NCBI GenBank assembly: GCA_947589545.1
Contig: CANQBA010000024.1
Location: forward strand, 1 to 51,176
Reading direction: 5' to 3'
Length of the DNA stretch: 51,176 nucleotides
Source of the DNA: an uncultured Oscillospiraceae bacterium
GTDB lineage: Bacteria > Bacillota > Clostridia > Oscillospirales > Oscillospiraceae
Position 1 is the stretch's first letter. Each line of letters begins with the position of its first letter. Shown here one piece after another: positions 1 to 51,176 of the stretch. Made by a program: the position numbers and the translations under genes. The notes beneath the pieces are model-generated. The model did not search any database. It was not told the DNA's origin and was given only the letters and a program-made list of their open reading frames with translations.

Positions 1-1
1 C

Positions 2-2668
2 GCCACGAAGGTAACCTTCTACTATCCCGTGCCTTCTGTTTCGAAGGAGGTTGTGGCCGCCAGCTCCGCTTCTTCTGTCAAGGCGCATTATTTCACCGCT
101 GTCAGCCAGTGCGACCTGGCCAAGGCTTTGACTCAGGACAAGAAGTTCGGCGCCATCGTTTACACAAACGGTATTGAGAACAGAACCAAGGTTGAGATCG
201 ATCCTCTGAACACCACCGCTCAGATCGGCGCTCAGGGCCGTGAGACTCTCGTTTATGCCAACACCGAGGATGATACGAAGGCCGATTATCCCTTCATCAT
301 CGTCTACAAGGACACCCTGCTTGCCAAGGTCACCAAAGTTACCAAGTCCACCAAGGACGCTCAGGGCCACACCAAGACCAACGCTACCTTGACCCTGCAT
401 GTCTACATCGGCACCAATCCTGCTCAGAATGTCACCACTTCCACCACTGTGAACGAAAAGAAGGGTGTCGTTGAGGTGAATCTGACCAGCAAGGACGACT
501 TCACCTATGCCAAGGGCGACTATGTTCTGATCAACTATCATCAGAATGACGATCTTGGGACGACTGATTACAAGTTCAGCAATCCTCAAAAGACCGACCC
601 CTATACGATCCGCGAAGATGGTAAATGGGCGGCGGCTCAGAAGTACATCGATAAATTTACCTTTGTCGAGGGCAATACCGTGAAGGGCGACTGGAACAAG
701 GATAGTGTTGTCGACATCAACGACTTTGTCAAGATCGTTGGCAAGGCCGATTCCTTTAACGGCGCTCAGACGAAGATCACCTACAACGGCAACTCCCACA
801 CCATCGACGATAAGGCAAATCCCGATAACAACCGTTACGTGCTTGACGATGCCCAGCACACCATGAAGGTTCCCTTCACCTGGTTCCAGGATACGAAGGG
901 CAACGTGATCGGCTCTGTCGTGATTTCCACCTCCAGCACCTACGGCGTCATCACCCGCATCTGGGCCTCCATCAACTCCGCCGACGGCTCCACCACCGTG
1001 AAGGCCAATGTGACCTATGTGGACGGCACTACTCAGACCGTTGACGTGGCCAATGTGTCCTATCAGGCTGGTAAAGGAGTGAATAAGAAGATTGACGGCA
1101 CCCTGACGGGCGGCAAGGCCACCTACACCGACGCTGCCAATAAGGCGATGACAACAGATGCAAACAGCTTGTTCTATGTGTCCGACAGCTATGATACCAA
1201 CTGGGCTGAAGACAACAAGACTAGTGGCGAAGGCATCATTCTTGACCACCTGTTCAAGATTACCGCTAACGGCAGTGCTTATGACTTCGTGGAAGTTGCC
1301 GGCAGTAAGGAGAACACCGGTTCCTATAAGGGCCTTGGCAATGCCACCACCAGCATCACCAGCGGCAAGGCCTCCAATGGCGTTGTCCAGGTGGACGACG
1401 ACACCGTGTTCATGATCCGCTCCATTGATGCCACGAACACCGTCACCTTCACCACTGTTACCGGCTACAAGAACGTTGACAGCTATGTTGAGGGCGAGGT
1501 CGACTACGTCAACTGCGATGACGATGCCGCCGCCGAGTATGTCTACATCATCACCGGCAAGAAGGGCACCGAGGGCTGGCACCTCTTCTTCGCTGATTCC
1601 AAGGTCACCAGCGACAAGGATAATGATCAGGCTCTTGTTCAGGTTGACAACAACGGCAAGACCTACACCGTGTACGGCTATCTGGACGGCGTGTATGGCT
1701 CCGTGACCATCAAGCAGGATCAGCAGGGCTACAAGGCCGGCGACAACGCTGAGAAGCCCGACACCTGGACTGGTACAGATCTCACTAGAGTCTTCGGTAA
1801 GGACATGAGCGGAAATACCCTCTGGATGGTTTACATCAAGGACGGCTATGTCATTGATATCAACGGTGCCAAGACTCAGAACGGTAAAAATGCTGTGTTG
1901 AATCCTGCCAACGGTGATAACAGAAAGGCCGACTTCGCAAATGGTGTTCCTTTCAGCGATACAACCAATGGTATGATGAACCCCAGCGCTGTTCTTTACG
2001 GCAACGACGACGATTCTCTGGGCATCTATGCCAAGCAGACCCTCATGATCGTTGATGTGGCTGATAAGGCTCCCGTCACCAGCGGCGGTACCATCACCCT
2101 GGGCGGCAAGACCCTGACACTGAATGATTCCGCCATTGTTGGCAGCTGGGATGACCTTGCTAACGTCGGTCAGAAGATTGCCGGTACGACGAATACTGTC
2201 AAGTACACCGTGATCGTCGTCTACGATACCAAGACCGAGACCATCACCCAGGCCTACATCTACAGCAAGGATGACGGCAGCAAGTACACTGGCAGCGGCG
2301 ATGATACCACAGTAAAGGATACCGCGACGTATACGCTCAAGGTTGAGAATGTTGAGTACTCAAACAAAACGACCACTGTTACCTGCCTTGCCAGCGCTGC
2401 CCCGACCTTCCGCAAGGATAAGGACGTTGTATTTACTGTTGAGCTGCAGGTCATGGTCAACGGAATCGCCAATACCTGGACTACTCTTCAGAAAGCTGAA
2501 GGTACAGCTAGTGTTGGTTCTGACACACGTACAGGCATTCGCTTGGTTGTTCCCGTTGACTATGAGTTGACCGCAGGCGGACAGTATCGGGTAAAAGTCA
2601 CAGCCGCCTATAAGGACACCAAAGCTCCAATTGATAAGGATGTGTACGCTGGTGTTACTGTTGCCTGA
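2..2668 (+). CDS. Large S-layer-like surface protein, 5' end outside window
   Basis: The reading frame is open from base 2, and the residues before the first GTG (base 29) still align with the paralogue encoded at 4093-7365, so the true start, signal peptide and SLH anchor lie left of the window. The visible part is about 888 residues, rich in Thr, Asp, Gly and Val with few Cys, as in secreted beta-rich proteins. It shares long blocks with the paralogue, for example FTWFQDTKGNVIGSVVIS and VDYVNCDDDAAAEYVYI. The last ~100 residues differ from the paralogue and look like a separate Ig-like domain. At bases 689-724 a DxNxDxxxDxxD loop resembles a single calcium-binding or dockerin-like loop. Likely a cell-wall-attached surface protein; the specific role is unknown. 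Confidence 0.8.
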   Translation, partial: ATKVTFYYPVPSVSKEVVAASSASSVKAHYFTAVSQCDLAKALTQDKKFGAIVYTNGIENRTKVEIDPLNTTAQIGAQGRETLVYANTEDDTKADYPFIIVYKDTLLAKVTKVTKSTKDAQGHTKTNATLTLHVYIGTNPAQNVTTSTTVNEKKGVVEVNLTSKDDFTYAKGDYVLINYHQNDDLGTTDYKFSNPQKTDPYTIREDGKWAAAQKYIDKFTFVEGNTVKGDWNKDSVVDINDFVKIVGKADSFNGAQTKITYNGNSHTIDDKANPDNNRYVLDDAQHTMKVPFTWFQDTKGNVIGSVVISTSSTYGVITRIWASINSADGSTTVKANVTYVDGTTQTVDVANVSYQAGKGVNKKIDGTLTGGKATYTDAANKAMTTDANSLFYVSDSYDTNWAEDNKTSGEGIILDHLFKITANGSAYDFVEVAGSKENTGSYKGLGNATTSITSGKASNGVVQVDDDTVFMIRSIDATNTVTFTTVTGYKNVDSYVEGEVDYVNCDDDAAAEYVYIITGKKGTEGWHLFFADSKVTSDKDNDQALVQVDNNGKTYTVYGYLDGVYGSVTIKQDQQGYKAGDNAEKPDTWTGTDLTRVFGKDMSGNTLWMVYIKDGYVIDINGAKTQNGKNAVLNPANGDNRKADFANGVPFSDTTNGMMNPSAVLYGNDDDSLGIYAKQTLMIVDVADKAPVTSGGTITLGGKTLTLNDSAIVGSWDDLANVGQKIAGTTNTVKYTVIVVYDTKTETITQAYIYSKDDGSKYTGSGDDTTVKDTATYTLKVENVEYSNKTTTVTCLASAAPTFRKDKDVVFTVELQVMVNGIANTWTTLQKAEGTASVGSDTRTGIRLVVPVDYELTAGGQYRVKVTAAYKDTKAPIDKDVYAGVTVA

Positions 2669-2705
2669 ACCCCCGCACATCCCCTGAAAACCTAACCGCT
2701 TTCAA

Positions 2706-2737
2706 AGCCCCCGGGCCTCGGCCCGGGGGCTTCTTTT
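2706..2737 (+). terminator. Intrinsic terminator of left surface-protein gene
   Basis: A perfect GC hairpin (AGCCCCCGGGCC pairing with GGCCCGGGGGCT) is followed by TTCTTTT, 38 bases after the stop codon. The same palindrome and tail occur in mirror orientation at 4034-4064, at the end of the convergent paralogue. Confidence 0.9.
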
Positions 2738-2760
2738 GCGCGTAACGCCCCGCCGCGGAG

Positions 2761-3831
2761 TCAATATTCCACCTTATCCACCGCCTCGATCAGCTCCGGC
2801 AGATTCTTGTGGGTATAGCGGTCCGTGACGTCGTTCTGGCTGTGGCCCACGATAAATTTTACGGCGGTGCGGCGGACGCCGGCGGTGTCCAGGGCGGAGA
2901 CGAAGCTGTGCCGAGTGTCGTGGGGCGTGTGCTCCATCCCCAGTGCGTCGAACACTGCGTCAAACCAGCTCTTGTACCGGGGGTAGGTCAGACGCCGGCC
3001 CAGGCTGTCCGAGACAAGATACTCCGACTGCACCCGCAGCATCATCTCGTCCAGCACCGTCATCAGCCGCCGGTGGATGGGCACCGTCCGCCGCGCCGCC
3101 CGGGTCTTGGTGCCGTGGAGGTCGATATACCGGGCGTCTAGGTGGATGTCCTGCCGCGTCAGATTCAAAAGCTCCCCCACCCGCAGGCCCGTGTACAACA
3201 GCACCAGCACCGAATCCCCCAGGCCGCACCCGCCCAGGCTCTCCGGCTCGCCGGGCAGAGGCGCGCCCCGGCTCTCCCAAAGCCGCCGCACCTCCGCTCC
3301 CGTGAAGATCCGGCGGGGAGATTCCTGCTCCGGCGCGGTGAGCTCCACATACCGCGACCAGTCGTTTTGCGCCACCTCCCGGCTGATGCCCCAGCGGAAA
3401 AGCATGTGCATCAGCGACCGCACCTTGGACTGATACCCCCGGGACTTCCCGTCCATGGCGGTGATCACCTCCTGCAGCTGGGCGGAGCGCAGCTCCCGCA
3501 GGGGGATCTCCCAGATATTCCGGCAGAAGCCCATGGCGCACTCCGTCACCCGGCGGGTGCTGGGGTATTTTTCGAAATACCCCGGGCTCCACTGATCGAA
3601 GGCGGCCTTGAACGTGACGCTCCTGGCATCCAGGTCGTAGGGCGAGTGGTTGTAGTCCGCCAGCGCCCGCATGGCCTCGCTGCGCGTCTCAAAATAGCCC
3701 AGCGTGGCGTACCGCTGGACGCGCCGGCCCGCGCCGGCGTCCTCCCAGCCCACCGTCACACGCACCCGGTAGGGCCGCCGCCTGTTCCCCGGCAGACGCG
3801 AAACGCCGCCGTAGCCGTTTGGATTTCTCAT
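2761..3831 (-). CDS. Tyrosine recombinase between two inverted surface genes
   Basis: A 356-residue phage-integrase-family recombinase with a complete catalytic set: R217 in TGLRVGEL, K242, H304 and R307 in HDTRH, H330 in VGHSQ and Y339 in DRYTH. The N-terminal part (about 10-60) looks like the arm-binding domain seen in Tn916/phage-type integrases, and 70-170 like the core SAM-like DNA-binding domain. The ATG follows GGAGGTAATAAC. It is not next to the prophage or a tRNA gene; it lies alone between two convergent, closely related surface-protein genes, each ended by the same palindrome. It could be a remnant integrase of a small element or a dedicated invertase for the flanking genes. The family call is firm; the substrate is inference. 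Confidence 0.9.
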   Translation of the reverse strand: MRNPNGYGGVSRLPGNRRRPYRVRVTVGWEDAGAGRRVQRYATLGYFETRSEAMRALADYNHSPYDLDARSVTFKAAFDQWSPGYFEKYPSTRRVTECAMGFCRNIWEIPLRELRSAQLQEVITAMDGKSRGYQSKVRSLMHMLFRWGISREVAQNDWSRYVELTAPEQESPRRIFTGAEVRRLWESRGAPLPGEPESLGGCGLGDSVLVLLYTGLRVGELLNLTRQDIHLDARYIDLHGTKTRAARRTVPIHRRLMTVLDEMMLRVQSEYLVSDSLGRRLTYPRYKSWFDAVFDALGMEHTPHDTRHSFVSALDTAGVRRTAVKFIVGHSQNDVTDRYTHKNLPELIEAVDKVEY

Positions 3832-3872
3832 GTTATTACCTCCGTTTACCGTTTTTTCTGTGGGTAAGAGGT

Positions 3873-3901
3873 ATTATGAGGCGGCGGGGCGGATTTTTCA
3901 A
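3873..3901 (-). promoter_or_regulatory. Predicted promoter of the recombinase gene
   Basis: On the minus strand, TTGAAA (3901-3896) and CATAAT (3878-3873) are 17 bases apart, about 40 bases upstream of the ATG. In the rest of 3902-4033 I see no gene and no convincing second promoter. Confidence 0.6.
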
Positions 3902-4033
3902 CCAATTTTGCCTGATTTAAACGAAAATGGGCTTAATCTGTCAGTTCCTGTGCTTTGCCGAATGAAAGGCACGCGCAAGACACAACAATTGTACGCCAAA
4001 TCCCGAAGGGTTGACATAAAATCGGTATATGCG

Positions 4034-4064
4034 AAAAGAAGCCCCCGGGCCGAGGCCCGGGGGC
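4034..4064 (-). terminator. Intrinsic terminator of right surface-protein gene
   Basis: On the minus strand the hairpin GCCCCCGGGCC/GGCCCGGGGGC is followed by TTCTTTT, 28 bases beyond the stop codon. It is the same 24-base palindrome as at 2707-2730, placed so that both copies flank the recombinase gene and its promoter. Confidence 0.9.
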
Positions 4065-4092
4065 AATCTTCGCTTAGAAACTCACAATGGGA

Positions 4093-7000
4093 TCAGGCGG
4101 TAACTTTGTAGTAGGCGGTCACTTCAACTGCATAGGTTTTGCCAAGCTCAAGCGTAAACCCTACGGACGTATCAAAAGGCTTGCCGTCAACTGTCCAAGC
4201 GCCAACCACAACAAGATCAGAGGCATTTGCCACATTCATATGGTTAGCAAGCGCGGTCAGACCAGGCTTAAGCGGGCTGTTTGCAAGTGTGTATTCACCC
4301 TTATACGTGTAGGTACCCACAACCGTTCCGGAATTAGGAGCCACAATTTTCAGGGTATAATTAACTGTAGCCTTGGTGGGATCAGCAGGAGCCTTGCCCG
4401 GGTCGTACGCAGTGCCCGCATCGGGATTGTAGATGTAAGCCTGGGTGATGGTGCCCTTCTCATCGTAGACAACAATCACGGTGTACGTAATAGCCTTGCC
4501 GTTGGTGCCAGTCTTGCCAACGTTCTGGAGGTCAGCCCAAGCGCCCACGATAGGATCGGCCAGGGTGAAGGTCTTGCCGCCCAGGGTGATGGTGCCGCCG
4601 CTGGTGGCGGGAACGTCGGTGGTGGCGCTCAGGGTAACGACCATGACGGACTGCTTAGCATAGATGCCCAGAGAATCCACGGTGTTGCCGTAAGGCTCGG
4701 TATCGTTCAGCATACCGTAATCCGTCTTGCCGGCAGTGGTGTTGTCGAAGCGGACGCCGGCCGCATAGTTTGTGCCTCTGCCGTTGACAGGATTGCCGGC
4801 AATGCCGTCCTGCGTCATGGAACCGTTGACATCAACGACCTTGCCGTCCTTGATGTAGACCATCCACAGGGTGTTGCCGCTCATGTCCTTACCGAAGGCG
4901 GTAGTGAGATTTGCACCAGTCCAGGTGTCGGGCTTCTCAGCGTTGTCGCCGGCCTTGTAGCCCTTCTGGCCCTGGGCGATGGTCACGGAGCCGGCCACGC
5001 CGTCCAGATAACCGTACACGGTGTAGGTCTTGCCGTTGTTGTCAACCTGAACAAGAGCCTTGTTCTCGGTATCATCGCTGGTGGCGGTGGAGGCGGCATA
5101 GAAGAGGTGCCAGCCCTCGGAACCCTTGGTGCCGGCGAGGATGTAGACATACTCGGCGGCGGCATCGTCGTCGCAGTTCACGTAGTCGACCTCACCGGTG
5201 ACGAAATCGGTAACGGTCTTGTAGCCGGTAACAAAGGAGAAGGTGTAGGCGTTGGTGGCGGCATCATAGATGCGGATCATGAACACGGTGTCGTTGTCCA
5301 CCTGGACATCGCCGTTGGTGGCCACGCCGCTGGTGATGCTGGTGTTAGCATTAGCCAGACCCTTCACGGGAGCATAGGTGTTGTTCTTACCGGCGACTTC
5401 CACGAAGTCATAGGCGCCGGCGTAATTGGGATCGGTGGAAGCGGTGATCTTGAACAGGTGGTCAAGAATGATACCTTTACCGTTGGCATCGTCATTGTCG
5501 GCAGCCCAGTTGGTATTATAGCTGTCGGACACATAGAACACGCCGGAAGCTGCCTTCATCACGTTGACGTTACTGTCGGTGTAAGTGGCCACGCCGGTCT
5601 GCAGGCCGGTGACCGCCGTAATCGGGGTAGCCGCGTTGTTGTCAACATAGGAAACCTTGGCCACGTCAACGGTCTGAGTGGTGCCGTCCACATAGGTCAC
5701 GTTGGCCTTCACGGTGGTGGAGCCGTCAGCGGAGTTGATGGAGGCCCAGATGCGGGTGATGACGCCGTAGGTGCTGGAGGTGGAAATCACGACAGAGCCG
5801 ATCACGTTGCCCTGCGTATCCTGGAACCAGGTGAAGGGAACCTTCATGGTGTCCTGGGCGGCGTCGAGCACATAGCGGTTGTTGTCGGGATAGGCAACGT
5901 TCTCGATGGTGTGCTTGTTGCTGTTGTAGGAAATCAGAGTCTGAGCACCATTGAAGGCCTTAGCTTCCTGAATGATCACAACATTGTCGTTATGATAGGT
6001 GTCTTTGTTGTAATCCGTAGTGGTGGCATCAGCGCGGACGTCAGAGCTGACGGTATAAGCACCGTTGTTCTGATGATAGTTCACCAGCAGATACTGGCCC
6101 TTCGTCCAAGTGTAGTCGGTCTTGTTCTCAAGCACGACAGGAGTCACATCGGTGTCGCTGACAGATCCGTCTTTGCCGTCATAGACATCCAGAGACAGCT
6201 TGGCGGTGGTCTTCAGGTGGCCCTGAGCGTCGTCGGTGTGGGCGACAACGTTGGTGACCTTAGCAAGCAGGGTGTCCTTGTAGACAATGATGTAGGGAGA
6301 AGCGGTCTTCGTGGTCGCGTCAGGGTTCTCGTACACGGCGGTGTAACGGCCCTGAGCGCCGATCTGAGCGGTGGTGTTCAGCGGATCGATGGAGGTCGTG
6401 GTCTTGTTCTCGATACCGTTGGTGTAAACGATCATGCTCGTGACCTTGCTGAGGTTCAGCGTCTTGGCCAAATCGCACTGGCTGATGGCGGTGTAGCTCT
6501 CATACTTCGCGGCATAGGTGGCGGCGCCGGCGATCGCAAGCTCTGCCTTGTAAGCGGGATAGGTGAAGGTCACGGTCTTGCCAGCAGCGCTGCCGCCAGT
6601 GGGAGCGCCCCACTGATCCTGGGTGGGATCGGTAGCCTTGCCGTCAGTAACCTTAATCAGCGTAAGGTTCTTGTCACTGCCGGGCTGGTTGGGATCGATG
6701 TAGGGGATGTAATCCTGCTCGGAATCGCTCCAGGTTACGCGAGGAGCCGTATAAGCGGCCTGATAGGTCATCTGGGCCACTTCCTGACGCTGGCTCTCCT
6801 TGTCCAGGGTTCTGGTGATACCCTTGGTCAGGCCGAGGCGGGAAGCAAGCGCGGCGACCTTATCGCTCCAGTTGGCGCCGGTGAACTCGTCCTTCTGGGT
6901 GTAGCCCAGGCAGCGCAGAAGCATAGCCAGAACGTCGTTGGCGGGAATCGCGCGGGCGGGCTCAAAGGTGGTCTGAGCATCGTTGGTGCCCAGAACGATG

Positions 7001-7365
7001 CCCTTGTTGGCGCAGAATCCGATGTAGCCGGCTGCCCAGCCGGTGGTGTCGACATCGGTGAACTTCGCCGCGTAGGGCGCATAGATGGCGGAATTGTCCT
7101 TGCCGTCCTTGTCCTTGACGTCACCGGTCAAAAGACGGTAGACAATAGCGGCCATCTCCTGACGCTGGATGGACGCTTCGGGCTTGAAATTGCCAGCATT
7201 GTCGCCCTCCATGACCTTCCACTCCGTCAGGCTGTTGACAGCAGTCGTATAGGCAGTGGCGATCTTGTCCTTGTCGTTGTACGCCGCAGAAGCAGGCAAG
7301 ACAAGCGCGCCGACTACCATGACTACCGCCAAGACCAGGCACAGGGTCTTCTTCAGAGTCTTCAT
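4093..7365 (-). CDS. SLH-domain S-layer-like surface protein, complete
   Basis: A secreted cell-surface protein of 1090 residues. The ATG at 7365 is chosen because AAGGAGG lies 8 bases upstream and it opens a classic signal peptide (MKTLKK, a hydrophobic core, then ASA near residue 27); the 36-codon upstream extension lacks these. Residues ~35-210 hold SLH-type repeats (EGDNAGNFKPEASIQRQE; FTDVDTTGWAAGYIGF; ANWSDKVAALASRLGL), known to anchor proteins to pyruvylated wall polymers. The rest is Thr/Asp/Gly-rich and paralogous to the gene at 2-2668, nearly identical over one block. The C-terminal ~90 residues are unlike the paralogue. It probably belongs to the S-layer; no enzymatic motif is visible. 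Confidence 0.9.
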   Translation of the reverse strand: MKTLKKTLCLVLAVVMVVGALVLPASAAYNDKDKIATAYTTAVNSLTEWKVMEGDNAGNFKPEASIQRQEMAAIVYRLLTGDVKDKDGKDNSAIYAPYAAKFTDVDTTGWAAGYIGFCANKGIVLGTNDAQTTFEPARAIPANDVLAMLLRCLGYTQKDEFTGANWSDKVAALASRLGLTKGITRTLDKESQRQEVAQMTYQAAYTAPRVTWSDSEQDYIPYIDPNQPGSDKNLTLIKVTDGKATDPTQDQWGAPTGGSAAGKTVTFTYPAYKAELAIAGAATYAAKYESYTAISQCDLAKTLNLSKVTSMIVYTNGIENKTTTSIDPLNTTAQIGAQGRYTAVYENPDATTKTASPYIIVYKDTLLAKVTNVVAHTDDAQGHLKTTAKLSLDVYDGKDGSVSDTDVTPVVLENKTDYTWTKGQYLLVNYHQNNGAYTVSSDVRADATTTDYNKDTYHNDNVVIIQEAKAFNGAQTLISYNSNKHTIENVAYPDNNRYVLDAAQDTMKVPFTWFQDTQGNVIGSVVISTSSTYGVITRIWASINSADGSTTVKANVTYVDGTTQTVDVAKVSYVDNNAATPITAVTGLQTGVATYTDSNVNVMKAASGVFYVSDSYNTNWAADNDDANGKGIILDHLFKITASTDPNYAGAYDFVEVAGKNNTYAPVKGLANANTSITSGVATNGDVQVDNDTVFMIRIYDAATNAYTFSFVTGYKTVTDFVTGEVDYVNCDDDAAAEYVYILAGTKGSEGWHLFYAASTATSDDTENKALVQVDNNGKTYTVYGYLDGVAGSVTIAQGQKGYKAGDNAEKPDTWTGANLTTAFGKDMSGNTLWMVYIKDGKVVDVNGSMTQDGIAGNPVNGRGTNYAAGVRFDNTTAGKTDYGMLNDTEPYGNTVDSLGIYAKQSVMVVTLSATTDVPATSGGTITLGGKTFTLADPIVGAWADLQNVGKTGTNGKAITYTVIVVYDEKGTITQAYIYNPDAGTAYDPGKAPADPTKATVNYTLKIVAPNSGTVVGTYTYKGEYTLANSPLKPGLTALANHMNVANASDLVVVGAWTVDGKPFDTSVGFTLELGKTYAVEVTAYYKVTA

Positions 7366-7446
7366 GTAGTGTTTCCTCCTTAATAACTTTTTTCGTTTTT
7401 GGAGGCAACAAACGAAGTAAAAACACCTATGCCGACGCGGCGCTTC

Positions 7447-7470
7447 ACGGAAATTTTTGAACATTTCCGT
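7447..7470. promoter_or_regulatory. Inverted repeat upstream of the SLH gene
   Basis: ACGGAAAT and ATTTCCGT, a perfect 8-base pair of arms with an 8-base spacer, lie about 80-105 bases upstream of the SLH gene start. They could be an operator or a leader hairpin. A weak minus-strand promoter pair (TTGTAA, 17 bases, AAAAAT) overlaps them, so the true promoter is uncertain. Confidence 0.4.
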
Positions 7471-7526
7471 CAAAATTACAAATGCCGTGTGTCTTGCGGG
7501 TGTATTATGAAGATATTGGAAAAAGC

Positions 7527-7555
7527 TTGCAAAATTCTTAAGATTCTGTTATAAT
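7527..7555 (+). promoter_or_regulatory. Sigma-A promoter of the dipeptidase gene
   Basis: TTGCAA (7527-7532), 17 bases, TATAAT (7550-7555), 47 bases before the dipeptidase ATG. Near consensus. A perfect inverted repeat starts 4 bases downstream. Confidence 0.85.
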
Positions 7556-7559
7556 ACAA

Positions 7560-7581
7560 ATTTAATGAGCTATCATTAAAT
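7560..7581. promoter_or_regulatory. Palindromic candidate operator at the dipeptidase start site
   Basis: ATTTAATGA and TCATTAAAT, 9-base perfect arms with the 4-base spacer GCTA, span the expected transcription start just after the -10 box. A repressor bound here would block initiation or clearance. The protein that binds it is unknown. Confidence 0.6.
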
Positions 7582-7601
7582 AACCTTTTTCGGAGGCCGA
7601 T

Positions 7602-8900
7602 ATGGACAGACGGATCGCAGAGTATTTCACCGCCCACCGGGCGGACATTCTGGCGGACATCGCAAGGCTCGTGGCCGTGGATTCGGCGCGGGGGGAGGCG
7701 GCTCCCGGCGCGCCCTTCGGGCCGGGGCCCCGGCGGGCGCTGGACGAGGCCCTGGCGGTGGTCACGGAGCACGGGCTCTCCGGCAGGATCCTGGGCGACC
7801 GGGTGCTGGTGGCGGAGCTGGGTGAGGGCGAGCCGGAGCTTGGTATTCTGGCCCACCTGGACGTGGTGCCCCCGGCGGGGGAGTGGACGGTCACCGCGCC
7901 CTTCACCATGCGGGAGATGGACGGAAAGATCTACGGGCGCGGCGTCATCGACGACAAGGGCCCCGCCGTGGCGGCCCTGTACGCCCTGCTGTGCGCCAGG
8001 GACCTGGGTCTTGTGAGGCGCAAGGTTCAGCTGATTTTAGGGTCGGACGAGGAGTGCGGCTCCGGGGACATCGCCTGGTACATGGAGCATTACAAGATGC
8101 CCCCGCGCGTGTTCACCCCCGACGGGAGCTTCCCCGTGGTCAACACCGAGAAGGGACGCCTCCATTTCACCGTCACCGCCCCGGCGTATACGGGGCCGGG
8201 CCTTGCCGTGAAGCGCCTTTCCGGCGGCACGGTGGTCAACGCCGTCCCGGCCTCATGCCAGGCGGAGCTCACCGACGGGGAAAAGCTCACCGTCACGGGC
8301 CGCGCCGCCCATGCCAGCAAGCCGGAGGAGGGCGACAACGCCGTCACCGCCATGCTGGAAAAGCTGGCCGCCCGGGAGGGCCCCGGATTTGACGCTTTCC
8401 GTGCCCTCAGCCGCGCCTTCCCCCACGGGGATAACGGAGGGCTTGCCGTGGGCGCAAATTGCGTTGACGCGCTTTCAGGGGCCCTTACGGTGAATCTGGG
8501 GGTCATGTCCTGCGACGAGGCGGGCCTTGTCTGCCACGTGGACTGCCGCGTGCCCGTCTGCGGGGACGGAAACCGCATCGCCGCGGCGTTCCGGGATGTC
8601 CTGGGGGAGGGACTGCGGGTGGAGGTGCAGAGCCTCTCCGCGCCGCACCACACCCCGGCGGATTCCGACTTTGTGGAGGGGCTTTTGAAAATCTACGCAG
8701 ACTACACCGGCCAGCGCTGTCAGGCCCAGGCTATGGGTGGCGGCACCTACGTCCACGAGATCCGGGGCGGCGTCGCCTTCGGCGCGGAGTTCCCCGGCTC
8801 GGACGTTCACATGCACGAGCCGGATGAGCGCGTGGCGGTGAGCGAGCTTCTGCTGGCCGGCGAGATGTACGCCGAGGCCGTGGGGATGTTCTGCGGCTGA
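7602..8900 (+). CDS. M20-family (Sapep/PepV-type) dipeptidase
   Basis: A 432-residue cytoplasmic metallopeptidase expected to cleave dipeptides using two divalent metal ions. The M20 ligand pattern is visible: H85 in AHLDVVP, D117/D118 in GVIDDKGP, E150/E151 in SDEE, D174 in TPDGSFP and a C-terminal His in GSDVHMHEPDE (residues 399-409). The inserted lid/dimer domain lies between. The family (PepV of lactobacilli, Sapep of staphylococci) is usually about 465-470 residues, so this one is slightly short. GGAGG precedes the ATG by 5 bases. It shares a transcript with the membrane protein 16 bases downstream. Confidence 0.9.
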   Translation: MDRRIAEYFTAHRADILADIARLVAVDSARGEAAPGAPFGPGPRRALDEALAVVTEHGLSGRILGDRVLVAELGEGEPELGILAHLDVVPPAGEWTVTAPFTMREMDGKIYGRGVIDDKGPAVAALYALLCARDLGLVRRKVQLILGSDEECGSGDIAWYMEHYKMPPRVFTPDGSFPVVNTEKGRLHFTVTAPAYTGPGLAVKRLSGGTVVNAVPASCQAELTDGEKLTVTGRAAHASKPEEGDNAVTAMLEKLAAREGPGFDAFRALSRAFPHGDNGGLAVGANCVDALSGALTVNLGVMSCDEAGLVCHVDCRVPVCGDGNRIAAAFRDVLGEGLRVEVQSLSAPHHTPADSDFVEGLLKIYADYTGQRCQAQAMGGGTYVHEIRGGVAFGAEFPGSDVHMHEPDERVAVSELLLAGEMYAEAVGMFCG

Positions 8901-8916
8901 TGAAAGGGTTTTGCCA

Positions 8917-9855
8917 ATGAAAAAGCTCAAGCGGAGCCTTCACGTCGTTGTGGATTTCTTTGACGGGATCGGAGCGCGGAAGATCTGGACCTTTGCCGCC
9001 GCCGCGGCGTTTTACCTCTTTCTGTCCCTGGTGCCCATCCTGGGCCTTGTGTGCTCGCTCCTGCCCTATACGCCCCTGACGGAGAGCATGTTTCTGGGCT
9101 TTCTCCGGCAGTTCGCGCCGGAGGAGCTGTATTCCATCCTGGCGAATATCATCATCAGCATCTACGACAGCAGCACCACCACCCTGTCCGTCACCGCCGT
9201 GGTGTCCGTCTGGTCGGCGAGCCTGTCCATGCTGGCCCTGATGCGCGGCATGGACGCGGCACAGGATCTGACCCGGCGGGAAAATTTCATCGTGTTCCGC
9301 CTCCGGGCGTGCTTCTTCATGATCATCGCCCTGGCCGCCGTGCTCCTGACGCTGTGCGGCATCGTCTACGGCGGCATGATCCTGGATCTGATCAGCGCCC
9401 ACCTCACCAGCTCCTGGGCCGAGGACGTGCTTCTGGGCACCATCAAGGTGATCCGCTACCCGGTGATGATGCTGTTCCTCTTTTTCGTGTTCCTCATCAT
9501 GTTCACCTGGATGCCCGCCGGACGGCGCAGGATGCGCTATCAGTGGCCCGGCGCGGCCTTTGCCACCCTGGCGTGGCTGGTGTTTTCCTGGGCCTTCTCC
9601 CTGTACGTGGGTTACTCCGACCGCTACGGCGTCTATGGCATCCTGGGCACCGTCATCGTGGCCCTGCTGTGGGTATACTACTGCTTCTTCATCCTCCTGG
9701 TGGGCGCGTATATCAACCGCTTCGTCCGCGAGGAGCCTGACCGGCTGAGATCCGCCCATCCGGAGCTGGCGGCGGAGAGAAAGGAGCGCGGGGAAAAGCT
9801 TGAGGCCGCCCCCGAGCCCGTCCCCGGCGAGCCGCTCCAGGGCGGAACGGAGTGA
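8917..9855 (+). CDS. YihY/BrkB-family integral membrane protein
   Basis: A 312-residue membrane protein with six predicted hydrophobic segments (around residues 25-50, 85-115, 130-160, 180-205, 215-240, 245-275) and a charged Glu-rich C-terminal tail. The family signature is clear in the N-terminal AAAAAFYLFLSLVPIL stretch and in YGVYGILGTVIVALLWVYY near the end. The family was once called ribonuclease BN by mistake; its actual function is poorly known. The ATG at 8917 is chosen over TTG at 8911 because GAAAGGG lies 8 bases upstream. It is probably cotranscribed with the dipeptidase gene. Confidence 0.9.
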   Translation: MKKLKRSLHVVVDFFDGIGARKIWTFAAAAAFYLFLSLVPILGLVCSLLPYTPLTESMFLGFLRQFAPEELYSILANIIISIYDSSTTTLSVTAVVSVWSASLSMLALMRGMDAAQDLTRRENFIVFRLRACFFMIIALAAVLLTLCGIVYGGMILDLISAHLTSSWAEDVLLGTIKVIRYPVMMLFLFFVFLIMFTWMPAGRRRMRYQWPGAAFATLAWLVFSWAFSLYVGYSDRYGVYGILGTVIVALLWVYYCFFILLVGAYINRFVREEPDRLRSAHPELAAERKERGEKLEAAPEPVPGEPLQGGTE

Positions 9856-9861
9856 CAGACA

Positions 9862-9896
9862 GAAAAATCCCCTCCCCGGCGCGCCGGGGAGGGGAT
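9862..9896 (-). terminator. Histidine operon terminator, probably bidirectional
   Basis: A perfect 30-base palindrome (9867-9896) with 15-base arms. On the minus strand it runs into TTTTTCT, suiting the end of the his operon 18 bases after the hisIE stop. On the plus strand the following CGTTCTGCGTTT is a weaker tail, but it may also end the YihY transcript. Confidence 0.9.
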
Positions 9897-9913
9897 CGTT
9901 CTGCGTTTATTGG

Positions 9914-10564
9914 TTATACCATTTTTTCCTGCTTGACCTTCTTCTCGATGACGTGGCGGGAGGCAAGCTCGCTTTTCAGCTCGTCCAGGGTGATGCCCAT
10001 CTCCACCATCAGCACCATGCAGTGGTAGGCAAGATCCGCCAGCTCGTAAACGGTTTCCCGCTTGTCCTGGGCCTTGCCGGCGATGATGACCTCGGTGGAC
10101 TCCTCGCCCACCTTTTTCAGGATCTTATCCAGGCCTTTGGAGAAGAGGTAGTTGGTGTAGCTTCCCTCCTTGGGGTCGGCCTTCCGGCCCTCTAAAAGCG
10201 CGTAGAGGCCCTGATAGGAGAAGACCTCCGGGGCGTCGGCGGCCTCGTAGACCCTGCCGGTGAAGCAGGAATCGGTGCCCAGGTGACAGGCGGGGCCGTC
10301 CTTCACCACCTCCACCACCAGGGCGTCCCGGTCGCAGTCGGCGGTGACGGAGCGGATGTGCTGGTAATGGCCGCTTGTCTCGCCCTTGAGCCACAGCTCC
10401 TGCCGGGAGCGGGACCAGAAGCAGGTGAGGCCGCGCTCCAAGGAGATCTGAAGGCTCTCCCGGTTCATGTACGCCAGGGTCAGCACCTTTTTGCTCTCCG
10501 CGTCCACCACAATGGCCGGGATCAGGCCCTTATCGTCAAATTTCAGCTCGTCGATACCGATCAT
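9914..10564 (-). CDS. hisIE: Phosphoribosyl-AMP cyclohydrolase / phosphoribosyl-ATP pyrophosphohydrolase
   Basis: A 216-residue bifunctional enzyme for steps 2 and 3 of histidine synthesis. The N-terminal HisI domain (about 1-110) has the typical [18 protein letters not shown] and [15 protein letters not shown] blocks, with Cys/His residues for zinc. The C-terminal HisE domain (about 120-210) has [18 protein letters not shown] and [13 protein letters not shown], the MazG-like helical pyrophosphohydrolase pattern. The HisIE fusion is common in bacteria. It is the last gene of the operon, 4 bases after hisF. Confidence 0.95.
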
Positions 10565-10568
10565 AAAA

Positions 10569-11327
10569 TCACAACCTTACGTTGATGCCCTCGTCCCGGA
10601 GGGTTTTTTTGATGTCCGCCACGGTGACCTCCCCGAAGTGGAGGATGGAGGCAGCCAGGCCCGCGTCCACCCGGGGGAGCGCTTTGAAGAGGGTGACGAA
10701 ATCCTGGATTTTTCCCGCGCCGCCGGAGGCGATGACCGGCACGGACACGGCCTCGGAGACGGCCTTCAGCATTTCCAGATCGAACCCGCCGCGGACGCCA
10801 TCGGTGTCCATGGAGTTGAGAACCACCTCGCCCGCGCCCTCGCCCACGCACCGGCGGATCCATTCCACGGCCTCCAGGCCCGTGTTGTCCCGCCCGCCCC
10901 GGGCAAAGACGGTGAAAACGCCGTTTACGCGCTTGACGTCGGCGGAGATCACCACGCACTGATCTCCGTACCGCCTGGCGGCCCTGCCGATGAGGCCGGG
11001 ATCCCGGATGGCTCCGGAGTTGACGCTGACCTTGTCCGCCCCGCATTTCAGCACCCGGTCAAAGTCCTCCAGGGTGTTGATGCCGCCGCCCACGGTCAGG
11101 GGGATAAACACCCGGCTGGCGGCCTGGGTGAGGATATCGGTGAACAGCCGCCGCCCCTCGGCGGAGGCGGTGATGTCGTAAAAAACCAGCTCGTCCGCCC
11201 CGGCGTCGGAGTATGTCCCGGCCAGCTCCACCGGGGAGCTCACGTCCCGCAGTCCCTGAAAATTCACGCCCTTGACGACCCGGCCGTCCCGCACGTCAAG
11301 GCAGGGGATGATCCGTTTTGTGATCAT
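10569..11327 (-). CDS. hisF: Imidazole glycerol phosphate synthase, cyclase subunit
   Basis: A 252-residue TIM-barrel enzyme that, with HisH, turns PRFAR and ammonia into imidazole glycerol phosphate and AICAR. It opens with [18 protein letters not shown], containing the catalytic Asp at about residue 11, and carries the second catalytic Asp in NSMDTDG. Phosphate-binding loops include TVGGGI and ASGGAG. The start overlaps the hisA stop by 4 bases (ATGA), indicating translational coupling. Length is normal for the family. Confidence 0.97.
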
Positions 11328-12037
11328 GTCGCCGCCTCTATGGCCTCGGCAAGGTCGATGGCCCCGTCGTAGAGCGCCCTGCCGATGATCACGCCCGCCG
11401 CGCCCGTCTCCCCCAGGGCCTTCACGTCCTCCAGGGTGGTAACGCCGCCGGAGGCGATGATATCCAACGAAAAGCGGTCATGGAGCGCCTTATAGAGGGC
11501 GGTGTTGGCGCCGCGCATGGCCCCGTCCCGGGAGATGTCCGTACAGATGACGGTTTTGACGCCGATTCGCTCCAGATGCTCCACAAAGGCGAAGCACTCC
11601 GTCCGGCTGGTCTCCAGCCAGCCCCGCACGGCCACGAAGCCGGCCCGGATATCCACGCCCACGGCAATCTTGCCGCCGTATTTGGAGACGGCCTTCTCCA
11701 GAAAAGCCGGATCCTCCAGGGCGGAGGTGCCCAGGATCACCCGGAAAAACCCGTCGTCCAGGGCGCGGCGAATATCGTCCTCCGTGCGGATGCCGCCGCC
11801 CAGCTCGGCGCGGATGCCGGGGACGCCGGCAATCAGCGCCGCCGCCTCCCGGTTGGCGCTCACCCCGTCCCTGGCCCCCTGCAGATCCACCACGTGGACG
11901 AACTCCGCCCCGGCGCGGAAAAACTCCTCCGCCTTCTCACAGGGCCGGTCGGAGTAAACGGTCATATCGTTGTACGCGCCCCGCAGGAGCCTGACGGCCT
12001 TGCCGTCGTAGAGATCAATGGCGGGAAATATCTTCAT
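11324..12037 (-). CDS. hisA: ProFAR isomerase
   Basis: A 237-residue TIM-barrel isomerase for step 4 of histidine synthesis (ProFAR to PRFAR), a half-barrel relative of HisF. The N-terminal FPAIDLYDGKAVRLLRG holds the catalytic Asp at about residue 8; the second is in CTDISRDG, and the phosphate loops are ELGGGI and ASGGV. It lies 13 bases after hisH and overlaps hisF by 4 bases. Confidence 0.97.
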   Translation of the reverse strand: MKIFPAIDLYDGKAVRLLRGAYNDMTVYSDRPCEKAEEFFRAGAEFVHVVDLQGARDGVSANREAAALIAGVPGIRAELGGGIRTEDDIRRALDDGFFRVILGTSALEDPAFLEKAVSKYGGKIAVGVDIRAGFVAVRGWLETSRTECFAFVEHLERIGVKTVICTDISRDGAMRGANTALYKALHDRFSLDIIASGGVTTLEDVKALGETGAAGVIIGRALYDGAIDLAEAIEAAT

Positions 12038-12050
12038 CTGCCGCCCTCCT

Positions 12051-12659
12051 TCACATGCTGGCGAAATTTTTCAGGATCCGCAGGCCCACGCCGCCGCTCT
12101 TCTCCGGGTGGAACTGACAGCCCACCACATTGTCCCGCTGGACCGAGGCGGTCAGCGTCCCGCCGTATTCCGTGACGGCGGTGGTGTGGGCGGCGCACCC
12201 GGCGGCGTAATAGGAGTGGACGAAATAGACGTGGGAGCCCTCCGGGATCCCCCGGTAGAGGCCCGACGGGTTTTGATAGGTCAGGGCGTTCCAGCCGATG
12301 TGGGGGATCTTCAGCCCCGGCCGGATATGCTCCGCAATGGGGACAACCTCGCCTGGGATCAGGCCCAGGCCCCGGTGCTCCCCGTACTCAAAGCTCCTGT
12401 CAAAGAGGAGCTGCATCCCCAGGCAGATGCCCATCAGGGGCTTCCCGACCCGGGCCTCCTCCAGCACCAGCTCAAAAAGCCCGGAATCCCGCAGCTTTTT
12501 CGCCGCGTCCGCGAAGGCCCCCACGCCGGGGAGGATCAGCCTGTCGGCCCGGCGGATGACGGCCGGGTCTCCGGAGACGACGCACGCCTCCCCGATGCTT
12601 CCGAAGGAGCTGCGCAGGGAAAAGAGATTCCCCACGCCGTAGTCGATGATGCCTACCAT
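12051..12659 (-). CDS. hisH: Imidazole glycerol phosphate synthase, glutaminase subunit
   Basis: A 202-residue class-I glutamine amidotransferase that feeds ammonia to HisF. The nucleophile elbow is GICLGMQLLF (Cys about residue 80) and the His-Glu part of the triad is in CQFHPEKSG. The ATG at 12659 (MVGIIDYGVGN, the usual HisH N-terminus) is chosen; longer readings run into the hisB reading frame. Only one base separates it from the hisB stop. Confidence 0.96.
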   Translation of the reverse strand: MVGIIDYGVGNLFSLRSSFGSIGEACVVSGDPAVIRRADRLILPGVGAFADAAKKLRDSGLFELVLEEARVGKPLMGICLGMQLLFDRSFEYGEHRGLGLIPGEVVPIAEHIRPGLKIPHIGWNALTYQNPSGLYRGIPEGSHVYFVHSYYAAGCAAHTTAVTEYGGTLTASVQRDNVVGCQFHPEKSGGVGLRILKNFASM

Positions 12660-12660
12660 A

Positions 12661-13254
12661 TCACAGCACGCCCTTCGTGGAGGGGATGGCCCCGGAGAGG
12701 GCGGGATCCACGGCCACGGCCCTCCGCATGGCCCGGGCGAAGGCCTTGAAGGCCCCCTCCACGATGTGGTGGGCGTTGCGGCCGGCAAGGGCTCTCAGGT
12801 GGAGCGTCACGCCGGATTCCCGGGCGAAGGCCATGAAAAACTCCTCCACCAGCTCCGTGTCGAAGGCGCCGATCTTCTGAGTGGGGACGGGCAGATCGAA
12901 GCCCAGATATCCCCGGCCCGACACGTCCGCCGCGCAGAGCACCAGCGCCTCGTCCATGGGGATCGTCACGTCGCCGTACCGGGTGATGCCGGCCCTGTCG
13001 CCCAGGGCCTCCTTCACCGCCCGCCCCAGGCAGATGCCGATGTCCTCCACGCTGTGGTGGTCGTCCACATGGGTGTCCCCGGCGCACGTCACGGTCAGAT
13101 CGAAACGGCCGTGGGCGGCGAAGAGCGTCAGCATATGATCCAGGAACCCCACGCCGGTGTCCACGGCGCTTTTGCCCGTGCCGTCCAGGTCAAGGGACAG
13201 CCGGATGTCCGTTTCACCGGTCCTGCGGTCGATCTCAGCTTTGCGCATAGTCAT
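12661..13254 (-). CDS. hisB: Imidazoleglycerol-phosphate dehydratase
   Basis: A 197-residue monofunctional IGP dehydratase (no phosphatase domain). Its di-manganese ligand motifs are DHML near residue 40, DDHHSVEDIG near 65 and the later GNAHHIVE-like stretch (GRNAHHIVEGAFKAF), the duplicated pattern of the family. It removes water from imidazole glycerol phosphate. The start overlaps the hisC stop by 4 bases. Confidence 0.97.
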   Translation of the reverse strand: MTMRKAEIDRRTGETDIRLSLDLDGTGKSAVDTGVGFLDHMLTLFAAHGRFDLTVTCAGDTHVDDHHSVEDIGICLGRAVKEALGDRAGITRYGDVTIPMDEALVLCAADVSGRGYLGFDLPVPTQKIGAFDTELVEEFFMAFARESGVTLHLRALAGRNAHHIVEGAFKAFARAMRRAVAVDPALSGAIPSTKGVL

Positions 13255-14317
13255 TCCCTCCCGTAGGGGGCCAGGATCTCCCTTACGGCCCCAATCAGCG
13301 TCTCCATCTGTTCCGGGGAACCCACGGTGACGCGGTTGTAGTCCTCAATGGCGGGTGTGGAGAAGTGCCGCACCAGGATCCCCCGCTCCCGGAGCCGCTC
13401 ATAGAGGGCCCCGCCGGCGATGTCCGGGTGGCGGATGAAGAGGAAGTTGGCCTTGGAGTCCGTGACCGAAAAGCCCAGGGCCTTCAGCGCCTGTGCCGTC
13501 CGGCCGCGGGTCTCGGCCACCTTGCGGCAATTGTCCGTATAATAGCCGTTGTCCCCGAAGGCCGCGATGCCGGCGGCCTGGGTCATGGCGTTGACGTTGT
13601 AGGGGTTGGTGGAGTCCTTGATGGCGGTGAGATCGGCGATGAGCCCGGCGTCGCCGATGCCGAAGCCCAGCCGCGCCCCCGCCAGGGAGTGGGATTTGGA
13701 GAAGGTGCGGGTCACTAAGAGATTCCGGTACTCCTTCGTGAGCTGTACGGCGCTTTCCGCGCCGAAATCCACATACGCCTCGTCGATGACCACCACGTTT
13801 TTGGGATTGGAGGCCGCGATCTCCCGGATCTCCCCAAGCCCCAGAACGGTGCCGGTGGGGGCGTTGGGGTTGGCGATAAAGACGGTGCAGTTCTGGCTCA
13901 GAAAATCCCGGTAGTCCACGGTGAGATCCCCCCGCAGGGGCACCTGCCGCAGGCGGATGCCGTGGAGGTTCGCCAGAACAGGGTAGAAGCCGTAGCTGAT
14001 CTCCGGACAGACCATGGGGATGCGCCCGTCGCAGAAGGCCATGACGGCGAAGTTCAGGATCTCATCCGATCCGTTGACAGGCAGGACGCACGCGGGATCC
14101 ACGCCGTATGCCTCCGCCGCCGCCTGCCGGAGCCTCAGCGCCGTGGGGTCGCAGTAGAGGTTGGCGCCCGCGGCGGCCGCCCGGGCCGCCTCCGCCACGG
14201 CGGGGGAGGGGGGATAGGGGGACTCGTTGGTGTTGAGCTTGATATAGATGCGCTCCCGGGGCTGTTCCCCAGGGACGTAGGGCTCCAGCCTTGCGAACCG
14301 GGAGGAACGGAAAACGC

Positions 14318-14321
<4 letters not shown>
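13251..14321 (-). CDS. hisC: Histidinol-phosphate aminotransferase
   Basis: A 356-residue class-I/II PLP aminotransferase making histidinol phosphate. The PLP lysine is in TRTFSKSHSLAGARLGF; the cofactor-contacting Asn/Asp/Tyr lie in ANPNAPTG and VIDEAYVDF. The ATG at 14321 is used rather than the in-frame GTG at 14330: it has GAGGTGGG just upstream and gives the same 4-base ATGA overlap with hisD as other junctions in the operon. Confidence 0.96.
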
Positions 14322-15594
<1,273 letters not shown>

Positions 15595-15598
<4 letters not shown>

Positions 15599-16233
15599 TG
15601 CGTTACCTCTATCCTGTCGTGAAGCCGGGACGCCAGAGCGGTGACGGCCTCGTATTTGAATTTGTAGCTGACCTTGTTGGCGATGAGCCTGGCGGAAATG
15701 CCGCAGACCTCCGCCAGCACCGCCAGACCGTTTTCCCGCAATGTGGCGCCTGTCTCCACGATGTCCACGATCACGTCCGAGAGGCCCAGAATGGGGGCCA
15801 GCTCAATGGAGCCGTTGAGATGGATCATGTCGATGCTCCGCCCCAGGGCGGCGTAATAGTCCCGGGTGATCCGGGTGAACTTGGTGGCCACCCTCAGCGT
15901 CCTGGAGGGGTCGTCCCGGAAATCCGGCCTGCCGCAGACGCACATCCGGCATTTGCCCACGCCGAAATCCAGAAGCTCGTAGACCTCCGGGGCGTATTCC
16001 AGAAGGATGTCCTTCCCGGCCACGCCGATGTCCGCCGCGCCCCGCTCCACGTAGATGGCCACGTCCGAGGGCTTCACGTAGAAATACCGGACGCCGTGCT
16101 CCGGGGATTCAAAAACCAGCTTCCGGCCGGGGTCGGCGATGTCGTCGCACCCGTAGCCGGCTTTTTCAAAGAGGGCGTAGACCTTGTCGCCCAGCCTCCC
16201 CTTGGGGAGAGCCACGTTGAGCATGTCATTCAT
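15595..16233 (-). CDS. hisG: ATP phosphoribosyltransferase, short form
   Basis: A 212-residue enzyme of the short HisG class, which lacks the C-terminal regulatory domain and needs HisZ; it starts the pathway by joining PRPP and ATP. Visible motifs are VALPKGRLG at the N-terminus and the PRPP loop in VDIVETGATLRENGL. The ATG at 16233 is chosen because GGAGGTG lies 7 bases upstream; the in-frame GTG at 16242 would overlap hisZ more. Histidine feedback is expected to act through HisZ. Confidence 0.96.
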
Positions 16234-17320
16234 GGACTTCACCTCCGTCGTATCTGAGGAGCTTCCCGTAGCGCAGCCCCTCCGGGACGGCCCGGTCGGC
16301 GCGGACGCGGACGCCCTGGGCCTCCAGGGCGGAGACCTTGCGCATCAGTCCCTCGGGATCCGCGCCGTCGTGAAGGATCAGCACGTCGGCGTCCAGGGCC
16401 TCCGGCGCGGGGAGCATCCGCTCCAAAAGGTTGAGATAGACGGCGAAGCCCATAGCCCCGGCCTCCTTGTGGAGCCGGCGCATCAGGCCGTCGTAACGCC
16501 CGCCGGAGAGGACGGGGGAGGGGACGCCCGGGATGTACCCGCGCATGACCACGCCCTCGTAGTACCGCTCGTCCGAGCGCAGGGACAGATCCAGATAGAT
16601 CCCCTGGATCCCCCGCAGGGCGCGGGCCACGCGGGCCAGCTCCGAGAGGGCCTGGGCGGCGTTCTCCCCCAGGGGCAGGGCTGAGAGCCTGGCTGCCGCC
16701 TCCTCCAGGGGCGCGCGCAGATGGATCATGGTGTCGAAAAGCCCGGCGATGTGGGGGGAGACGCCGTTCCGCGCCAGCAGGGCGCGGGCCTCGTGGGAAT
16801 TTTTCTCCCCGGCCAGCCGCAGAAGCTCGGGCCGGAGGGCCGGGTCGATGCCGGCGTCCTCCAGAAACCCACCTAAAAGTCCCAGGTGGGAGAGATCCAG
16901 GATGTACCGCCCGGACAGCGCCGCCAGACTGCGGGCGGCCAGGGTGATGACCTCGCACACGTCGAAAAGCCCCAGGGGCCCGATGCACTCCAGCCCCGCC
17001 TGACGGATCTCGGAGAAGCCGGAGCTGGGATCGGCGGCCCGGTAGACGTTCTCACAGTAGTAGAGCTTGCGCAGGGCGGGGGAAGGGACGGTGTTGCGGA
17101 TGACGGACAGGGTCACGTCGGGCTTCAGGGCCATGAGCCGCCCGTCGGTGTCGGTGAAGGTGAGGATGGCGCTCCCGGTGATGAAGGAGCGGTTTTTGGC
17201 GTACAGGTCGTACTCCTCGAACCGGGATACCCGGTAGCGTGTGTAGCCGCGCCGGATCCAGATATCGGCAAGCTTTGTGAAGATCCCGTCGGTGAGGCCG
17301 TCGGCGCGAGAATAAGACAT
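16226..17320 (-). CDS. hisZ: ATP phosphoribosyltransferase regulatory subunit
   Basis: A 364-residue HisRS-like protein without tRNA-charging function that binds short HisG and gives histidine feedback. It shows class-II synthetase-like motifs: FEEYDLY and LKPDVTLSVIR (motif 2-like region), LYYCENVYR, FSEIRQAGLECIG and SGGRYDGL. The ATG at 17320 follows a GGGGGG ribosome site; the 32-codon extension upstream would overlap the promoter. It heads the operon, as in many Firmicutes. Confidence 0.95.
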   Translation of the reverse strand: MSYSRADGLTDGIFTKLADIWIRRGYTRYRVSRFEEYDLYAKNRSFITGSAILTFTDTDGRLMALKPDVTLSVIRNTVPSPALRKLYYCENVYRAADPSSGFSEIRQAGLECIGPLGLFDVCEVITLAARSLAALSGRYILDLSHLGLLGGFLEDAGIDPALRPELLRLAGEKNSHEARALLARNGVSPHIAGLFDTMIHLRAPLEEAAARLSALPLGENAAQALSELARVARALRGIQGIYLDLSLRSDERYYEGVVMRGYIPGVPSPVLSGGRYDGLMRRLHKEAGAMGFAVYLNLLERMLPAPEALDADVLILHDGADPEGLMRKVSALEAQGVRVRADRAVPEGLRYGKLLRYDGGEVHE

Positions 17321-17362
17321 ATAATTCCCCCCGGTTCCAGGTTTTTCGGACGATCCGGCATA

Positions 17363-17377
17363 ATAATAGACTATTAT
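17363..17377. promoter_or_regulatory. Candidate operator of the histidine operon
   Basis: ATAATAG-A-CTATTAT, a perfect palindrome with 7-base arms, overlaps the -10 box and the start site of the his promoter. The leader before hisZ is only about 45 bases, too short for a T-box, so control at this palindrome is the likelier mechanism. The regulator is unknown; a TrpR-like HisR is one possibility. Confidence 0.55.
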
Positions 17378-17401
17378 AGGCTGTATCACCGTGTTAGTCA
17401 A
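17373..17401 (-). promoter_or_regulatory. Histidine operon promoter
   Basis: Minus strand TTGACT (17401-17396), 17 bases, TATAAT (17378-17373), about 53 bases upstream of hisZ. It diverges from the tRNA promoter 47 bases away. Confidence 0.9.
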
Positions 17402-17447
17402 GTGAAGATATGTCACAAAAAAACTTGAAAAAACTCAGGATAATCAA

Positions 17448-17476
17448 TTGACAAAGCCGAAAGGTTGTGGTAATAT
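17448..17476 (+). promoter_or_regulatory. Promoter of the tRNA-Ser pair
   Basis: TTGACA (17448-17453), 17 bases, TAATAT (17471-17476), 16 bases before the first tRNA. Near consensus, as expected for stable RNA. Confidence 0.85.
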
Positions 17477-17492
17477 ATCATGGCATCGGTTT

Positions 17493-17581
17493 GGAGAGAT
17501 ACCGAAGTGGTTATAACGGAGCGGTCTTGAAAACCGTCGGCGGGCAACCGCCCGTGGGTTCGAATCCCACTCTCTCCGCCA
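17493..17581 (+). tRNA. tRNA-Ser(TGA)
   Basis: Class II tRNA with long variable arm. The acceptor stem GGAGAGA pairs with TCTCTCC, the anticodon loop is CTTGAAA with anticodon TGA (reads UCA-type serine codons), the T-arm is GGGTTCGAATCCC, and CCA is encoded. Confidence 0.97.
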
Positions 17582-17644
17582 CAAGGCTCCGAAGGTCGGG
17601 GCTTTGTGGGGGAGAGAGTGGACAATAGAAAAGAATACCGAATT

Positions 17645-17736
17645 GCGGAAGTACCCAAGTGGCCGAAGGGGCTCCCCTGCTAAGGGAGTAGTCGGTGTTG
17701 AGCCGAGCGAGGGTTCAAATCCCTCCTTCCGCGCCA
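17645..17736 (+). tRNA. tRNA-Ser(GCT), probable prophage attachment gene
   Basis: Class II tRNA. The acceptor GCGGAAG pairs with CTTCCGC, the anticodon loop CTGCTAA has anticodon GCT (AGC/AGU codons), the T-arm is GGGTTCAAATCCC, and CCA is encoded. The prophage integrase gene starts its 3' end 156 bases further on, so the 3' part of this tRNA is the likely attL core. Confidence 0.97.
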
Positions 17737-17782
17737 AAAGGGCTTAAAAATCGCTGATTTAGCGGTTTTTAAGCCCTTTTTG
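17737..17782 (+). terminator. Terminator after the tRNA-Ser genes
   Basis: A long hairpin, AAAAGGGCTTAAAAA paired with TTTTTAAGCCCTTTTT around a CGCT/AGCG top, ends in a run of T. It directly follows the tRNA CCA. From here to 17892 I see no gene; the stretch is the presumed left junction of the prophage. Confidence 0.9.
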
Positions 17783-17892
17783 TCTGCATTTTCACCCAAA
17801 AAGTTAAACCCGAAACGGGAGTGAAACGTCCTGCGGCGTACTCGCAAATACCATCAAAATCAAACCTATAGTTAACATTACAGTTAGCAGTT

Positions 17893-19008
17893 TTACGTCT
17901 CGACGTTTGAGCCCTTGCCCATGGAATCCACGGCGGCGTGGGCGGATTCGTTGGTGGGGTGGATGTACCGTTGGGTGGTGGTAAACTTGGTGTGCCTCAT
18001 GACCTCCTGAATGACGCTGGGGGCGATATTGCCTAAAGCCAGGGCCGTGGCGGTGGTGTGCCGGCAGGAGTACGGGGCGCGATCCGGGATCCCCACGCGT
18101 TTCAGGGCGTCGTGATACTCGGCATAGAACGTGTCCCGGTTCATGCAGAGCACGTTCTTGATGCGGCTCTTGCTCTGGTCTACCAGATCCCGGAGAACCG
18201 GCTCAATCATCGTCGGGAAGACGATGGGTGTCTCCTTGCGTTTCTTGGTTTTGAGTCCGCAACCGTTGATTTCGTGGGCTTCCCAGTCTATCATGTCTTT
18301 CTTCAGGCCGAACAGCTCCCCCGGCATCATGCCGGAGTAAATCATGAGAAGAATAAAGCCGATGAAGCTGTCCCCGGATCCGTAGGCGTCCCACAGCTTT
18401 TTCAGCTCCGCCTCTGTAAAAGGTTCTATCTCCTTCTCCTCCAGCTTCGGCAGCCGGATATACTCCGCCAAGTTCGTCCTGGCGTGGCCTTCGGCCACCG
18501 CCCGCTTGTAGAGGTGAGACAAAACCGCCTTCATATCCCGAGCGGGATAGTAGGTGCTGGTTTTGCTGTTAATACAGCTCTGGAGGTCGGAGATCCCCAG
18601 CTCGTCGATGTTTCTCCCGGCCAGATCCTCCAGTCGGCTCCAGGCGATGGTGTACGCTGTTTGCTTTGATCTGGAGAGATCCAGGAAGTCGGAAGTCTTA
18701 TAACCTGTCCAGTATGCCCGGAGGGTAGGAGCCTGGGGCGCCTCCTGGTGCGGGGAGGCGGCAAAGGCCAGAGCGGCCGTCTTCGTTTTGAATCCGCCCT
18801 TGGTCTTCCGTTTCTGCTTAAGCTTGCCATCCTCGTCGATGTAGGTTTCCTCGGTCCAAATTGCTGTCCAGGTACTTCCCCTCTTGATGGCGGTGCCCTG
18901 CCCGCTTCCTCGGTTTTTGGAAGCGATTCGGATCGTCTGCTCTGCCCCGCAATACATGCAGAACCGGCTCTCGTCGGGGATAGTCTTATGGCATTTCCGA
19001 CATTCCAT
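17893..19008 (-). CDS. Prophage tyrosine integrase with N-terminal zinc ribbon
   Basis: A 371-residue integrase. Residues 3-20 form a CxxC...CxxC zinc ribbon, 50-85 an arm-binding-like segment, 95-190 the core-binding domain, and 200-350 the catalytic domain. K253, R316 (YSCRHT), H339 (MRHTKFTTT) and the nucleophile Y348 (QRYIHP) are present. However, the first catalytic Arg box reads SGMMPGEL instead of TGLRxGEL, so Met228 stands where Arg is expected, and the His of HxxR is Tyr. This may define a subfamily or a weakened enzyme. The ATG at 19008 has GGGGGTGG upstream. It faces the tRNA-Ser attachment gene. Confidence 0.93.
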   Translation of the reverse strand: MECRKCHKTIPDESRFCMYCGAEQTIRIASKNRGSGQGTAIKRGSTWTAIWTEETYIDEDGKLKQKRKTKGGFKTKTAALAFAASPHQEAPQAPTLRAYWTGYKTSDFLDLSRSKQTAYTIAWSRLEDLAGRNIDELGISDLQSCINSKTSTYYPARDMKAVLSHLYKRAVAEGHARTNLAEYIRLPKLEEKEIEPFTEAELKKLWDAYGSGDSFIGFILLMIYSGMMPGELFGLKKDMIDWEAHEINGCGLKTKKRKETPIVFPTMIEPVLRDLVDQSKSRIKNVLCMNRDTFYAEYHDALKRVGIPDRAPYSCRHTTATALALGNIAPSVIQEVMRHTKFTTTQRYIHPTNESAHAAVDSMGKGSNVET

Positions 19009-19026
19009 TGTATCCACCCCCTCGCG

Positions 19027-19043
19027 GTGCCCGAATTGGGCAC
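19027..19043. repeat. Dispersed 17-bp palindrome, site 1
   Basis: GTGCCC-GAATT-GGGCAC, perfect arms. It lies in the gap between the NYN gene stop and the integrase, 18 bases upstream of the integrase ATG. Confidence 0.9.
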
Positions 19044-19046
19044 ACA

Positions 19047-19760
19047 TTAACTTTCAATGTTACGCGGAATCACGCAGAGCGGATCCTCAAGGTTATGCGG
19101 GGGCTTTGCAACACAGCTGTGAAGCCCATCAATGTGCTCATTCAAACTCGGCTTGATGGTGTGCCACATCGGGTCGAGAATAAAGTCAATCCCCTCACGC
19201 CGCGCGTGCTTGGCTGCCGGGACAAAGTCGCTGTCTCCTGCAATTAGGACAATTTGATCTATGAGCCTCTTATGCGCCAGAGAAGCGATATCAAGGCCAA
19301 TCCTCATGTCAACCCCTTTCTGCTGGATATCGAGGTGGAAGTCGGACTCTTTTAAATCGGCCACTTGTATATCTCCGCGGCATAACCGCTTGACAGCATC
19401 GGCATTCATAACGTAGCCTGCTGTGCTTTCCAGCAGTTCACCCATCCTCAGGGCGACTTTCCTCTTATGGGTCAGAGCCTCATGAAATGAGTTTGTCCAG
19501 GAATAAAGTTCGGTTCGTTTGAGCCATACATTTTTCTGGGTGAGCGGGTGCATGATCGTTTTATCTGATGGAGGACAGTCATATACGAAAATACGGTAGA
19601 GGTATTTCTGTTCTCTTGTCTCATTTCCGAAGTCTCCCAAGTGACGTATGCAATACTCGCAAAGCTCACTCGCGCGTTCCTGACCCGTTTTTTGCCCAAA
19701 CAGAATGTTGGCCCGCTTCTGATAAAATGCGCTGTCCACCAAAATAGCTGTGCGTATCAT
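19047..19760 (-). CDS. NYN-domain protein (LabA/PIN-like), putative ribonuclease
   Basis: A 237-residue protein with the NYN fold pattern: an N-terminal strand AILVDSAF with D9, D151 and D157 in GVDMRIGLD, and D176/D178 in LIAGDSDFVPAAKHAR. In this superfamily these acidic residues bind metal for RNA cleavage; the specific target here is unknown. The ATG at 19760 has AAGGAGG 8 bases upstream. It has its own promoter and a long structured leader, so it is expressed independently of the CI transcript, probably in the lysogen. The reading ends in unique sequence with no second domain visible. Confidence 0.85.
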   Translation of the reverse strand: MIRTAILVDSAFYQKRANILFGQKTGQERASELCEYCIRHLGDFGNETREQKYLYRIFVYDCPPSDKTIMHPLTQKNVWLKRTELYSWTNSFHEALTHKRKVALRMGELLESTAGYVMNADAVKRLCRGDIQVADLKESDFHLDIQQKGVDMRIGLDIASLAHKRLIDQIVLIAGDSDFVPAAKHARREGIDFILDPMWHTIKPSLNEHIDGLHSCVAKPPHNLEDPLCVIPRNIES

Positions 19761-19776
19761 TTGATTTTCCTCCTTA

Positions 19777-19832
19777 AGAAAAAACCCTTGGGTTCGACAC
19801 ATCCCGGATGGTGGGAGGTCTACTTCCAAGGG
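19777..19832 (-). promoter_or_regulatory. Terminator-like hairpin in the NYN-gene leader
   Basis: In the minus-strand leader CCCTTGG (19832-19826) pairs with CCAAGGG (19791-19785), enclosing a smaller ATCC/GGAT hairpin, and is followed by TTTTTTCTT and then the AAGGAGG site. A terminator placed between promoter and ribosome site suggests attenuation or a read-through switch. Confidence 0.55.
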
Positions 19833-19867
19833 CTGTTTAAACAATGGTAGCATTAAGCTACACGCTT

Positions 19868-19896
19868 ATAATATGCCCTTGAATCCGATTTGTCAA
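19868..19896 (-). promoter_or_regulatory. Promoter of the NYN gene
   Basis: Minus strand TTGACA (19896-19891), 17 bases, TATTAT (19873-19868), about 108 bases upstream of the ATG. It sits 37 bases from palindrome site 2. Confidence 0.85.
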
Positions 19897-19933
19897 CAGT
19901 TAAATTTTTTTACCTCCAAAAACAAGCGGCGCG

Positions 19934-19950
19934 GTGCCCAAAATGGGCAC
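19934..19950. repeat. Dispersed 17-bp palindrome, site 2
   Basis: GTGCCC-AAAAT-GGGCAC, perfect arms, between the stop of the PH-like gene (19981) and the promoter of the NYN gene. Confidence 0.9.
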
Positions 19951-19980
19951 GGGATTGTGCCAAACCCGAGATTGTCCTTA

Positions 19981-20664
19981 TCATTGGCCGGGCTTGAATT
20001 TGTACCCGCAGTTGAGGCATGTTACTACCAGCTTGTTGGCTCCCAATGCCCCGCCAACCAGACCTACCGGGCCGGCGACAAAGCTCCCCGCAGCTGCTTT
20101 GCCAAAGCTGAAGCCCTTTTTGTTGGCGGAGAGGGACGTGGAGCCGCATTTGGGACAGCAGGCCACACCGGCAGCTTTATTCGCCTTGATCCGCTGCTTG
20201 GCCTGCCCTCGTTTGGTCAGGGGGGTAGTGGCGGGAAGATCTTCGGCCCAGATGGTCTCAAGGGTTCCGTGCTCCGGAAAGGACATGAAAGTTTCCAGCA
20301 GGGTATTCTGAAACGCGGACAGCGTCCGTCTGTTTCCCAGCTCCACCGTCATAGATGTCCCGCTTCCGCTGAGGGGAAGCTTGTAGGTTAACGGGCCGCT
20401 GATATTCCCAACACCAATTCCCGCCTGGAAAAACAGACTGGCGGCTTGCACCTGCCCAAGAACGCGGCTGCAGAACAGCACCCGTCGGTCAGTGACCGCC
20501 ACCACACCGTGGAGGGTGCCGACACCGGATATAGTGCAGTTGGCCACAATCGCATATGCCACGGGTTCGTCAGCCAGGATTTCATCCGCTGCTTTGATGG
20601 ACGAGCCGGCCATAAGCGTCGGTGTGCCGCTCAGTTTAATTGCTTCCTGTAACGTCATGCTCAT
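19981..20664 (-). CDS. PH-like domain protein with C-terminal zinc ribbon
   Basis: A 227-residue protein. Residues ~15-130 resemble bacterial PH-like (YokE-type) domains, including GVVAVTDRRVLFCSRVLG and LSGSGTSMTVELGN. A Lys-rich linker follows, then a CPKCGSTSLS...VTCLNCGYKFKPG zinc ribbon enclosing a Gly/Ala-rich hydrophobic hairpin (about residues 180-205) that could insert in a membrane. The ATG at 20664 has GGAGG 8 bases upstream. Its function is unknown. It is one of five accessory genes in the lysogenic, minus-strand arm. Confidence 0.75.
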   Translation of the reverse strand: MSMTLQEAIKLSGTPTLMAGSSIKAADEILADEPVAYAIVANCTISGVGTLHGVVAVTDRRVLFCSRVLGQVQAASLFFQAGIGVGNISGPLTYKLPLSGSGTSMTVELGNRRTLSAFQNTLLETFMSFPEHGTLETIWAEDLPATTPLTKRGQAKQRIKANKAAGVACCPKCGSTSLSANKKGFSFGKAAAGSFVAGPVGLVGGALGANKLVVTCLNCGYKFKPGQ

Positions 20665-20684
20665 GTGCGTTTCCTCCAATTGGT

Positions 20685-21461
20685 TTACTTTGAGGCAAAA
20701 TACGCTGTTGCGAACTGATATGCTTTGGTGTTTTTGGCGGGGGTCCACATATCGTTGCCAGGGCGATTAGCGATAGATTTGTAGACGCTGATGTCTTTAG
20801 CCGCAGCATTTGCAAACGCATAAAAATCGCTCATCATGGGACTATCGCCAATATTCCCTGGCTCCACACCGCGAAGAGAGCAGTATACAGCATAACCATA
20901 TAGCGCTGCAGATTCTAAAGTGTCTACATTCTTAAGTGCGGCATCTGCGGCGTGGTTTCGTCCAGACAGCCAGGACATATGTATGTTTCTTGCCGTAAGG
21001 TAGGCCATGAACGACGGCGGGATATGTTTGGTGTCACCAGTCATTACTGATGTCTCAAACTGCATCTGGTCATCATCGGTTGCACCCTTTGGAAAAAGTA
21101 GTCCGAATTCTGACTTACCGGCAGGGCGGATCTCAGAGTCCGGGGATATTTCCAACGGCTCGACGAGTCCCTCTGTTGTGATGGCATACTCTCTTGCGCT
21201 CTGCTCGTCTTTCGCATAAATGTGCCGGGTGTTCTTCCGCCCGGTGGCAGCCTTCTTGCCGCTGACCACAAACTTTGGAAAATTTGAATACCCATACACC
21301 GGATGTGGAACCGGAGCATTGGCAATGATGTCATCGCCCTTGTCTTTTAGGACGAATTCCGGGCCTCCATCCCAATTTTTTGTCTTCGCTTTCTTCGCCC
21401 GTTGCTTTGCGGCAAAGAATAATAATATCGCTAAAACAAGCAAAATGATGATTATTGTCAT
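20685..21461 (-). CDS. Membrane-anchored protein of unknown function
   Basis: 258 residues. Residues 2-19 are one strong transmembrane helix (TIIIILLVLAILLFFAA) followed by a Lys/Arg-rich stop, giving an N-out, cytoplasmic-body topology or a signal anchor. The soluble part holds a FPKFVVSGKKAATGRKNTRHIYAK stretch (shown in part: FVVSGKKAATGRKN) and a C-terminal helical region. I do not recognise a family with confidence. The ATG has AGGGGGCG upstream. It sits 20 bases before the PH-like gene and probably shares its transcript. Confidence 0.7.
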   Translation of the reverse strand: MTIIIILLVLAILLFFAAKQRAKKAKTKNWDGGPEFVLKDKGDDIIANAPVPHPVYGYSNFPKFVVSGKKAATGRKNTRHIYAKDEQSAREYAITTEGLVEPLEISPDSEIRPAGKSEFGLLFPKGATDDDQMQFETSVMTGDTKHIPPSFMAYLTARNIHMSWLSGRNHAADAALKNVDTLESAALYGYAVYCSLRGVEPGNIGDSPMMSDFYAFANAAAKDISVYKSIANRPGNDMWTPAKNTKAYQFATAYFASK

Positions 21462-21511
21462 TCGGACGCCCCCTTGTGTTAAGTCGTGACTATACTTGCC
21501 CCTTTACGCTT

Positions 21512-21528
21512 GTGCCCGAATTGGGCAC
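21512..21528. repeat. Dispersed 17-bp palindrome, site 3
   Basis: GTGCCC-GAATT-GGGCAC, perfect arms, 3 bases beyond the stop of the gene ending at 21532 and about 50 bases upstream of the next ATG. On the minus strand one arm occupies the -35 position of a possible TATAGT -10 box (21494-21489). Confidence 0.9.
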
Positions 21529-21531
21529 GGG

Positions 21532-22101
21532 TCATACGTTCCGGTTTTTCCCGTAGAAAATCCGCCCGGAATTGAGCGTTTTTCTGTAACTGCAAGCTAA
21601 AGCAATATTCTTGTCAGGATTTACGCAGGCCTTTGCGTCACTGCATTCCTGATATCTGGAACAACATGACCACTCTGACGGGTAACGGTTCATGGATTCA
21701 ATCATGAGTTTTAGAATCAAGTCTGTATATTTTTCAATGGGGTAATCATTATCAACATTGAGACGTACATACTTCTGCTGAGATGCCGCGACTTTTTTGG
21801 GGAACTCGTCAGGAATCAAGTCAGAGAAGATGTCCGGAAATGCCAAGTATTGTGCTTTTCCGTGGAGTTTGATACGGAAAACAACCATACTGCCTAACTT
21901 CAGTGATACATAGTCCCCGCTGAATTTGTAGCCGGGCTTCACTGCCGCCACGGATAGCAACGAAGCGTCACCGCCGCATTTTTCAACGGTCGATACAATT
22001 TGAGGATATATCCGGTTGATATAGTCTTTTTCAGCCTGACCATCTGGTACAATGTCACTCATGGCGATCTGATCAGTGTCATTGAAATTATTCTCGCTCA
22101 T
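21532..22101 (-). CDS. Unknown phage protein with Cys-rich C-terminus
   Basis: 189 residues, starting at ATG 22101 with GGAGGG upstream and overlapping the BRCT gene by 4 bases (ATGA). The middle (about 50-125) looks like a small alpha/beta domain. The C-terminal SCCSRYQECSDAKACV...ALACSYRKTLNSGRIFYG holds six Cys; I recall this module as a C-terminal cap on phage exonuclease-like proteins, but no nuclease motif is visible here. Coupled translation with the BRCT protein suggests the two act together. Function unknown. Confidence 0.7.
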   Translation of the reverse strand: MSENNFNDTDQIAMSDIVPDGQAEKDYINRIYPQIVSTVEKCGGDASLLSVAAVKPGYKFSGDYVSLKLGSMVVFRIKLHGKAQYLAFPDIFSDLIPDEFPKKVAASQQKYVRLNVDNDYPIEKYTDLILKLMIESMNRYPSEWSCCSRYQECSDAKACVNPDKNIALACSYRKTLNSGRIFYGKNRNV

Positions 22102-23018
22102 GCTTGCCCTCCCTTGGTTGCCTTGACCGCAGTCCAAAAATCACGCTCGTTGACAATAGTAACACCAGCTCCGGCTTTGCGGAGCGCTATTGCTTCTTCT
22201 ACCTTGCGACCGTAGCAAGAAAAAGCCCAGCAGGGGTTGCCTTCATTCCCGACAATGAGATAATCTGTCTTTTTGGAAACGCTGGATCGGAAGACTCCGC
22301 CGAGCTCGACAACCTCATCTGTTATGGTGTCACGGTCGCATACACTGGATTTTCCTGTGAAGCAAAACACCTTTTTTGCGAAGCTGATATCCGGGCGGTA
22401 AGCGCAGATTCCTTCAACGGAGTATTTCTTCCGAAGATCGTTAAAATCAGTCTCTCTAAGGTTCCATGAATCTCTAAAATCAATGAAAGTGCCAAAGAAC
22501 GCCATCAGCATATTTCTCTCATCCTCGGAGATTCTGCCATCTGCCAAGGCTGTATGTATCAAACTGTCGATTTCATCAAAAGGATATGTGCCCCGCAAAT
22601 AGGAGTTATTCTCAAGCCAAGTCCGGAGTTTGATGATCTCGCCATCCGAAAGCGTTCCGTCTGACACAATGCCGTGTATCAGACCGGAGAGAAATTGAAT
22701 TGAAGAAGTTGTGACATCATAGTATTTTGAGTCATCCACAAAGTTACTGCAAAGCCAGAGAATATCTTTCGATTCCTCTGCGTCAAGGACACCGTCAGCC
22801 AAAGCTTCTTGAACGACAGGTATAATCTCGGAAAAGGGATGACGGTTTTGGAGATGGGCATGGAGGGAACACCAGTTGGCAAGTTCCATGGCCTCAGCCT
22901 CAGATAGCCCATTTTCTGCCGTCATGCCAGCAACAAGACCACGGAGAGTATTGGCGGCTTTGTGCAACTCTGCCGGTTTTGTGAATTGACGGTAATCCTC
23001 AATTTCTGCGGTTCCCAA
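22098..23018 (-). CDS. Tandem TerB-like helical repeats plus BRCT domain
   Basis: 306 residues. Two related helical repeats (about 20-100 and 105-185) share PF..I...I..ALADG.....E and resemble TerB-like domains. Residues ~215-300 form a BRCT domain: VFCFTGKS, then ITDEVVELGGVFRSSVSKKTDYLIVGN, as in NAD-dependent DNA ligase and RFC. BRCT domains bind DNA ends or phosphoprotein partners. The start is TTG at 23018, preceded by AGGGGGT; no ATG or GTG fits better. It is coupled to the next gene by a 4-base overlap. A role in DNA-damage sensing or phage exclusion would be inference only. Confidence 0.8.
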   Translation of the reverse strand: MGTAEIEDYRQFTKPAELHKAANTLRGLVAGMTAENGLSEAEAMELANWCSLHAHLQNRHPFSEIIPVVQEALADGVLDAEESKDILWLCSNFVDDSKYYDVTTSSIQFLSGLIHGIVSDGTLSDGEIIKLRTWLENNSYLRGTYPFDEIDSLIHTALADGRISEDERNMLMAFFGTFIDFRDSWNLRETDFNDLRKKYSVEGICAYRPDISFAKKVFCFTGKSSVCDRDTITDEVVELGGVFRSSVSKKTDYLIVGNEGNPCWAFSCYGRKVEEAIALRKAGAGVTIVNERDFWTAVKATKGGQA

Positions 23019-23036
23019 ATCAGTACCCCCTATTTT

Positions 23037-23053
23037 GTGCCCAAAATGGGCAC
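23037..23053. repeat. Dispersed 17-bp palindrome, site 4
   Basis: GTGCCC-AAAAT-GGGCAC, perfect arms, between the CI-like gene stop (23082) and the TTG start of the BRCT gene, 18 bases upstream of that start. Confidence 0.9.
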
Positions 23054-23081
23054 TTATTTTATTTCTCTAATATGGCTTTTC

Positions 23082-23789
23082 TTAGCCCACGCTTTCGCCT
23101 GTGTCCACAGGGAGAGCGGGGCTATTTTTTTCTTGGTATTCGGAAAGAATCTGGCGGATTAGTGCCCGGTCGCGGTCGGAGGCTTCACCATAAAGAGCGA
23201 TGAGCTCCGGGAAATAGGGATCTGACTTGTACCTCCGCACTGCCGCCAGCGTGTCGCGCTCCACGCGCGTCAGGTTGGACGAGGGATATTCGCCGGAGCG
23301 TCGGGCTCTCTCTGCGTCGCAAATCGCGTTGAATGCCTGAGTGAAGACGATATCCAGGTCCTCCACGATTTTGTCTCCGTAGTCGTTGGTGCCCGTGGTG
23401 AAACTGATCATCTCCACCGCGAAATCAAACCACCGGGCCACTGCCAGCTCATCCGGCTCAAAGTAAAGCCGTGTGTCCAGCCACGCGACCAGCGTCTTCT
23501 CGTCGCAGAAGGACGGCATGACCAAGGTGGGTGGGATCATCTGCTCAACATGGAACATCAGCGGCCCATAGTATTCCAGAATCGTGTCCCAATTCTCAAA
23601 AATCCCATCACCCAGGACGTAATTCGGCGGCACGTTGAAGATTTGAGAAATTGTTTTGAGTGTGCTGTAATCCGGGTCCTGCGACGATGTCTCCCACATG
23701 GCCACGGTGGACCGACCCACATGCACCTGCTTAGAAAACTTGTCCTGCGTCAAACCCAGAACCTTTCTCAAATGCTTTATCCTATTCAT
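23082..23789 (-). CDS. CI-like XRE-family prophage repressor
   Basis: A 235-residue repressor. Residues 3-58 are an XRE helix-turn-helix (LRKVLGLTQDKFSKQVHVGRSTVAMWE in part; LGLTQDKFSKQVHVGRSTV). The C-terminal ~170 residues are helical and lack an S24 peptidase Ser/Lys dyad, so induction by RecA-type self-cleavage is not supported. The ATG at 23789 has AGGTG 7 bases upstream and is preferred to GTG at 23798. The gene is divergent from a Cro-like gene over a region with three TGTCAT-N5-ATGACA operators, one lying exactly within its own promoter. Confidence 0.88.
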   Translation of the reverse strand: MNRIKHLRKVLGLTQDKFSKQVHVGRSTVAMWETSSQDPDYSTLKTISQIFNVPPNYVLGDGIFENWDTILEYYGPLMFHVEQMIPPTLVMPSFCDEKTLVAWLDTRLYFEPDELAVARWFDFAVEMISFTTGTNDYGDKIVEDLDIVFTQAFNAICDAERARRSGEYPSSNLTRVERDTLAAVRRYKSDPYFPELIALYGEASDRDRALIRQILSEYQEKNSPALPVDTGESVG

Positions 23790-23808
23790 GGAAGTCACCT
23801 CTCCTCTG

Positions 23809-23837
23809 ATTATATGTCATTAATTATGACAGTTCAA
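23809..23837 (-). promoter_or_regulatory. Repressor promoter (PRM-like)
   Basis: Minus strand TTGAAC (23837-23832), 17 bases, TATAAT (23814-23809). The 17-base spacer is exactly operator O1, giving clear autoregulation. Confidence 0.88.
23815..23831. promoter_or_regulatory. Switch operator O1
   Basis: TGTCAT-TAATT-ATGACA, perfect 6-5-6 palindrome filling the spacer of the repressor promoter. Confidence 0.85.
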
Positions 23838-23854
23838 GAAAAATGAAAAAATAT

Positions 23855-23873
23855 TTGTCATAGCTATTGACAA
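23855..23873. promoter_or_regulatory. Switch operator O2
   Basis: TTGTCAT-AGCTA-TTGACAA, one mismatch to the O1/O3 pattern. Its right arm is the -35 box of the lytic promoter. Confidence 0.82.
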
Positions 23874-23895
23874 GGCGATACGGATGTGCTATATA
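23867..23895 (+). promoter_or_regulatory. Early lytic promoter (PR-like)
   Basis: TTGACA (23867-23872), 17 bases, TATATA (23890-23895). O2 covers the -35 box and O3 abuts the -10 box, so repressor binding would silence it. Confidence 0.88.
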
Positions 23896-23919
23896 TTTGT
23901 CATGTGATATGACAAATAT
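23893..23919. promoter_or_regulatory. Switch operator O3
   Basis: ATATTTGTCAT and ATGACAAATAT, perfect 11-base arms with the spacer GTGAT, at the start site of the lytic promoter. A weak fourth half-site, TGTCAT, lies at 23939-23944. Confidence 0.87.
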
Positions 23920-23968
23920 ATTTGACGCGATGGAAAAATGTCATAACCACGGACAGGAGGTGGATCGA

Positions 23969-24193
23969 ATGTTAACGATGAACATCAAAAATTTGCGTCA
24001 GGAGGCCGGCCTCAGTCAGATGGATCTTGCCTGCCGCATGGGCGTGATTCGCTCAGCGGTGGCCAACTGGGAGTCTGAGATATCCCTTCCCATGACCCGG
24101 GACCTGCCCCGGCTTGCCCGTGTGCTTGGCTGTACGATCAGCGATTTGTTCGTTGACAGCCCCGGCAGCGGTCAGGCAAGCCCCAGCGCATGA
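23969..24193 (+). CDS. Cro-like XRE regulator
   Basis: A 74-residue protein that is almost entirely one XRE helix-turn-helix (about residues 5-60: LRQEAGLSQMDLACRMGV, VANWESE). It is the first gene of the lytic transcript. The ATG at 23969 follows AGGAGG by 8 bases. By size and position it should compete with the repressor for the TGTCAT operators. Confidence 0.88.
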   Translation: MLTMNIKNLRQEAGLSQMDLACRMGVIRSAVANWESEISLPMTRDLPRLARVLGCTISDLFVDSPGSGQASPSA

Positions 24194-24205
24194 GAGGAGT
24201 AAGCA

Positions 24206-24604
24206 ATGCCAAAACCCATAGACGAGTACACAAAAGAGGAGCGGGATCTGATCGAAAGTCTGTTATTGCGTCTTAATCTGAAGGACTTATACGGGCATGC
24301 GGTCACGAGTTGGTCAGATGCGTGCAGGGTTTACAGACAGAATGAGACCGAAGAGGCCCGCTGGGTCAGAATTTTAGACATTGCCCGTCAGTATGGCGGG
24401 ATGATGGATGATTGGATGGCCGGGACAATCGGAAAGCTAAACGTCTTTGAGATTGCTGTGGATGCGGCAGATCACGTTGGGCTTTATACCTGGAACGAGG
24501 CGAGGGACGGCATCAAGCGCCGCCAGCCGACAGACGAGGAGTTTGAGCGCTTTTGCGAGGCGTTTATGATCCGCTGTACCGCGGCGAAGGTTTCCCAGCA
24601 ATAA
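24206..24604 (+). CDS. Hypothetical early phage protein
   Basis: 132 residues, mostly helical, acidic and Trp-rich, without Cys pairs or a recognised motif. The ATG has GAGGAG upstream and lies 12 bases after the Cro-like gene, in the same early transcript. Function unknown. Confidence 0.65.
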   Translation: MPKPIDEYTKEERDLIESLLLRLNLKDLYGHAVTSWSDACRVYRQNETEEARWVRILDIARQYGGMMDDWMAGTIGKLNVFEIAVDAADHVGLYTWNEARDGIKRRQPTDEEFERFCEAFMIRCTAAKVSQQ

Positions 24605-24632
24605 TTATACCCCAAGAAAGGGGACTGACACC

Positions 24633-25085
24633 ATGGACAAAAACCCGATAAATTCCATTCAAAGGGCGCGGATCGGTAAAGGTCTGACCCAGGAAGCACT
24701 GGCCGAGCGGGCCGGGTGCTCCGTTGACTCTGTCCGGGCATGGGAGAGCGGGGCACGCAATTGTCCCATAGATATGTTGGGGATACTCAGTGAGATCCTC
24801 GCGGCCCCCTGGCTGACAGGCGTGTACCTGCGTGAGCAGTCCACGAGCCTGGACGCGCTGATCCCGGAGTTCAAGATCGGGCGGCCCCTGCCGGAGGTGG
24901 CGGCCGCGTACATATCCTGCATCCTGGACTTTGTCGACAACAGATTCGACCGGGCGCTCCTGCGGATGGTAGCCGACGGCCATATCGACGACGTGGAGGC
25001 CGAGGTTTTCGCGAGAATTATGGACATGGGGTCACAGATTACAAAGGCGTACTACGAGATGCGGTTCGCCGCGAGAAAGGAGTAA
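24633..25085 (+). CDS. XRE-family early regulator
   Basis: 150 residues. Residues ~8-62 form an XRE helix-turn-helix (RIGKGLTQEALAERAGCSVD, then VRAWESGARN). The C-terminal part is helical and unlike the CI or Cro proteins here. AAAGGGGACTG precedes the ATG. It is the third XRE protein of the switch region and may time early gene expression or act on a different operator. Confidence 0.82.
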   Translation: MDKNPINSIQRARIGKGLTQEALAERAGCSVDSVRAWESGARNCPIDMLGILSEILAAPWLTGVYLREQSTSLDALIPEFKIGRPLPEVAAAYISCILDFVDNRFDRALLRMVADGHIDDVEAEVFARIMDMGSQITKAYYEMRFAARKE

Positions 25086-25089
25086 AACG

Positions 25090-25296
25090 ATGACATTGGA
25101 AGATATTGAAGCGATGGAAGGCGAGATCATCACCCCGGATATCGCAGCCAAGATCCTGCAATGCAACCCGGCCTATATACGTGTGGCCGCCAGACAGTGC
25201 CCGGAGCGCTTGGGTTTTCCCGTCTCCGTTTGCGGGCACCGGGTCAGGATCCCCCGCCGCGCCTTCATCAACTTTATGCGTGGTACGACCGCATGA
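25090..25296 (+). CDS. Excisionase-like small DNA-binding protein
   Basis: 68 residues with a winged-helix/MerR-like pattern: TPDIAAKILQCNPAYIRVAAR then FPVSVCGHRVRIPRRAFINFM (shown in part: GHRVRIPRRAFINFM). This fits phage excisionases and small repressor-like proteins. It follows the XRE gene by 4 bases. Assignment as excisionase is inference from size and fold. Confidence 0.65.
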   Translation: MTLEDIEAMEGEIITPDIAAKILQCNPAYIRVAARQCPERLGFPVSVCGHRVRIPRRAFINFMRGTTA

Positions 25297-25305
25297 AGGG
25301 GCGCG

Positions 25306-25403
25306 TGGCGTAACCCATGAGGCCCATGAGAACAAAAAATGCCCCTGCCGGTGCGGGTAACACCGGTAGGGGCACATAGGGGCACATGGCGTAAGCCATG
25401 AGG
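25306..25403. repeat. 17-base direct repeat pair around the small-RNA hairpin
   Basis: TGGCGTAACCCATGAGG at 25306-25322 and TGGCGTAAGCCATGAGG at 25387-25403 differ at one base and flank the hairpin at 25340-25374. The second copy is itself a palindrome, CATGGC-GTAA-GCCATG. Confidence 0.7.
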
Positions 25404-25405
25404 AC
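25333..25405 (-). ncRNA. Predicted ~73-nt RNA antisense to the initiator-gene leader
   Basis: From a consensus minus-strand promoter (25440-25412) a transcript starting near 25405 would contain the hairpin CATGGC-TTAC-GCCATG and a strong terminator, TGCCCCTACCGGTG paired with CACCGGCAGGGGCA (25374-25340), followed by TTTTTTG. It lies wholly opposite the plus-strand leader of the replication initiator gene (start 25457). This is the arrangement of plasmid copy-control antisense RNAs. Short minus-strand reading frames here would be cut by the terminator. Confidence 0.6.
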
Positions 25406-25411
25406 AATGAT

Positions 25412-25440
25412 ATTGTACCACTGCATCTGCGTTTTTGCAA
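25412..25440 (-). promoter_or_regulatory. Promoter of the antisense RNA
   Basis: Minus strand TTGCAA (25440-25435), 17 bases, TACAAT (25417-25412). It points away from the initiator gene. Confidence 0.7.
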
Positions 25441-25456
25441 GGGGGTTGAGCAATAA

Positions 25457-26263
25457 ATGGACAGAAAGTCGGAGGGAGGCTACTATGCGGTCATTCCCGC
25501 CGTGATCCTCTTTCACGAAGATCTCTCCGCCAACGCCAAGCTCCTGTATGCGATCCTCACCAACCTCTGCGACCGGGACGGCTACTGCTGGGCAACGAAT
25601 GAATATCTGGCGGAGCAGTTCAATACTTCTGAAAGCTCCGTTACCAGGTGGATCTCCCAGCTGGAGCGGCTTGGGGTCATCCGTTCGGAAATGATTCCAA
25701 ACGCTAAGGGTTCAGAACGGCGTATCTATGCCGGCATCTTCGTCGTGAGCGAGGGGGGTGTCAGCAAAAATGCTGAGGGGGGTGTCAGCAAAAATGCTGA
25801 GGGGGGTGTCGGCAAAAATGACGACACCCCTAAAGGTAATATATTTAATATTAATAATCAAACTATGAATATGCCCCCTATAGTCCCCCAAGGGGGGACG
25901 GCGCGTGTTGGCGAGAAAAAAGCGAGGACGCGAGGCCAGGAGCATAAGGACACGGCTGACTGGAAATCGCTTCGTTTTGAGGGCTTCTGGAAATACTACC
26001 ACTCTATCGCCCCGAAGGTCAATTCCAAACGTCAGGCGACCATCCGGGCGTGGGACAAGCTCAAGCCCTCCGACGAGCTGATCGACACCATGGGTCAAGC
26101 CCTCAAGCGCTTCGCGGCCTCGGACGAATGGCGGCGGGGGATCGGGATCCCCCACGCGTCCACCTGGCTCAACGGGCGCTGGTGGGAGGAAGCCGGCAAC
26201 CTTCCCGCAGCGCCTGCCGATGCCGAAGACGGGGGATGGTCGGAGGACAAGGAGGTAATTTAG
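25457..26263 (+). CDS. Phage replication initiator with internal iterons
   Basis: 268 residues. The N-terminal ~90 residues form a winged helix (helix_turn_helix_36 type: LFHEDLSANAKLLYAILTNL, then LAEQFNTSESSVTRWISQLE), as in DnaD/lambda O-like initiators. Residues ~98-122 are three repeats of EGGVSKNA encoded by 24-base DNA repeats. The C-terminal half is a Trp-rich domain (WKSLRFEGFWKYYHS) likely to contact the helicase. The DnaB-type helicase gene overlaps its stop by one base. The ribosome site (GGGGGTTGAG) is poor, consistent with leader-level control. Confidence 0.85.
   Translation: MDRKSEGGYYAVIPAVILFHEDLSANAKLLYAILTNLCDRDGYCWATNEYLAEQFNTSESSVTRWISQLERLGVIRSEMIPNAKGSERRIYAGIFVVSEGGVSKNAEGGVSKNAEGGVGKNDDTPKGNIFNINNQTMNMPPIVPQGGTARVGEKKARTRGQEHKDTADWKSLRFEGFWKYYHSIAPKVNSKRQATIRAWDKLKPSDELIDTMGQALKRFAASDEWRRGIGIPHASTWLNGRWWEEAGNLPAAPADAEDGGWSEDKEVI
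25751..25872 (+). other. Predicted phage replication origin: iterons plus AT-rich region
   Basis: Three tandem 24-base repeats (25751-25774, 25775-25798, 25799-25822), the first two identical and the third with three changes, all within the initiator gene. An inverted partner, GACACCCC, follows at 25823-25830, then about 40 bases that are nearly all A/T (25838-25866). Iterons inside the initiator gene followed by a melting region is the lambda-type origin layout. Confidence 0.8.
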
Positions 26264-27654
26264 TGACAAGTAACCTTGATGAGCGGCTCATCAGGGACGG
26301 CATGGACACGCAGAACCTGACGGATATCCAGTACGCGATCATCGGCGGGATCCTGGCCTCTCCTGAGAAGGCCGGTTCCGCCATAGCCAAACTGCCGCTG
26401 GAGATCTTTTCGGATGAGTCCGCTCATGAGCTTTTTGAAGCTATCTCACGGCTCCACTTTGCGGACAGGCCCATCGACCGTGTGACCGTCCGCCAGGAGG
26501 TCGGACAGGAATATGCGCCTGTCCTCGAATACTGCGCCGAGATGGCCGCGGCGGATCTCGACTACTACGGGGATCTCCTGCTGGAGTTCGATATGCTCTG
26601 GCACGTCAAGATCCTGGCGCGGCAGATCATCGAGGCCCGGTCTATGGACGCCGTCCGCCCGATGGTGGACGCCCTCAACAGCCGACTCTGCTCCCGGCAG
26701 AGCGTCAAACCCGTCAACGCCATGGAGCTCATAAAGCGGTATCTCCAGCGCAAGGCGGACAAGACCCCGCCACCCGAGTACATAACGTTTGGTATAGCCG
26801 CGCTTGACGACGCCCTGTCGGTGAGACCCGGGGACGTGGTGGTCATCGGCGGCTACGCCAGCGCTGGTAAGACGCTTCTCGCGCTCCAGTTTGCCGTCCA
26901 TATGGCGAAGAAGTATGACGTGGGCTTTTTCAGCCTGGAGACCAACGAGGACAAGCTGGGCGAACGGATCATATCCCGGTATGCCGAAATAGACTTCCGG
27001 GCCATCAAAAGGGGTACCGAAAGCCGGGAGGACATCGACCGGGCGGTTCGGCTCGGCATCGAGATCGGCGACTACAAGGGATCCCTGGAGTTTACCCACG
27101 CCACTGGCTTGTCGGTTCGGGATATCCAGTCCATCACCCTGGCCCGGAAGTATCAGGTCATCTTCGTGGACTATCTGCAGATCGTCAACGCCCCCGTGCG
27201 GGACATGCGGGAGCGGGTGACCGAGATCTCCATGGCGCTCCACACGCTGGCGCAGACGCACAACGTCGCCGTGGTGGAGCTGGCCCAGCTGGCCAGGCCC
27301 GAAAAGACCAAGGGAAAAGCGGCACCGCCGGATATGTGGAGCTTCAAGGAGTCCGGCCAGATCGAAAACGACGCGGATGTGGCCATGCTGCTCTATCCGT
27401 CGGATCTCAACGACAATCAATCCCCGCGTGAGTTGAAGGTCAGCAAAAATAAGGACGGCGCAAAGGTACGCCTGACGCTTGATTTTGACGGCGCCCACCA
27501 GATGCTCACACCGGCGCCGCGCTCGGTGGCGGATCAGGTCAACGCGGCATTCGCGGCCTCCGCCAAAGCGAAAAAAGGCCGAAGCGCGTCTCAGGATCTG
27601 GAGCAGGTGAGCATGGTAGCTGTCACCGCCCCGGATCTAAACTGCCCATTCTGA
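26263..27654 (+). CDS. dnaB: Replicative DNA helicase, DnaB family
   Basis: 463 residues. The N-terminal DnaB domain (about 15-115) is followed by a RecA-like ATPase: Walker A GYASAGKT (197-204), Walker B VIFVDYLQI (299-307) and ELAQLARPEK with the family H3/H4 motifs. It unwinds DNA at the phage fork. GTG at 26263 is chosen because GGAGGT lies 6 bases upstream and it overlaps the previous stop by one base; a longer reading would pass through the initiator gene. Confidence 0.93.
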   Translation: MTSNLDERLIRDGMDTQNLTDIQYAIIGGILASPEKAGSAIAKLPLEIFSDESAHELFEAISRLHFADRPIDRVTVRQEVGQEYAPVLEYCAEMAAADLDYYGDLLLEFDMLWHVKILARQIIEARSMDAVRPMVDALNSRLCSRQSVKPVNAMELIKRYLQRKADKTPPPEYITFGIAALDDALSVRPGDVVVIGGYASAGKTLLALQFAVHMAKKYDVGFFSLETNEDKLGERIISRYAEIDFRAIKRGTESREDIDRAVRLGIEIGDYKGSLEFTHATGLSVRDIQSITLARKYQVIFVDYLQIVNAPVRDMRERVTEISMALHTLAQTHNVAVVELAQLARPEKTKGKAAPPDMWSFKESGQIENDADVAMLLYPSDLNDNQSPRELKVSKNKDGAKVRLTLDFDGAHQMLTPAPRSVADQVNAAFAASAKAKKGRSASQDLEQVSMVAVTAPDLNCPF

Positions 27655-27667
27655 GGGAGGGAAAAAC

Positions 27668-27856
27668 ATGGTCAAAGTCGGAGACAAGGTTCGCTTTGTG
27701 CCCGGCGGGGTAACGGACGATTCGCACGAGCGCTGTCACAAGGCCGTAACCGGCACGGTGGAATGGGTCAACGAGGCCCACCGCACTTATGGCATCTTCG
27801 CCTATCTGGGTGACGGAGAGCGCCGGCGGCCATATCGGGAAAGCTTTAAATTTTGA
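27668..27856 (+). CDS. Small SH3-like phage protein
   Basis: 62 residues, basic, with VGDKVRFVPGG...VTGTVEWVNE resembling a KOW/SH3-type small barrel. GGGAGGG precedes the ATG. It lies between the helicase and parA genes. Function unknown. Confidence 0.6.
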   Translation: MVKVGDKVRFVPGGVTDDSHERCHKAVTGTVEWVNEAHRTYGIFAYLGDGERRRPYRESFKF

Positions 27857-27873
27857 AAAACAGGGGTGTAACC

Positions 27874-28644
27874 ATGAGAACGATCACAGTTATGAATCTC
27901 AAGGGCGGGGTCGCCAAGACCACCACGACGGTGAACGTGGCGGCGATCCTGGCTCACGACCACAAGAAAAGGGTGCTTGTGGTCGATGCGGACAGTCAGT
28001 GCAATACGACTGAATTTCTTTCAGGCAGCGCGACCCCGGGCGGGACCCTGGCGGATCTGCTCCGGGACAAGGACATCGGCATCTATCGGTACGTCGTGGG
28101 GACGAAGATCAACAACGTGTATCTCATCGCCGGCAGCGACGAGCTTATGGATCTGGATCTGACGAAGGTGGAGACGGAAGCCGTCAATGCCGGGCATCTT
28201 CGGACGCTGGTAAACGGTTTTTCCAAATTAGGCGCGTATGACTACTGCCTCATCGACTGCCCGCCGGCGTTCAACGCGGCCAGCGCCGCGGCGCTTCTGG
28301 CGGCGGATGAAGTCCTGATCCCCATCAAGCTGGACGCCTTTTCCCTGCGGGGGATGACCAATCTGATGCGGCAGATCAACAATATGCGGGCCATAAACCC
28401 GGATCTCAAGCTCCTGGGCTGTCTGCCTACCATGTGGTACGCCTGCAAGCGTACCAAGGCGGCGGAGGAGACCTTGCGGGCATACGGCCTCCCGGTGCTT
28501 CCTCACGTCCGCCGTACCGATAAGGTTGACGATATGACCTTCGCCCAGCGGCCCCTCATTGAGTCGAGTCCCAGGAGCGCCGCGGCGGTGGATTACCGGG
28601 CCTTCGTCCGGTGGCTGGTAAAAGGGGGCGCTTTGAATGGCTGA
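27874..28644 (+). CDS. ParA-family partition ATPase
   Basis: 256 residues. It has a deviant Walker A, KGGVAKTTT (10-18), the Walker A' region VLVVDADSQCN and Walker B in YCLIDCPPAF. ParA proteins use ATP to move plasmid or prophage DNA with ParB. The ATG at 27874 follows AGGGGTG; the in-frame start at 27853 would extend only 7 residues. No N-terminal helix-turn-helix is present, so it is the small (type Ib-like/chromosomal) form. It overlaps parB by 8 bases. Confidence 0.93.
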   Translation: MRTITVMNLKGGVAKTTTTVNVAAILAHDHKKRVLVVDADSQCNTTEFLSGSATPGGTLADLLRDKDIGIYRYVVGTKINNVYLIAGSDELMDLDLTKVETEAVNAGHLRTLVNGFSKLGAYDYCLIDCPPAFNAASAAALLAADEVLIPIKLDAFSLRGMTNLMRQINNMRAINPDLKLLGCLPTMWYACKRTKAAEETLRAYGLPVLPHVRRTDKVDDMTFAQRPLIESSPRSAAAVDYRAFVRWLVKGGALNG

Positions 28645-30163
28645 GACGAAAAGCTTCAATTTGGCTGAGATTCTGAAGGACGTGCCCAAGCTGGACACCA
28701 CGGGCGACGGCCAAAAGAGGATCGCGTACATAGACATCGCCCGTTTGGAGGACGACCCGAAGAATTTCTACACCCTGTCGGATCTGGACTCCCTCGTGGA
28801 GAACATCGAGCTGGTGGGGCTTCAGCAGCCACTCCTGGTACGGCCTGATCCTGACGCGACGGGATATTTCATTATCGTCTCCGGGCATCGCCGCCGCGCC
28901 GCCATACGCAAGCTGGTAGACGAGGGCCGGGAGGAGTTGCGGACGATCCCCTGCATCGTGGAATCCGGGCAGGCGTCCGAGGCCATGCAGGAGCTGCGGC
29001 TTATCTTTGCCAACTCCAGCTCCCGCAAGCTTACGGACGCGGAGATCGCCGACCAGGCTGACCGGGTGACCGCGCTTTTGTATCAGCTCAAGGAGGAGGG
29101 CGTCGAGTTCCCCGGTAGGATGCGTGACCATGTGGCCGAGGCGTGTCAGGTCAGCAAATCCAAACTGGCGCGGCTGAAGGTCATCAAGGAAAAGCTTGAG
29201 TCGCCGTTTATTCAGCGGTGGCAAGCCGGCGAACTGGACGAATCCCCAGCCTATGAGCTGGCCAGAATGCCCATGGACATCCAGTGGCGGATCGGCCGGT
29301 TCAAACAGCTCCCCTCCACCTACGACCTGAGGCGAATACGGGAAAAGGCGGAAGAAGGCGCCACATGGAATCCGGAGCTCAGATGCCCGGACGGGAAGCC
29401 CTGCACCCATGGCGACAGCTTCCTGCTTGCGTACGGCGAGCACCCCGGAAGGGGATGCGACGGATCTAAGTGCTGCATGGAATGTCATGACGGCGCGAAA
29501 TGTGAGTATTACTGCTGTGACCGTATGTGCTCCAAGGCCAAAGCTGCGCGGAAAGAGCGACAGCGCCAGGAGAAGGGAAAAGCCGCGACGGCAGCGAAGA
29601 AGCGCTTGACGGCGGCCCAGCGCAAGACCGTCCCCTTCGCGAAGCGGGTGGCCCGCGCAGCTGATGCCGCCGGCCTGGAGGACGATGTAAGAATACCGTG
29701 GGGCTCCTGGGGTGATTCGACTGTCGGCGACGCCAGGGACTGGGCGGATGGACATTTTATACGCTGGCCCGCTTATGGGGTGGAATATCCAAGGTTTTCT
29801 CCTGACGACCTGTCTAAGCCTCTTGCGGCCGTGAAGGTCCTGAAGTGTTCCGCCGACTATTTGCTGGGTCTGACCGACGATCTCCACCCCTCGGCGCCGG
29901 CGCCCACCGAATACATCACCGGCCAGATCCCCGACCGCCCAACTGAAGCCATGGGGCTTTTCGACCTGGGTGATGGCCTGGATCTCTATCGGACGCCTAT
30001 TCGTTGGGACGGAAAGCGGTGGACATTCTCCGGCGGTGTGACCATCGACAGCCCGTGTGTAGGTTGGTTCCCAATCCCTGATACGCCGAAGGCGTTGGCG
30101 CCGACGGGGAATCAGGCTGAAAATCAGATCGTAGAGGAGGCAGATGACGATGACGAGACTTAA
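28637..30163 (+). CDS. ParB-family protein with Cys-rich insert and XRE-like tail
   Basis: 508 residues, long for ParB. Residues ~28-115 are the ParB nuclease-like domain, with GHRRRAA (83-89) in the CTP-binding box. A helix-turn-helix (about 165-183, VAEACQVSKSKLARLKVI) should read a palindromic site. Residues 250-298 hold ten Cys, probably a zinc cluster. Near residue 410, LKCSADYLLGLTDD matches the last helix of XRE domains. The C-terminus is acidic. Its start is coupled to parA. It may read the dispersed palindromes of this prophage, and a one-mismatch copy lies in its own 5' end. Confidence 0.85.
   Translation: MAETKSFNLAEILKDVPKLDTTGDGQKRIAYIDIARLEDDPKNFYTLSDLDSLVENIELVGLQQPLLVRPDPDATGYFIIVSGHRRRAAIRKLVDEGREELRTIPCIVESGQASEAMQELRLIFANSSSRKLTDAEIADQADRVTALLYQLKEEGVEFPGRMRDHVAEACQVSKSKLARLKVIKEKLESPFIQRWQAGELDESPAYELARMPMDIQWRIGRFKQLPSTYDLRRIREKAEEGATWNPELRCPDGKPCTHGDSFLLAYGEHPGRGCDGSKCCMECHDGAKCEYYCCDRMCSKAKAARKERQRQEKGKAATAAKKRLTAAQRKTVPFAKRVARAADAAGLEDDVRIPWGSWGDSTVGDARDWADGHFIRWPAYGVEYPRFSPDDLSKPLAAVKVLKCSADYLLGLTDDLHPSAPAPTEYITGQIPDRPTEAMGLFDLGDGLDLYRTPIRWDGKRWTFSGGVTIDSPCVGWFPIPDTPKALAPTGNQAENQIVEEADDDDET
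28682..28698. repeat. Variant of the dispersed palindrome inside parB
   Basis: GTGCCC-AAGCT-GGACAC, one arm mismatch, 45 bases into the parB coding region (codons for VPKLDT). It may be chance, as it is the only clearly intragenic copy other than site 5. Confidence 0.4.
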
Positions 30164-30605
30164 AAAGGGCGATATCTGCCCTCTCTGCGGCGAACCGATC
30201 GAAACCAGCGATCCCTTTACCCTTGGGTACCTGAGTGCCTGGGCTGACCTTACGGCCAGTCCGGGCGGCTCTGCCGATGAGGGCGGTGATGCTCCCTTTC
30301 CGTTTGCGTATGCTGAGGAATGCGCGGCGCCGGCGGATCGTCCGGGGCGTGGAGGACGCCATTTACTGCGGCGTGTTCCTGGGAGCCTTCGGGCTTTGCG
30401 CGGCCCTGGCGGAGGGGCTGGCCCGGCTCCTGGGGGCATAAAGAGGGCGGGCCGCCCTACTGCAAAGAGCGGCCCGCCAAGGGTCAAGAGAGAACTATTA
30501 CAGGGCTATTGTAGCCCGGAAAGGATGAGTTGTCAATGGGAATTTTACCAATTCTCTTCAACACAGATATGGTTCGGGCGCTCCTGGAGGAGCGGAAGAC
30601 GGTGA
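30144..30605 (+). CDS. Doubtful reading frame starting with a zinc-ribbon-like motif
   Basis: It begins inside the parB end with GAGGAGG upstream, and the first ~45 residues (KKGDICPLCGEPIETSDPF) look real. After that the frame turns Arg/Gly-rich like a shadow and overlaps two better genes. Possibly a small zinc protein whose 3' part was lost by a frameshift, with the frame continued by the membrane peptide at 30289-30441. Low confidence in the full span. Confidence 0.3.
   Translation: MTMTRLKKGDICPLCGEPIETSDPFTLGYLSAWADLTASPGGSADEGGDAPFPFAYAEECAAPADRPGRGGRHLLRRVPGSLRALRGPGGGAGPAPGGIKRAGRPTAKSGPPRVKRELLQGYCSPERMSCQWEFYQFSSTQIWFGRSWRSGRR
30289..30441 (+). CDS. Small membrane peptide
   Basis: 50 residues: a basic N-terminus (RNARRRRIVRG) then one hydrophobic helix (AIYCGVFLGAFGLCAALAEG). 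ATG at 30289 has GAGGGCGG upstream. Type and function unknown; it may be the displaced C-terminal part of the overlapping frame. Confidence 0.45.
   Translation: MLPFRLRMLRNARRRRIVRGVEDAIYCGVFLGAFGLCAALAEGLARLLGA
30446..30517 (+). other. Two hairpins between small genes
   Basis: GGCGGGCCG (30446-30454) pairs with CGGCCCGCC (30470-30478), and GGGCTA-TTG-TAGCCC (30503-30517) forms a second hairpin just before the next ribosome site. Neither has a T run, so these look like RNA structure or processing signals rather than a simple terminator. Confidence 0.45.
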
Positions 30606-31192
30606 CGCGGCGGGTGGTGAAGGTGCGCTTTAGAGACGGAGAGGCCGGATATAACATCATCACGAAAGCACATACTGGAGAATTTTGCTATTTGGAAGTT
30701 TATGATGATTGGGAAGAAGAGGTGCGCCGTCTTGGTGCTCCATATCAGCCCGGGGATATCCTATACGTCCGGGAGACGTGGTATTACGAGTGGCACATGC
30801 ATGACAGGACGGAGGGGGAGCCGGATTTGCCCGGCGGGAAGTATTCGCAAAGGTTCATTTTCAAGGCGGATCAGCCGGATTACCCCGTAGACATCGGCGT
30901 TGGCCGACATGGATGGCGGCCCGCCATCCATATGCCGAAGGAGGCCGCGAGGATATTCCTACGGGTAAAGGGCGTGCGGGCGGAGCGGTTGCAGGAGATT
31001 ACCGAGGACGGCGCTGTGGCCGAAGGGATACTCCCAAAAGGCGGCAATTTTGCCATTGATGACTTTGAATCCCTGTGGGACAGTACCATTAAGCCCAAGG
31101 ATCGGGACAAATACGGCTGGGAAGCCAATCCCTGGGTATGGGTCATCGAGTTCGAGCGGGTGGACAAGCCGGAGGGATGGCCGGAAGTCTAA
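30536..31192 (+). CDS. Phage protein, ASCH-like
   Basis: 218 residues. The pattern ILFNTDMVRALLEERKTVTRRVV, then YQPGDILYVRETW, RPAIHMPKEAARIFLRV and ERLQEITEDGAVAEG is that of a widespread phage family related to ASCH domains, which are thought to bind RNA or nucleotides. (Stretches listed in part; the first core is ERKTVTRRVV.) The ATG at 30536 has AAAGGATG 8 bases upstream. No enzyme activity can be stated. Confidence 0.75.
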   Translation: MGILPILFNTDMVRALLEERKTVTRRVVKVRFRDGEAGYNIITKAHTGEFCYLEVYDDWEEEVRRLGAPYQPGDILYVRETWYYEWHMHDRTEGEPDLPGGKYSQRFIFKADQPDYPVDIGVGRHGWRPAIHMPKEAARIFLRVKGVRAERLQEITEDGAVAEGILPKGGNFAIDDFESLWDSTIKPKDRDKYGWEANPWVWVIEFERVDKPEGWPEV

Positions 31193-31217
31193 ATAATAAA
31201 GTGTTCTGGAGGTAAAA

Positions 31218-31463
31218 ATGAAAATATTTGTTGATCCTTATGCCGGGATTGAATTTGGCAATATCAAAGACGCGGTAGACGACTTTTGCAAATATGTGCG
31301 CGAGCGCAACAACTGCGGCTCCAGGTGTCCCATCGGAAAGCGGACCTTTCAGGATTGTCTGACGTGGGCCAAGAAGCACCCCGACGAGGCCGCCGACATT
31401 ATGTGTTTGGACATTGTGGAGGTGGAGACACCTTCGGAGGGGGAGGCGGCAGGAAATGGCTGA
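31218..31463 (+). CDS. Small Cys-containing phage protein
   Basis: 81 residues. It shares a MKxFxxPxxGxxFxxI start and C...CP/C..H..F..C..W...HxxEAA pattern with the N-terminal 65 residues of the protein at 31832-32494, so the two are paralogous modules. Four Cys may bind zinc. GGAGGT precedes the ATG. Function unknown. Confidence 0.7.
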   Translation: MKIFVDPYAGIEFGNIKDAVDDFCKYVRERNNCGSRCPIGKRTFQDCLTWAKKHPDEAADIMCLDIVEVETPSEGEAAGNG

Positions 31464-31641
31464 AATGACGGAGCGGGAGGCTCTGGAGGTGCTGGGGAGG
31501 AAAATCGGCTGTTTCGAATTGCCGATTTATGATTGCCTGTTACGCAGCTGCCGAGGATGTGATTATCACGTGACCGGTGACGATCTGATCAGGGCAATGA
31601 AGGTGGCCGCCGGGGCGCTGCGGGAGAGGGTGAACGTATGA
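31456..31641 (+). CDS. Small phage protein with Cys pair
   Basis: 61 residues (MAEMTEREALEVLG...CRGCDYHVTGDDLI). The ATG at 31456 follows GGAGGCGG and overlaps the previous gene by 8 bases. Function unknown. Confidence 0.6.
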   Translation: MAEMTEREALEVLGRKIGCFELPIYDCLLRSCRGCDYHVTGDDLIRAMKVAAGALRERVNV

Positions 31642-31835
31642 CGGAGTGCATTTTGGGGCGGACGCCGGGAAAACCGGTGCGCGTTCCATGCTCGCCGGGG
31701 GAGTGCCGGCGGTGCGGGTTTGAGCGGTCGGTGCAGGCCGAGCGGATCAGGAGGATCCGCGCCGGGGAGATGACAAAGGACTGGCTGGGGCGGTCCCGGC
31801 TGGTGATTGAGAAGAAAGGGGAAGATCAACCGTGA
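31638..31835 (+). CDS. Small zinc-finger-like phage protein
   Basis: 65 residues with C-x7-C-x4-C-x2-C spacing (VPCSPGECRRCGFER) and a basic helical tail. It overlaps its neighbours by 4 bases on both sides (ATGA, GTGA), so translation is coupled. Function unknown. Confidence 0.6.
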   Translation: MTECILGRTPGKPVRVPCSPGECRRCGFERSVQAERIRRIRAGEMTKDWLGRSRLVIEKKGEDQP

Positions 31836-32494
31836 AAGTATTCAAAAACCCCGTCACCGGGGAGACGTTTGAGGATATTGCCGTCGCGAAGAGGAAGTAT
31901 TGCTTATCTCACCCCTGCACCTCCGGCGGGTGCAAATTCCATGATGTGGTGCCGGAATTCAGAAAATGCGACGAATGGGCAATGAACCACCAGGAGGAGG
32001 CGGCGGAGTTCATGGGGCTGGTGATGGAGGAGACACCAACTGAACTGCGCGATACACCAACTGAGGAGTTGGTGTATCAGAAGCCCCTGAGCGAGTGGAC
32101 GCTGGGAGAAGCTCAAGCGTTTTGCAAGAAGCGAACGGAGAGCCAAGATTGGGAAGGACTTGGCGCGGAATGCGAAGGCTGCCCCTTGAACGTGGTATGC
32201 GCCATTACCGCGTCGGAATGGGACCTGAAAGAAGCCCCGCGCCTCACTGAGCCCGAAATCGCCATCATGCGGGCGGTGGGGGCGAAGTGGGTAAGCAGGG
32301 ATAAGGCCGTTGACCGGGTGGACCTTTGGAGCCAGGAGCCGGTGAACAAATATGACTCCGGCGTGTATATCTGGGCCCCGGAGGAAAAGAGCGGGTACAT
32401 AGGGGAGGTTCAGACGAGCCTTTTCCCCTCCGTCCTCCCCGGCGACTGCATCGGCCCCATCGACACATCAACAACCGCCATGAGCGGTAACTGA
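31832..32494 (+). CDS. Cys-rich phage protein, paralogue of the 31218 product
   Basis: 220 residues. Residues 1-65 match the small protein at 31218-31463; residues ~95-130 contain a second Cys group (FCKKRTESQDWEGLG, CEGCPLNVVC); the C-terminal third is a new domain ending near TGWAPEEKSG-like sequence (VYIWAPEEKSGYIGEVQTSL). Starts with GTG in a GTGA overlap. Function unknown. Confidence 0.65.
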   Translation: MKVFKNPVTGETFEDIAVAKRKYCLSHPCTSGGCKFHDVVPEFRKCDEWAMNHQEEAAEFMGLVMEETPTELRDTPTEELVYQKPLSEWTLGEAQAFCKKRTESQDWEGLGAECEGCPLNVVCAITASEWDLKEAPRLTEPEIAIMRAVGAKWVSRDKAVDRVDLWSQEPVNKYDSGVYIWAPEEKSGYIGEVQTSLFPSVLPGDCIGPIDTSTTAMSGN

Positions 32495-32542
32495 AAGGAG
32501 ACAACAGTCCCGGTTGACCACCGGGCTGTCAATCCCCGAGGG

Positions 32543-32620
32543 ACGGGCCGGCCGGGTGTCCGGCCCGTACGGAGGTGCGGCGCGGTGGACGTAGGGGCCG
32601 CACACCTGGGCGGCCCCTAC
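32543..32620 (+). repeat. Pair of perfect GC hairpins in a non-coding gap
   Basis: ACGGGCCGG (32543-32551) pairs with CCGGCCCGT (32560-32568); GTAGGGGCCG (32591-32600) pairs with CGGCCCCTAC (32611-32620). The gap 32495-32653 holds no gene. No T run follows. It resembles short interspersed hairpin repeats of this host group, or an RNA processing region ahead of the secreted hydrolase gene. Confidence 0.55.
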
Positions 32621-32653
32621 AATAGCAGGAGAAAATTTGTATAGGAGGCGAAG

Positions 32654-33274
32654 ATGAAAAGAATTATTGCGTACATACTGGTCTCGGCGATTACGGCGGC
32701 GCTGGTGCTGGCGGGGGCGGTCGCGGCGAGGGCGGCGGGGCCGGAGGAGGAGCTGCTGGCGAGACAGGAGGAGGTACACGCCGCCGCGGAGTTGTTGAGG
32801 AGCCTGGGCGTTGAGGAGGATTCCGACGGGATCCGGGCGCTCCAGGAGGAGTGGTGGAGGTGCCAGGCGAGGCTCTATCCGCGATACACCGAGGAAGAGG
32901 TCGTGATGCTGGCAAAGCTCATGTGGGGCGAGGCCGGGGGGATCGAGTCGGTCACGGAGGTGGCGTGCGTGGGCTGGGTGGTCTGCAACCGGGTGGACGA
33001 CCAGCCGGAGCCGGTGACGGTGGCGTCGGTCATTACGTCCCCCAACCGGTTCTACTACCGGGAATCCTTTCCCGTGCGGGAGGACCTCTACGCGCTGGCG
33101 CGGGACGTGCTGGAGCGGTGGACGATGGAGAGCCTGGGCTGCAAGCGGGCCGGGCGGGTACTGCCCGCAGATTACCGGTGGTATGCCGGGGACGGGAAGC
33201 ACAACTGGTTCCGCAACGCGTACCGTGGCGGGGAGCGGTGGGGGTATTCCCTCCCAAGTCCCTACGAAAGTTGA
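32654..33274 (+). CDS. Secreted SleB-like cell wall hydrolase
   Basis: 206 residues: an N-terminal signal peptide (MKRIIAYILVSAITAALVLA, cleavage near ARAA), a short coiled-coil-like Glu-rich segment (about 30-70), then a Hydrolase_2/SleB domain (about 80-200) with VVMLAKLMWGEAGGI (catalytic Glu), WVVCNRVDD, SPNRFYY and WYAGDGKHNWF. SleB relatives are lytic transglycosylases that cut peptidoglycan with muramic lactam. Its place in the early/middle region, far from the lysis module, suggests a role other than final lysis. AGGAGGCG precedes the ATG. Confidence 0.85.
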   Translation: MKRIIAYILVSAITAALVLAGAVAARAAGPEEELLARQEEVHAAAELLRSLGVEEDSDGIRALQEEWWRCQARLYPRYTEEEVVMLAKLMWGEAGGIESVTEVACVGWVVCNRVDDQPEPVTVASVITSPNRFYYRESFPVREDLYALARDVLERWTMESLGCKRAGRVLPADYRWYAGDGKHNWFRNAYRGGERWGYSLPSPYES

Positions 33275-33284
33275 GGAGGGGGCT

Positions 33285-33662
33285 ATGAGACTGATAGACG
33301 CGGACAGGCTGTCTGCGGTTTTGCAAAAGAATTTTGGACATACAGGCGGTGCGGCGGTATTACAACAGCTTATTGATATTGCCCCAACCGTCGACCCGGT
33401 GGAGCACGGGCACGTGGTCTGGCGGGAGCGGCCATTTACCGGGCCGAAATATCAGCGGGGGACGTGTCTGAAGTGCGGGCAGGAAGCCGCTTTCATCCTG
33501 CCGCCGATAGAATATGACGAAGTGCCCTACTGCTCGCAATGCGGGGCCAGACTGAGCGACGATTTTCAGGACTTCTGCCCCAAATGCGGGGCGAAGCTGG
33601 GCCATGGGCTGGAGCAGATCAAGTCATTGAAGCCGGAGGGCGAGGAGGTACACGATGGGTAG
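33285..33662 (+). CDS. Double zinc-ribbon phage protein
   Basis: 125 residues. MRLIDADRLSAVL at the N-terminus is common in phage accessory proteins. It contains three CxxC groups (TCLKCGQEA, PYCSQCGAR, DFCPKCGAKLG), forming zinc ribbons. GAGGAGGG precedes the ATG. It overlaps the next gene by 8 bases. Function unknown. Confidence 0.7.
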   Translation: MRLIDADRLSAVLQKNFGHTGGAAVLQQLIDIAPTVDPVEHGHVVWRERPFTGPKYQRGTCLKCGQEAAFILPPIEYDEVPYCSQCGARLSDDFQDFCPKCGAKLGHGLEQIKSLKPEGEEVHDG

Positions 33663-34065
33663 AAAACCGGGAGGGATATGCTTTGACGAGGAGAAGGCCC
33701 TGGAGCTTTATCACCAGGGGTTGACTGACCGGGAAATCGGGGACAAGCTTTTTGTATCCAGCGCGTCAATATGCGGATGGCGCCACCGTCGGAACCTTCC
33801 GGTAAACTTCTCGCCCATGTACCGGGGCAAGCGGCCGGAGGTGACGGTGGAGGTGCCGGAGGGCCTGAAAACCGTCAGAGAGCGGGAGAAGGACGAAACG
33901 GCTTTAATGGAGCAGGCGCAGGAGATCAGTCAGGACGCGGACGGGGACAGGGGAGGCTATAGCGCTCCTGAGCCGAGCCCTCGTTTCGATGGCGAACCGG
34001 CTGATCCGCGGCGGGAGGACAGGAAGAATTTACCCCCCCTACCGGCGGCGCGGGCTTGCCTATAA
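33655..34065 (+). CDS. Helix-turn-helix phage protein
   Basis: 136 residues. Residues ~12-48 (EEKALELYHQGLTDREIGDK, then SSASICGWRHRRNLP) are a homeodomain-like helix-turn-helix as in resolvases and sigma-like factors; the remainder is charged and Pro-rich, probably disordered. Its position before the late genes would suit a transcription regulator, which is inference. Confidence 0.65.
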   Translation: MGRKPGGICFDEEKALELYHQGLTDREIGDKLFVSSASICGWRHRRNLPVNFSPMYRGKRPEVTVEVPEGLKTVREREKDETALMEQAQEISQDADGDRGGYSAPEPSPRFDGEPADPRREDRKNLPPLPAARACL

Positions 34066-34202
34066 ACATAAGCTTCTGCGTCGGCGACTTTTCTGCCAGT
34101 TTGAGCGCACCGAATTACGAACGCGCTCTGGCGGCGGCGGAATTGCTCCTGGCGGCAGTCAACGCGGCGGGGGCTGTGCCCAAAACGGACACAAATAAAT
34201 AA
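34056..34202 (+). CDS. Possible small phage protein, TTG start
   Basis: A 48-residue frame (PINISFCVGDFSASLSAPNY, then an Ala/Leu-rich helix) that reads like a real protein but has only TTG as a start, no good ribosome site, and overlaps the previous gene by 10 bases. Its 3' end contains variant palindrome site 5. Confidence 0.35.
   Translation: MPINISFCVGDFSASLSAPNYERALAAAELLLAAVNAAGAVPKTDTNK
34176..34192. repeat. Dispersed palindrome, variant site 5
   Basis: GTGCCC-AAAAC-GGACAC, one arm mismatch, about 60 bases upstream of the HUH-type gene start. Confidence 0.6.
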
Positions 34203-34227
34203 CAGAGGCGAGAGGCTTTAGGCCCAC
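34202..34227. repeat. 26-base direct repeat, copy 1
   Basis: Starts ACAGAGGCGAGAGG and is identical to 35234-35259, where it is the 3' end of the small Cys gene (codons RGERL, stop) plus the 5' arm of its terminator. Copy 1 is therefore a stranded gene tail, left by duplication or recombination about 1030 bases away. Confidence 0.8.
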
Positions 34228-34258
34228 GGCCCGATTCCGAAAGGAGATTTGGCCGTGG
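34224..34258 (+). promoter_or_regulatory. Hairpin that encloses the ribosome site of the HUH-type gene
   Basis: CCACGGCC (34224-34231) pairs with GGCCGTGG (34251-34258). The 19-base loop holds AAGGAG and the 3' arm holds the GTG start codon, so folding would hinder initiation. Confidence 0.55.
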
Positions 34259-35004
34259 CGAAATACAGGAAGATCATTGAGGCGGGGCCGCTGGTGGTGG
34301 AGACTATCTATCCGGCCCCAAATCCCCGGGACACCCCTGACACACGGGCAGGGAAAAGGAAGCTCAGCTCGGAGGCACAACAGCGGATGAACTTCAAATA
34401 TGCCTGGCAAAAGCTGAGGCTCCTGCTGGCGGCCAACTTTGGGAGGCGGGATCTGTGGATCACCCTGACCTGTGACGACGGTCATCTGCCGAAAAACAGA
34501 GACGAGGCCCAGCGCCTGATCAAGGGATTTTTTCGCCGGCTCAGGCGCGTGAGGGAACGGCGGGGGTGCGGCCTCCGTTATATCTATACCATCGAGCATA
34601 AGCACGGCGACGGCCGGTGGCATTTCCACGTGGTCATGAACGCCACGGGCAGCGATTACAAGGATATCGTCTCCTTATGGGGCGCGGCGCAGAACGTCGA
34701 GATCCGAAACCTCCGCGTGGATAAGGAAAAGAACTTCCGCACGTTGGCCATGTACATGTGTAAGGAGCAGCGGGACTCAGTGGGTCAGCGCCTGTGGTCG
34801 GGCTCGAAGAACCTGATCCGGCCAAAGCCGGAGTGTACGCGGGTGCCCGACGATGAGACCATCCACGTCCCGCGAGGAGCCACAACGCTGGAGGAATCGA
34901 ACATCCGAAATCAATACGGTGTATTCCAATATGTAGAGTACCTTGTGCCCGGCTGGGAGCGTGGGGCGAAGGCACCGCGGCCCAGAAAGCGCCGGAAAAA
35001 ATAA
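34255..35004 (+). CDS. HUH-type (Rep-like) phage endonuclease homologue
   Basis: 249 residues. The pattern is of rolling-circle Rep proteins: motif I-like LWITLTCDD (about 68-75), the HUH-type motif HFHVV (H123, H125) and a candidate catalytic Tyr in AMYMCKEQ (Y167, with Lys three on). HUH enzymes nick single strands through a 5'-phosphotyrosine. This phage also has an initiator and DnaB, so it may have a second role, for example in mobilisation or packaging. GTG at 34255 has AAGGAG 8 bases upstream. The Arg/Lys-rich end (RPRKRRKK) suits DNA binding. Confidence 0.72.
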   Translation: MAKYRKIIEAGPLVVETIYPAPNPRDTPDTRAGKRKLSSEAQQRMNFKYAWQKLRLLLAANFGRRDLWITLTCDDGHLPKNRDEAQRLIKGFFRRLRRVRERRGCGLRYIYTIEHKHGDGRWHFHVVMNATGSDYKDIVSLWGAAQNVEIRNLRVDKEKNFRTLAMYMCKEQRDSVGQRLWSGSKNLIRPKPECTRVPDDETIHVPRGATTLEESNIRNQYGVFQYVEYLVPGWERGAKAPRPRKRRKK

Positions 35005-35070
35005 AAGAGCTTTTTATATTTTTTCGGTCTTGGGGGGTATATTAACTTTAGGAAAAGATGGTGAAAACAC

Positions 35071-35099
35071 TTGCAAACAACGGAAAAACGTGATATGAT
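35071..35099 (+). promoter_or_regulatory. Consensus promoter overlapping the small Cys gene
   Basis: TTGCAA (35071-35076), 17 bases, TATGAT (35094-35099). The -10 box overlaps the ATG at 35095, so RNA starting near 35106 would lack that codon; translation might start leaderless at GTG 35107. Confidence 0.7.
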
Positions 35100-35253
35100 A
35101 CCAACAGTGAGAGACGGATTCCTGATATGCCCGTATGACGGCGCCAGGATCATGCGGGTGCTCCCCAAGACCACGGCGACTAACCTGGTGGTCTGGTGCC
35201 GGAAGTGCAAGCGGGAGTACGTCGTGAATATCGACAGAGGCGAGAGGCTTTAG
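35095..35253 (+). CDS. Small Cys-rich Com/KTR-like protein
   Basis: 52 residues with ICPYDGARIMRVLP and WCRKCKREYVVNI, giving two metal-binding Cys groups, as in small Com-like or cysteine-rich KTR proteins of mobile elements. It is bracketed by its own promoter and a strong terminator, so it is a self-contained unit. The start codon is uncertain because the ATG lies within the promoter. A 5'-truncated copy of its tail is at 34202-34227. Confidence 0.6.
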   Translation: MIPTVRDGFLICPYDGARIMRVLPKTTATNLVVWCRKCKREYVVNIDRGERL

Positions 35254-35259
35254 GCCCAC
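35234..35259. repeat. 26-base direct repeat, copy 2
   Basis: Identical to 34202-34227; here it forms the end of the small Cys gene and part of the terminator stem. Confidence 0.8.
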
Positions 35260-35310
35260 AGCCCACGATTGCGCAGGATGCGTGATTGTTGGCTGTGGGC
35301 CTTTTTGTTT
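35252..35310 (+). terminator. Intrinsic terminator after the small Cys gene
   Basis: AGGCCCACAGCC (35252-35263) pairs with GGCTGTGGGCCT (35291-35302), followed by TTTTTGTTT. It starts in the stop codon of the small gene and ends 5 bases before the ribosome site of the HNH gene. Confidence 0.88.
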
Positions 35311-35327
35311 GTCCGGGAGGTGAGCGC

Positions 35328-35699
35328 GTGGCGATGAAGCCGCCAAGGCCCTGCCGGCATCCGGGGTGTCCGGTGCTGACGCGGGACGGCTGGTGCGAGA
35401 AGCACAGGCCCAGGTACACGCGCGGGGCCAGCGACGCGTGGCACTGGATGTATTCGCTGCCGGTGTGGACCGAGCGCCTGCGGCCGGCGCAGCTGACGCG
35501 GGAGCCCTTCTGCCGCGAGTGCGCCAAGGCCGGGCGGCGGGTGCGGGCGACTGTCGTCGACCACATCGTGCCGCACCGTGGGAATTGGGCGCTGTTCGTG
35601 GATCCTGCCAACCACCAGAGCCTGTGCAAGCAGTGCCACGACCGCAAGACGATGCGGGAACAATGCGAAGAACGGCAAAAAGGGCGGCGGGGATATTGA
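35328..35699 (+). CDS. HNH endonuclease of the packaging module
   Basis: 123 residues. An N-terminal Cys/His group (CRHPGCPVLTRDGWCEKHRP), then the beta-beta-alpha-metal motif: CREC, VVDHIVPHRGNWALF, NHQSLCKQCHDRKT. In HK97-type cos phages an HNH protein next to terminase helps cut the cos site. GTG at 35328 has GGGAGGTG 5-6 bases upstream. Confidence 0.9.
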   Translation: MAMKPPRPCRHPGCPVLTRDGWCEKHRPRYTRGASDAWHWMYSLPVWTERLRPAQLTREPFCRECAKAGRRVRATVVDHIVPHRGNWALFVDPANHQSLCKQCHDRKTMREQCEERQKGRRGY

Positions 35700-35887
35700 G
35701 GCTTTTGGACGGTACGCTTGGGCGGGTGCGCGGTGCGGGTGTGCCCGCGGGTAATTCCTTGCGAACCACCCCCCGGGGGTAAAAAGTTTTCCCCGCCTTC
35801 GACGAAGACCCCGGCCCAACCTACGTGAAAGATTTTTGCCCCATGAGGAGCCGGGGAAAGAGGCGCGGACGGGGCGATGGGAAGGAG
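35700..35887 (+). other. Non-coding gap before packaging genes, candidate cos region
   Basis: No convincing gene. It contains a GC-rich start, then CCCCCCGGGGGTAAAAAGTTT around 35770-35787 and a Pro-codon-like C-rich run. Its position between HNH and the terminase module is where cos sites lie in related phages, but no cohesive-end sequence can be proven by eye. Confidence 0.3.
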
Positions 35888-36052
35888 ATGCGTTATGGAT
35901 GGACGGAAGAGGACTCGAAAAAGGTGCGGAGGCTGGCGGTGCTGTTGTTGTCATTGCGGGTGATGGACGCGCGGCGGCCGGCGGCGGAGATGCTGATGAT
36001 CTTGCGACTGGCGGGTATGAGAGCGCGGAAGGTGACGGCGGGGTTGAGGTGA
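35888..36052 (+). CDS. Small helical phage protein
   Basis: 54 residues (MRYGWTEEDSKKVRRLAVLL...AAEMLMILRLAGMRARKV). It ends in a GTGA overlap with the ParB-methylase start, which supports coupling. The start is uncertain: the ATG at 35888 has GGAG immediately before it, and upstream in-frame starts exist at 35825 and 35843. Function unknown. Confidence 0.5.
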   Translation: MRYGWTEEDSKKVRRLAVLLLSLRVMDARRPAAEMLMILRLAGMRARKVTAGLR

Positions 36053-37353
36053 CGGGGAAGAGACTGGAGATGAGGGACATCGACAGTATTATCCCCTATG
36101 CCAGAAATGCCAGGATGCATGACGGGGAGCAGATCGCGAAGCTGAGGGGATCCCTTCGACAGTTCGGATTTGTGAAGCCCCTGACCGTTGACGAGGACGG
36201 GAACCTGCTGGCCGGGCACGGGATCCTGACGGCGGCCAGGGCGGAAGGCATGACCGAGGTGCCCTGCGTAGTGGTCTCCGGGATCTCCGAGGTGGACCGG
36301 CAGGCCTATATCATCGCCGACAACGCCCTTGCGGATCTTTCCGCGTGGGATCCCAAGATGCGGGATCTGGAGGTCAAGCGGCTCGAGAGCCTCGGCGCCA
36401 ACACAAAGCTCCTGGGGCTGAAGACCGGGAAGCTGGGCACGGTGGACGTTGGGGCCTATACCAGGGCAGCGCCGGGCGAGGGTGGATCCGCTGAAGGCGA
36501 GGACTGGTTTGAAAACCGGGAGAGGGACCGGGGCCGGCAGGAGGGCAACGACGAGTACAACGAATTTGTGGAAAAATTCGAGCTCAAAAAGACCACGGAC
36601 GACTGCTACACGCCGGATGTGGTGTACGATGCGGTGGCGGAGTGGACGGCGGCGGAATACGGGCTGAACCGGTCACGGTTCGTCCGGCCCTTCTATCCGG
36701 GCGGCGATTATCAGGGGCGGGCGTACGGGCCCGAGGATGTGGTGGTCGACAATCCGCCCTTTTCGAAGCTTGCGGAGATCCTGCGCTTTTACGGCGGCAG
36801 GGGTATCCGGTATTTCCTCTTCGCGCCGGCGCTGACACTCTTCTCCCGCGCGGCGCTGGAGACCGGGTGCTGTATTGCGGCCTATGCCGATATTGTCTAC
36901 GAGAACGGCGCTTCGGTCTGCACGTCGTTCGTGACCAATCTGGAGCCCGAGAACGTGAAGGCCAGGACCGCACCGGCGCTGACCGAGGCGGTGGAGACGG
37001 CGGTTCGCGAGTACCTGCGGGGCAAGCGGGCGAGCCTTCCAAAATACGAGTTCCCTGCTGAGGTCCTGACGGCGCCGGTCATGGGAAGATGGAGCCAGCT
37101 GGGGCTGGAGTTTAAACTGCGCAAGCTGGACTTTGTGCGGATCTCGGAGCTGGACGCCATGAATGCCGATGGCAGGGCCAGCGGCATCTTCGGCGGCGCG
37201 CTGTTGCTTTCGGAGAAGGCCGCGGCAGAAAAGGCCGCGGCGGAGAAAATCGCGGCGGAGAAGGCCGCAGCTGAGAAGGCCGGCGTGACGTGCTGGGAGC
37301 TTTCCGAGCGGGAACAGGCAATCGTCCAAGCTTTGGGCGAGGACAGCAAGTGA
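36049..37353 (+). CDS. ParB-domain / DNA adenine methylase fusion
   Basis: 434 residues. Residues ~8-130 are a ParB/sulfiredoxin-like domain (IIPYARNARMHDGEQI, LLAGHGILTAARAEGM). Residues ~190-370 contain a methylase-like region with the catalytic motif DNPPFSKL and YFLFAPALTLFS, closest in style to EcoRI-type adenine methylases; a classical FxGxG SAM motif is not obvious. A tail of EKAAAEK repeats forms a helical linker. Such orphan methylases may mark phage DNA against host restriction. GTG at 36049 overlaps the previous stop. Confidence 0.82.
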   Translation: MTGKRLEMRDIDSIIPYARNARMHDGEQIAKLRGSLRQFGFVKPLTVDEDGNLLAGHGILTAARAEGMTEVPCVVVSGISEVDRQAYIIADNALADLSAWDPKMRDLEVKRLESLGANTKLLGLKTGKLGTVDVGAYTRAAPGEGGSAEGEDWFENRERDRGRQEGNDEYNEFVEKFELKKTTDDCYTPDVVYDAVAEWTAAEYGLNRSRFVRPFYPGGDYQGRAYGPEDVVVDNPPFSKLAEILRFYGGRGIRYFLFAPALTLFSRAALETGCCIAAYADIVYENGASVCTSFVTNLEPENVKARTAPALTEAVETAVREYLRGKRASLPKYEFPAEVLTAPVMGRWSQLGLEFKLRKLDFVRISELDAMNADGRASGIFGGALLLSEKAAAEKAAAEKIAAEKAAAEKAGVTCWELSEREQAIVQALGEDSK

Positions 37354-37362
37354 GGTGAGAGT

Positions 37363-37848
37363 ATGCCGGGGACGAGACTGCCGATAGAGGTGCTGGATGC
37401 CAGGGGGCGGAAGCATATGGGTAAGAGGGAGCGGCAGGCGCGGGAGGATTCCCAGCCGAAGCCGTCCGCCGCCGTTAAAAAGCTGACGGCACCCAAGTGG
37501 CTGCCGGAGGATCTTCGGGAGGACTTTAACAGGATCGCCAGGGCCCTGGTGGATCTGATGCCCCGGCTCATCATAAGGCCGGACGCGGATACCGTGGCCA
37601 ACTACTGCGTGGTATATGCGGCGTGGAAGTCCGCCACGAACCTGGCCAACGACGCCCTCAACCGGGAGGACCTGGAGGACGCCCAGGCGTGGAGCCTGGT
37701 ACAGGACAGGTATTTTAAGCAGGCCAGGGCCTGCGCCAACGATCTGGGCCTGACGATCACCAGCCGGTGCCGGCTGGTGGTGCCGGAGAAGGAGAACCGG
37801 GGCGAGGAGAATCCGTTCTTGAAGCTCCGGGAGCAGATCGGTGCCTGA
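37363..37848 (+). CDS. Terminase small subunit, P27 family
   Basis: 161 residues. A basic N-terminus and a helical body (WLPEDLREDFNRIARALVDL, NYCVVYAAWKSA) match the P27 family of small terminases, which recognise the packaging site and recruit the large subunit. It precedes the large subunit with an 8-base overlap. Confidence 0.88.
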   Translation: MPGTRLPIEVLDARGRKHMGKRERQAREDSQPKPSAAVKKLTAPKWLPEDLREDFNRIARALVDLMPRLIIRPDADTVANYCVVYAAWKSATNLANDALNREDLEDAQAWSLVQDRYFKQARACANDLGLTITSRCRLVVPEKENRGEENPFLKLREQIGA

Positions 37849-39589
37849 GCTGACGGAGCTGGCGCCGGGGATCGCCGTGCCGGCGCCGGACGACGGGGCG
37901 GTCTTGCGGTACAGCGAGGCGGACGCGGAGGTGGTCAGGGGGTTTTTCTCCCTGCTGGTATACGGCCAGAACGAGTGGGCCGGGCGGCCCTTCCGGCTGG
38001 AGCCCTGGGAGGATGAGGCCATCCGGGGCTTTTACGGGGTGCAGGTCCGGGACGACGACGGCAGCTGGGTCAGGTACCGCCGGTTTTTGTACGAGGAGCT
38101 GCCCAAGAAGAACGGTAAGAGCGAATTCGCGGCGGGGCTGGGGCTCTACCACCTGATCGCCGACGGGGAGAGCCTTCCCAACGTGGGGCTCTTCGCCACG
38201 GACAAGGTGAACGCCGACATCATCTACCGGTGCGCCAAGTACATGGTGGAGCACACGGCCCTGGGCCAGCCCGCGGGGAACCCGCTGGTGTGGTGCCGGG
38301 ACAGCGTCCGGGAGATCAGAACCCGGTATGGCGGAGTGCTGAAGGTGTACTCCTCCGATGTGGAAAATAAGCACGGGTTTTCCTTCTCGGCCATTATCGT
38401 AGACGAGCTTCACACCTGGGCGAAGGCGGAACTGTGGGACGTGCTGACAGCGGGATCGGACGCGGCGAGGCGCCAGCAGGCGGTGATCGTCCTAACAACC
38501 GCCGGGGACGACCCGGATCGGAAGAGCATTGGCTGGGCCATCCACGAGAAGTGCCGGCGGATCTTAGCCTGGCGGGAGGGACGGCCGGAGCGGGAGCTGG
38601 ATCAGGATGACCCCCAGTGGCTGCCCATCATGTACGGGATCTCCGTGCTGACCGGCGACGATCCGGACGCCATCGCGGCCCTGGACATCTACGATGAGGC
38701 GCTGTGGCGGCGGTGCAATCCATCCTATGGCGTGACCATCAAGACCAGGCAATTCAGAGCCGAGGCCCGGGCGGCCCGGCTCAGCGAGGCAGCGGAGAGG
38801 ACATTCCGGTGGCTGCGGCTCAACCAGTGGATCGCCACGGACGAAGTCGGCTGGGTGCCGGTGACCGTATACGACAAGACGCAGTTTAACCGGCCTGAGT
38901 GGGAGGGCCTGTCCGTCCTGGAGCGCCGGCGGGCCGTGCGGGAGTACCTGCGGGGCAAGAAGTGTTACGGGGGGCTGGACCTCTCCACCACCACGGATCT
39001 TGCGGCCCTCACATTGTGCTTCCCGCCCCAGCCGGGTCTTCCGGAATGGGTGGCGCTCTTCTGGGCCTGGAGGCCCCAGGAGGGGGTCGTGGAGGCGGAG
39101 CAGAGGGACCATGTGCCCTACCGGGACTGGGCGAGAGCTGGGTTTTTGGAGCTGTGTGAGGGGGACATGATCGACTACACCCAGGTTGAGGAGGTTATCC
39201 GGTCCTGCAAGGATATGTTCAATCTCAAGAGCCTGGGCGTGGATCCGTACCTCAGCCGGACGTTGACCCAGAGGCTGACGGCGGCAGGGGCACCGGTGGT
39301 GGAGATCCCGCAGACGCTCTTGTCGCTGAGTCCGGCTACGAAGGAGCTGGAGCGGCTGACCCGGGCTCACGAGATGCTCCACGAGCACAACACCGCCTGC
39401 CGGTACTGCTGGGGGAACGTGAGGCTCCTGACGGACTCCAACGAGAACATACGGCCCACCAAGAAAAAGAGCATCGGGCGCATCGATATGGTGGTGTCGT
39501 GGATCATCTGCATGGCCGCGGCGATGGTGGATATGGCCAAGCCCCCGGAGCTGGGCGAGGCCATCGCCGAGGGGAATTGGAGTATGTGA
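37841..39589 (+). CDS. Terminase large subunit
   Basis: 582 residues, the normal size for HK97-type packaging motors. The N-terminal ATPase has PKKNGKS (88-94, Walker A) and AIIVDELH (184-191, Walker B), followed by VLTTAGDD coupling motif. The C-terminal RNase H-like nuclease has GGLDLSTTTDLA (metal Asp), GVDPYL and IGRIDMVVS. GTG is the start. Palindrome site 6 lies 16 bases beyond the stop. Confidence 0.95.
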   Translation: MPELTELAPGIAVPAPDDGAVLRYSEADAEVVRGFFSLLVYGQNEWAGRPFRLEPWEDEAIRGFYGVQVRDDDGSWVRYRRFLYEELPKKNGKSEFAAGLGLYHLIADGESLPNVGLFATDKVNADIIYRCAKYMVEHTALGQPAGNPLVWCRDSVREIRTRYGGVLKVYSSDVENKHGFSFSAIIVDELHTWAKAELWDVLTAGSDAARRQQAVIVLTTAGDDPDRKSIGWAIHEKCRRILAWREGRPERELDQDDPQWLPIMYGISVLTGDDPDAIAALDIYDEALWRRCNPSYGVTIKTRQFRAEARAARLSEAAERTFRWLRLNQWIATDEVGWVPVTVYDKTQFNRPEWEGLSVLERRRAVREYLRGKKCYGGLDLSTTTDLAALTLCFPPQPGLPEWVALFWAWRPQEGVVEAEQRDHVPYRDWARAGFLELCEGDMIDYTQVEEVIRSCKDMFNLKSLGVDPYLSRTLTQRLTAAGAPVVEIPQTLLSLSPATKELERLTRAHEMLHEHNTACRYCWGNVRLLTDSNENIRPTKKKSIGRIDMVVSWIICMAAAMVDMAKPPELGEAIAEGNWSM

Positions 39590-39605
39590 CAGAACCTTTT
39601 TGACC

Positions 39606-39622
39606 GTGCCCGACTTGGGCAC
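39606..39622. repeat. Dispersed 17-bp palindrome, site 6
   Basis: GTGCCC-GACTT-GGGCAC, perfect arms, in the terminase-portal gap. Confidence 0.9.
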
Positions 39623-39648
39623 ACACGAATTTGTCCCACGCCGCCGTG

Positions 39649-39820
39649 TTGACAGTCCGGTGCCTACCGGGAAATAGCGGCGGCCTGGGACGCTATATGC
39701 CCCTTGCCGGCGCGGGAACCGGGCGGGGGCGGGGCATCGTTTTATCCTTTTGTGAGCCGAGAGACTGTAAGTCCACGGGCCGGGGATCAGAGGAATCTGA
39801 TTTCCGGCCCGTTTTTGTTT
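39649..39820 (+). ncRNA. Candidate structured RNA between terminase and portal genes
   Basis: The 240-base gap (39590-39832) has no gene until the small membrane protein. It holds a possible promoter, TTGACA (39649-39654), 17 bases, AAATAG; then a hairpin ATGCCCC (39697-39703)/GGGGCAT (39731-39737) with nested pairing and a T-rich follow-on; then the terminator at 39775-39820. Together these could make a phage small RNA of about 130-140 bases. The -10 box is poor. Confidence 0.4.
39775..39820 (+). terminator. Intrinsic terminator before the portal operon
   Basis: ACGGGCCGG (39775-39783) pairs with CCGGCCCGT (39804-39812), topped by ATCAGA-GGAA-TCTGAT, followed by TTTTGTTT. It lies directly before the GGAGGTG of the next gene. 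Confidence 0.9.
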
Positions 39821-39832
39821 GGAGGTGTTTGG

Positions 39833-40045
39833 ATGACCGTGAAAAAGGCCAGGGACAAGCCCAGGCGCGTCCTGGATGCCGCAAGATCGTGGGTGGCGGA
39901 TATCCTCCTGATCGCCGGAGCCGTCATGGTGGCCGTCGGGGCGGGGCTGATCTACGTTCCGGCGGGGTGGATCGCCGGCGGGGCGCTGGCCATTGCCGGC
40001 GGCGTTCTGGCGGCCAAAAAGGAGCCTGGAGGTGACGACGGATGA
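39833..40045 (+). CDS. Small two-helix membrane protein upstream of portal
   Basis: 70 residues: a basic N-terminus (KKARDKPRRV) and two hydrophobic segments (ADILLIAGAVMVAVGAGLIY; AGWIAGGALAIAGGVLAA). ATG at 39833 has GGAGGTG upstream; it overlaps the portal gene by 4 bases. Holin-like in shape, but its position in the head operon argues against lysis. Function unknown. Confidence 0.75.
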   Translation: MTVKKARDKPRRVLDAARSWVADILLIAGAVMVAVGAGLIYVPAGWIAGGALAIAGGVLAAKKEPGGDDG

Positions 40046-41349
40046 TTTTTGACAGGGGCCTGCGTAAAAAGGGCAAGATCGGGCCCGCCCCCAGGACGTT
40101 GACGCTGGAGAGCGCTGACGGCTGGGACCTGGACAACGTGTCCATGAGTACGGACAGAGCGCTCAAGGTCTCCACCGTGTACCGGTGCGTGGATCTGCTC
40201 AGCACCTCAATGGCGATGCTGCCGGTGTACCTGATGCGGGAGACGGACAAAAGACGCATGTCGGATCACCACCTATCCCCCCTCTTGTGGGGGCGGGCCA
40301 ACGAGGCCATGACCACGGTGGATTATACGGCGCTTCTAAAGCGCAATGTCCTTCTGCGGGGGAATGCCTACGCCTATATCCAGCGCGATTCCAAGACGGG
40401 TTGGCCGGTGGAGTTGATCCCCCTGGAGCCGGATCTGACATCCATCTACTTTGATTCCGCGGGACGGCAGTGGTACATCTACACCAATCCGCGCACGGGC
40501 GAGACGACAAGGCTTTACCCGGAGGATGTCCTCCACTACAAAGGCCCCAGCGCCGACGGGATCTCCGGTGTGTCCGTGCTGACCAGCGCATCCATGACCA
40601 TCAAGACGGCCCTGGCGGCGCAGCAGCACCAGACAGATCTCTACACCAACGGCGGACAGCCCTCCGGCGTCCTGACTGTGGATACCGACCTGAGCGGCAC
40701 GACTGAGGAGACGGACGCGGAGGGCAATGTCCTGACCGTAACCCTCAAGGACGTGATCCGGCGGGAGTGGGAGCGGGCCCACGGGCCGGGGCGCGCCTTC
40801 CGGGTGGCCGTGCTGGATCACGGCCTCAAATATCAACCCATTGGGCTGTCCAATTCGGACGCCCAGTTCGTGGAGTCCGAGGATGTCCGCGTGGCTGATC
40901 TGTGCCGGTTTTTCGGGACTCCCACGCACCTGGTCTTTGCCGGGAAGCAGTCCTACCAGAGCAATGAGCAAAATTCCCTGGAGTTCGTGCGCTACACTCT
41001 CCAGGGAGACGTGACCCGGTGGGAACAGGAGGACTCCCACAAGCTCCTCCTCCCCTCCGAGAGAGCGGAGGGCCTGCGGGTCAAGCGGGAGATGAAGGTC
41101 TTCCTCCGGGGCGACACGGCGGCCCAGGGCGCCTGGTACAAGGCCATGCGGGAGGCCGGTGTCTACAGTGTCAACGATATCCGCGCCCTGGAGGATCTGC
41201 CGGAGGTCGAGGGAGGCGATACGCGGTATTCAAGCCTCAACTTTGTCCCGCTGGAGCTTTTCAGGGATCTCTCGATCCTGCGTGCCGGCGCCGGTGACGG
41301 TCAACCCGCGGCAGATGAGGTTGACGACGATCCTGAACACTCAGATTAG
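40042..41349 (+). CDS. Portal protein, HK97 family
   Basis: 435 residues. Typical HK97-portal blocks are STVYRCVDLLSTSMAMLPVY near residue 45, LLKRNVLLRGNAYAYI, LIPLEPDLTSIY, DVLHYKG and FFGTPTHLVFAGKQSYQSN-like sequence in the C-terminal half. It forms the dodecameric DNA gate of the capsid. ATG with GGAGGTGAC upstream. Confidence 0.95.
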   Translation: MIFDRGLRKKGKIGPAPRTLTLESADGWDLDNVSMSTDRALKVSTVYRCVDLLSTSMAMLPVYLMRETDKRRMSDHHLSPLLWGRANEAMTTVDYTALLKRNVLLRGNAYAYIQRDSKTGWPVELIPLEPDLTSIYFDSAGRQWYIYTNPRTGETTRLYPEDVLHYKGPSADGISGVSVLTSASMTIKTALAAQQHQTDLYTNGGQPSGVLTVDTDLSGTTEETDAEGNVLTVTLKDVIRREWERAHGPGRAFRVAVLDHGLKYQPIGLSNSDAQFVESEDVRVADLCRFFGTPTHLVFAGKQSYQSNEQNSLEFVRYTLQGDVTRWEQEDSHKLLLPSERAEGLRVKREMKVFLRGDTAAQGAWYKAMREAGVYSVNDIRALEDLPEVEGGDTRYSSLNFVPLELFRDLSILRAGAGDGQPAADEVDDDPEHSD

Positions 41350-41360
41350 GAGGCGAAACA

Positions 41361-42071
41361 ATGAAAAAAGAAGATACAGGCCCCGTGCTTAAGGGCGCGG
41401 AGGTGCAGCGGGGCGGGGAGCTGACCCCGGACGCGATGGCGCTGATCAACCGCCAGACGCTGCGGGAGCTTTCCGCCGATGAGGTCTTTACCTTCCGGGT
41501 GGCGGCCGCGGGGAACGAGGTGGACAGGGATCTGGAGCGGTTCACGGACAAGTCCCTGGACGACATGGCGGCGCTCTTTGTGGGGCGGACGGTGATCTCC
41601 GACCACAAGTGGGCCTCCGCCGGTCAGGTGGCCAGGGTCTACGCCGCCAGCGTGGAGGCGGAGGCCGGGAGCGTCAGGCGGCTGGTACTCAGCTGCTATC
41701 TCCCCAAGACGGACGCGACCAGGCCGGTGATCGAGGCAATCGAGGCGGGGATCCTGCGGGAGGTCAGCGTGGGCGTTTCGGTCAAGTCCTTTGGCTGCTC
41801 CATCTGCCACAAGGATTATCTGGGTCCCGACTGCGCGCATCTCCGGGGATGCAAGTACGAGGGCCATGTCTGTCATGTGGAGCTGGACGGCATCAGTGAT
41901 GCCTACGAGCTGAGCTTTGTGGCCGTCCCGGCCCAGCCCAAGGCCGGCGTGATCAAGCGCTATGACTCCAAGGAGGGCGACGGCTGCGCCGCAGACGACC
42001 CGGACGCGATAAAGAGATCCGTTCTCCAGCTGGCGAGAGCAAGGCTGGAGATGGAGAAAAACAGATTTTGA
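41361..42071 (+). CDS. Prohead maturation protease, HK97/U35-like
   Basis: 236 residues. Conserved pattern: FRVAAAGNEVDRDLERF, a His-containing VISDHKWASAGQVARVY, the nucleophile-region ILREVSVGVSV and AYELSFVAVPAQPKAGV. It cleaves the capsid scaffold domain during maturation. An unusual Cys/His insertion (CSICHKDYLGPDC...CKYEGHVCHV) could bind zinc. AGGAGGCG precedes the ATG. Confidence 0.9.
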   Translation: MKKEDTGPVLKGAEVQRGGELTPDAMALINRQTLRELSADEVFTFRVAAAGNEVDRDLERFTDKSLDDMAALFVGRTVISDHKWASAGQVARVYAASVEAEAGSVRRLVLSCYLPKTDATRPVIEAIEAGILREVSVGVSVKSFGCSICHKDYLGPDCAHLRGCKYEGHVCHVELDGISDAYELSFVAVPAQPKAGVIKRYDSKEGDGCAADDPDAIKRSVLQLARARLEMEKNRF

Positions 42072-42092
42072 ATTTTGAAAGGAGTTTTACAC

Positions 42093-43274
42093 ATGACCGC
42101 AAAAGAAAAGCTGCTGGAGCTGAAAAACAGCCGTGCCGCGGCTATCAAGGCCGCCGAGGAGGCCCTGGGGAGGGGCGACATGGCCGAGCATGAGAAACAG
42201 ATGGACGAGGTCAAGTCCATCAATGGCAAGATCGAGGCGGCGGAGGCCCTGCTGGCGGAGATGTGGCGGGGCGGCGCCCCCGATCCTGAGCAGCGGGAGA
42301 AAACGCCGCAGGTTGGCGATGGGAACCCCCCGCTGTCCGGGCTTAAAAAGGCCGTTAAGGCCCTGGCCAACGCCGCCCGCAATGGATTCCGTGTAAATAA
42401 GGCCCAGGGGGACAATCTCTCCGAGGGCGAGGCCGCCGACGGCGGCTACACCGTCCCGGAGGACATCGTGACCAAGATCGAGGAGCGGCGCGACGCCAAG
42501 GAGAATTTGCTGGGTCTGGTGACCGTGGTGCGCGTCAAGACCAACAAGGGCGCCAGGACGTTCAAAAAGCGCAAGCAGCTCAAGGGCTTCGCCACCGTGG
42601 CCGAGGCCGCGAAGATCCCCAAGAGCGAGGGGCCGGAGTTCGAGCGCGTGGAGTACTCCATCGAGAAACGCGGCGGTTTCCTGCCCGTCACCAACGAGCT
42701 GCTGGAGGACTCCGATGCGGCCATCGGCCAGGTGGTGGTTGACTGGATGGGCGATGAGTCCCGTGTCACCGTCAACAAGGAAATCGTTGATGTCATCAAA
42801 GCCCACGCCTCCACGGCGCTTGAGGGCCTGGACGACATCATCAAGGCCTGGATCAATCTGGGATCCTCTTTCCGCGCCACCAGCGCCATCATCACCAACG
42901 ACGACGGCCTTGCGTGGCTGTCCACCCTCAAGGACAAGAACGACCGGTACCTGCTGAGTCCCAACCCCGCCGACCCCAAGGCCCTCCAGCTGGCCGCCGG
43001 GCCTCATGTCATCCCCGTCAAGACCTTTGACAACGAGACCATCCCCTCCGACGGCACCAAGATCCCGTTCATCATCGGCGACCTCAAGGAGGGTATCTTC
43101 TACTTCAACCGCCGGCAGATGACCCTGACGATGTCCAACGTGGCCGTGGCCGGGGACTTCAACGCCTTTGAACAGGACATGACCCTTTGGCGCGGCACTC
43201 TGCGCGACGACTGCGTGGAGCGCGACGCCGACGCCTACGTCTACGGGCAGGTGGACACCGCGTCGGGGGAATAA
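42093..43274 (+). CDS. Major capsid protein, HK97 fold
   Basis: 393 residues. The N-terminal ~110 residues are a coiled-coil scaffold (delta) domain to be removed by the protease; the mature part starts around EGEAADGGYTVPEDIVTKI, and the HK97 core includes GGFLPVTNELLEDSD and IIGDLKEGIFYFNRRQMTL. ATG at 42093 has AAAGGAG upstream. The frame ends in TCG GGG GAA TAA, and a domain follows in the -1 frame with no start of its own, suggesting a frameshifted long form. Confidence 0.95.
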   Translation: MTAKEKLLELKNSRAAAIKAAEEALGRGDMAEHEKQMDEVKSINGKIEAAEALLAEMWRGGAPDPEQREKTPQVGDGNPPLSGLKKAVKALANAARNGFRVNKAQGDNLSEGEAADGGYTVPEDIVTKIEERRDAKENLLGLVTVVRVKTNKGARTFKKRKQLKGFATVAEAAKIPKSEGPEFERVEYSIEKRGGFLPVTNELLEDSDAAIGQVVVDWMGDESRVTVNKEIVDVIKAHASTALEGLDDIIKAWINLGSSFRATSAIITNDDGLAWLSTLKDKNDRYLLSPNPADPKALQLAAGPHVIPVKTFDNETIPSDGTKIPFIIGDLKEGIFYFNRRQMTLTMSNVAVAGDFNAFEQDMTLWRGTLRDDCVERDADAYVYGQVDTASGE

Positions 43275-43675
43275 CCGGGGCTGACCTTGTCAAAATCACC
43301 CCTCAAGGTCAGTCCCTTAACGACTATGGGGTGGGCGAGATTATGGCTTCCGCCATCATGGGGCCGGACGTCTCCATCGCGTGGGAGGGTACCCAGGGCA
43401 CGGTGACCGGGGCGTTCCCTCAGGCGACGGTCAAGGGCTTCTCCGCTTTGCCGGAGCAGCAGAGCGGACACTACTTCGCTTTTGAGCTGGATGAGCAGTA
43501 CGAGGGGCAAAAAGTGACCGTTATCGGCGCCCACCAGAAGACCGCCCAGGATCGCAGATGGGTCATCCGGCTGGATGAGCTTTACGCCGGGAGCAAAAAG
43601 CTCACGGTTAAGGTGGCCGGGGAGACAAAGTTCACCCTGGACTTTGCCGGCGCCACACTGGCGGCCGATGACTAA
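43264..43675 (+). CDS. C-terminal capsid extension in the -1 frame (probable frameshift product)
   Basis: About 135 residues (ITGADLVKITPQGQSLNDYG ... LTVKVAGETKFTLDFAGATL), beta-rich and Ig-like in style. No ATG or GTG with a ribosome site opens it: the frame continues leftward through the capsid gene, where its only start is TTG 43187 without a ribosome site. The capsid stop lies at a run of five G (43265-43269), and a -1 shift there joins the two frames. Minor capsid proteins with Ig-like extensions made by frameshifting are known in other siphophages. A sequencing indel is the alternative. Confidence 0.6.
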
Positions 43676-43919
43676 CCGCTGCAAGCCGCAGGAGCGGATC
43701 CTCCTGATACGCTGGCCCTTTGGGGCGGCATTGCGGCTGGGGCCGGGAGATAACTTTGAGCCGAGACAGATCCTGCCGGACGGCATGACCGTGCGCGCCC
43801 TGCCGGTGCCGTCATATGCCGCGGTGCCGGGGTGGATCTGTGTGGAGGCGGAGCTTTTCCACGGGCAGGTCTGCCACGGCTGGATCGATGCGGCCCTGGT
43901 GGAGGACGTGGCAGATTAA
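43668..43919 (+). CDS. Small structural-region protein
   Basis: 83 residues (MTNRCKPQERILLIRWPFG ... GWICVEAELFHGQVCHGWID). ATG at 43668 overlaps the end of the extension frame by 8 bases. Beta-rich, two to three Cys. It lies between capsid and connector genes. Function unknown. Confidence 0.6.
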   Translation: MTNRCKPQERILLIRWPFGAALRLGPGDNFEPRQILPDGMTVRALPVPSYAAVPGWICVEAELFHGQVCHGWIDAALVEDVAD

Positions 43920-43920
43920 G

Positions 43921-43937
43921 GTGTCCAAACCGGACAC
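43921..43937. repeat. Dispersed palindrome, variant site 7
   Basis: GTGTCC-AAACC-GGACAC. Both arms changed together (C to T, G to A), keeping a perfect palindrome. One base after the previous stop and 18 bases upstream of the next GTG start. Confidence 0.8.
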
Positions 43938-43955
43938 GCGGAGGAGGTGAGTGCC

Positions 43956-44252
43956 GTGGATGATGAGCTGGCGGCCGTTAAGGCCTATATGAGAGTGGAC
44001 GGCGACGATGACGATGCCGTTATCCTCGCGCTGCTGGCGGCCGCAAAGGTCTATCTGGTCAATGCCGGCATCCGGCGGCCGGAGACGGGCGACGATCTCT
44101 ACAACCTGGCGCTGTGGAGCTTGACCCTCCATTATTACGACCACAGAGACGCAGTGGGAGACGAGGCCTCCTTCCCCACGGGGCTGCGGCCGATCCTCAC
44201 GCAGCTCAAACTGGTGGGCGCAGCCAGGAGAGAGGGGGCCGCGGCGCCGTGA
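43956..44252 (+). CDS. Head-tail connector protein, gp6-like
   Basis: 98 residues, helical: ELAAVKAYMRVDGDDDDAVI, LLAAAKVYLVNAGI, LALWSLTLHYYDHRD. This is the common phage gp6-like adaptor that binds under the portal. GTG at 43956 has GAGGAGG 8 bases upstream; the GTG at 43947 lies inside that ribosome site. Confidence 0.85.
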   Translation: MDDELAAVKAYMRVDGDDDDAVILALLAAAKVYLVNAGIRRPETGDDLYNLALWSLTLHYYDHRDAVGDEASFPTGLRPILTQLKLVGAARREGAAAP

Positions 44253-44584
44253 CCGATGCGGGCAAGAGGCGGTGCAGGATCGTCATCCAACGGTTTTCCG
44301 GCGAGGTGGACGTCTACGGGGATCCCCAGTACCGGGATGACGCGCAGTGGACGGACGTGTGCGCCCTGTGGGCGTCCATCTCCCCGGTGAGCGGCAAGAT
44401 CTTTTATGCCGCGCAGCAGGCGCAGGCGGAGGTCAGTCACAGCGTATGCGTCCGTTACCGGGCGGGGCTGACCACGTCCATGCGCGTTAAGTACGGAGAC
44501 CGCATCTTTCGGATCGTGTCCATCCTGGATCCGGAGGAGCGGCACGAGGAGCTGCGGCTCATGTGTTGGGAGCTGGTGGACTGA
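44249..44584 (+). CDS. Head closure / head-tail adaptor
   Basis: 111 residues of the SPP1 gp16-like head-tail adaptor family: WTDVCALWASISPVSGKIFY and VSHSVCVRYRAGLTTSMRVK then RIFRIVSILDPEERHEELRL. Starts GTG in a GTGA overlap with the connector gene. Confidence 0.88.
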   Translation: MTDAGKRRCRIVIQRFSGEVDVYGDPQYRDDAQWTDVCALWASISPVSGKIFYAAQQAQAEVSHSVCVRYRAGLTTSMRVKYGDRIFRIVSILDPEERHEELRLMCWELVD

Positions 44585-45087
44585 TGGCCAAGACCGGGAT
44601 GGAGTTCAAACTTGACTTTACGGAGATGTGGAGGCTCCAGGCCGCTTTAAACCGTCTGGGTAATCTGCCCCAAAAGGTGGTTAACCGGGCGGCCGGCAAG
44701 GGGGCCACGGTGGCCGGCAGAGCCATTCGGGCGGCGGCGCCGGTGGGCAAGACCGGACAGCTGAGGCGGGGCTTTGTTCGTAAGCCGGAGCGATCCAAGA
44801 CCAAGGGCAAAAAGGTCTACGATTACTCTATGGATCCGGCCAAAAACGACATTTTCCAAAAACCCATCAAAAACCCCGGCGCGCTGGGCGGCAAAAAGTA
44901 CGACCATGCCTACTATCCGTCATCGGTGGAGTACGGATTCTTGGCCCGCGCAAAGGGCGGCGGGGTCTACCATGTACCCGGCCAGCACTTTGTGCGCAAG
45001 GCGGCGGAGTCCTCCAGCGCTGCGGTGCAGCGGGTCATCATTGACACCATGATGACGGAGATTGAGAAGGAGTGGAGGAAAAAGTGA
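44584..45087 (+). CDS. HK97 gp10-family minor tail/neck protein
   Basis: 167 residues. LQAALNRLGNLPQKVVNRAA, AIRAAAPVGKTGQLRRGF and VEYGFLARAKGGGVYHVPGQ match the HK97 gp10-like family at the neck. The ATG overlaps the preceding stop (TGATG). Confidence 0.88.
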   Translation: MAKTGMEFKLDFTEMWRLQAALNRLGNLPQKVVNRAAGKGATVAGRAIRAAAPVGKTGQLRRGFVRKPERSKTKGKKVYDYSMDPAKNDIFQKPIKNPGALGGKKYDHAYYPSSVEYGFLARAKGGGVYHVPGQHFVRKAAESSSAAVQRVIIDTMMTEIEKEWRKK

Positions 45088-45455
45088 CCGTATTTGAGCT
45101 TATTCCCGCCGTTCTGCGGCCGGCAAAAGTCTATCCCGGAGAGGCTCCCAAGACGGCCGGCAGCCCCTTCGTCGTCTATATGATGGCATCCAACCGGGAA
45201 AAGATGGCCCTGGACGGGCCTACGGGCCTGTGGACCGCCGTTTTCGACGTCAACTGCGTGGCCGACACCTACTCCGTTATGGTATCTCTGGCGGAGCGTG
45301 TTAGCTCCGCCCTGTCGGAGATACGGGGCAAAACCTTTGACGGCCTGCTCGTTGAGCAGGTCAATATACAGGCCTCCCCTGACCTCAAGGAGGTGGACGT
45401 GGGCCTCTGGCGCCGGCTGTATACGCTGACGCTTGATTATCAAGTAACCGATTAA
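45084..45455 (+). CDS. Tail terminator/completion protein, gp17-like
   Basis: 123 residues in the position of tail terminator proteins, with VVYMMASNREKMALDGPTG and YSVMVSLAERVSSALSEIRG patterns. GTG at 45084 overlaps the previous stop (GTGA), with GGAGG 5 bases upstream. Confidence 0.8.
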   Translation: MTVFELIPAVLRPAKVYPGEAPKTAGSPFVVYMMASNREKMALDGPTGLWTAVFDVNCVADTYSVMVSLAERVSSALSEIRGKTFDGLLVEQVNIQASPDLKEVDVGLWRRLYTLTLDYQVTD

Positions 45456-45473
45456 CCAAAGGAGGTACAAATT

Positions 45474-45887
45474 GTGAGTAAATCCAACTCGGTCGGCACT
45501 CAGCTGATCATCAACAAAAATCCCGTGGGCGGGCTTACCTCTATCAACGGCATCGAGATCACCGCCGACACGATCGACGTGACCGACCTTGGCAACAAGG
45601 ACGGGTACCGGGAGAAGCTGCCCGGCTTCAAGGACGCCGGCGAGGTGGCCGCAGATGGCTTCCTGGACTCTGACAACGAGGGGCAGACCGAATGCTACAC
45701 GCTGCTGGATTCCGGTGAGGTGGTGGACTGCGAGATCAAATTCCCCGAAAAAATCGGCAAGAGCTGGACGTTTAAGGCGTGCGTCAGTAAGTTTTCCACC
45801 AGCGTTGACGTGGATGATGCCCTGAAGTTTTCTGTCACCCTGGCCGTGTCCGGCAAGCCCACGCTGGGCGCCACCGCCGGCGCTTAA
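45474..45887 (+). CDS. Major tail tube protein
   Basis: 137 residues, beta-rich: VGGLTSINGIEITADTIDVT, EVAADGFLDSDNEGQ, FKACVSKFSTSVDVDDALKF. This is the pattern of siphophage tail tube proteins. GTG start with AAAGGAGGT upstream. The high-quality ribosome site suits an abundant structural protein. Confidence 0.9.
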   Translation: MSKSNSVGTQLIINKNPVGGLTSINGIEITADTIDVTDLGNKDGYREKLPGFKDAGEVAADGFLDSDNEGQTECYTLLDSGEVVDCEIKFPEKIGKSWTFKACVSKFSTSVDVDDALKFSVTLAVSGKPTLGATAGA

Positions 45888-45903
45888 AAAGGAGGTCTAA
45901 CCA

Positions 45904-46335
45904 ATGGCTAAGACTAAACAGCCCGTGCCTGAGACGGACGACGAGCATAACGATGTGGTCATCCTGATGCTGGACAAGCCCAGGGAGCTGCGGCTTGGGC
46001 ATAAGGCGATGAAACGCTTCTCGGCGCTGACCCACAAAAAGATAACTCAAATGCAGGATGCGTTGGAGGACTATGAGACGCTGTCCACCCTTATCTACAC
46101 GATGCTGTGGGCGGAGGACAAGACACTGTCGCCCGGCATGGTGGACGATCTCATCGATGACGCCGGGTGTCGCCAGGAGGATCCGTTGACGCTCGGGGAC
46201 ATTTATGACGCCGTATCTCGGGCGATTACCGCCGCCTTTGGCGGCGATGCGGATGAGCAGGCCAATGGGGAGAACAGCGGGGAGACCGCCGAGGAGTCCC
46301 CTACTCCGGCGGCTGGGACTGGCGAGACAGTCTGA
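45904..46335 (+). CDS. Tail assembly chaperone, short form (gpG-like)
   Basis: 143 residues between tail tube and tape measure genes. ELRLGHKAMKRFSAL and TLSTLIYTMLWAED are typical of the short chaperone. The second frame at 46302-46631 would be added by -1 frameshifting, giving the long gpGT-like form, as in lambda. GGAGGTC precedes the ATG. Confidence 0.88.
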   Translation: MAKTKQPVPETDDEHNDVVILMLDKPRELRLGHKAMKRFSALTHKKITQMQDALEDYETLSTLIYTMLWAEDKTLSPGMVDDLIDDAGCRQEDPLTLGDIYDAVSRAITAAFGGDADEQANGENSGETAEESPTPAAGTGETV

Positions 46336-46631
46336 GCCTGGCCGCCACGCTGGGGATCTCCGTCCAGGAGTGGGAGCTGATAACCCCGGCGGAGCTTAAT
46401 CTCTATGCGCAAGCAGAGAGACGCCGGAGAGAGGATGAGCAGCGTCTTACTGAGGCTAATATCTATTCGCTGGCGGCGCTGATCCGCTCTATGGTATGGG
46501 CCGAACGCCCGCCGTCGTTTGAGCGCGTGTTCCCGGAGCGGGAGGACGCCAAAAAGCCCATGACGGATGAGCAGATGTATGCCCAGGTTGTAATCCTTAA
46601 CCGCATGTTTGGTGGAGAGGAGGTGGACTGA
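46302..46631 (+). CDS. Tail assembly chaperone extension (gpT-like, -1 frame)
   Basis: About 109 residues with no start codon: YSGGWDWRDSLSLAATLGIS, then WELITPAELNLYAQAE and a helical end. The Tyr/Trp-rich junction is typical of gpT. The slip most likely occurs near CCCCTAC (46298-46304), where a Pro tRNA can move from CCT to CCC. The frame stops one base before the tape-measure start. Confidence 0.82.
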   Translation, partial: YSGGWDWRDSLSLAATLGISVQEWELITPAELNLYAQAERRRREDEQRLTEANIYSLAALIRSMVWAERPPSFERVFPEREDAKKPMTDEQMYAQVVILNRMFGGEEVD

Positions 46632-49133
46632 TTGGCAGTTGTCAAAAACTTAATGGTGCGTGCCGGAGCGGACTTTTCAAAGCTCACCAAGGCGATGCAA
46701 AAAGTCCGGAGCGATACCGCGGGGATGCAAAAAAGCGTCAACACCTCCTGTTCGCGCATGTCCTCCGCTGTGGACGGCGTGGGCAAAATGTTCAAGCGCA
46801 TGGCGTCCGCCATCTCCATCGCGGCCATCACGGCGGCGGCCAAAGCGGCCAAGGACGCGTATGATGCGCAAATCGAGGGGGAGACCAAGCTCGCCACCGT
46901 TATGCGCCAGCGCATGGCCGCCAGCAGCGCCGATGTCAAGTCCATTCTCGACCTGACAGCGGCCCAGCAGCGTTTGGGCGTGGTGGGCGACGAGGTGCAG
47001 CTTGCCGGCGCCCAGCAGCTGGCGACGTTTTTGAGCCAGGCTGACAGCCTCAAGACCCTGCTGCCCGCCATGAATGACCTGGTGGCCCAGCAGCACGGCC
47101 TCAACGCCACGCAGGAAAACGCTGTGAGCGTGGGCAATATGATGGGCAAGGTCATGCAGGGGCAGACCTCCGCGCTGCGCCGGGTGGGCATCACCTTTAC
47201 GGCCGCGGAGGAGGCCGCGCTGAAGTACGGCACCGAGGCCGAGCGGGCGGCCATGCTGGCGCAGGTCATCACCAACAACGTCGGCCCCATGAATGCGGCG
47301 CTGGCCGCAACCCCCGCGGGGCGCCTAAAACAGGTGAGCAACGCGCTGGGGGACATCAAAGAGCAATTCGGCCAGGCCGTGAGCCAGGTAACCACCGTAT
47401 TTCTCCCGGCGCTTAACCTGGCGTGCAGCGTGCTGGCCTCCCTGGCCACGCTGGCCAACAAGGTGGCCCAATCCATTGCCAACGTGTTCGGCGGCAGCAC
47501 CGCCGCCGCTAAGACGGTAAATTACACCGCCGCCGCGGCCAGCGGGATGGAGGATCTGACCGAGTCCACCGAGGCCGCCGGCAGCGCCGCCAAGGCCGCG
47601 CAGGCGCAGCTGCTGGGATTTGATAAGATCACCAAGCTGTCAGATAACGCCTCCGGATCCTCCGGGGACGCTTCCGCCGAGAGCGGCGGGGGTGTCGTCG
47701 GAGGCCTCGCCTCCGAGACGGCGGACGGCGCCGATGAGGCGGGCGCGAGCATCGGATGGCTGGAGCGGGCCCTTGCCAGACTTAAAGCCACGGTGAACAG
47801 CCTGGACTTTTCAAAGGCCTCTGCGGCCTTTGAGCGCCTTAAAACGTCTCTCAAGCCGCTTAAGCAGGAGCTGTTCGCCGGACTCCGGTGGGGCTATGAT
47901 AAGGTTTTGGAGCCGCTGGCACACTGGGTCGTGGAGGATGGGATCCCCGGGTTCTTGGACGCCCTGCGCCGAGGCGCATCCGCCTGCGCCGACCCCTTGC
48001 AGCGCCTGGGCGCAGCTTTGGCGCCGCTGGTTTCCGGTGCGTTTGACGGCCTTAAATGGGCCTACGACAATATCTTCATCCCCTTCGCAAACTGGACAGG
48101 CGGCGAGCTTATCCCCGCGTTTCTCGATGCGCTGGCGGGTACGGCGGACGCCCTGTCCGCTGTGCTGGAGGCTCTGCGTCCCTTGGGACAGTGGCTTTGG
48201 GACGAATTTCTCCTCCCCGTCGGCCAGTGGACCGGCGGCGTGATCGTAGATGTCCTCAAAGCAGTTGGCGACGGGCTTAGGGTTGTGGGCGACTGGATCC
48301 GCAAACACAAGCCGCTTGTAGAGGATATTGCCATCGTCGTCGGTTCTTTCGCCGCCGCTTTAGGCGCCGCGGTGACCTTCCTGCCCTCGCCGATTGGGTT
48401 AGTCGTTATCGCCATTGGGGCGCTGATCGCCACCGTGGCGCTGCTGGCAAAAAACTGGGACTCCGTTAAGGAGACTGCCGCAAACGCGTGGGCCAAAATC
48501 AAGGAGACCTGGAGCAACGTGGCCGACTGGTTTGACACAACTGTCATCCAGCCGGTAAAGGCCGGATTCGTCGCGGTCACGACGTTCGCAAAAAAGGCAT
48601 TTTCGGACGCCTGGAGCGGGATCCAAGGCGCATGGGCGTCTGTCTCCTCCTGGTTTGCCACTAAGGTTATCGACCCGGTTAAAAGCGGGTTCCGGAGCAT
48701 GGTCAACGGCGTGATCGGCTTCTTCGAGGGCTTGGCCAACGGGGCGATCCGGGCGGCCAATGCCATCATCAAGGGGCTTAATAAGATCTCGTTTGACATC
48801 CCGGACTGGGTGCCGGTCATCGGCGGCGGGAAATTTGGCTTTGACTTCAAAACACTCAACACGATCAGTCTGCCCCGGCTTGCAAAGGGCGGCATTGTGG
48901 ATCGCCCGACACCCGCCATTATCGGCGAGGCCGGCGCGGAGGCCGTGGTGCCGCTGTCGGAAAACGCGGCTTGGCTGGACGCGCTTGCCCGGCGCATCAC
49001 GTCGCGTGATAAGCAGGGGGCCAGATCCCTGACAATACCCGTGTATATCGGCGGGCGTAAGGTCACGGAGCTTGTCATCCAGGACATCAACGATATTACC
49101 CAGACGACCGGGGTATGTCCGATCCATATTTAA
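46632..49133 (+). CDS. Tail tape measure protein
   Basis: 833 residues. The N-terminal ~280 residues are helical with a TMP-core pattern (VSVGNMMGKVMQGQTSALRR, GPMNAALAATPAGRLKQVSN). Repeated amphipathic segments follow (about 395-560), two hydrophobic helices lie near 590-635 (PSPIGLVVIAIGALIATVAL), and the C-terminal AKGGIVDRPTPAIIGEAGAEAVVPL motif is common to tape measures. Starts TTG directly after the chaperone stop. By the usual ~1.5 angstrom per residue, tail length would be near 125 nm. Confidence 0.94.
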   Translation: MAVVKNLMVRAGADFSKLTKAMQKVRSDTAGMQKSVNTSCSRMSSAVDGVGKMFKRMASAISIAAITAAAKAAKDAYDAQIEGETKLATVMRQRMAASSADVKSILDLTAAQQRLGVVGDEVQLAGAQQLATFLSQADSLKTLLPAMNDLVAQQHGLNATQENAVSVGNMMGKVMQGQTSALRRVGITFTAAEEAALKYGTEAERAAMLAQVITNNVGPMNAALAATPAGRLKQVSNALGDIKEQFGQAVSQVTTVFLPALNLACSVLASLATLANKVAQSIANVFGGSTAAAKTVNYTAAAASGMEDLTESTEAAGSAAKAAQAQLLGFDKITKLSDNASGSSGDASAESGGGVVGGLASETADGADEAGASIGWLERALARLKATVNSLDFSKASAAFERLKTSLKPLKQELFAGLRWGYDKVLEPLAHWVVEDGIPGFLDALRRGASACADPLQRLGAALAPLVSGAFDGLKWAYDNIFIPFANWTGGELIPAFLDALAGTADALSAVLEALRPLGQWLWDEFLLPVGQWTGGVIVDVLKAVGDGLRVVGDWIRKHKPLVEDIAIVVGSFAAALGAAVTFLPSPIGLVVIAIGALIATVALLAKNWDSVKETAANAWAKIKETWSNVADWFDTTVIQPVKAGFVAVTTFAKKAFSDAWSGIQGAWASVSSWFATKVIDPVKSGFRSMVNGVIGFFEGLANGAIRAANAIIKGLNKISFDIPDWVPVIGGGKFGFDFKTLNTISLPRLAKGGIVDRPTPAIIGEAGAEAVVPLSENAAWLDALARRITSRDKQGARSLTIPVYIGGRKVTELVIQDINDITQTTGVCPIHI

Positions 49134-49138
49134 GCTTG

Positions 49139-49165
49139 GGGATGTGCCCAGTTTGGGCACATCCC
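49139..49165. repeat. Dispersed palindrome, extended site 8
   Basis: GTGCCC-AGTTT-GGGCAC (49144-49160), here lengthened to perfect 11-base arms, GGGATGTGCCC and GGGCACATCCC. Six bases after the tape-measure stop and 22 before the next ATG. Confidence 0.9.
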
Positions 49166-49187
49166 TTAAAAGAAAGGGGGCGCGGGG

Positions 49188-49571
49188 ATGCCGCTGCTGA
49201 CTATAACGGATCTCACCGTTGACGGGGTTGTCCTGCCGCAGCCGCTGATAGGCGGTGTCTCAATCAAACCCGAAAAGGTGTGGTCGAAAAATACCGGACG
49301 GACGGCCGCCGTGACGATGGTCGGAACCATCCTGGATGTCAAGACCACCGTGGATATCAAGTGGCCGGCTCTGCCGGTCGAAAAAGTGGAGCTTATTGAG
49401 CGGGTTGTCTCCAACAAGGACAGGCCTTTTGTTCCGATGAGCTTCACCGATCAGACTGGCGCCAGTCGCACCATGACCGTCTATTTTGGGACGCCGACAT
49501 ATAACTGCTTTGATTGGATCGACGGGGAGTGGAGGGTGACGGATTTGTCTGTCTCCGCCGTCCAGCAATAA
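49188..49571 (+). CDS. Tail protein next to tape measure
   Basis: 127 residues, beta-rich (TITDLTVDGVVLPQPLIGGV, SFTDQTGASRTMTVYFGTPT). Small proteins of this shape lie between tape measure and tail-tip genes in Clostridia phages and are thought to belong to the tail tip. AGAAAGGGGG precedes the ATG. Exact role unknown. Confidence 0.72.
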   Translation: MPLLTITDLTVDGVVLPQPLIGGVSIKPEKVWSKNTGRTAAVTMVGTILDVKTTVDIKWPALPVEKVELIERVVSNKDRPFVPMSFTDQTGASRTMTVYFGTPTYNCFDWIDGEWRVTDLSVSAVQQ

Positions 49572-49583
49572 GGAGGGTACGCC

Positions 49584-51176
49584 ATGATCGAGACCTCCGC
49601 CGCGTTTGCGGCGCTGCTGGATACGGCCCCCTTCCGCCTACACCTGGCCCTGGCGGACGGCACGGAGGTGCCCCAGATCGCCGTCAAATCGGCTGAGTGG
49701 TCCGGCGGCAGCAACGCCGGGGACGATATCACCCTGGGCAGCACCGTGGCCGTCCAGCTCAAAGCCGAGCTGGACAAAGAAAAACTGGGCGGGCTGGATC
49801 TGACCGACAAGGATGTGGCCGCGTCGCTGACCATCGACGGGGCCGACAACAAGATCCCGGTGGCCTCACTGCGTGTGGACGGTGTGACCGGTGATGACGA
49901 TAAGCTTACCGTCTCCGCCTGCGACGCTATGGTGTGGGCCTTCAGCGCGGATTACGCCCTGGACGATGAGGCTCTGGGCTTTGACTGGGACGCGGGCGTG
50001 GACGCGGAGACCCTGCTGCGGGCCATCTGCGAGGAGCGGGGCGTGGAGCTGGCGACGGACAACCTGCCGGCGGTGCAGCTCCGCTACGCCAGCCCCTCCG
50101 GATATACATATCGGGAGATCATCGCCTTTTTGGCCTGCCTGTGGGGCCGGTTTGCGCGGATCGACGGGTTGGGGCGGTTAACGCTGCAATGGTATGCCAA
50201 TATCAACGGCGCGGTGGAGACGGTCTTGGGCACCGAGGACGGGGCTGTGCTGGATTTCGGCGGGTTCGCCCTGTCCCTGGAGTCCTCCGACGCCGCCGCG
50301 CCCGCCCGGCGCGTGGGGCCGGAGCGTTACTATGACGGCGAGCTTACACTGGCCGCCTACGAGTATACCGTGGGGTATATCAAGTGTTATGCGGAGCCGC
50401 TGGAGGAGACCCTGCAAGCCGGGGACGCGTCCAAGGCCCAGGGGATATCCATCAAATGCCCCTGGATGACCCAGGAGCGGTTGAACGCCGTATGGGCCGA
50501 TGTGGGCGGATTTACCTACCGCCCGGTTACAGGCCTACGGTTTCTCGGCGATCCAAGGCTGGAGCCGGGGGATATGATTCGCGTGGCTGCCAGAGACGGT
50601 CAGACCTATACGGTGCCCTGCATGACCGTCCGGCACGAGTACGACGGCGGTATTATTACCGAGGTCTCCGCCGCCGGCAAGAGCGAGAGCGCCAGCGCGG
50701 AGGACTACGAGGGGCCTGTAACCCGCAAGATCGAGCGCGCAAAACGGGATATCTCCGTCCAGCTCATCAAATACGAGAATCGGATCGAGGAGTCCGTAAA
50801 AAACGAGATATCTGACGCCAAGGCTGAGTTTGACATCTCCCTGGACGACATATCTCAGCGGATCAGCGACGGCGAGGCCCGGACATCCGAGATCGAGACC
50901 AAGGTTGACGGCATCCGGCTGGAGACGGCCACGGAGGCCGGGGCGGACGGGCAGGTCTACGCCCGGATCACCATCAAGATCGGCCCCAACGCCTACTCCG
51001 GGTATATCAAGATGGAGGGCAACGTCGATGTGTCCGGCCAGCTCTCCGCCGATGCGCTGTACGCCGCCCTGGGCGACATCGCCGACCTCACCGTTTCCCG
51101 GCTGTCCACCTCCCGGCGGATCGTCAAGTACCTGGCCCGGGACGACTCTGACGACAACTACGTGCGCATCCACGAG
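49584..51176 (+). CDS. Tail-tip/baseplate protein, 3' end outside window
   Basis: 531 codons are visible with no stop. The N-terminal half (about 1-370) is beta-rich and resembles Dit/Tal-type tail-hub proteins (TLLRAICEERGVELATDN, REIIAFLACLWGRFARIDGL, PGDMIRVAARDGQTYTV). From about 385 it becomes helical and repeat-like (IERAKRDISVQLIKYENRIE, IETKVDGIRLETATEA), as in long tail-spike connectors. ATG at 49584 has AGGAGGG upstream. Confidence 0.8.
   Translation, partial: MIETSAAFAALLDTAPFRLHLALADGTEVPQIAVKSAEWSGGSNAGDDITLGSTVAVQLKAELDKEKLGGLDLTDKDVAASLTIDGADNKIPVASLRVDGVTGDDDKLTVSACDAMVWAFSADYALDDEALGFDWDAGVDAETLLRAICEERGVELATDNLPAVQLRYASPSGYTYREIIAFLACLWGRFARIDGLGRLTLQWYANINGAVETVLGTEDGAVLDFGGFALSLESSDAAAPARRVGPERYYDGELTLAAYEYTVGYIKCYAEPLEETLQAGDASKAQGISIKCPWMTQERLNAVWADVGGFTYRPVTGLRFLGDPRLEPGDMIRVAARDGQTYTVPCMTVRHEYDGGIITEVSAAGKSESASAEDYEGPVTRKIERAKRDISVQLIKYENRIEESVKNEISDAKAEFDISLDDISQRISDGEARTSEIETKVDGIRLETATEAGADGQVYARITIKIGPNAYSGYIKMEGNVDVSGQLSADALYAALGDIADLTVSRLSTSRRIVKYLARDDSDDNYVRIHE

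Follow-up and report, generated by a model that had tools for sequence, protein, structure and literature searches.

The 17-bp palindromes scattered through the prophage in the window (the whole stretch of 51,176 nucleotides analysed here) are most likely dispersed parS sites, at which the ParB encoded by the prophage would bind. This ParB is favoured as the reader because changes in the DNA word tend, in related viruses, to go with changes in the part of the protein that reads DNA. An earlier sequence-only reading of this DNA had proposed that a protein other than CI reads the sites and had placed ParB among four options; comparison of sequences strongly supports ParB (a perfect site in 76 of 113 parB genes, codon usage, and co-variation at residues 178 and 179), and the other options are disfavoured.

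Palindromic sites in the prophage

With the consensus refined to GTGYCC-N5-GGRCAC, nine exact matches were found in the window, against a mean of 0.03 in 100 shuffles (largest, 1). All nine lie inside the prophage, spanning 19027-49160, and the host part of the window contained no exact match, as the sequence-only reading had claimed (Table 1). The six perfect sites that it listed (19027, 19934, 21512, 23037, 39606 and 49144) and its compensated variant (43921) were all present at these positions. So were the two sites that it called one-mismatch copies (28682 and 34176), but that label was wrong: they are regular variants, since position 4 can be C or T in each arm. The original pattern with up to two mismatches gave 14 matches in the window compared to a shuffle mean of 6.0, and none of 100 shuffles reached 14. 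A count over prophage and host genome, which had been suggested, gave nine sites in the window prophage against three elsewhere in the 3.83-Mb genome (C1:98371, C26:4870 and C36:28860). A reversed control pattern had two matches in the 3.83-Mb genome.

The sites occur in both arms of the prophage, late structural genes included. The six perfect sites do fall in gaps between main ORFs, as had been described; of the two asymmetric sites, 28682 falls within the parB coding frame and 34176 shares bases with the end of a small ORF. The reported bias of the central five bases was visible among the matches listed and is R A N T Y-like. The distinct CI-type operators, TGTCAT-N5-ATGACA, were also located, at 23815 and 23898; they have the 6-5-6 shape of the 17-bp sites.

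Table 1. Palindromic sites and associated genes of the prophage
Feature	Position	Strand	Sequence	Context
site 1	19027..19043	.	GTGCCCGAATTGGGCAC	18 nt upstream of integrase start (19008, minus strand)
site 2	19934..19950	.	GTGCCCAAAATGGGCAC	between 255-aa gene and NYN-domain gene (minus strand)
site 3	21512..21528	.	GTGCCCGAATTGGGCAC	between 21532-22137 and 20685-21461 (minus strand)
site 4	23037..23053	.	GTGCCCAAAATGGGCAC	between XRE repressor and BRCT/TerB-like gene (minus strand)
site 5	28682..28698	.	GTGCCCAAGCTGGACAC	inside parB, codons 16-21 (VPKLDT); putative core parS; same place in most relatives
site 6	34176..34192	.	GTGCCCAAAACGGACAC	ahead of replication-initiation-like gene 34249-35004; overlaps end of small ORF
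site 7	39606..39622	.	GTGCCCGACTTGGGCAC	between terminase large subunit and next gene
site 8	43921..43937	.	GTGTCCAAACCGGACAC	before head-tail adaptor gene
site 9	49144..49160	.	GTGCCCAGTTTGGGCAC	after tape-measure gene
parB	28637..30163	+	RMRDHVAEACQVSKSKLARLKVI (putative HTH, ~residues 161-183)	508 aa; ParB_N domain followed by the putative HTH; proposed reader
parA	27853..28644	+		overlaps parB start
XRE3 regulator	24633..25085	+		candidate reader, disfavoured
XRE (CI-like) repressor	23082..23798	-		presumed reader of TGTCAT-N5-ATGACA (23815, 23898), not of the 17-bp sites
integrase	17893..19047	-		likely start 19008; adjoins tRNA-Ser 17645-17736

ParA and ParB of the prophage

The parA gene, in an operon with parB, encodes a ParA-type ATPase that matches phrog_164 (E 2.9e-58), and ParA was directly upstream of parB in 101 of 109 relatives. 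The window ParB matched PF02195 (ParB_N; E 1.3e-6, 28.8 bits against a cut-off of 26.3), and its profile matches in the PDB were Noc, Spo0J and ParB proteins, with Noc the best (E 4.8e-11). Sequence and profile matches thus point to a CTPase-fold N-terminal domain. The GHRR motif was invariant across 67 ParB rows, and the C-terminal part is long and carries conserved cysteines. The best PHROG match, phrog_27290, has no known function. A viral scan with the single ParB as query confirmed no relative; a scan with the ParB alignment gave 64 loci.

Conservation of the site inside parB

Within the 205 nt around the parB start, a perfect site was found in 76 of 113 non-redundant parB genes; 12 others matched 11 of the 12 bases, nine matched 10, and 16 matched fewer than 10. 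A control stretch of the same 113 genes held no perfect site, one matching 11 bases and three matching 10. These genes were reduced from 213 ParB rows, first to 173 by removal of identical N-terminal stretches and then to 113 by dropping rows that were short, scored below 150 with the HMM or shared >80% of 5-mers. Retention in related phages, which the sequence-only reading had named as a check, was also seen for the site after the terminase: G016C19 and G028C125 have a site there in similar flanking sequence. In Flavonifractor phage Cormatin (ON453905), candidate ParB sites are at 15329, 21480, 23600 and 28505; the Flavonifractor plautii YL31 lysogen carries this phage, which is listed among 13 induced prophages (PMC10197239).

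All 76 perfect parB sites are in one codon frame, as would be expected if the ParB N-terminal peptide V[SP]xxDT were selected and the palindrome were its by-product. However, the exact DNA word was present in 76 of the 83 parB genes whose product has V[SP]xx[DG]T, whereas their own codon usage predicts 5.6. The word also recurs at 155 dispersed places, mostly matching at base 4, and in the parB of G219 the palindrome is kept in another reading frame, its version (GTGTTC-N5-GAACAC) recurring at three other places on the same contig. A peptide-only constraint was rejected on codon usage and is hardly credible; comparison of these genes shows instead that the parB-internal site is conserved at the DNA level.

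Co-variation of the sites with ParB

Base 4 of 155 dispersed sites, from 67 of the 76 phages, was compared with that of the phage's own parB site. Where the parB site was T/T, the dispersed sites were 73 T/T, 10 mixed and one C/C; where it was C/C, they were 16 C/C, one mixed and one T/T; and where it was mixed, they were 25 C/C, 20 mixed and eight T/T. Sites within one phage mostly carry the same C/T variant.

We scanned ~260 ParB residues against base 4 in 560 contrasts, using, as for the tree, the 95 of 113 ParBs with at least one exact GTGYCC site. Residue 17, which is encoded by the site, ranked first. The strongest link after it was Ser178 in the putative recognition helix (phi 0.58 among the 560 contrasts), followed by residue 20 (also site-encoded) and then by residues 175 and 174, which belong to the helix of 178 and were without significant pair support. 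The C variant was in the majority at base 4 in 14 of 14 Ser178 phages, compared to 13 of 68 Ala178 phages. In a pairs test on residue 178, an average of 6.3 of eight independent contrasts went the same way, none went the opposite way and 1.7 were neutral (median p 0.03, uncorrected for the number of positions examined). The window ParB has Ala178, yet its sites are mainly GTGCCC, and it therefore belongs with the exceptions (13 of 68). By eye, residues 174-179 line up with the Caulobacter contact residues; in ParB/Noc, four residues at the DNA interface are reported to decide specificity (PMC7383237).

Because an exact GTGYCC site was required, the Glu179 and GTGTTC phages are absent from the tree and the scan. 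The ParBs of the window and of phage Cormatin both have Arg179. Five Glu179 phages had no GTGYCC site and three GTGYCG sites (GTGTCG, in two phages) in 72 kb, whereas 107 other phages had 272 GTGYCC sites and one GTGYCG site in 1.63 Mb. In two of the five, no clear replacement site was found. Among phages with other residues at 179, the normal site was kept in four of five with Asn, two of two with Thr and one of four with Lys. Comparison of the related phages thus shows the site sequence and residues of the putative recognition helix changing together.

Occurrence of the sites in family genomes

The GTGYCCRANTYGGRCAC motif was found in 73 of 400 family genomes and a window-type ParB (E<=1e-15) in 38, the ParB scan having scored the three best candidates per genome. 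The motif occurred in 30 of the 38 ParB genomes and in 43 of the 362 others (Fisher p 3.7e-18; hand-counted among the matches listed, with both scans taken as the same 400 genomes). This comparison shows, at the level of sequence matches, that the sites go with the window-type parAB family. The 43 motif genomes without a window-type ParB together contained 95 sites when counted by hand, compared to 13 hits of the reversed pattern over the full set of 400 genomes. When all ParB candidates were scored in 19 of these genomes, none was better than E 2e-10. One contig, G037:C18, has six sites and no parAB; its relative G389:C6 has ParB. Eight of the 38 ParB genomes were without a pattern match, and of five followed up, two had a variant dyad family or a relaxed match and the rest were short contigs.

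Placement of the sites and proposed role

The sequence-only reading had noted that sites often lie 18 bases before a start codon. This is exact for the integrase (site 19027, start read at 19008), but in relatives it is a trend only: among the 68 dispersed sites with a called start within 60 nt downstream, 27 were at 15-19 nt, compared to 8% of comparable random positions. The gene calls used for these start distances and in the comparison of G037:C18 with G389:C6 came from a simple ORF script rather than a gene finder. A Shine-Dalgarno sequence plus start followed 8-45 nt downstream in 110 of 196 dispersed sites, a count without a random control. Spacing looked even in the plus arm of the window (p 0.00015) and in G016C12 (p 0.0006), both picked after inspection. 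Over 12 related contigs (13 were listed, of which G003C5 had too few sites), the combined Fisher value was 3.6e-4 for contigs that are not independent, and four of the 12 were below 0.05 alone. Even spacing was set aside as a general rule on these grounds; regular site spacing is suggestive.

In the proposed mechanism, a ParB dimer would bind the 6-5-6 dyad through its helix-turn-helix, one half-site per subunit. Bound ParB would close as a CTP-dependent clamp and slide or spread onto neighbouring phage DNA. With one site in the start of parB and eight scattered, loading of ParB could take place throughout the phage genome, excised or replicating, and loaded ParB would give ParA a target on phage DNA. 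Spreading on, or segregating, phage DNA in the non-integrated phase is judged the most likely purpose, although our confidence in it is about even. More tentatively, we suggest that an unnamed large family of integrating Clostridia phages may carry a ParABS system with parS inside parB and tiled every few kb, so that ParB clamps could cover the whole phage DNA. Such a system would be a phage-wide coat, organiser and regulator, not a point centromere, and its natural ParB/site pairs would form a series recording specificity shifts.

A regulatory role near start codons, as an alternative or an addition, is somewhat unlikely. The same holds for the stronger form, in which ParB would read the sites chiefly as a transcription regulator similar to KorB of RK2, the sites just before genes would block or tune them, and segregation would be secondary. 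The preferred 15-19 nt distance and the downstream Shine-Dalgarno sequences suit such a regulator. However, sites avoiding coding DNA and the ribosome-binding site would gather in the same gap anyway, and sites are also found in both arms, among late structural genes and inside parB.

Binding by the conserved early regulator XRE3, for which the sites would be operators scattered like stoperators for expression control, is improbable. XRE proteins often bind dyads of this kind, and the CI-type operator in the window has the same shape. XRE3 relatives were found in six G-handle contigs, in each of the three phage records compared and in 60 of 95 loci with the motif. Several motif contigs without a window-type ParB also have an XRE3 relative (G037, G242, G301 and G383). 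In contrast, the ten best of 394 XRE3 residue contrasts (phi 0.34-0.42) lay outside the recognition helix, and none of the ten had significant pair support. In G219 the XRE3 recognition helix is nearly unchanged compared to that of phage Cormatin while the motif has shifted, and reading by XRE3 leaves the site inside parB unexplained. XRE3 was disfavoured for want of a helix signal, with the reservation that, on the 60 phages of this control, ParB Ser178 reached a phi of 0.50, little above the best XRE3 value of 0.42 outside the helix.

The sequence-only reading had also offered RNA hairpins at mRNA junctions; in this role the sites would serve to stabilise or process transcripts where genes meet. 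The sites have perfect 6-bp arms and a 5-nt loop and often lie directly before start codons. This option is nevertheless very doubtful because in asymmetric sites the sense strand carries the unpairable C-A at least as often as the tolerated U-G (13 against 6 in parB, 6 against 5 upstream of genes); moreover, the site co-varies with ParB and one copy is in the parB coding sequence. Module-boundary sequences aiding gene exchange, with no reader, would fit the post-terminase site of G028C125, where the flanking DNA is similar and the terminases are just ~26% identical, but leave the ParB residue co-variation and the parB-internal site unexplained; this proposal is unneeded and scarcely probable, although the sites may secondarily help gene exchange.

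Comparison with known systems

Reading by ParB would give a likely site and function to a family whose best PHROG match is of no known function, and whose prophages are common in one bacterial family (38 of 400 sampled genomes). It also raises the question of why a chromosome-integrating phage keeps a partition system with scattered sites. The natural pairs of Ala/Ser178 with T/C at base 4 and Arg/Glu179 with C/G at base 6 form a protein-DNA specificity data set, and such ParB/site pairs might become DNA-labelling tools.

Mycobacteriophage stoperators likewise repeat a single binding site many times over a phage genome; they are asymmetric and read by the immunity repressor (PMC9283540). The sites described here differ, since they co-vary with ParB and separate CI-type operators exist. 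Stoperators read by the lysogeny repressor, another of the earlier options, are unlikely because only one of nine motif-sharing phages compared (G016C12) has a repressor similar to that of the window along most of its length, and on both grounds, which are indirect, membership in the Cluster A stoperators was rejected.

Mycobacteriophage RedRock is likewise a temperate phage with parABS. Its parS sequences are reported to form two loci of eight 8-bp direct repeats each, and its prophage to be extrachromosomal and without an integrase (PMC7157519). The window prophage, on that description, differs in carrying an integrase and scattered 17-bp dyads instead of direct repeats in two loci. Phage N15 also combines a partition protein, SopB, with centromeres dispersed over its genome, and exists as a linear plasmid prophage. 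In contrast, the window prophage has an integrase beside tRNA-Ser and adjoining host DNA, and an N15-type plasmid prophage was excluded on these features.

KorB has a number of operators spread along plasmid RK2, and its site presumably differs from the 17-bp sites. This ParB-type protein is reported to use distal operators and to act on promoters by sliding (PMC11790492). The likeness to the present system, a ParB-type protein with dispersed sites, is one of description and not of sequence comparison.

Chromosomal (Spo0J/Noc) and plasmid ParABS systems share with the prophage a parA-parB operon, a ParB_N domain and a dyad in or near the operon, which here is present and, by sequence comparison, appears to co-vary with ParB. 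The 17-bp 6-5-6 site is, we assume, unlike the Spo0J and Noc sites, and the prophage further differs in its many sites over ~30 kb of an integrating phage and in the long cysteine-bearing C-terminal part of ParB.

Organization of the prophage and its sites

The palindrome GTGYCC-N5-GGRCAC was found nine times in the window, whereas 0.03 copies were expected from window shuffles, and three further copies occurred elsewhere in the 3.83-Mb genome. The sites at 28682 and 34176, regarded as mismatched in the sequence-only reading, are permitted variants with C or T at position 4 on either arm. One of the three extra genome sites (C36:28860; L001:9961-9977) is located mid-gene in a different ParB-like gene of another element. 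Its 17-mer, extended to TGTGCCCAAGTTGGGCACA, encodes CAQVGH, and the same word was present in a 94% identical gene of genome G029 (contig C59) and a related ParB gene of G299 (C36).

The window is one entire contig (C24, 51,176 bases) of this genome, and the right end of the prophage lies beyond it. The minus-strand arm carries the integrase, NYN, BRCT/TerB-like and further genes and the XRE repressor; the plus strand carries early regulators, replication genes, parA, parB, and head and tail genes. The first part of a second ParB-like protein matched phrog_620 (ParB-like) and phrog_498 (DNA methyltransferase). The C-terminal stretch LKCSADYLLGLTDD of ParB (residues ~400-415) resembled, by eye, the end of XRE-type helix-turn-helix domains and follows a conserved cysteine cluster; the two may form a fused second DNA- or metal-binding part.

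Features of the window
Feature	Position	Remark
Host DNA	window start up to tRNA-Ser pair	followed by integrase and prophage
tRNA-Ser pair	17493-17736	
tRNA-Ser gene	17645-17736	likely attachment site of the prophage
Integrase	17893-19047	directly adjoins tRNA-Ser gene
XRE3	24633-25085 (+)	early regulator
parB	28637-30163 (+)	directly after parA
Second ParB-like protein	35836-37353	just ahead of terminase genes
GTGYCC-N5-GGRCAC	19027, 19934, 21512, 23037, 28682, 34176, 39606, 43921, 49144	28682 inside parB 5' end

Association of the motif with parB

GTGCCCRANNYGGGCAC was present in 8 of 34 genomes of the genus, most with several copies on one contig (G002 and G029 had one). Contigs with clustered motifs were prophages that had parA, parB, replication genes and XRE3 in common with the window. 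Among repeated 6-5-6 palindromes, the motif ranked first or joint first in most of them (exception, G020 C12), and its GTGTCC form led or tied in Flavonifractor phage Cormatin and MT835558. Across 400 family genomes, 38 encoded this ParB and 73 had the motif, which occurred in 30/38 ParB genomes versus 43/362 others (Fisher p 3.7e-18, counted by hand).

An internal site was found in 8/10 of the first parBs compared, with an 11-of-12 version there in G003 and G004. Genome and viral collections were then searched for ParB relatives with the protein alone, and the later sets were reduced to 113. A perfect site lay near the parB start in 76/113 and at least 10 of 12 bases matched in 97/113, compared with 0/113 and 4/113 in a control stretch of the same length 325-530 nt into the same genes. 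ParA was upstream in 101 of 109 relatives with enough DNA. Of 83 parBs encoding V[SP]xx[DG]T, 76 had the exact DNA word, compared with 5.6 predicted by the codon usage of the individual genes. In G219 the word has changed to GTGTTC-N5-GAACAC (35978, 37615, 43736, 52181), and the copy at 43736 lies in parB in another reading frame. These results argue against a peptide constraint and for selection on DNA; asymmetric sites showed no preference for RNA pairing, and RNA hairpins are disfavoured.

A 3.6-kb stretch around a distant ParB from a different family of this order (G722:C2 near 2373111; L323) also contained four GTGTTC-N5-GAACAC dyads. TGTGAA-N5-TTCACA dyads of the same 6-5-6 shape, three each in L121 and L150 (L150:3558-3660), are possibly repressor operators.

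Placement of the sites

Of 183 dispersed sites, 68 (37%) were outside called ORFs, and 68 (37%) were at most 60 nt upstream of a called start, versus 9% of random positions in each case. The earlier remark that sites often precede start codons by 18 bases was supported in general, as 27 of these 68 upstream sites were at 15-19 nt. This placement may reflect regulation, or the gap separating a stop codon from the ribosome-binding site that follows may simply be where a non-coding site fits best. Spacing looked regular in the window plus arm (4.3-5.6 kb) and G016 C12, and less so elsewhere.

Some prophages count against ParB as the reader. One of them (G037:C18:12089-38547) has six exact sites, but neither parA nor parB was seen in the interval from dnaB to the genes that follow; a related prophage, G389:C6, has ParB, and the XRE3 relatives of G037 and G389 share 96% identity. 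One to five sites each were present in 16 further contigs fetched from genomes that have the motif but no clear match to this ParB; some of these sites preceded cargo genes, for example those for BRCT/TerB-like proteins and Ltp lipoproteins. parAB may have been lost, contigs may be broken, the ParB of another phage may be used, or a second protein may read the sites. In L101 (7689-8465) and L102 (9314-10102), the motif also lay immediately ahead of the probable start codons of Ltp-lipoprotein genes (Pfam PF07553) that adjoin integrases. Ltp lipoprotein is a superinfection-exclusion factor in some phages.

Co-variation of sites and ParB residues

Base 4 of dispersed sites mostly followed the parB site when this was symmetric; mixed parB sites accompanied all kinds. 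In a 560-contrast residue scan, residue 17 was most strongly linked to base 4, followed by 178, 20, 175 and 174. Residues 17 and 20 are encoded by the site, so the residue 17 link is trivial. C-majority sites were found in 14/14 Ser178 phages versus 13/68 Ala178 phages. In a tree from which the helix and the site-encoded part had been left out, eight independent contrasts for residue 178 gave the same direction 6.3 times on average and the opposite never.

GTGYCC was absent from the 72 kb examined of five phages with Glu179 ParBs. Two of these had GTGTCG-N5-CGACAC (3 copies), a third had GTGTCACCTTCCGACAC, and no clear site was found in the other two. The shift would be accounted for if, at the altered base pair, Arg179 touched G and Glu179 touched C. 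The normal word accompanied Asn179 in 4/5, Thr179 in 2/2 and Lys179 in 1/4, and was absent in the single Gln179 row.

For XRE3, a rival candidate reader, none of the ten best of 394 contrasts (60/95 phages) fell inside the recognition helix, and these ten had no pair support. The best XRE3 phi was 0.42, not far under that of ParB Ser178 (0.50) on the same 60 phages.

Proposed mechanism and comparison with known systems

Most likely, ParB would bind the scattered parS copies once the phage genome is excised or replicating, spread along it as a clamp and be moved by ParA. parAB would be less likely to act in the silent prophage, since in the gene order they follow downstream of early lytic regulators.

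In a literature search, largely outside subscription journals, no title or abstract start described the motif, or dispersed parS in Clostridia phages that integrate. The ParB-CTPase fold was surveyed in 2025 (PMC12704722); prophage ParB-fold proteins are treated there in general, with no mention of these sites in the part covered. In our alignment by eye, ParB residues 174-179 would correspond to Caulobacter ParB residues 173-178, some of which contact parS. A ParB/Noc study attributes specificity to four interface residues (PMC7383237). A KorB-like regulatory role of ParB would also be compatible with the placement of the sites.
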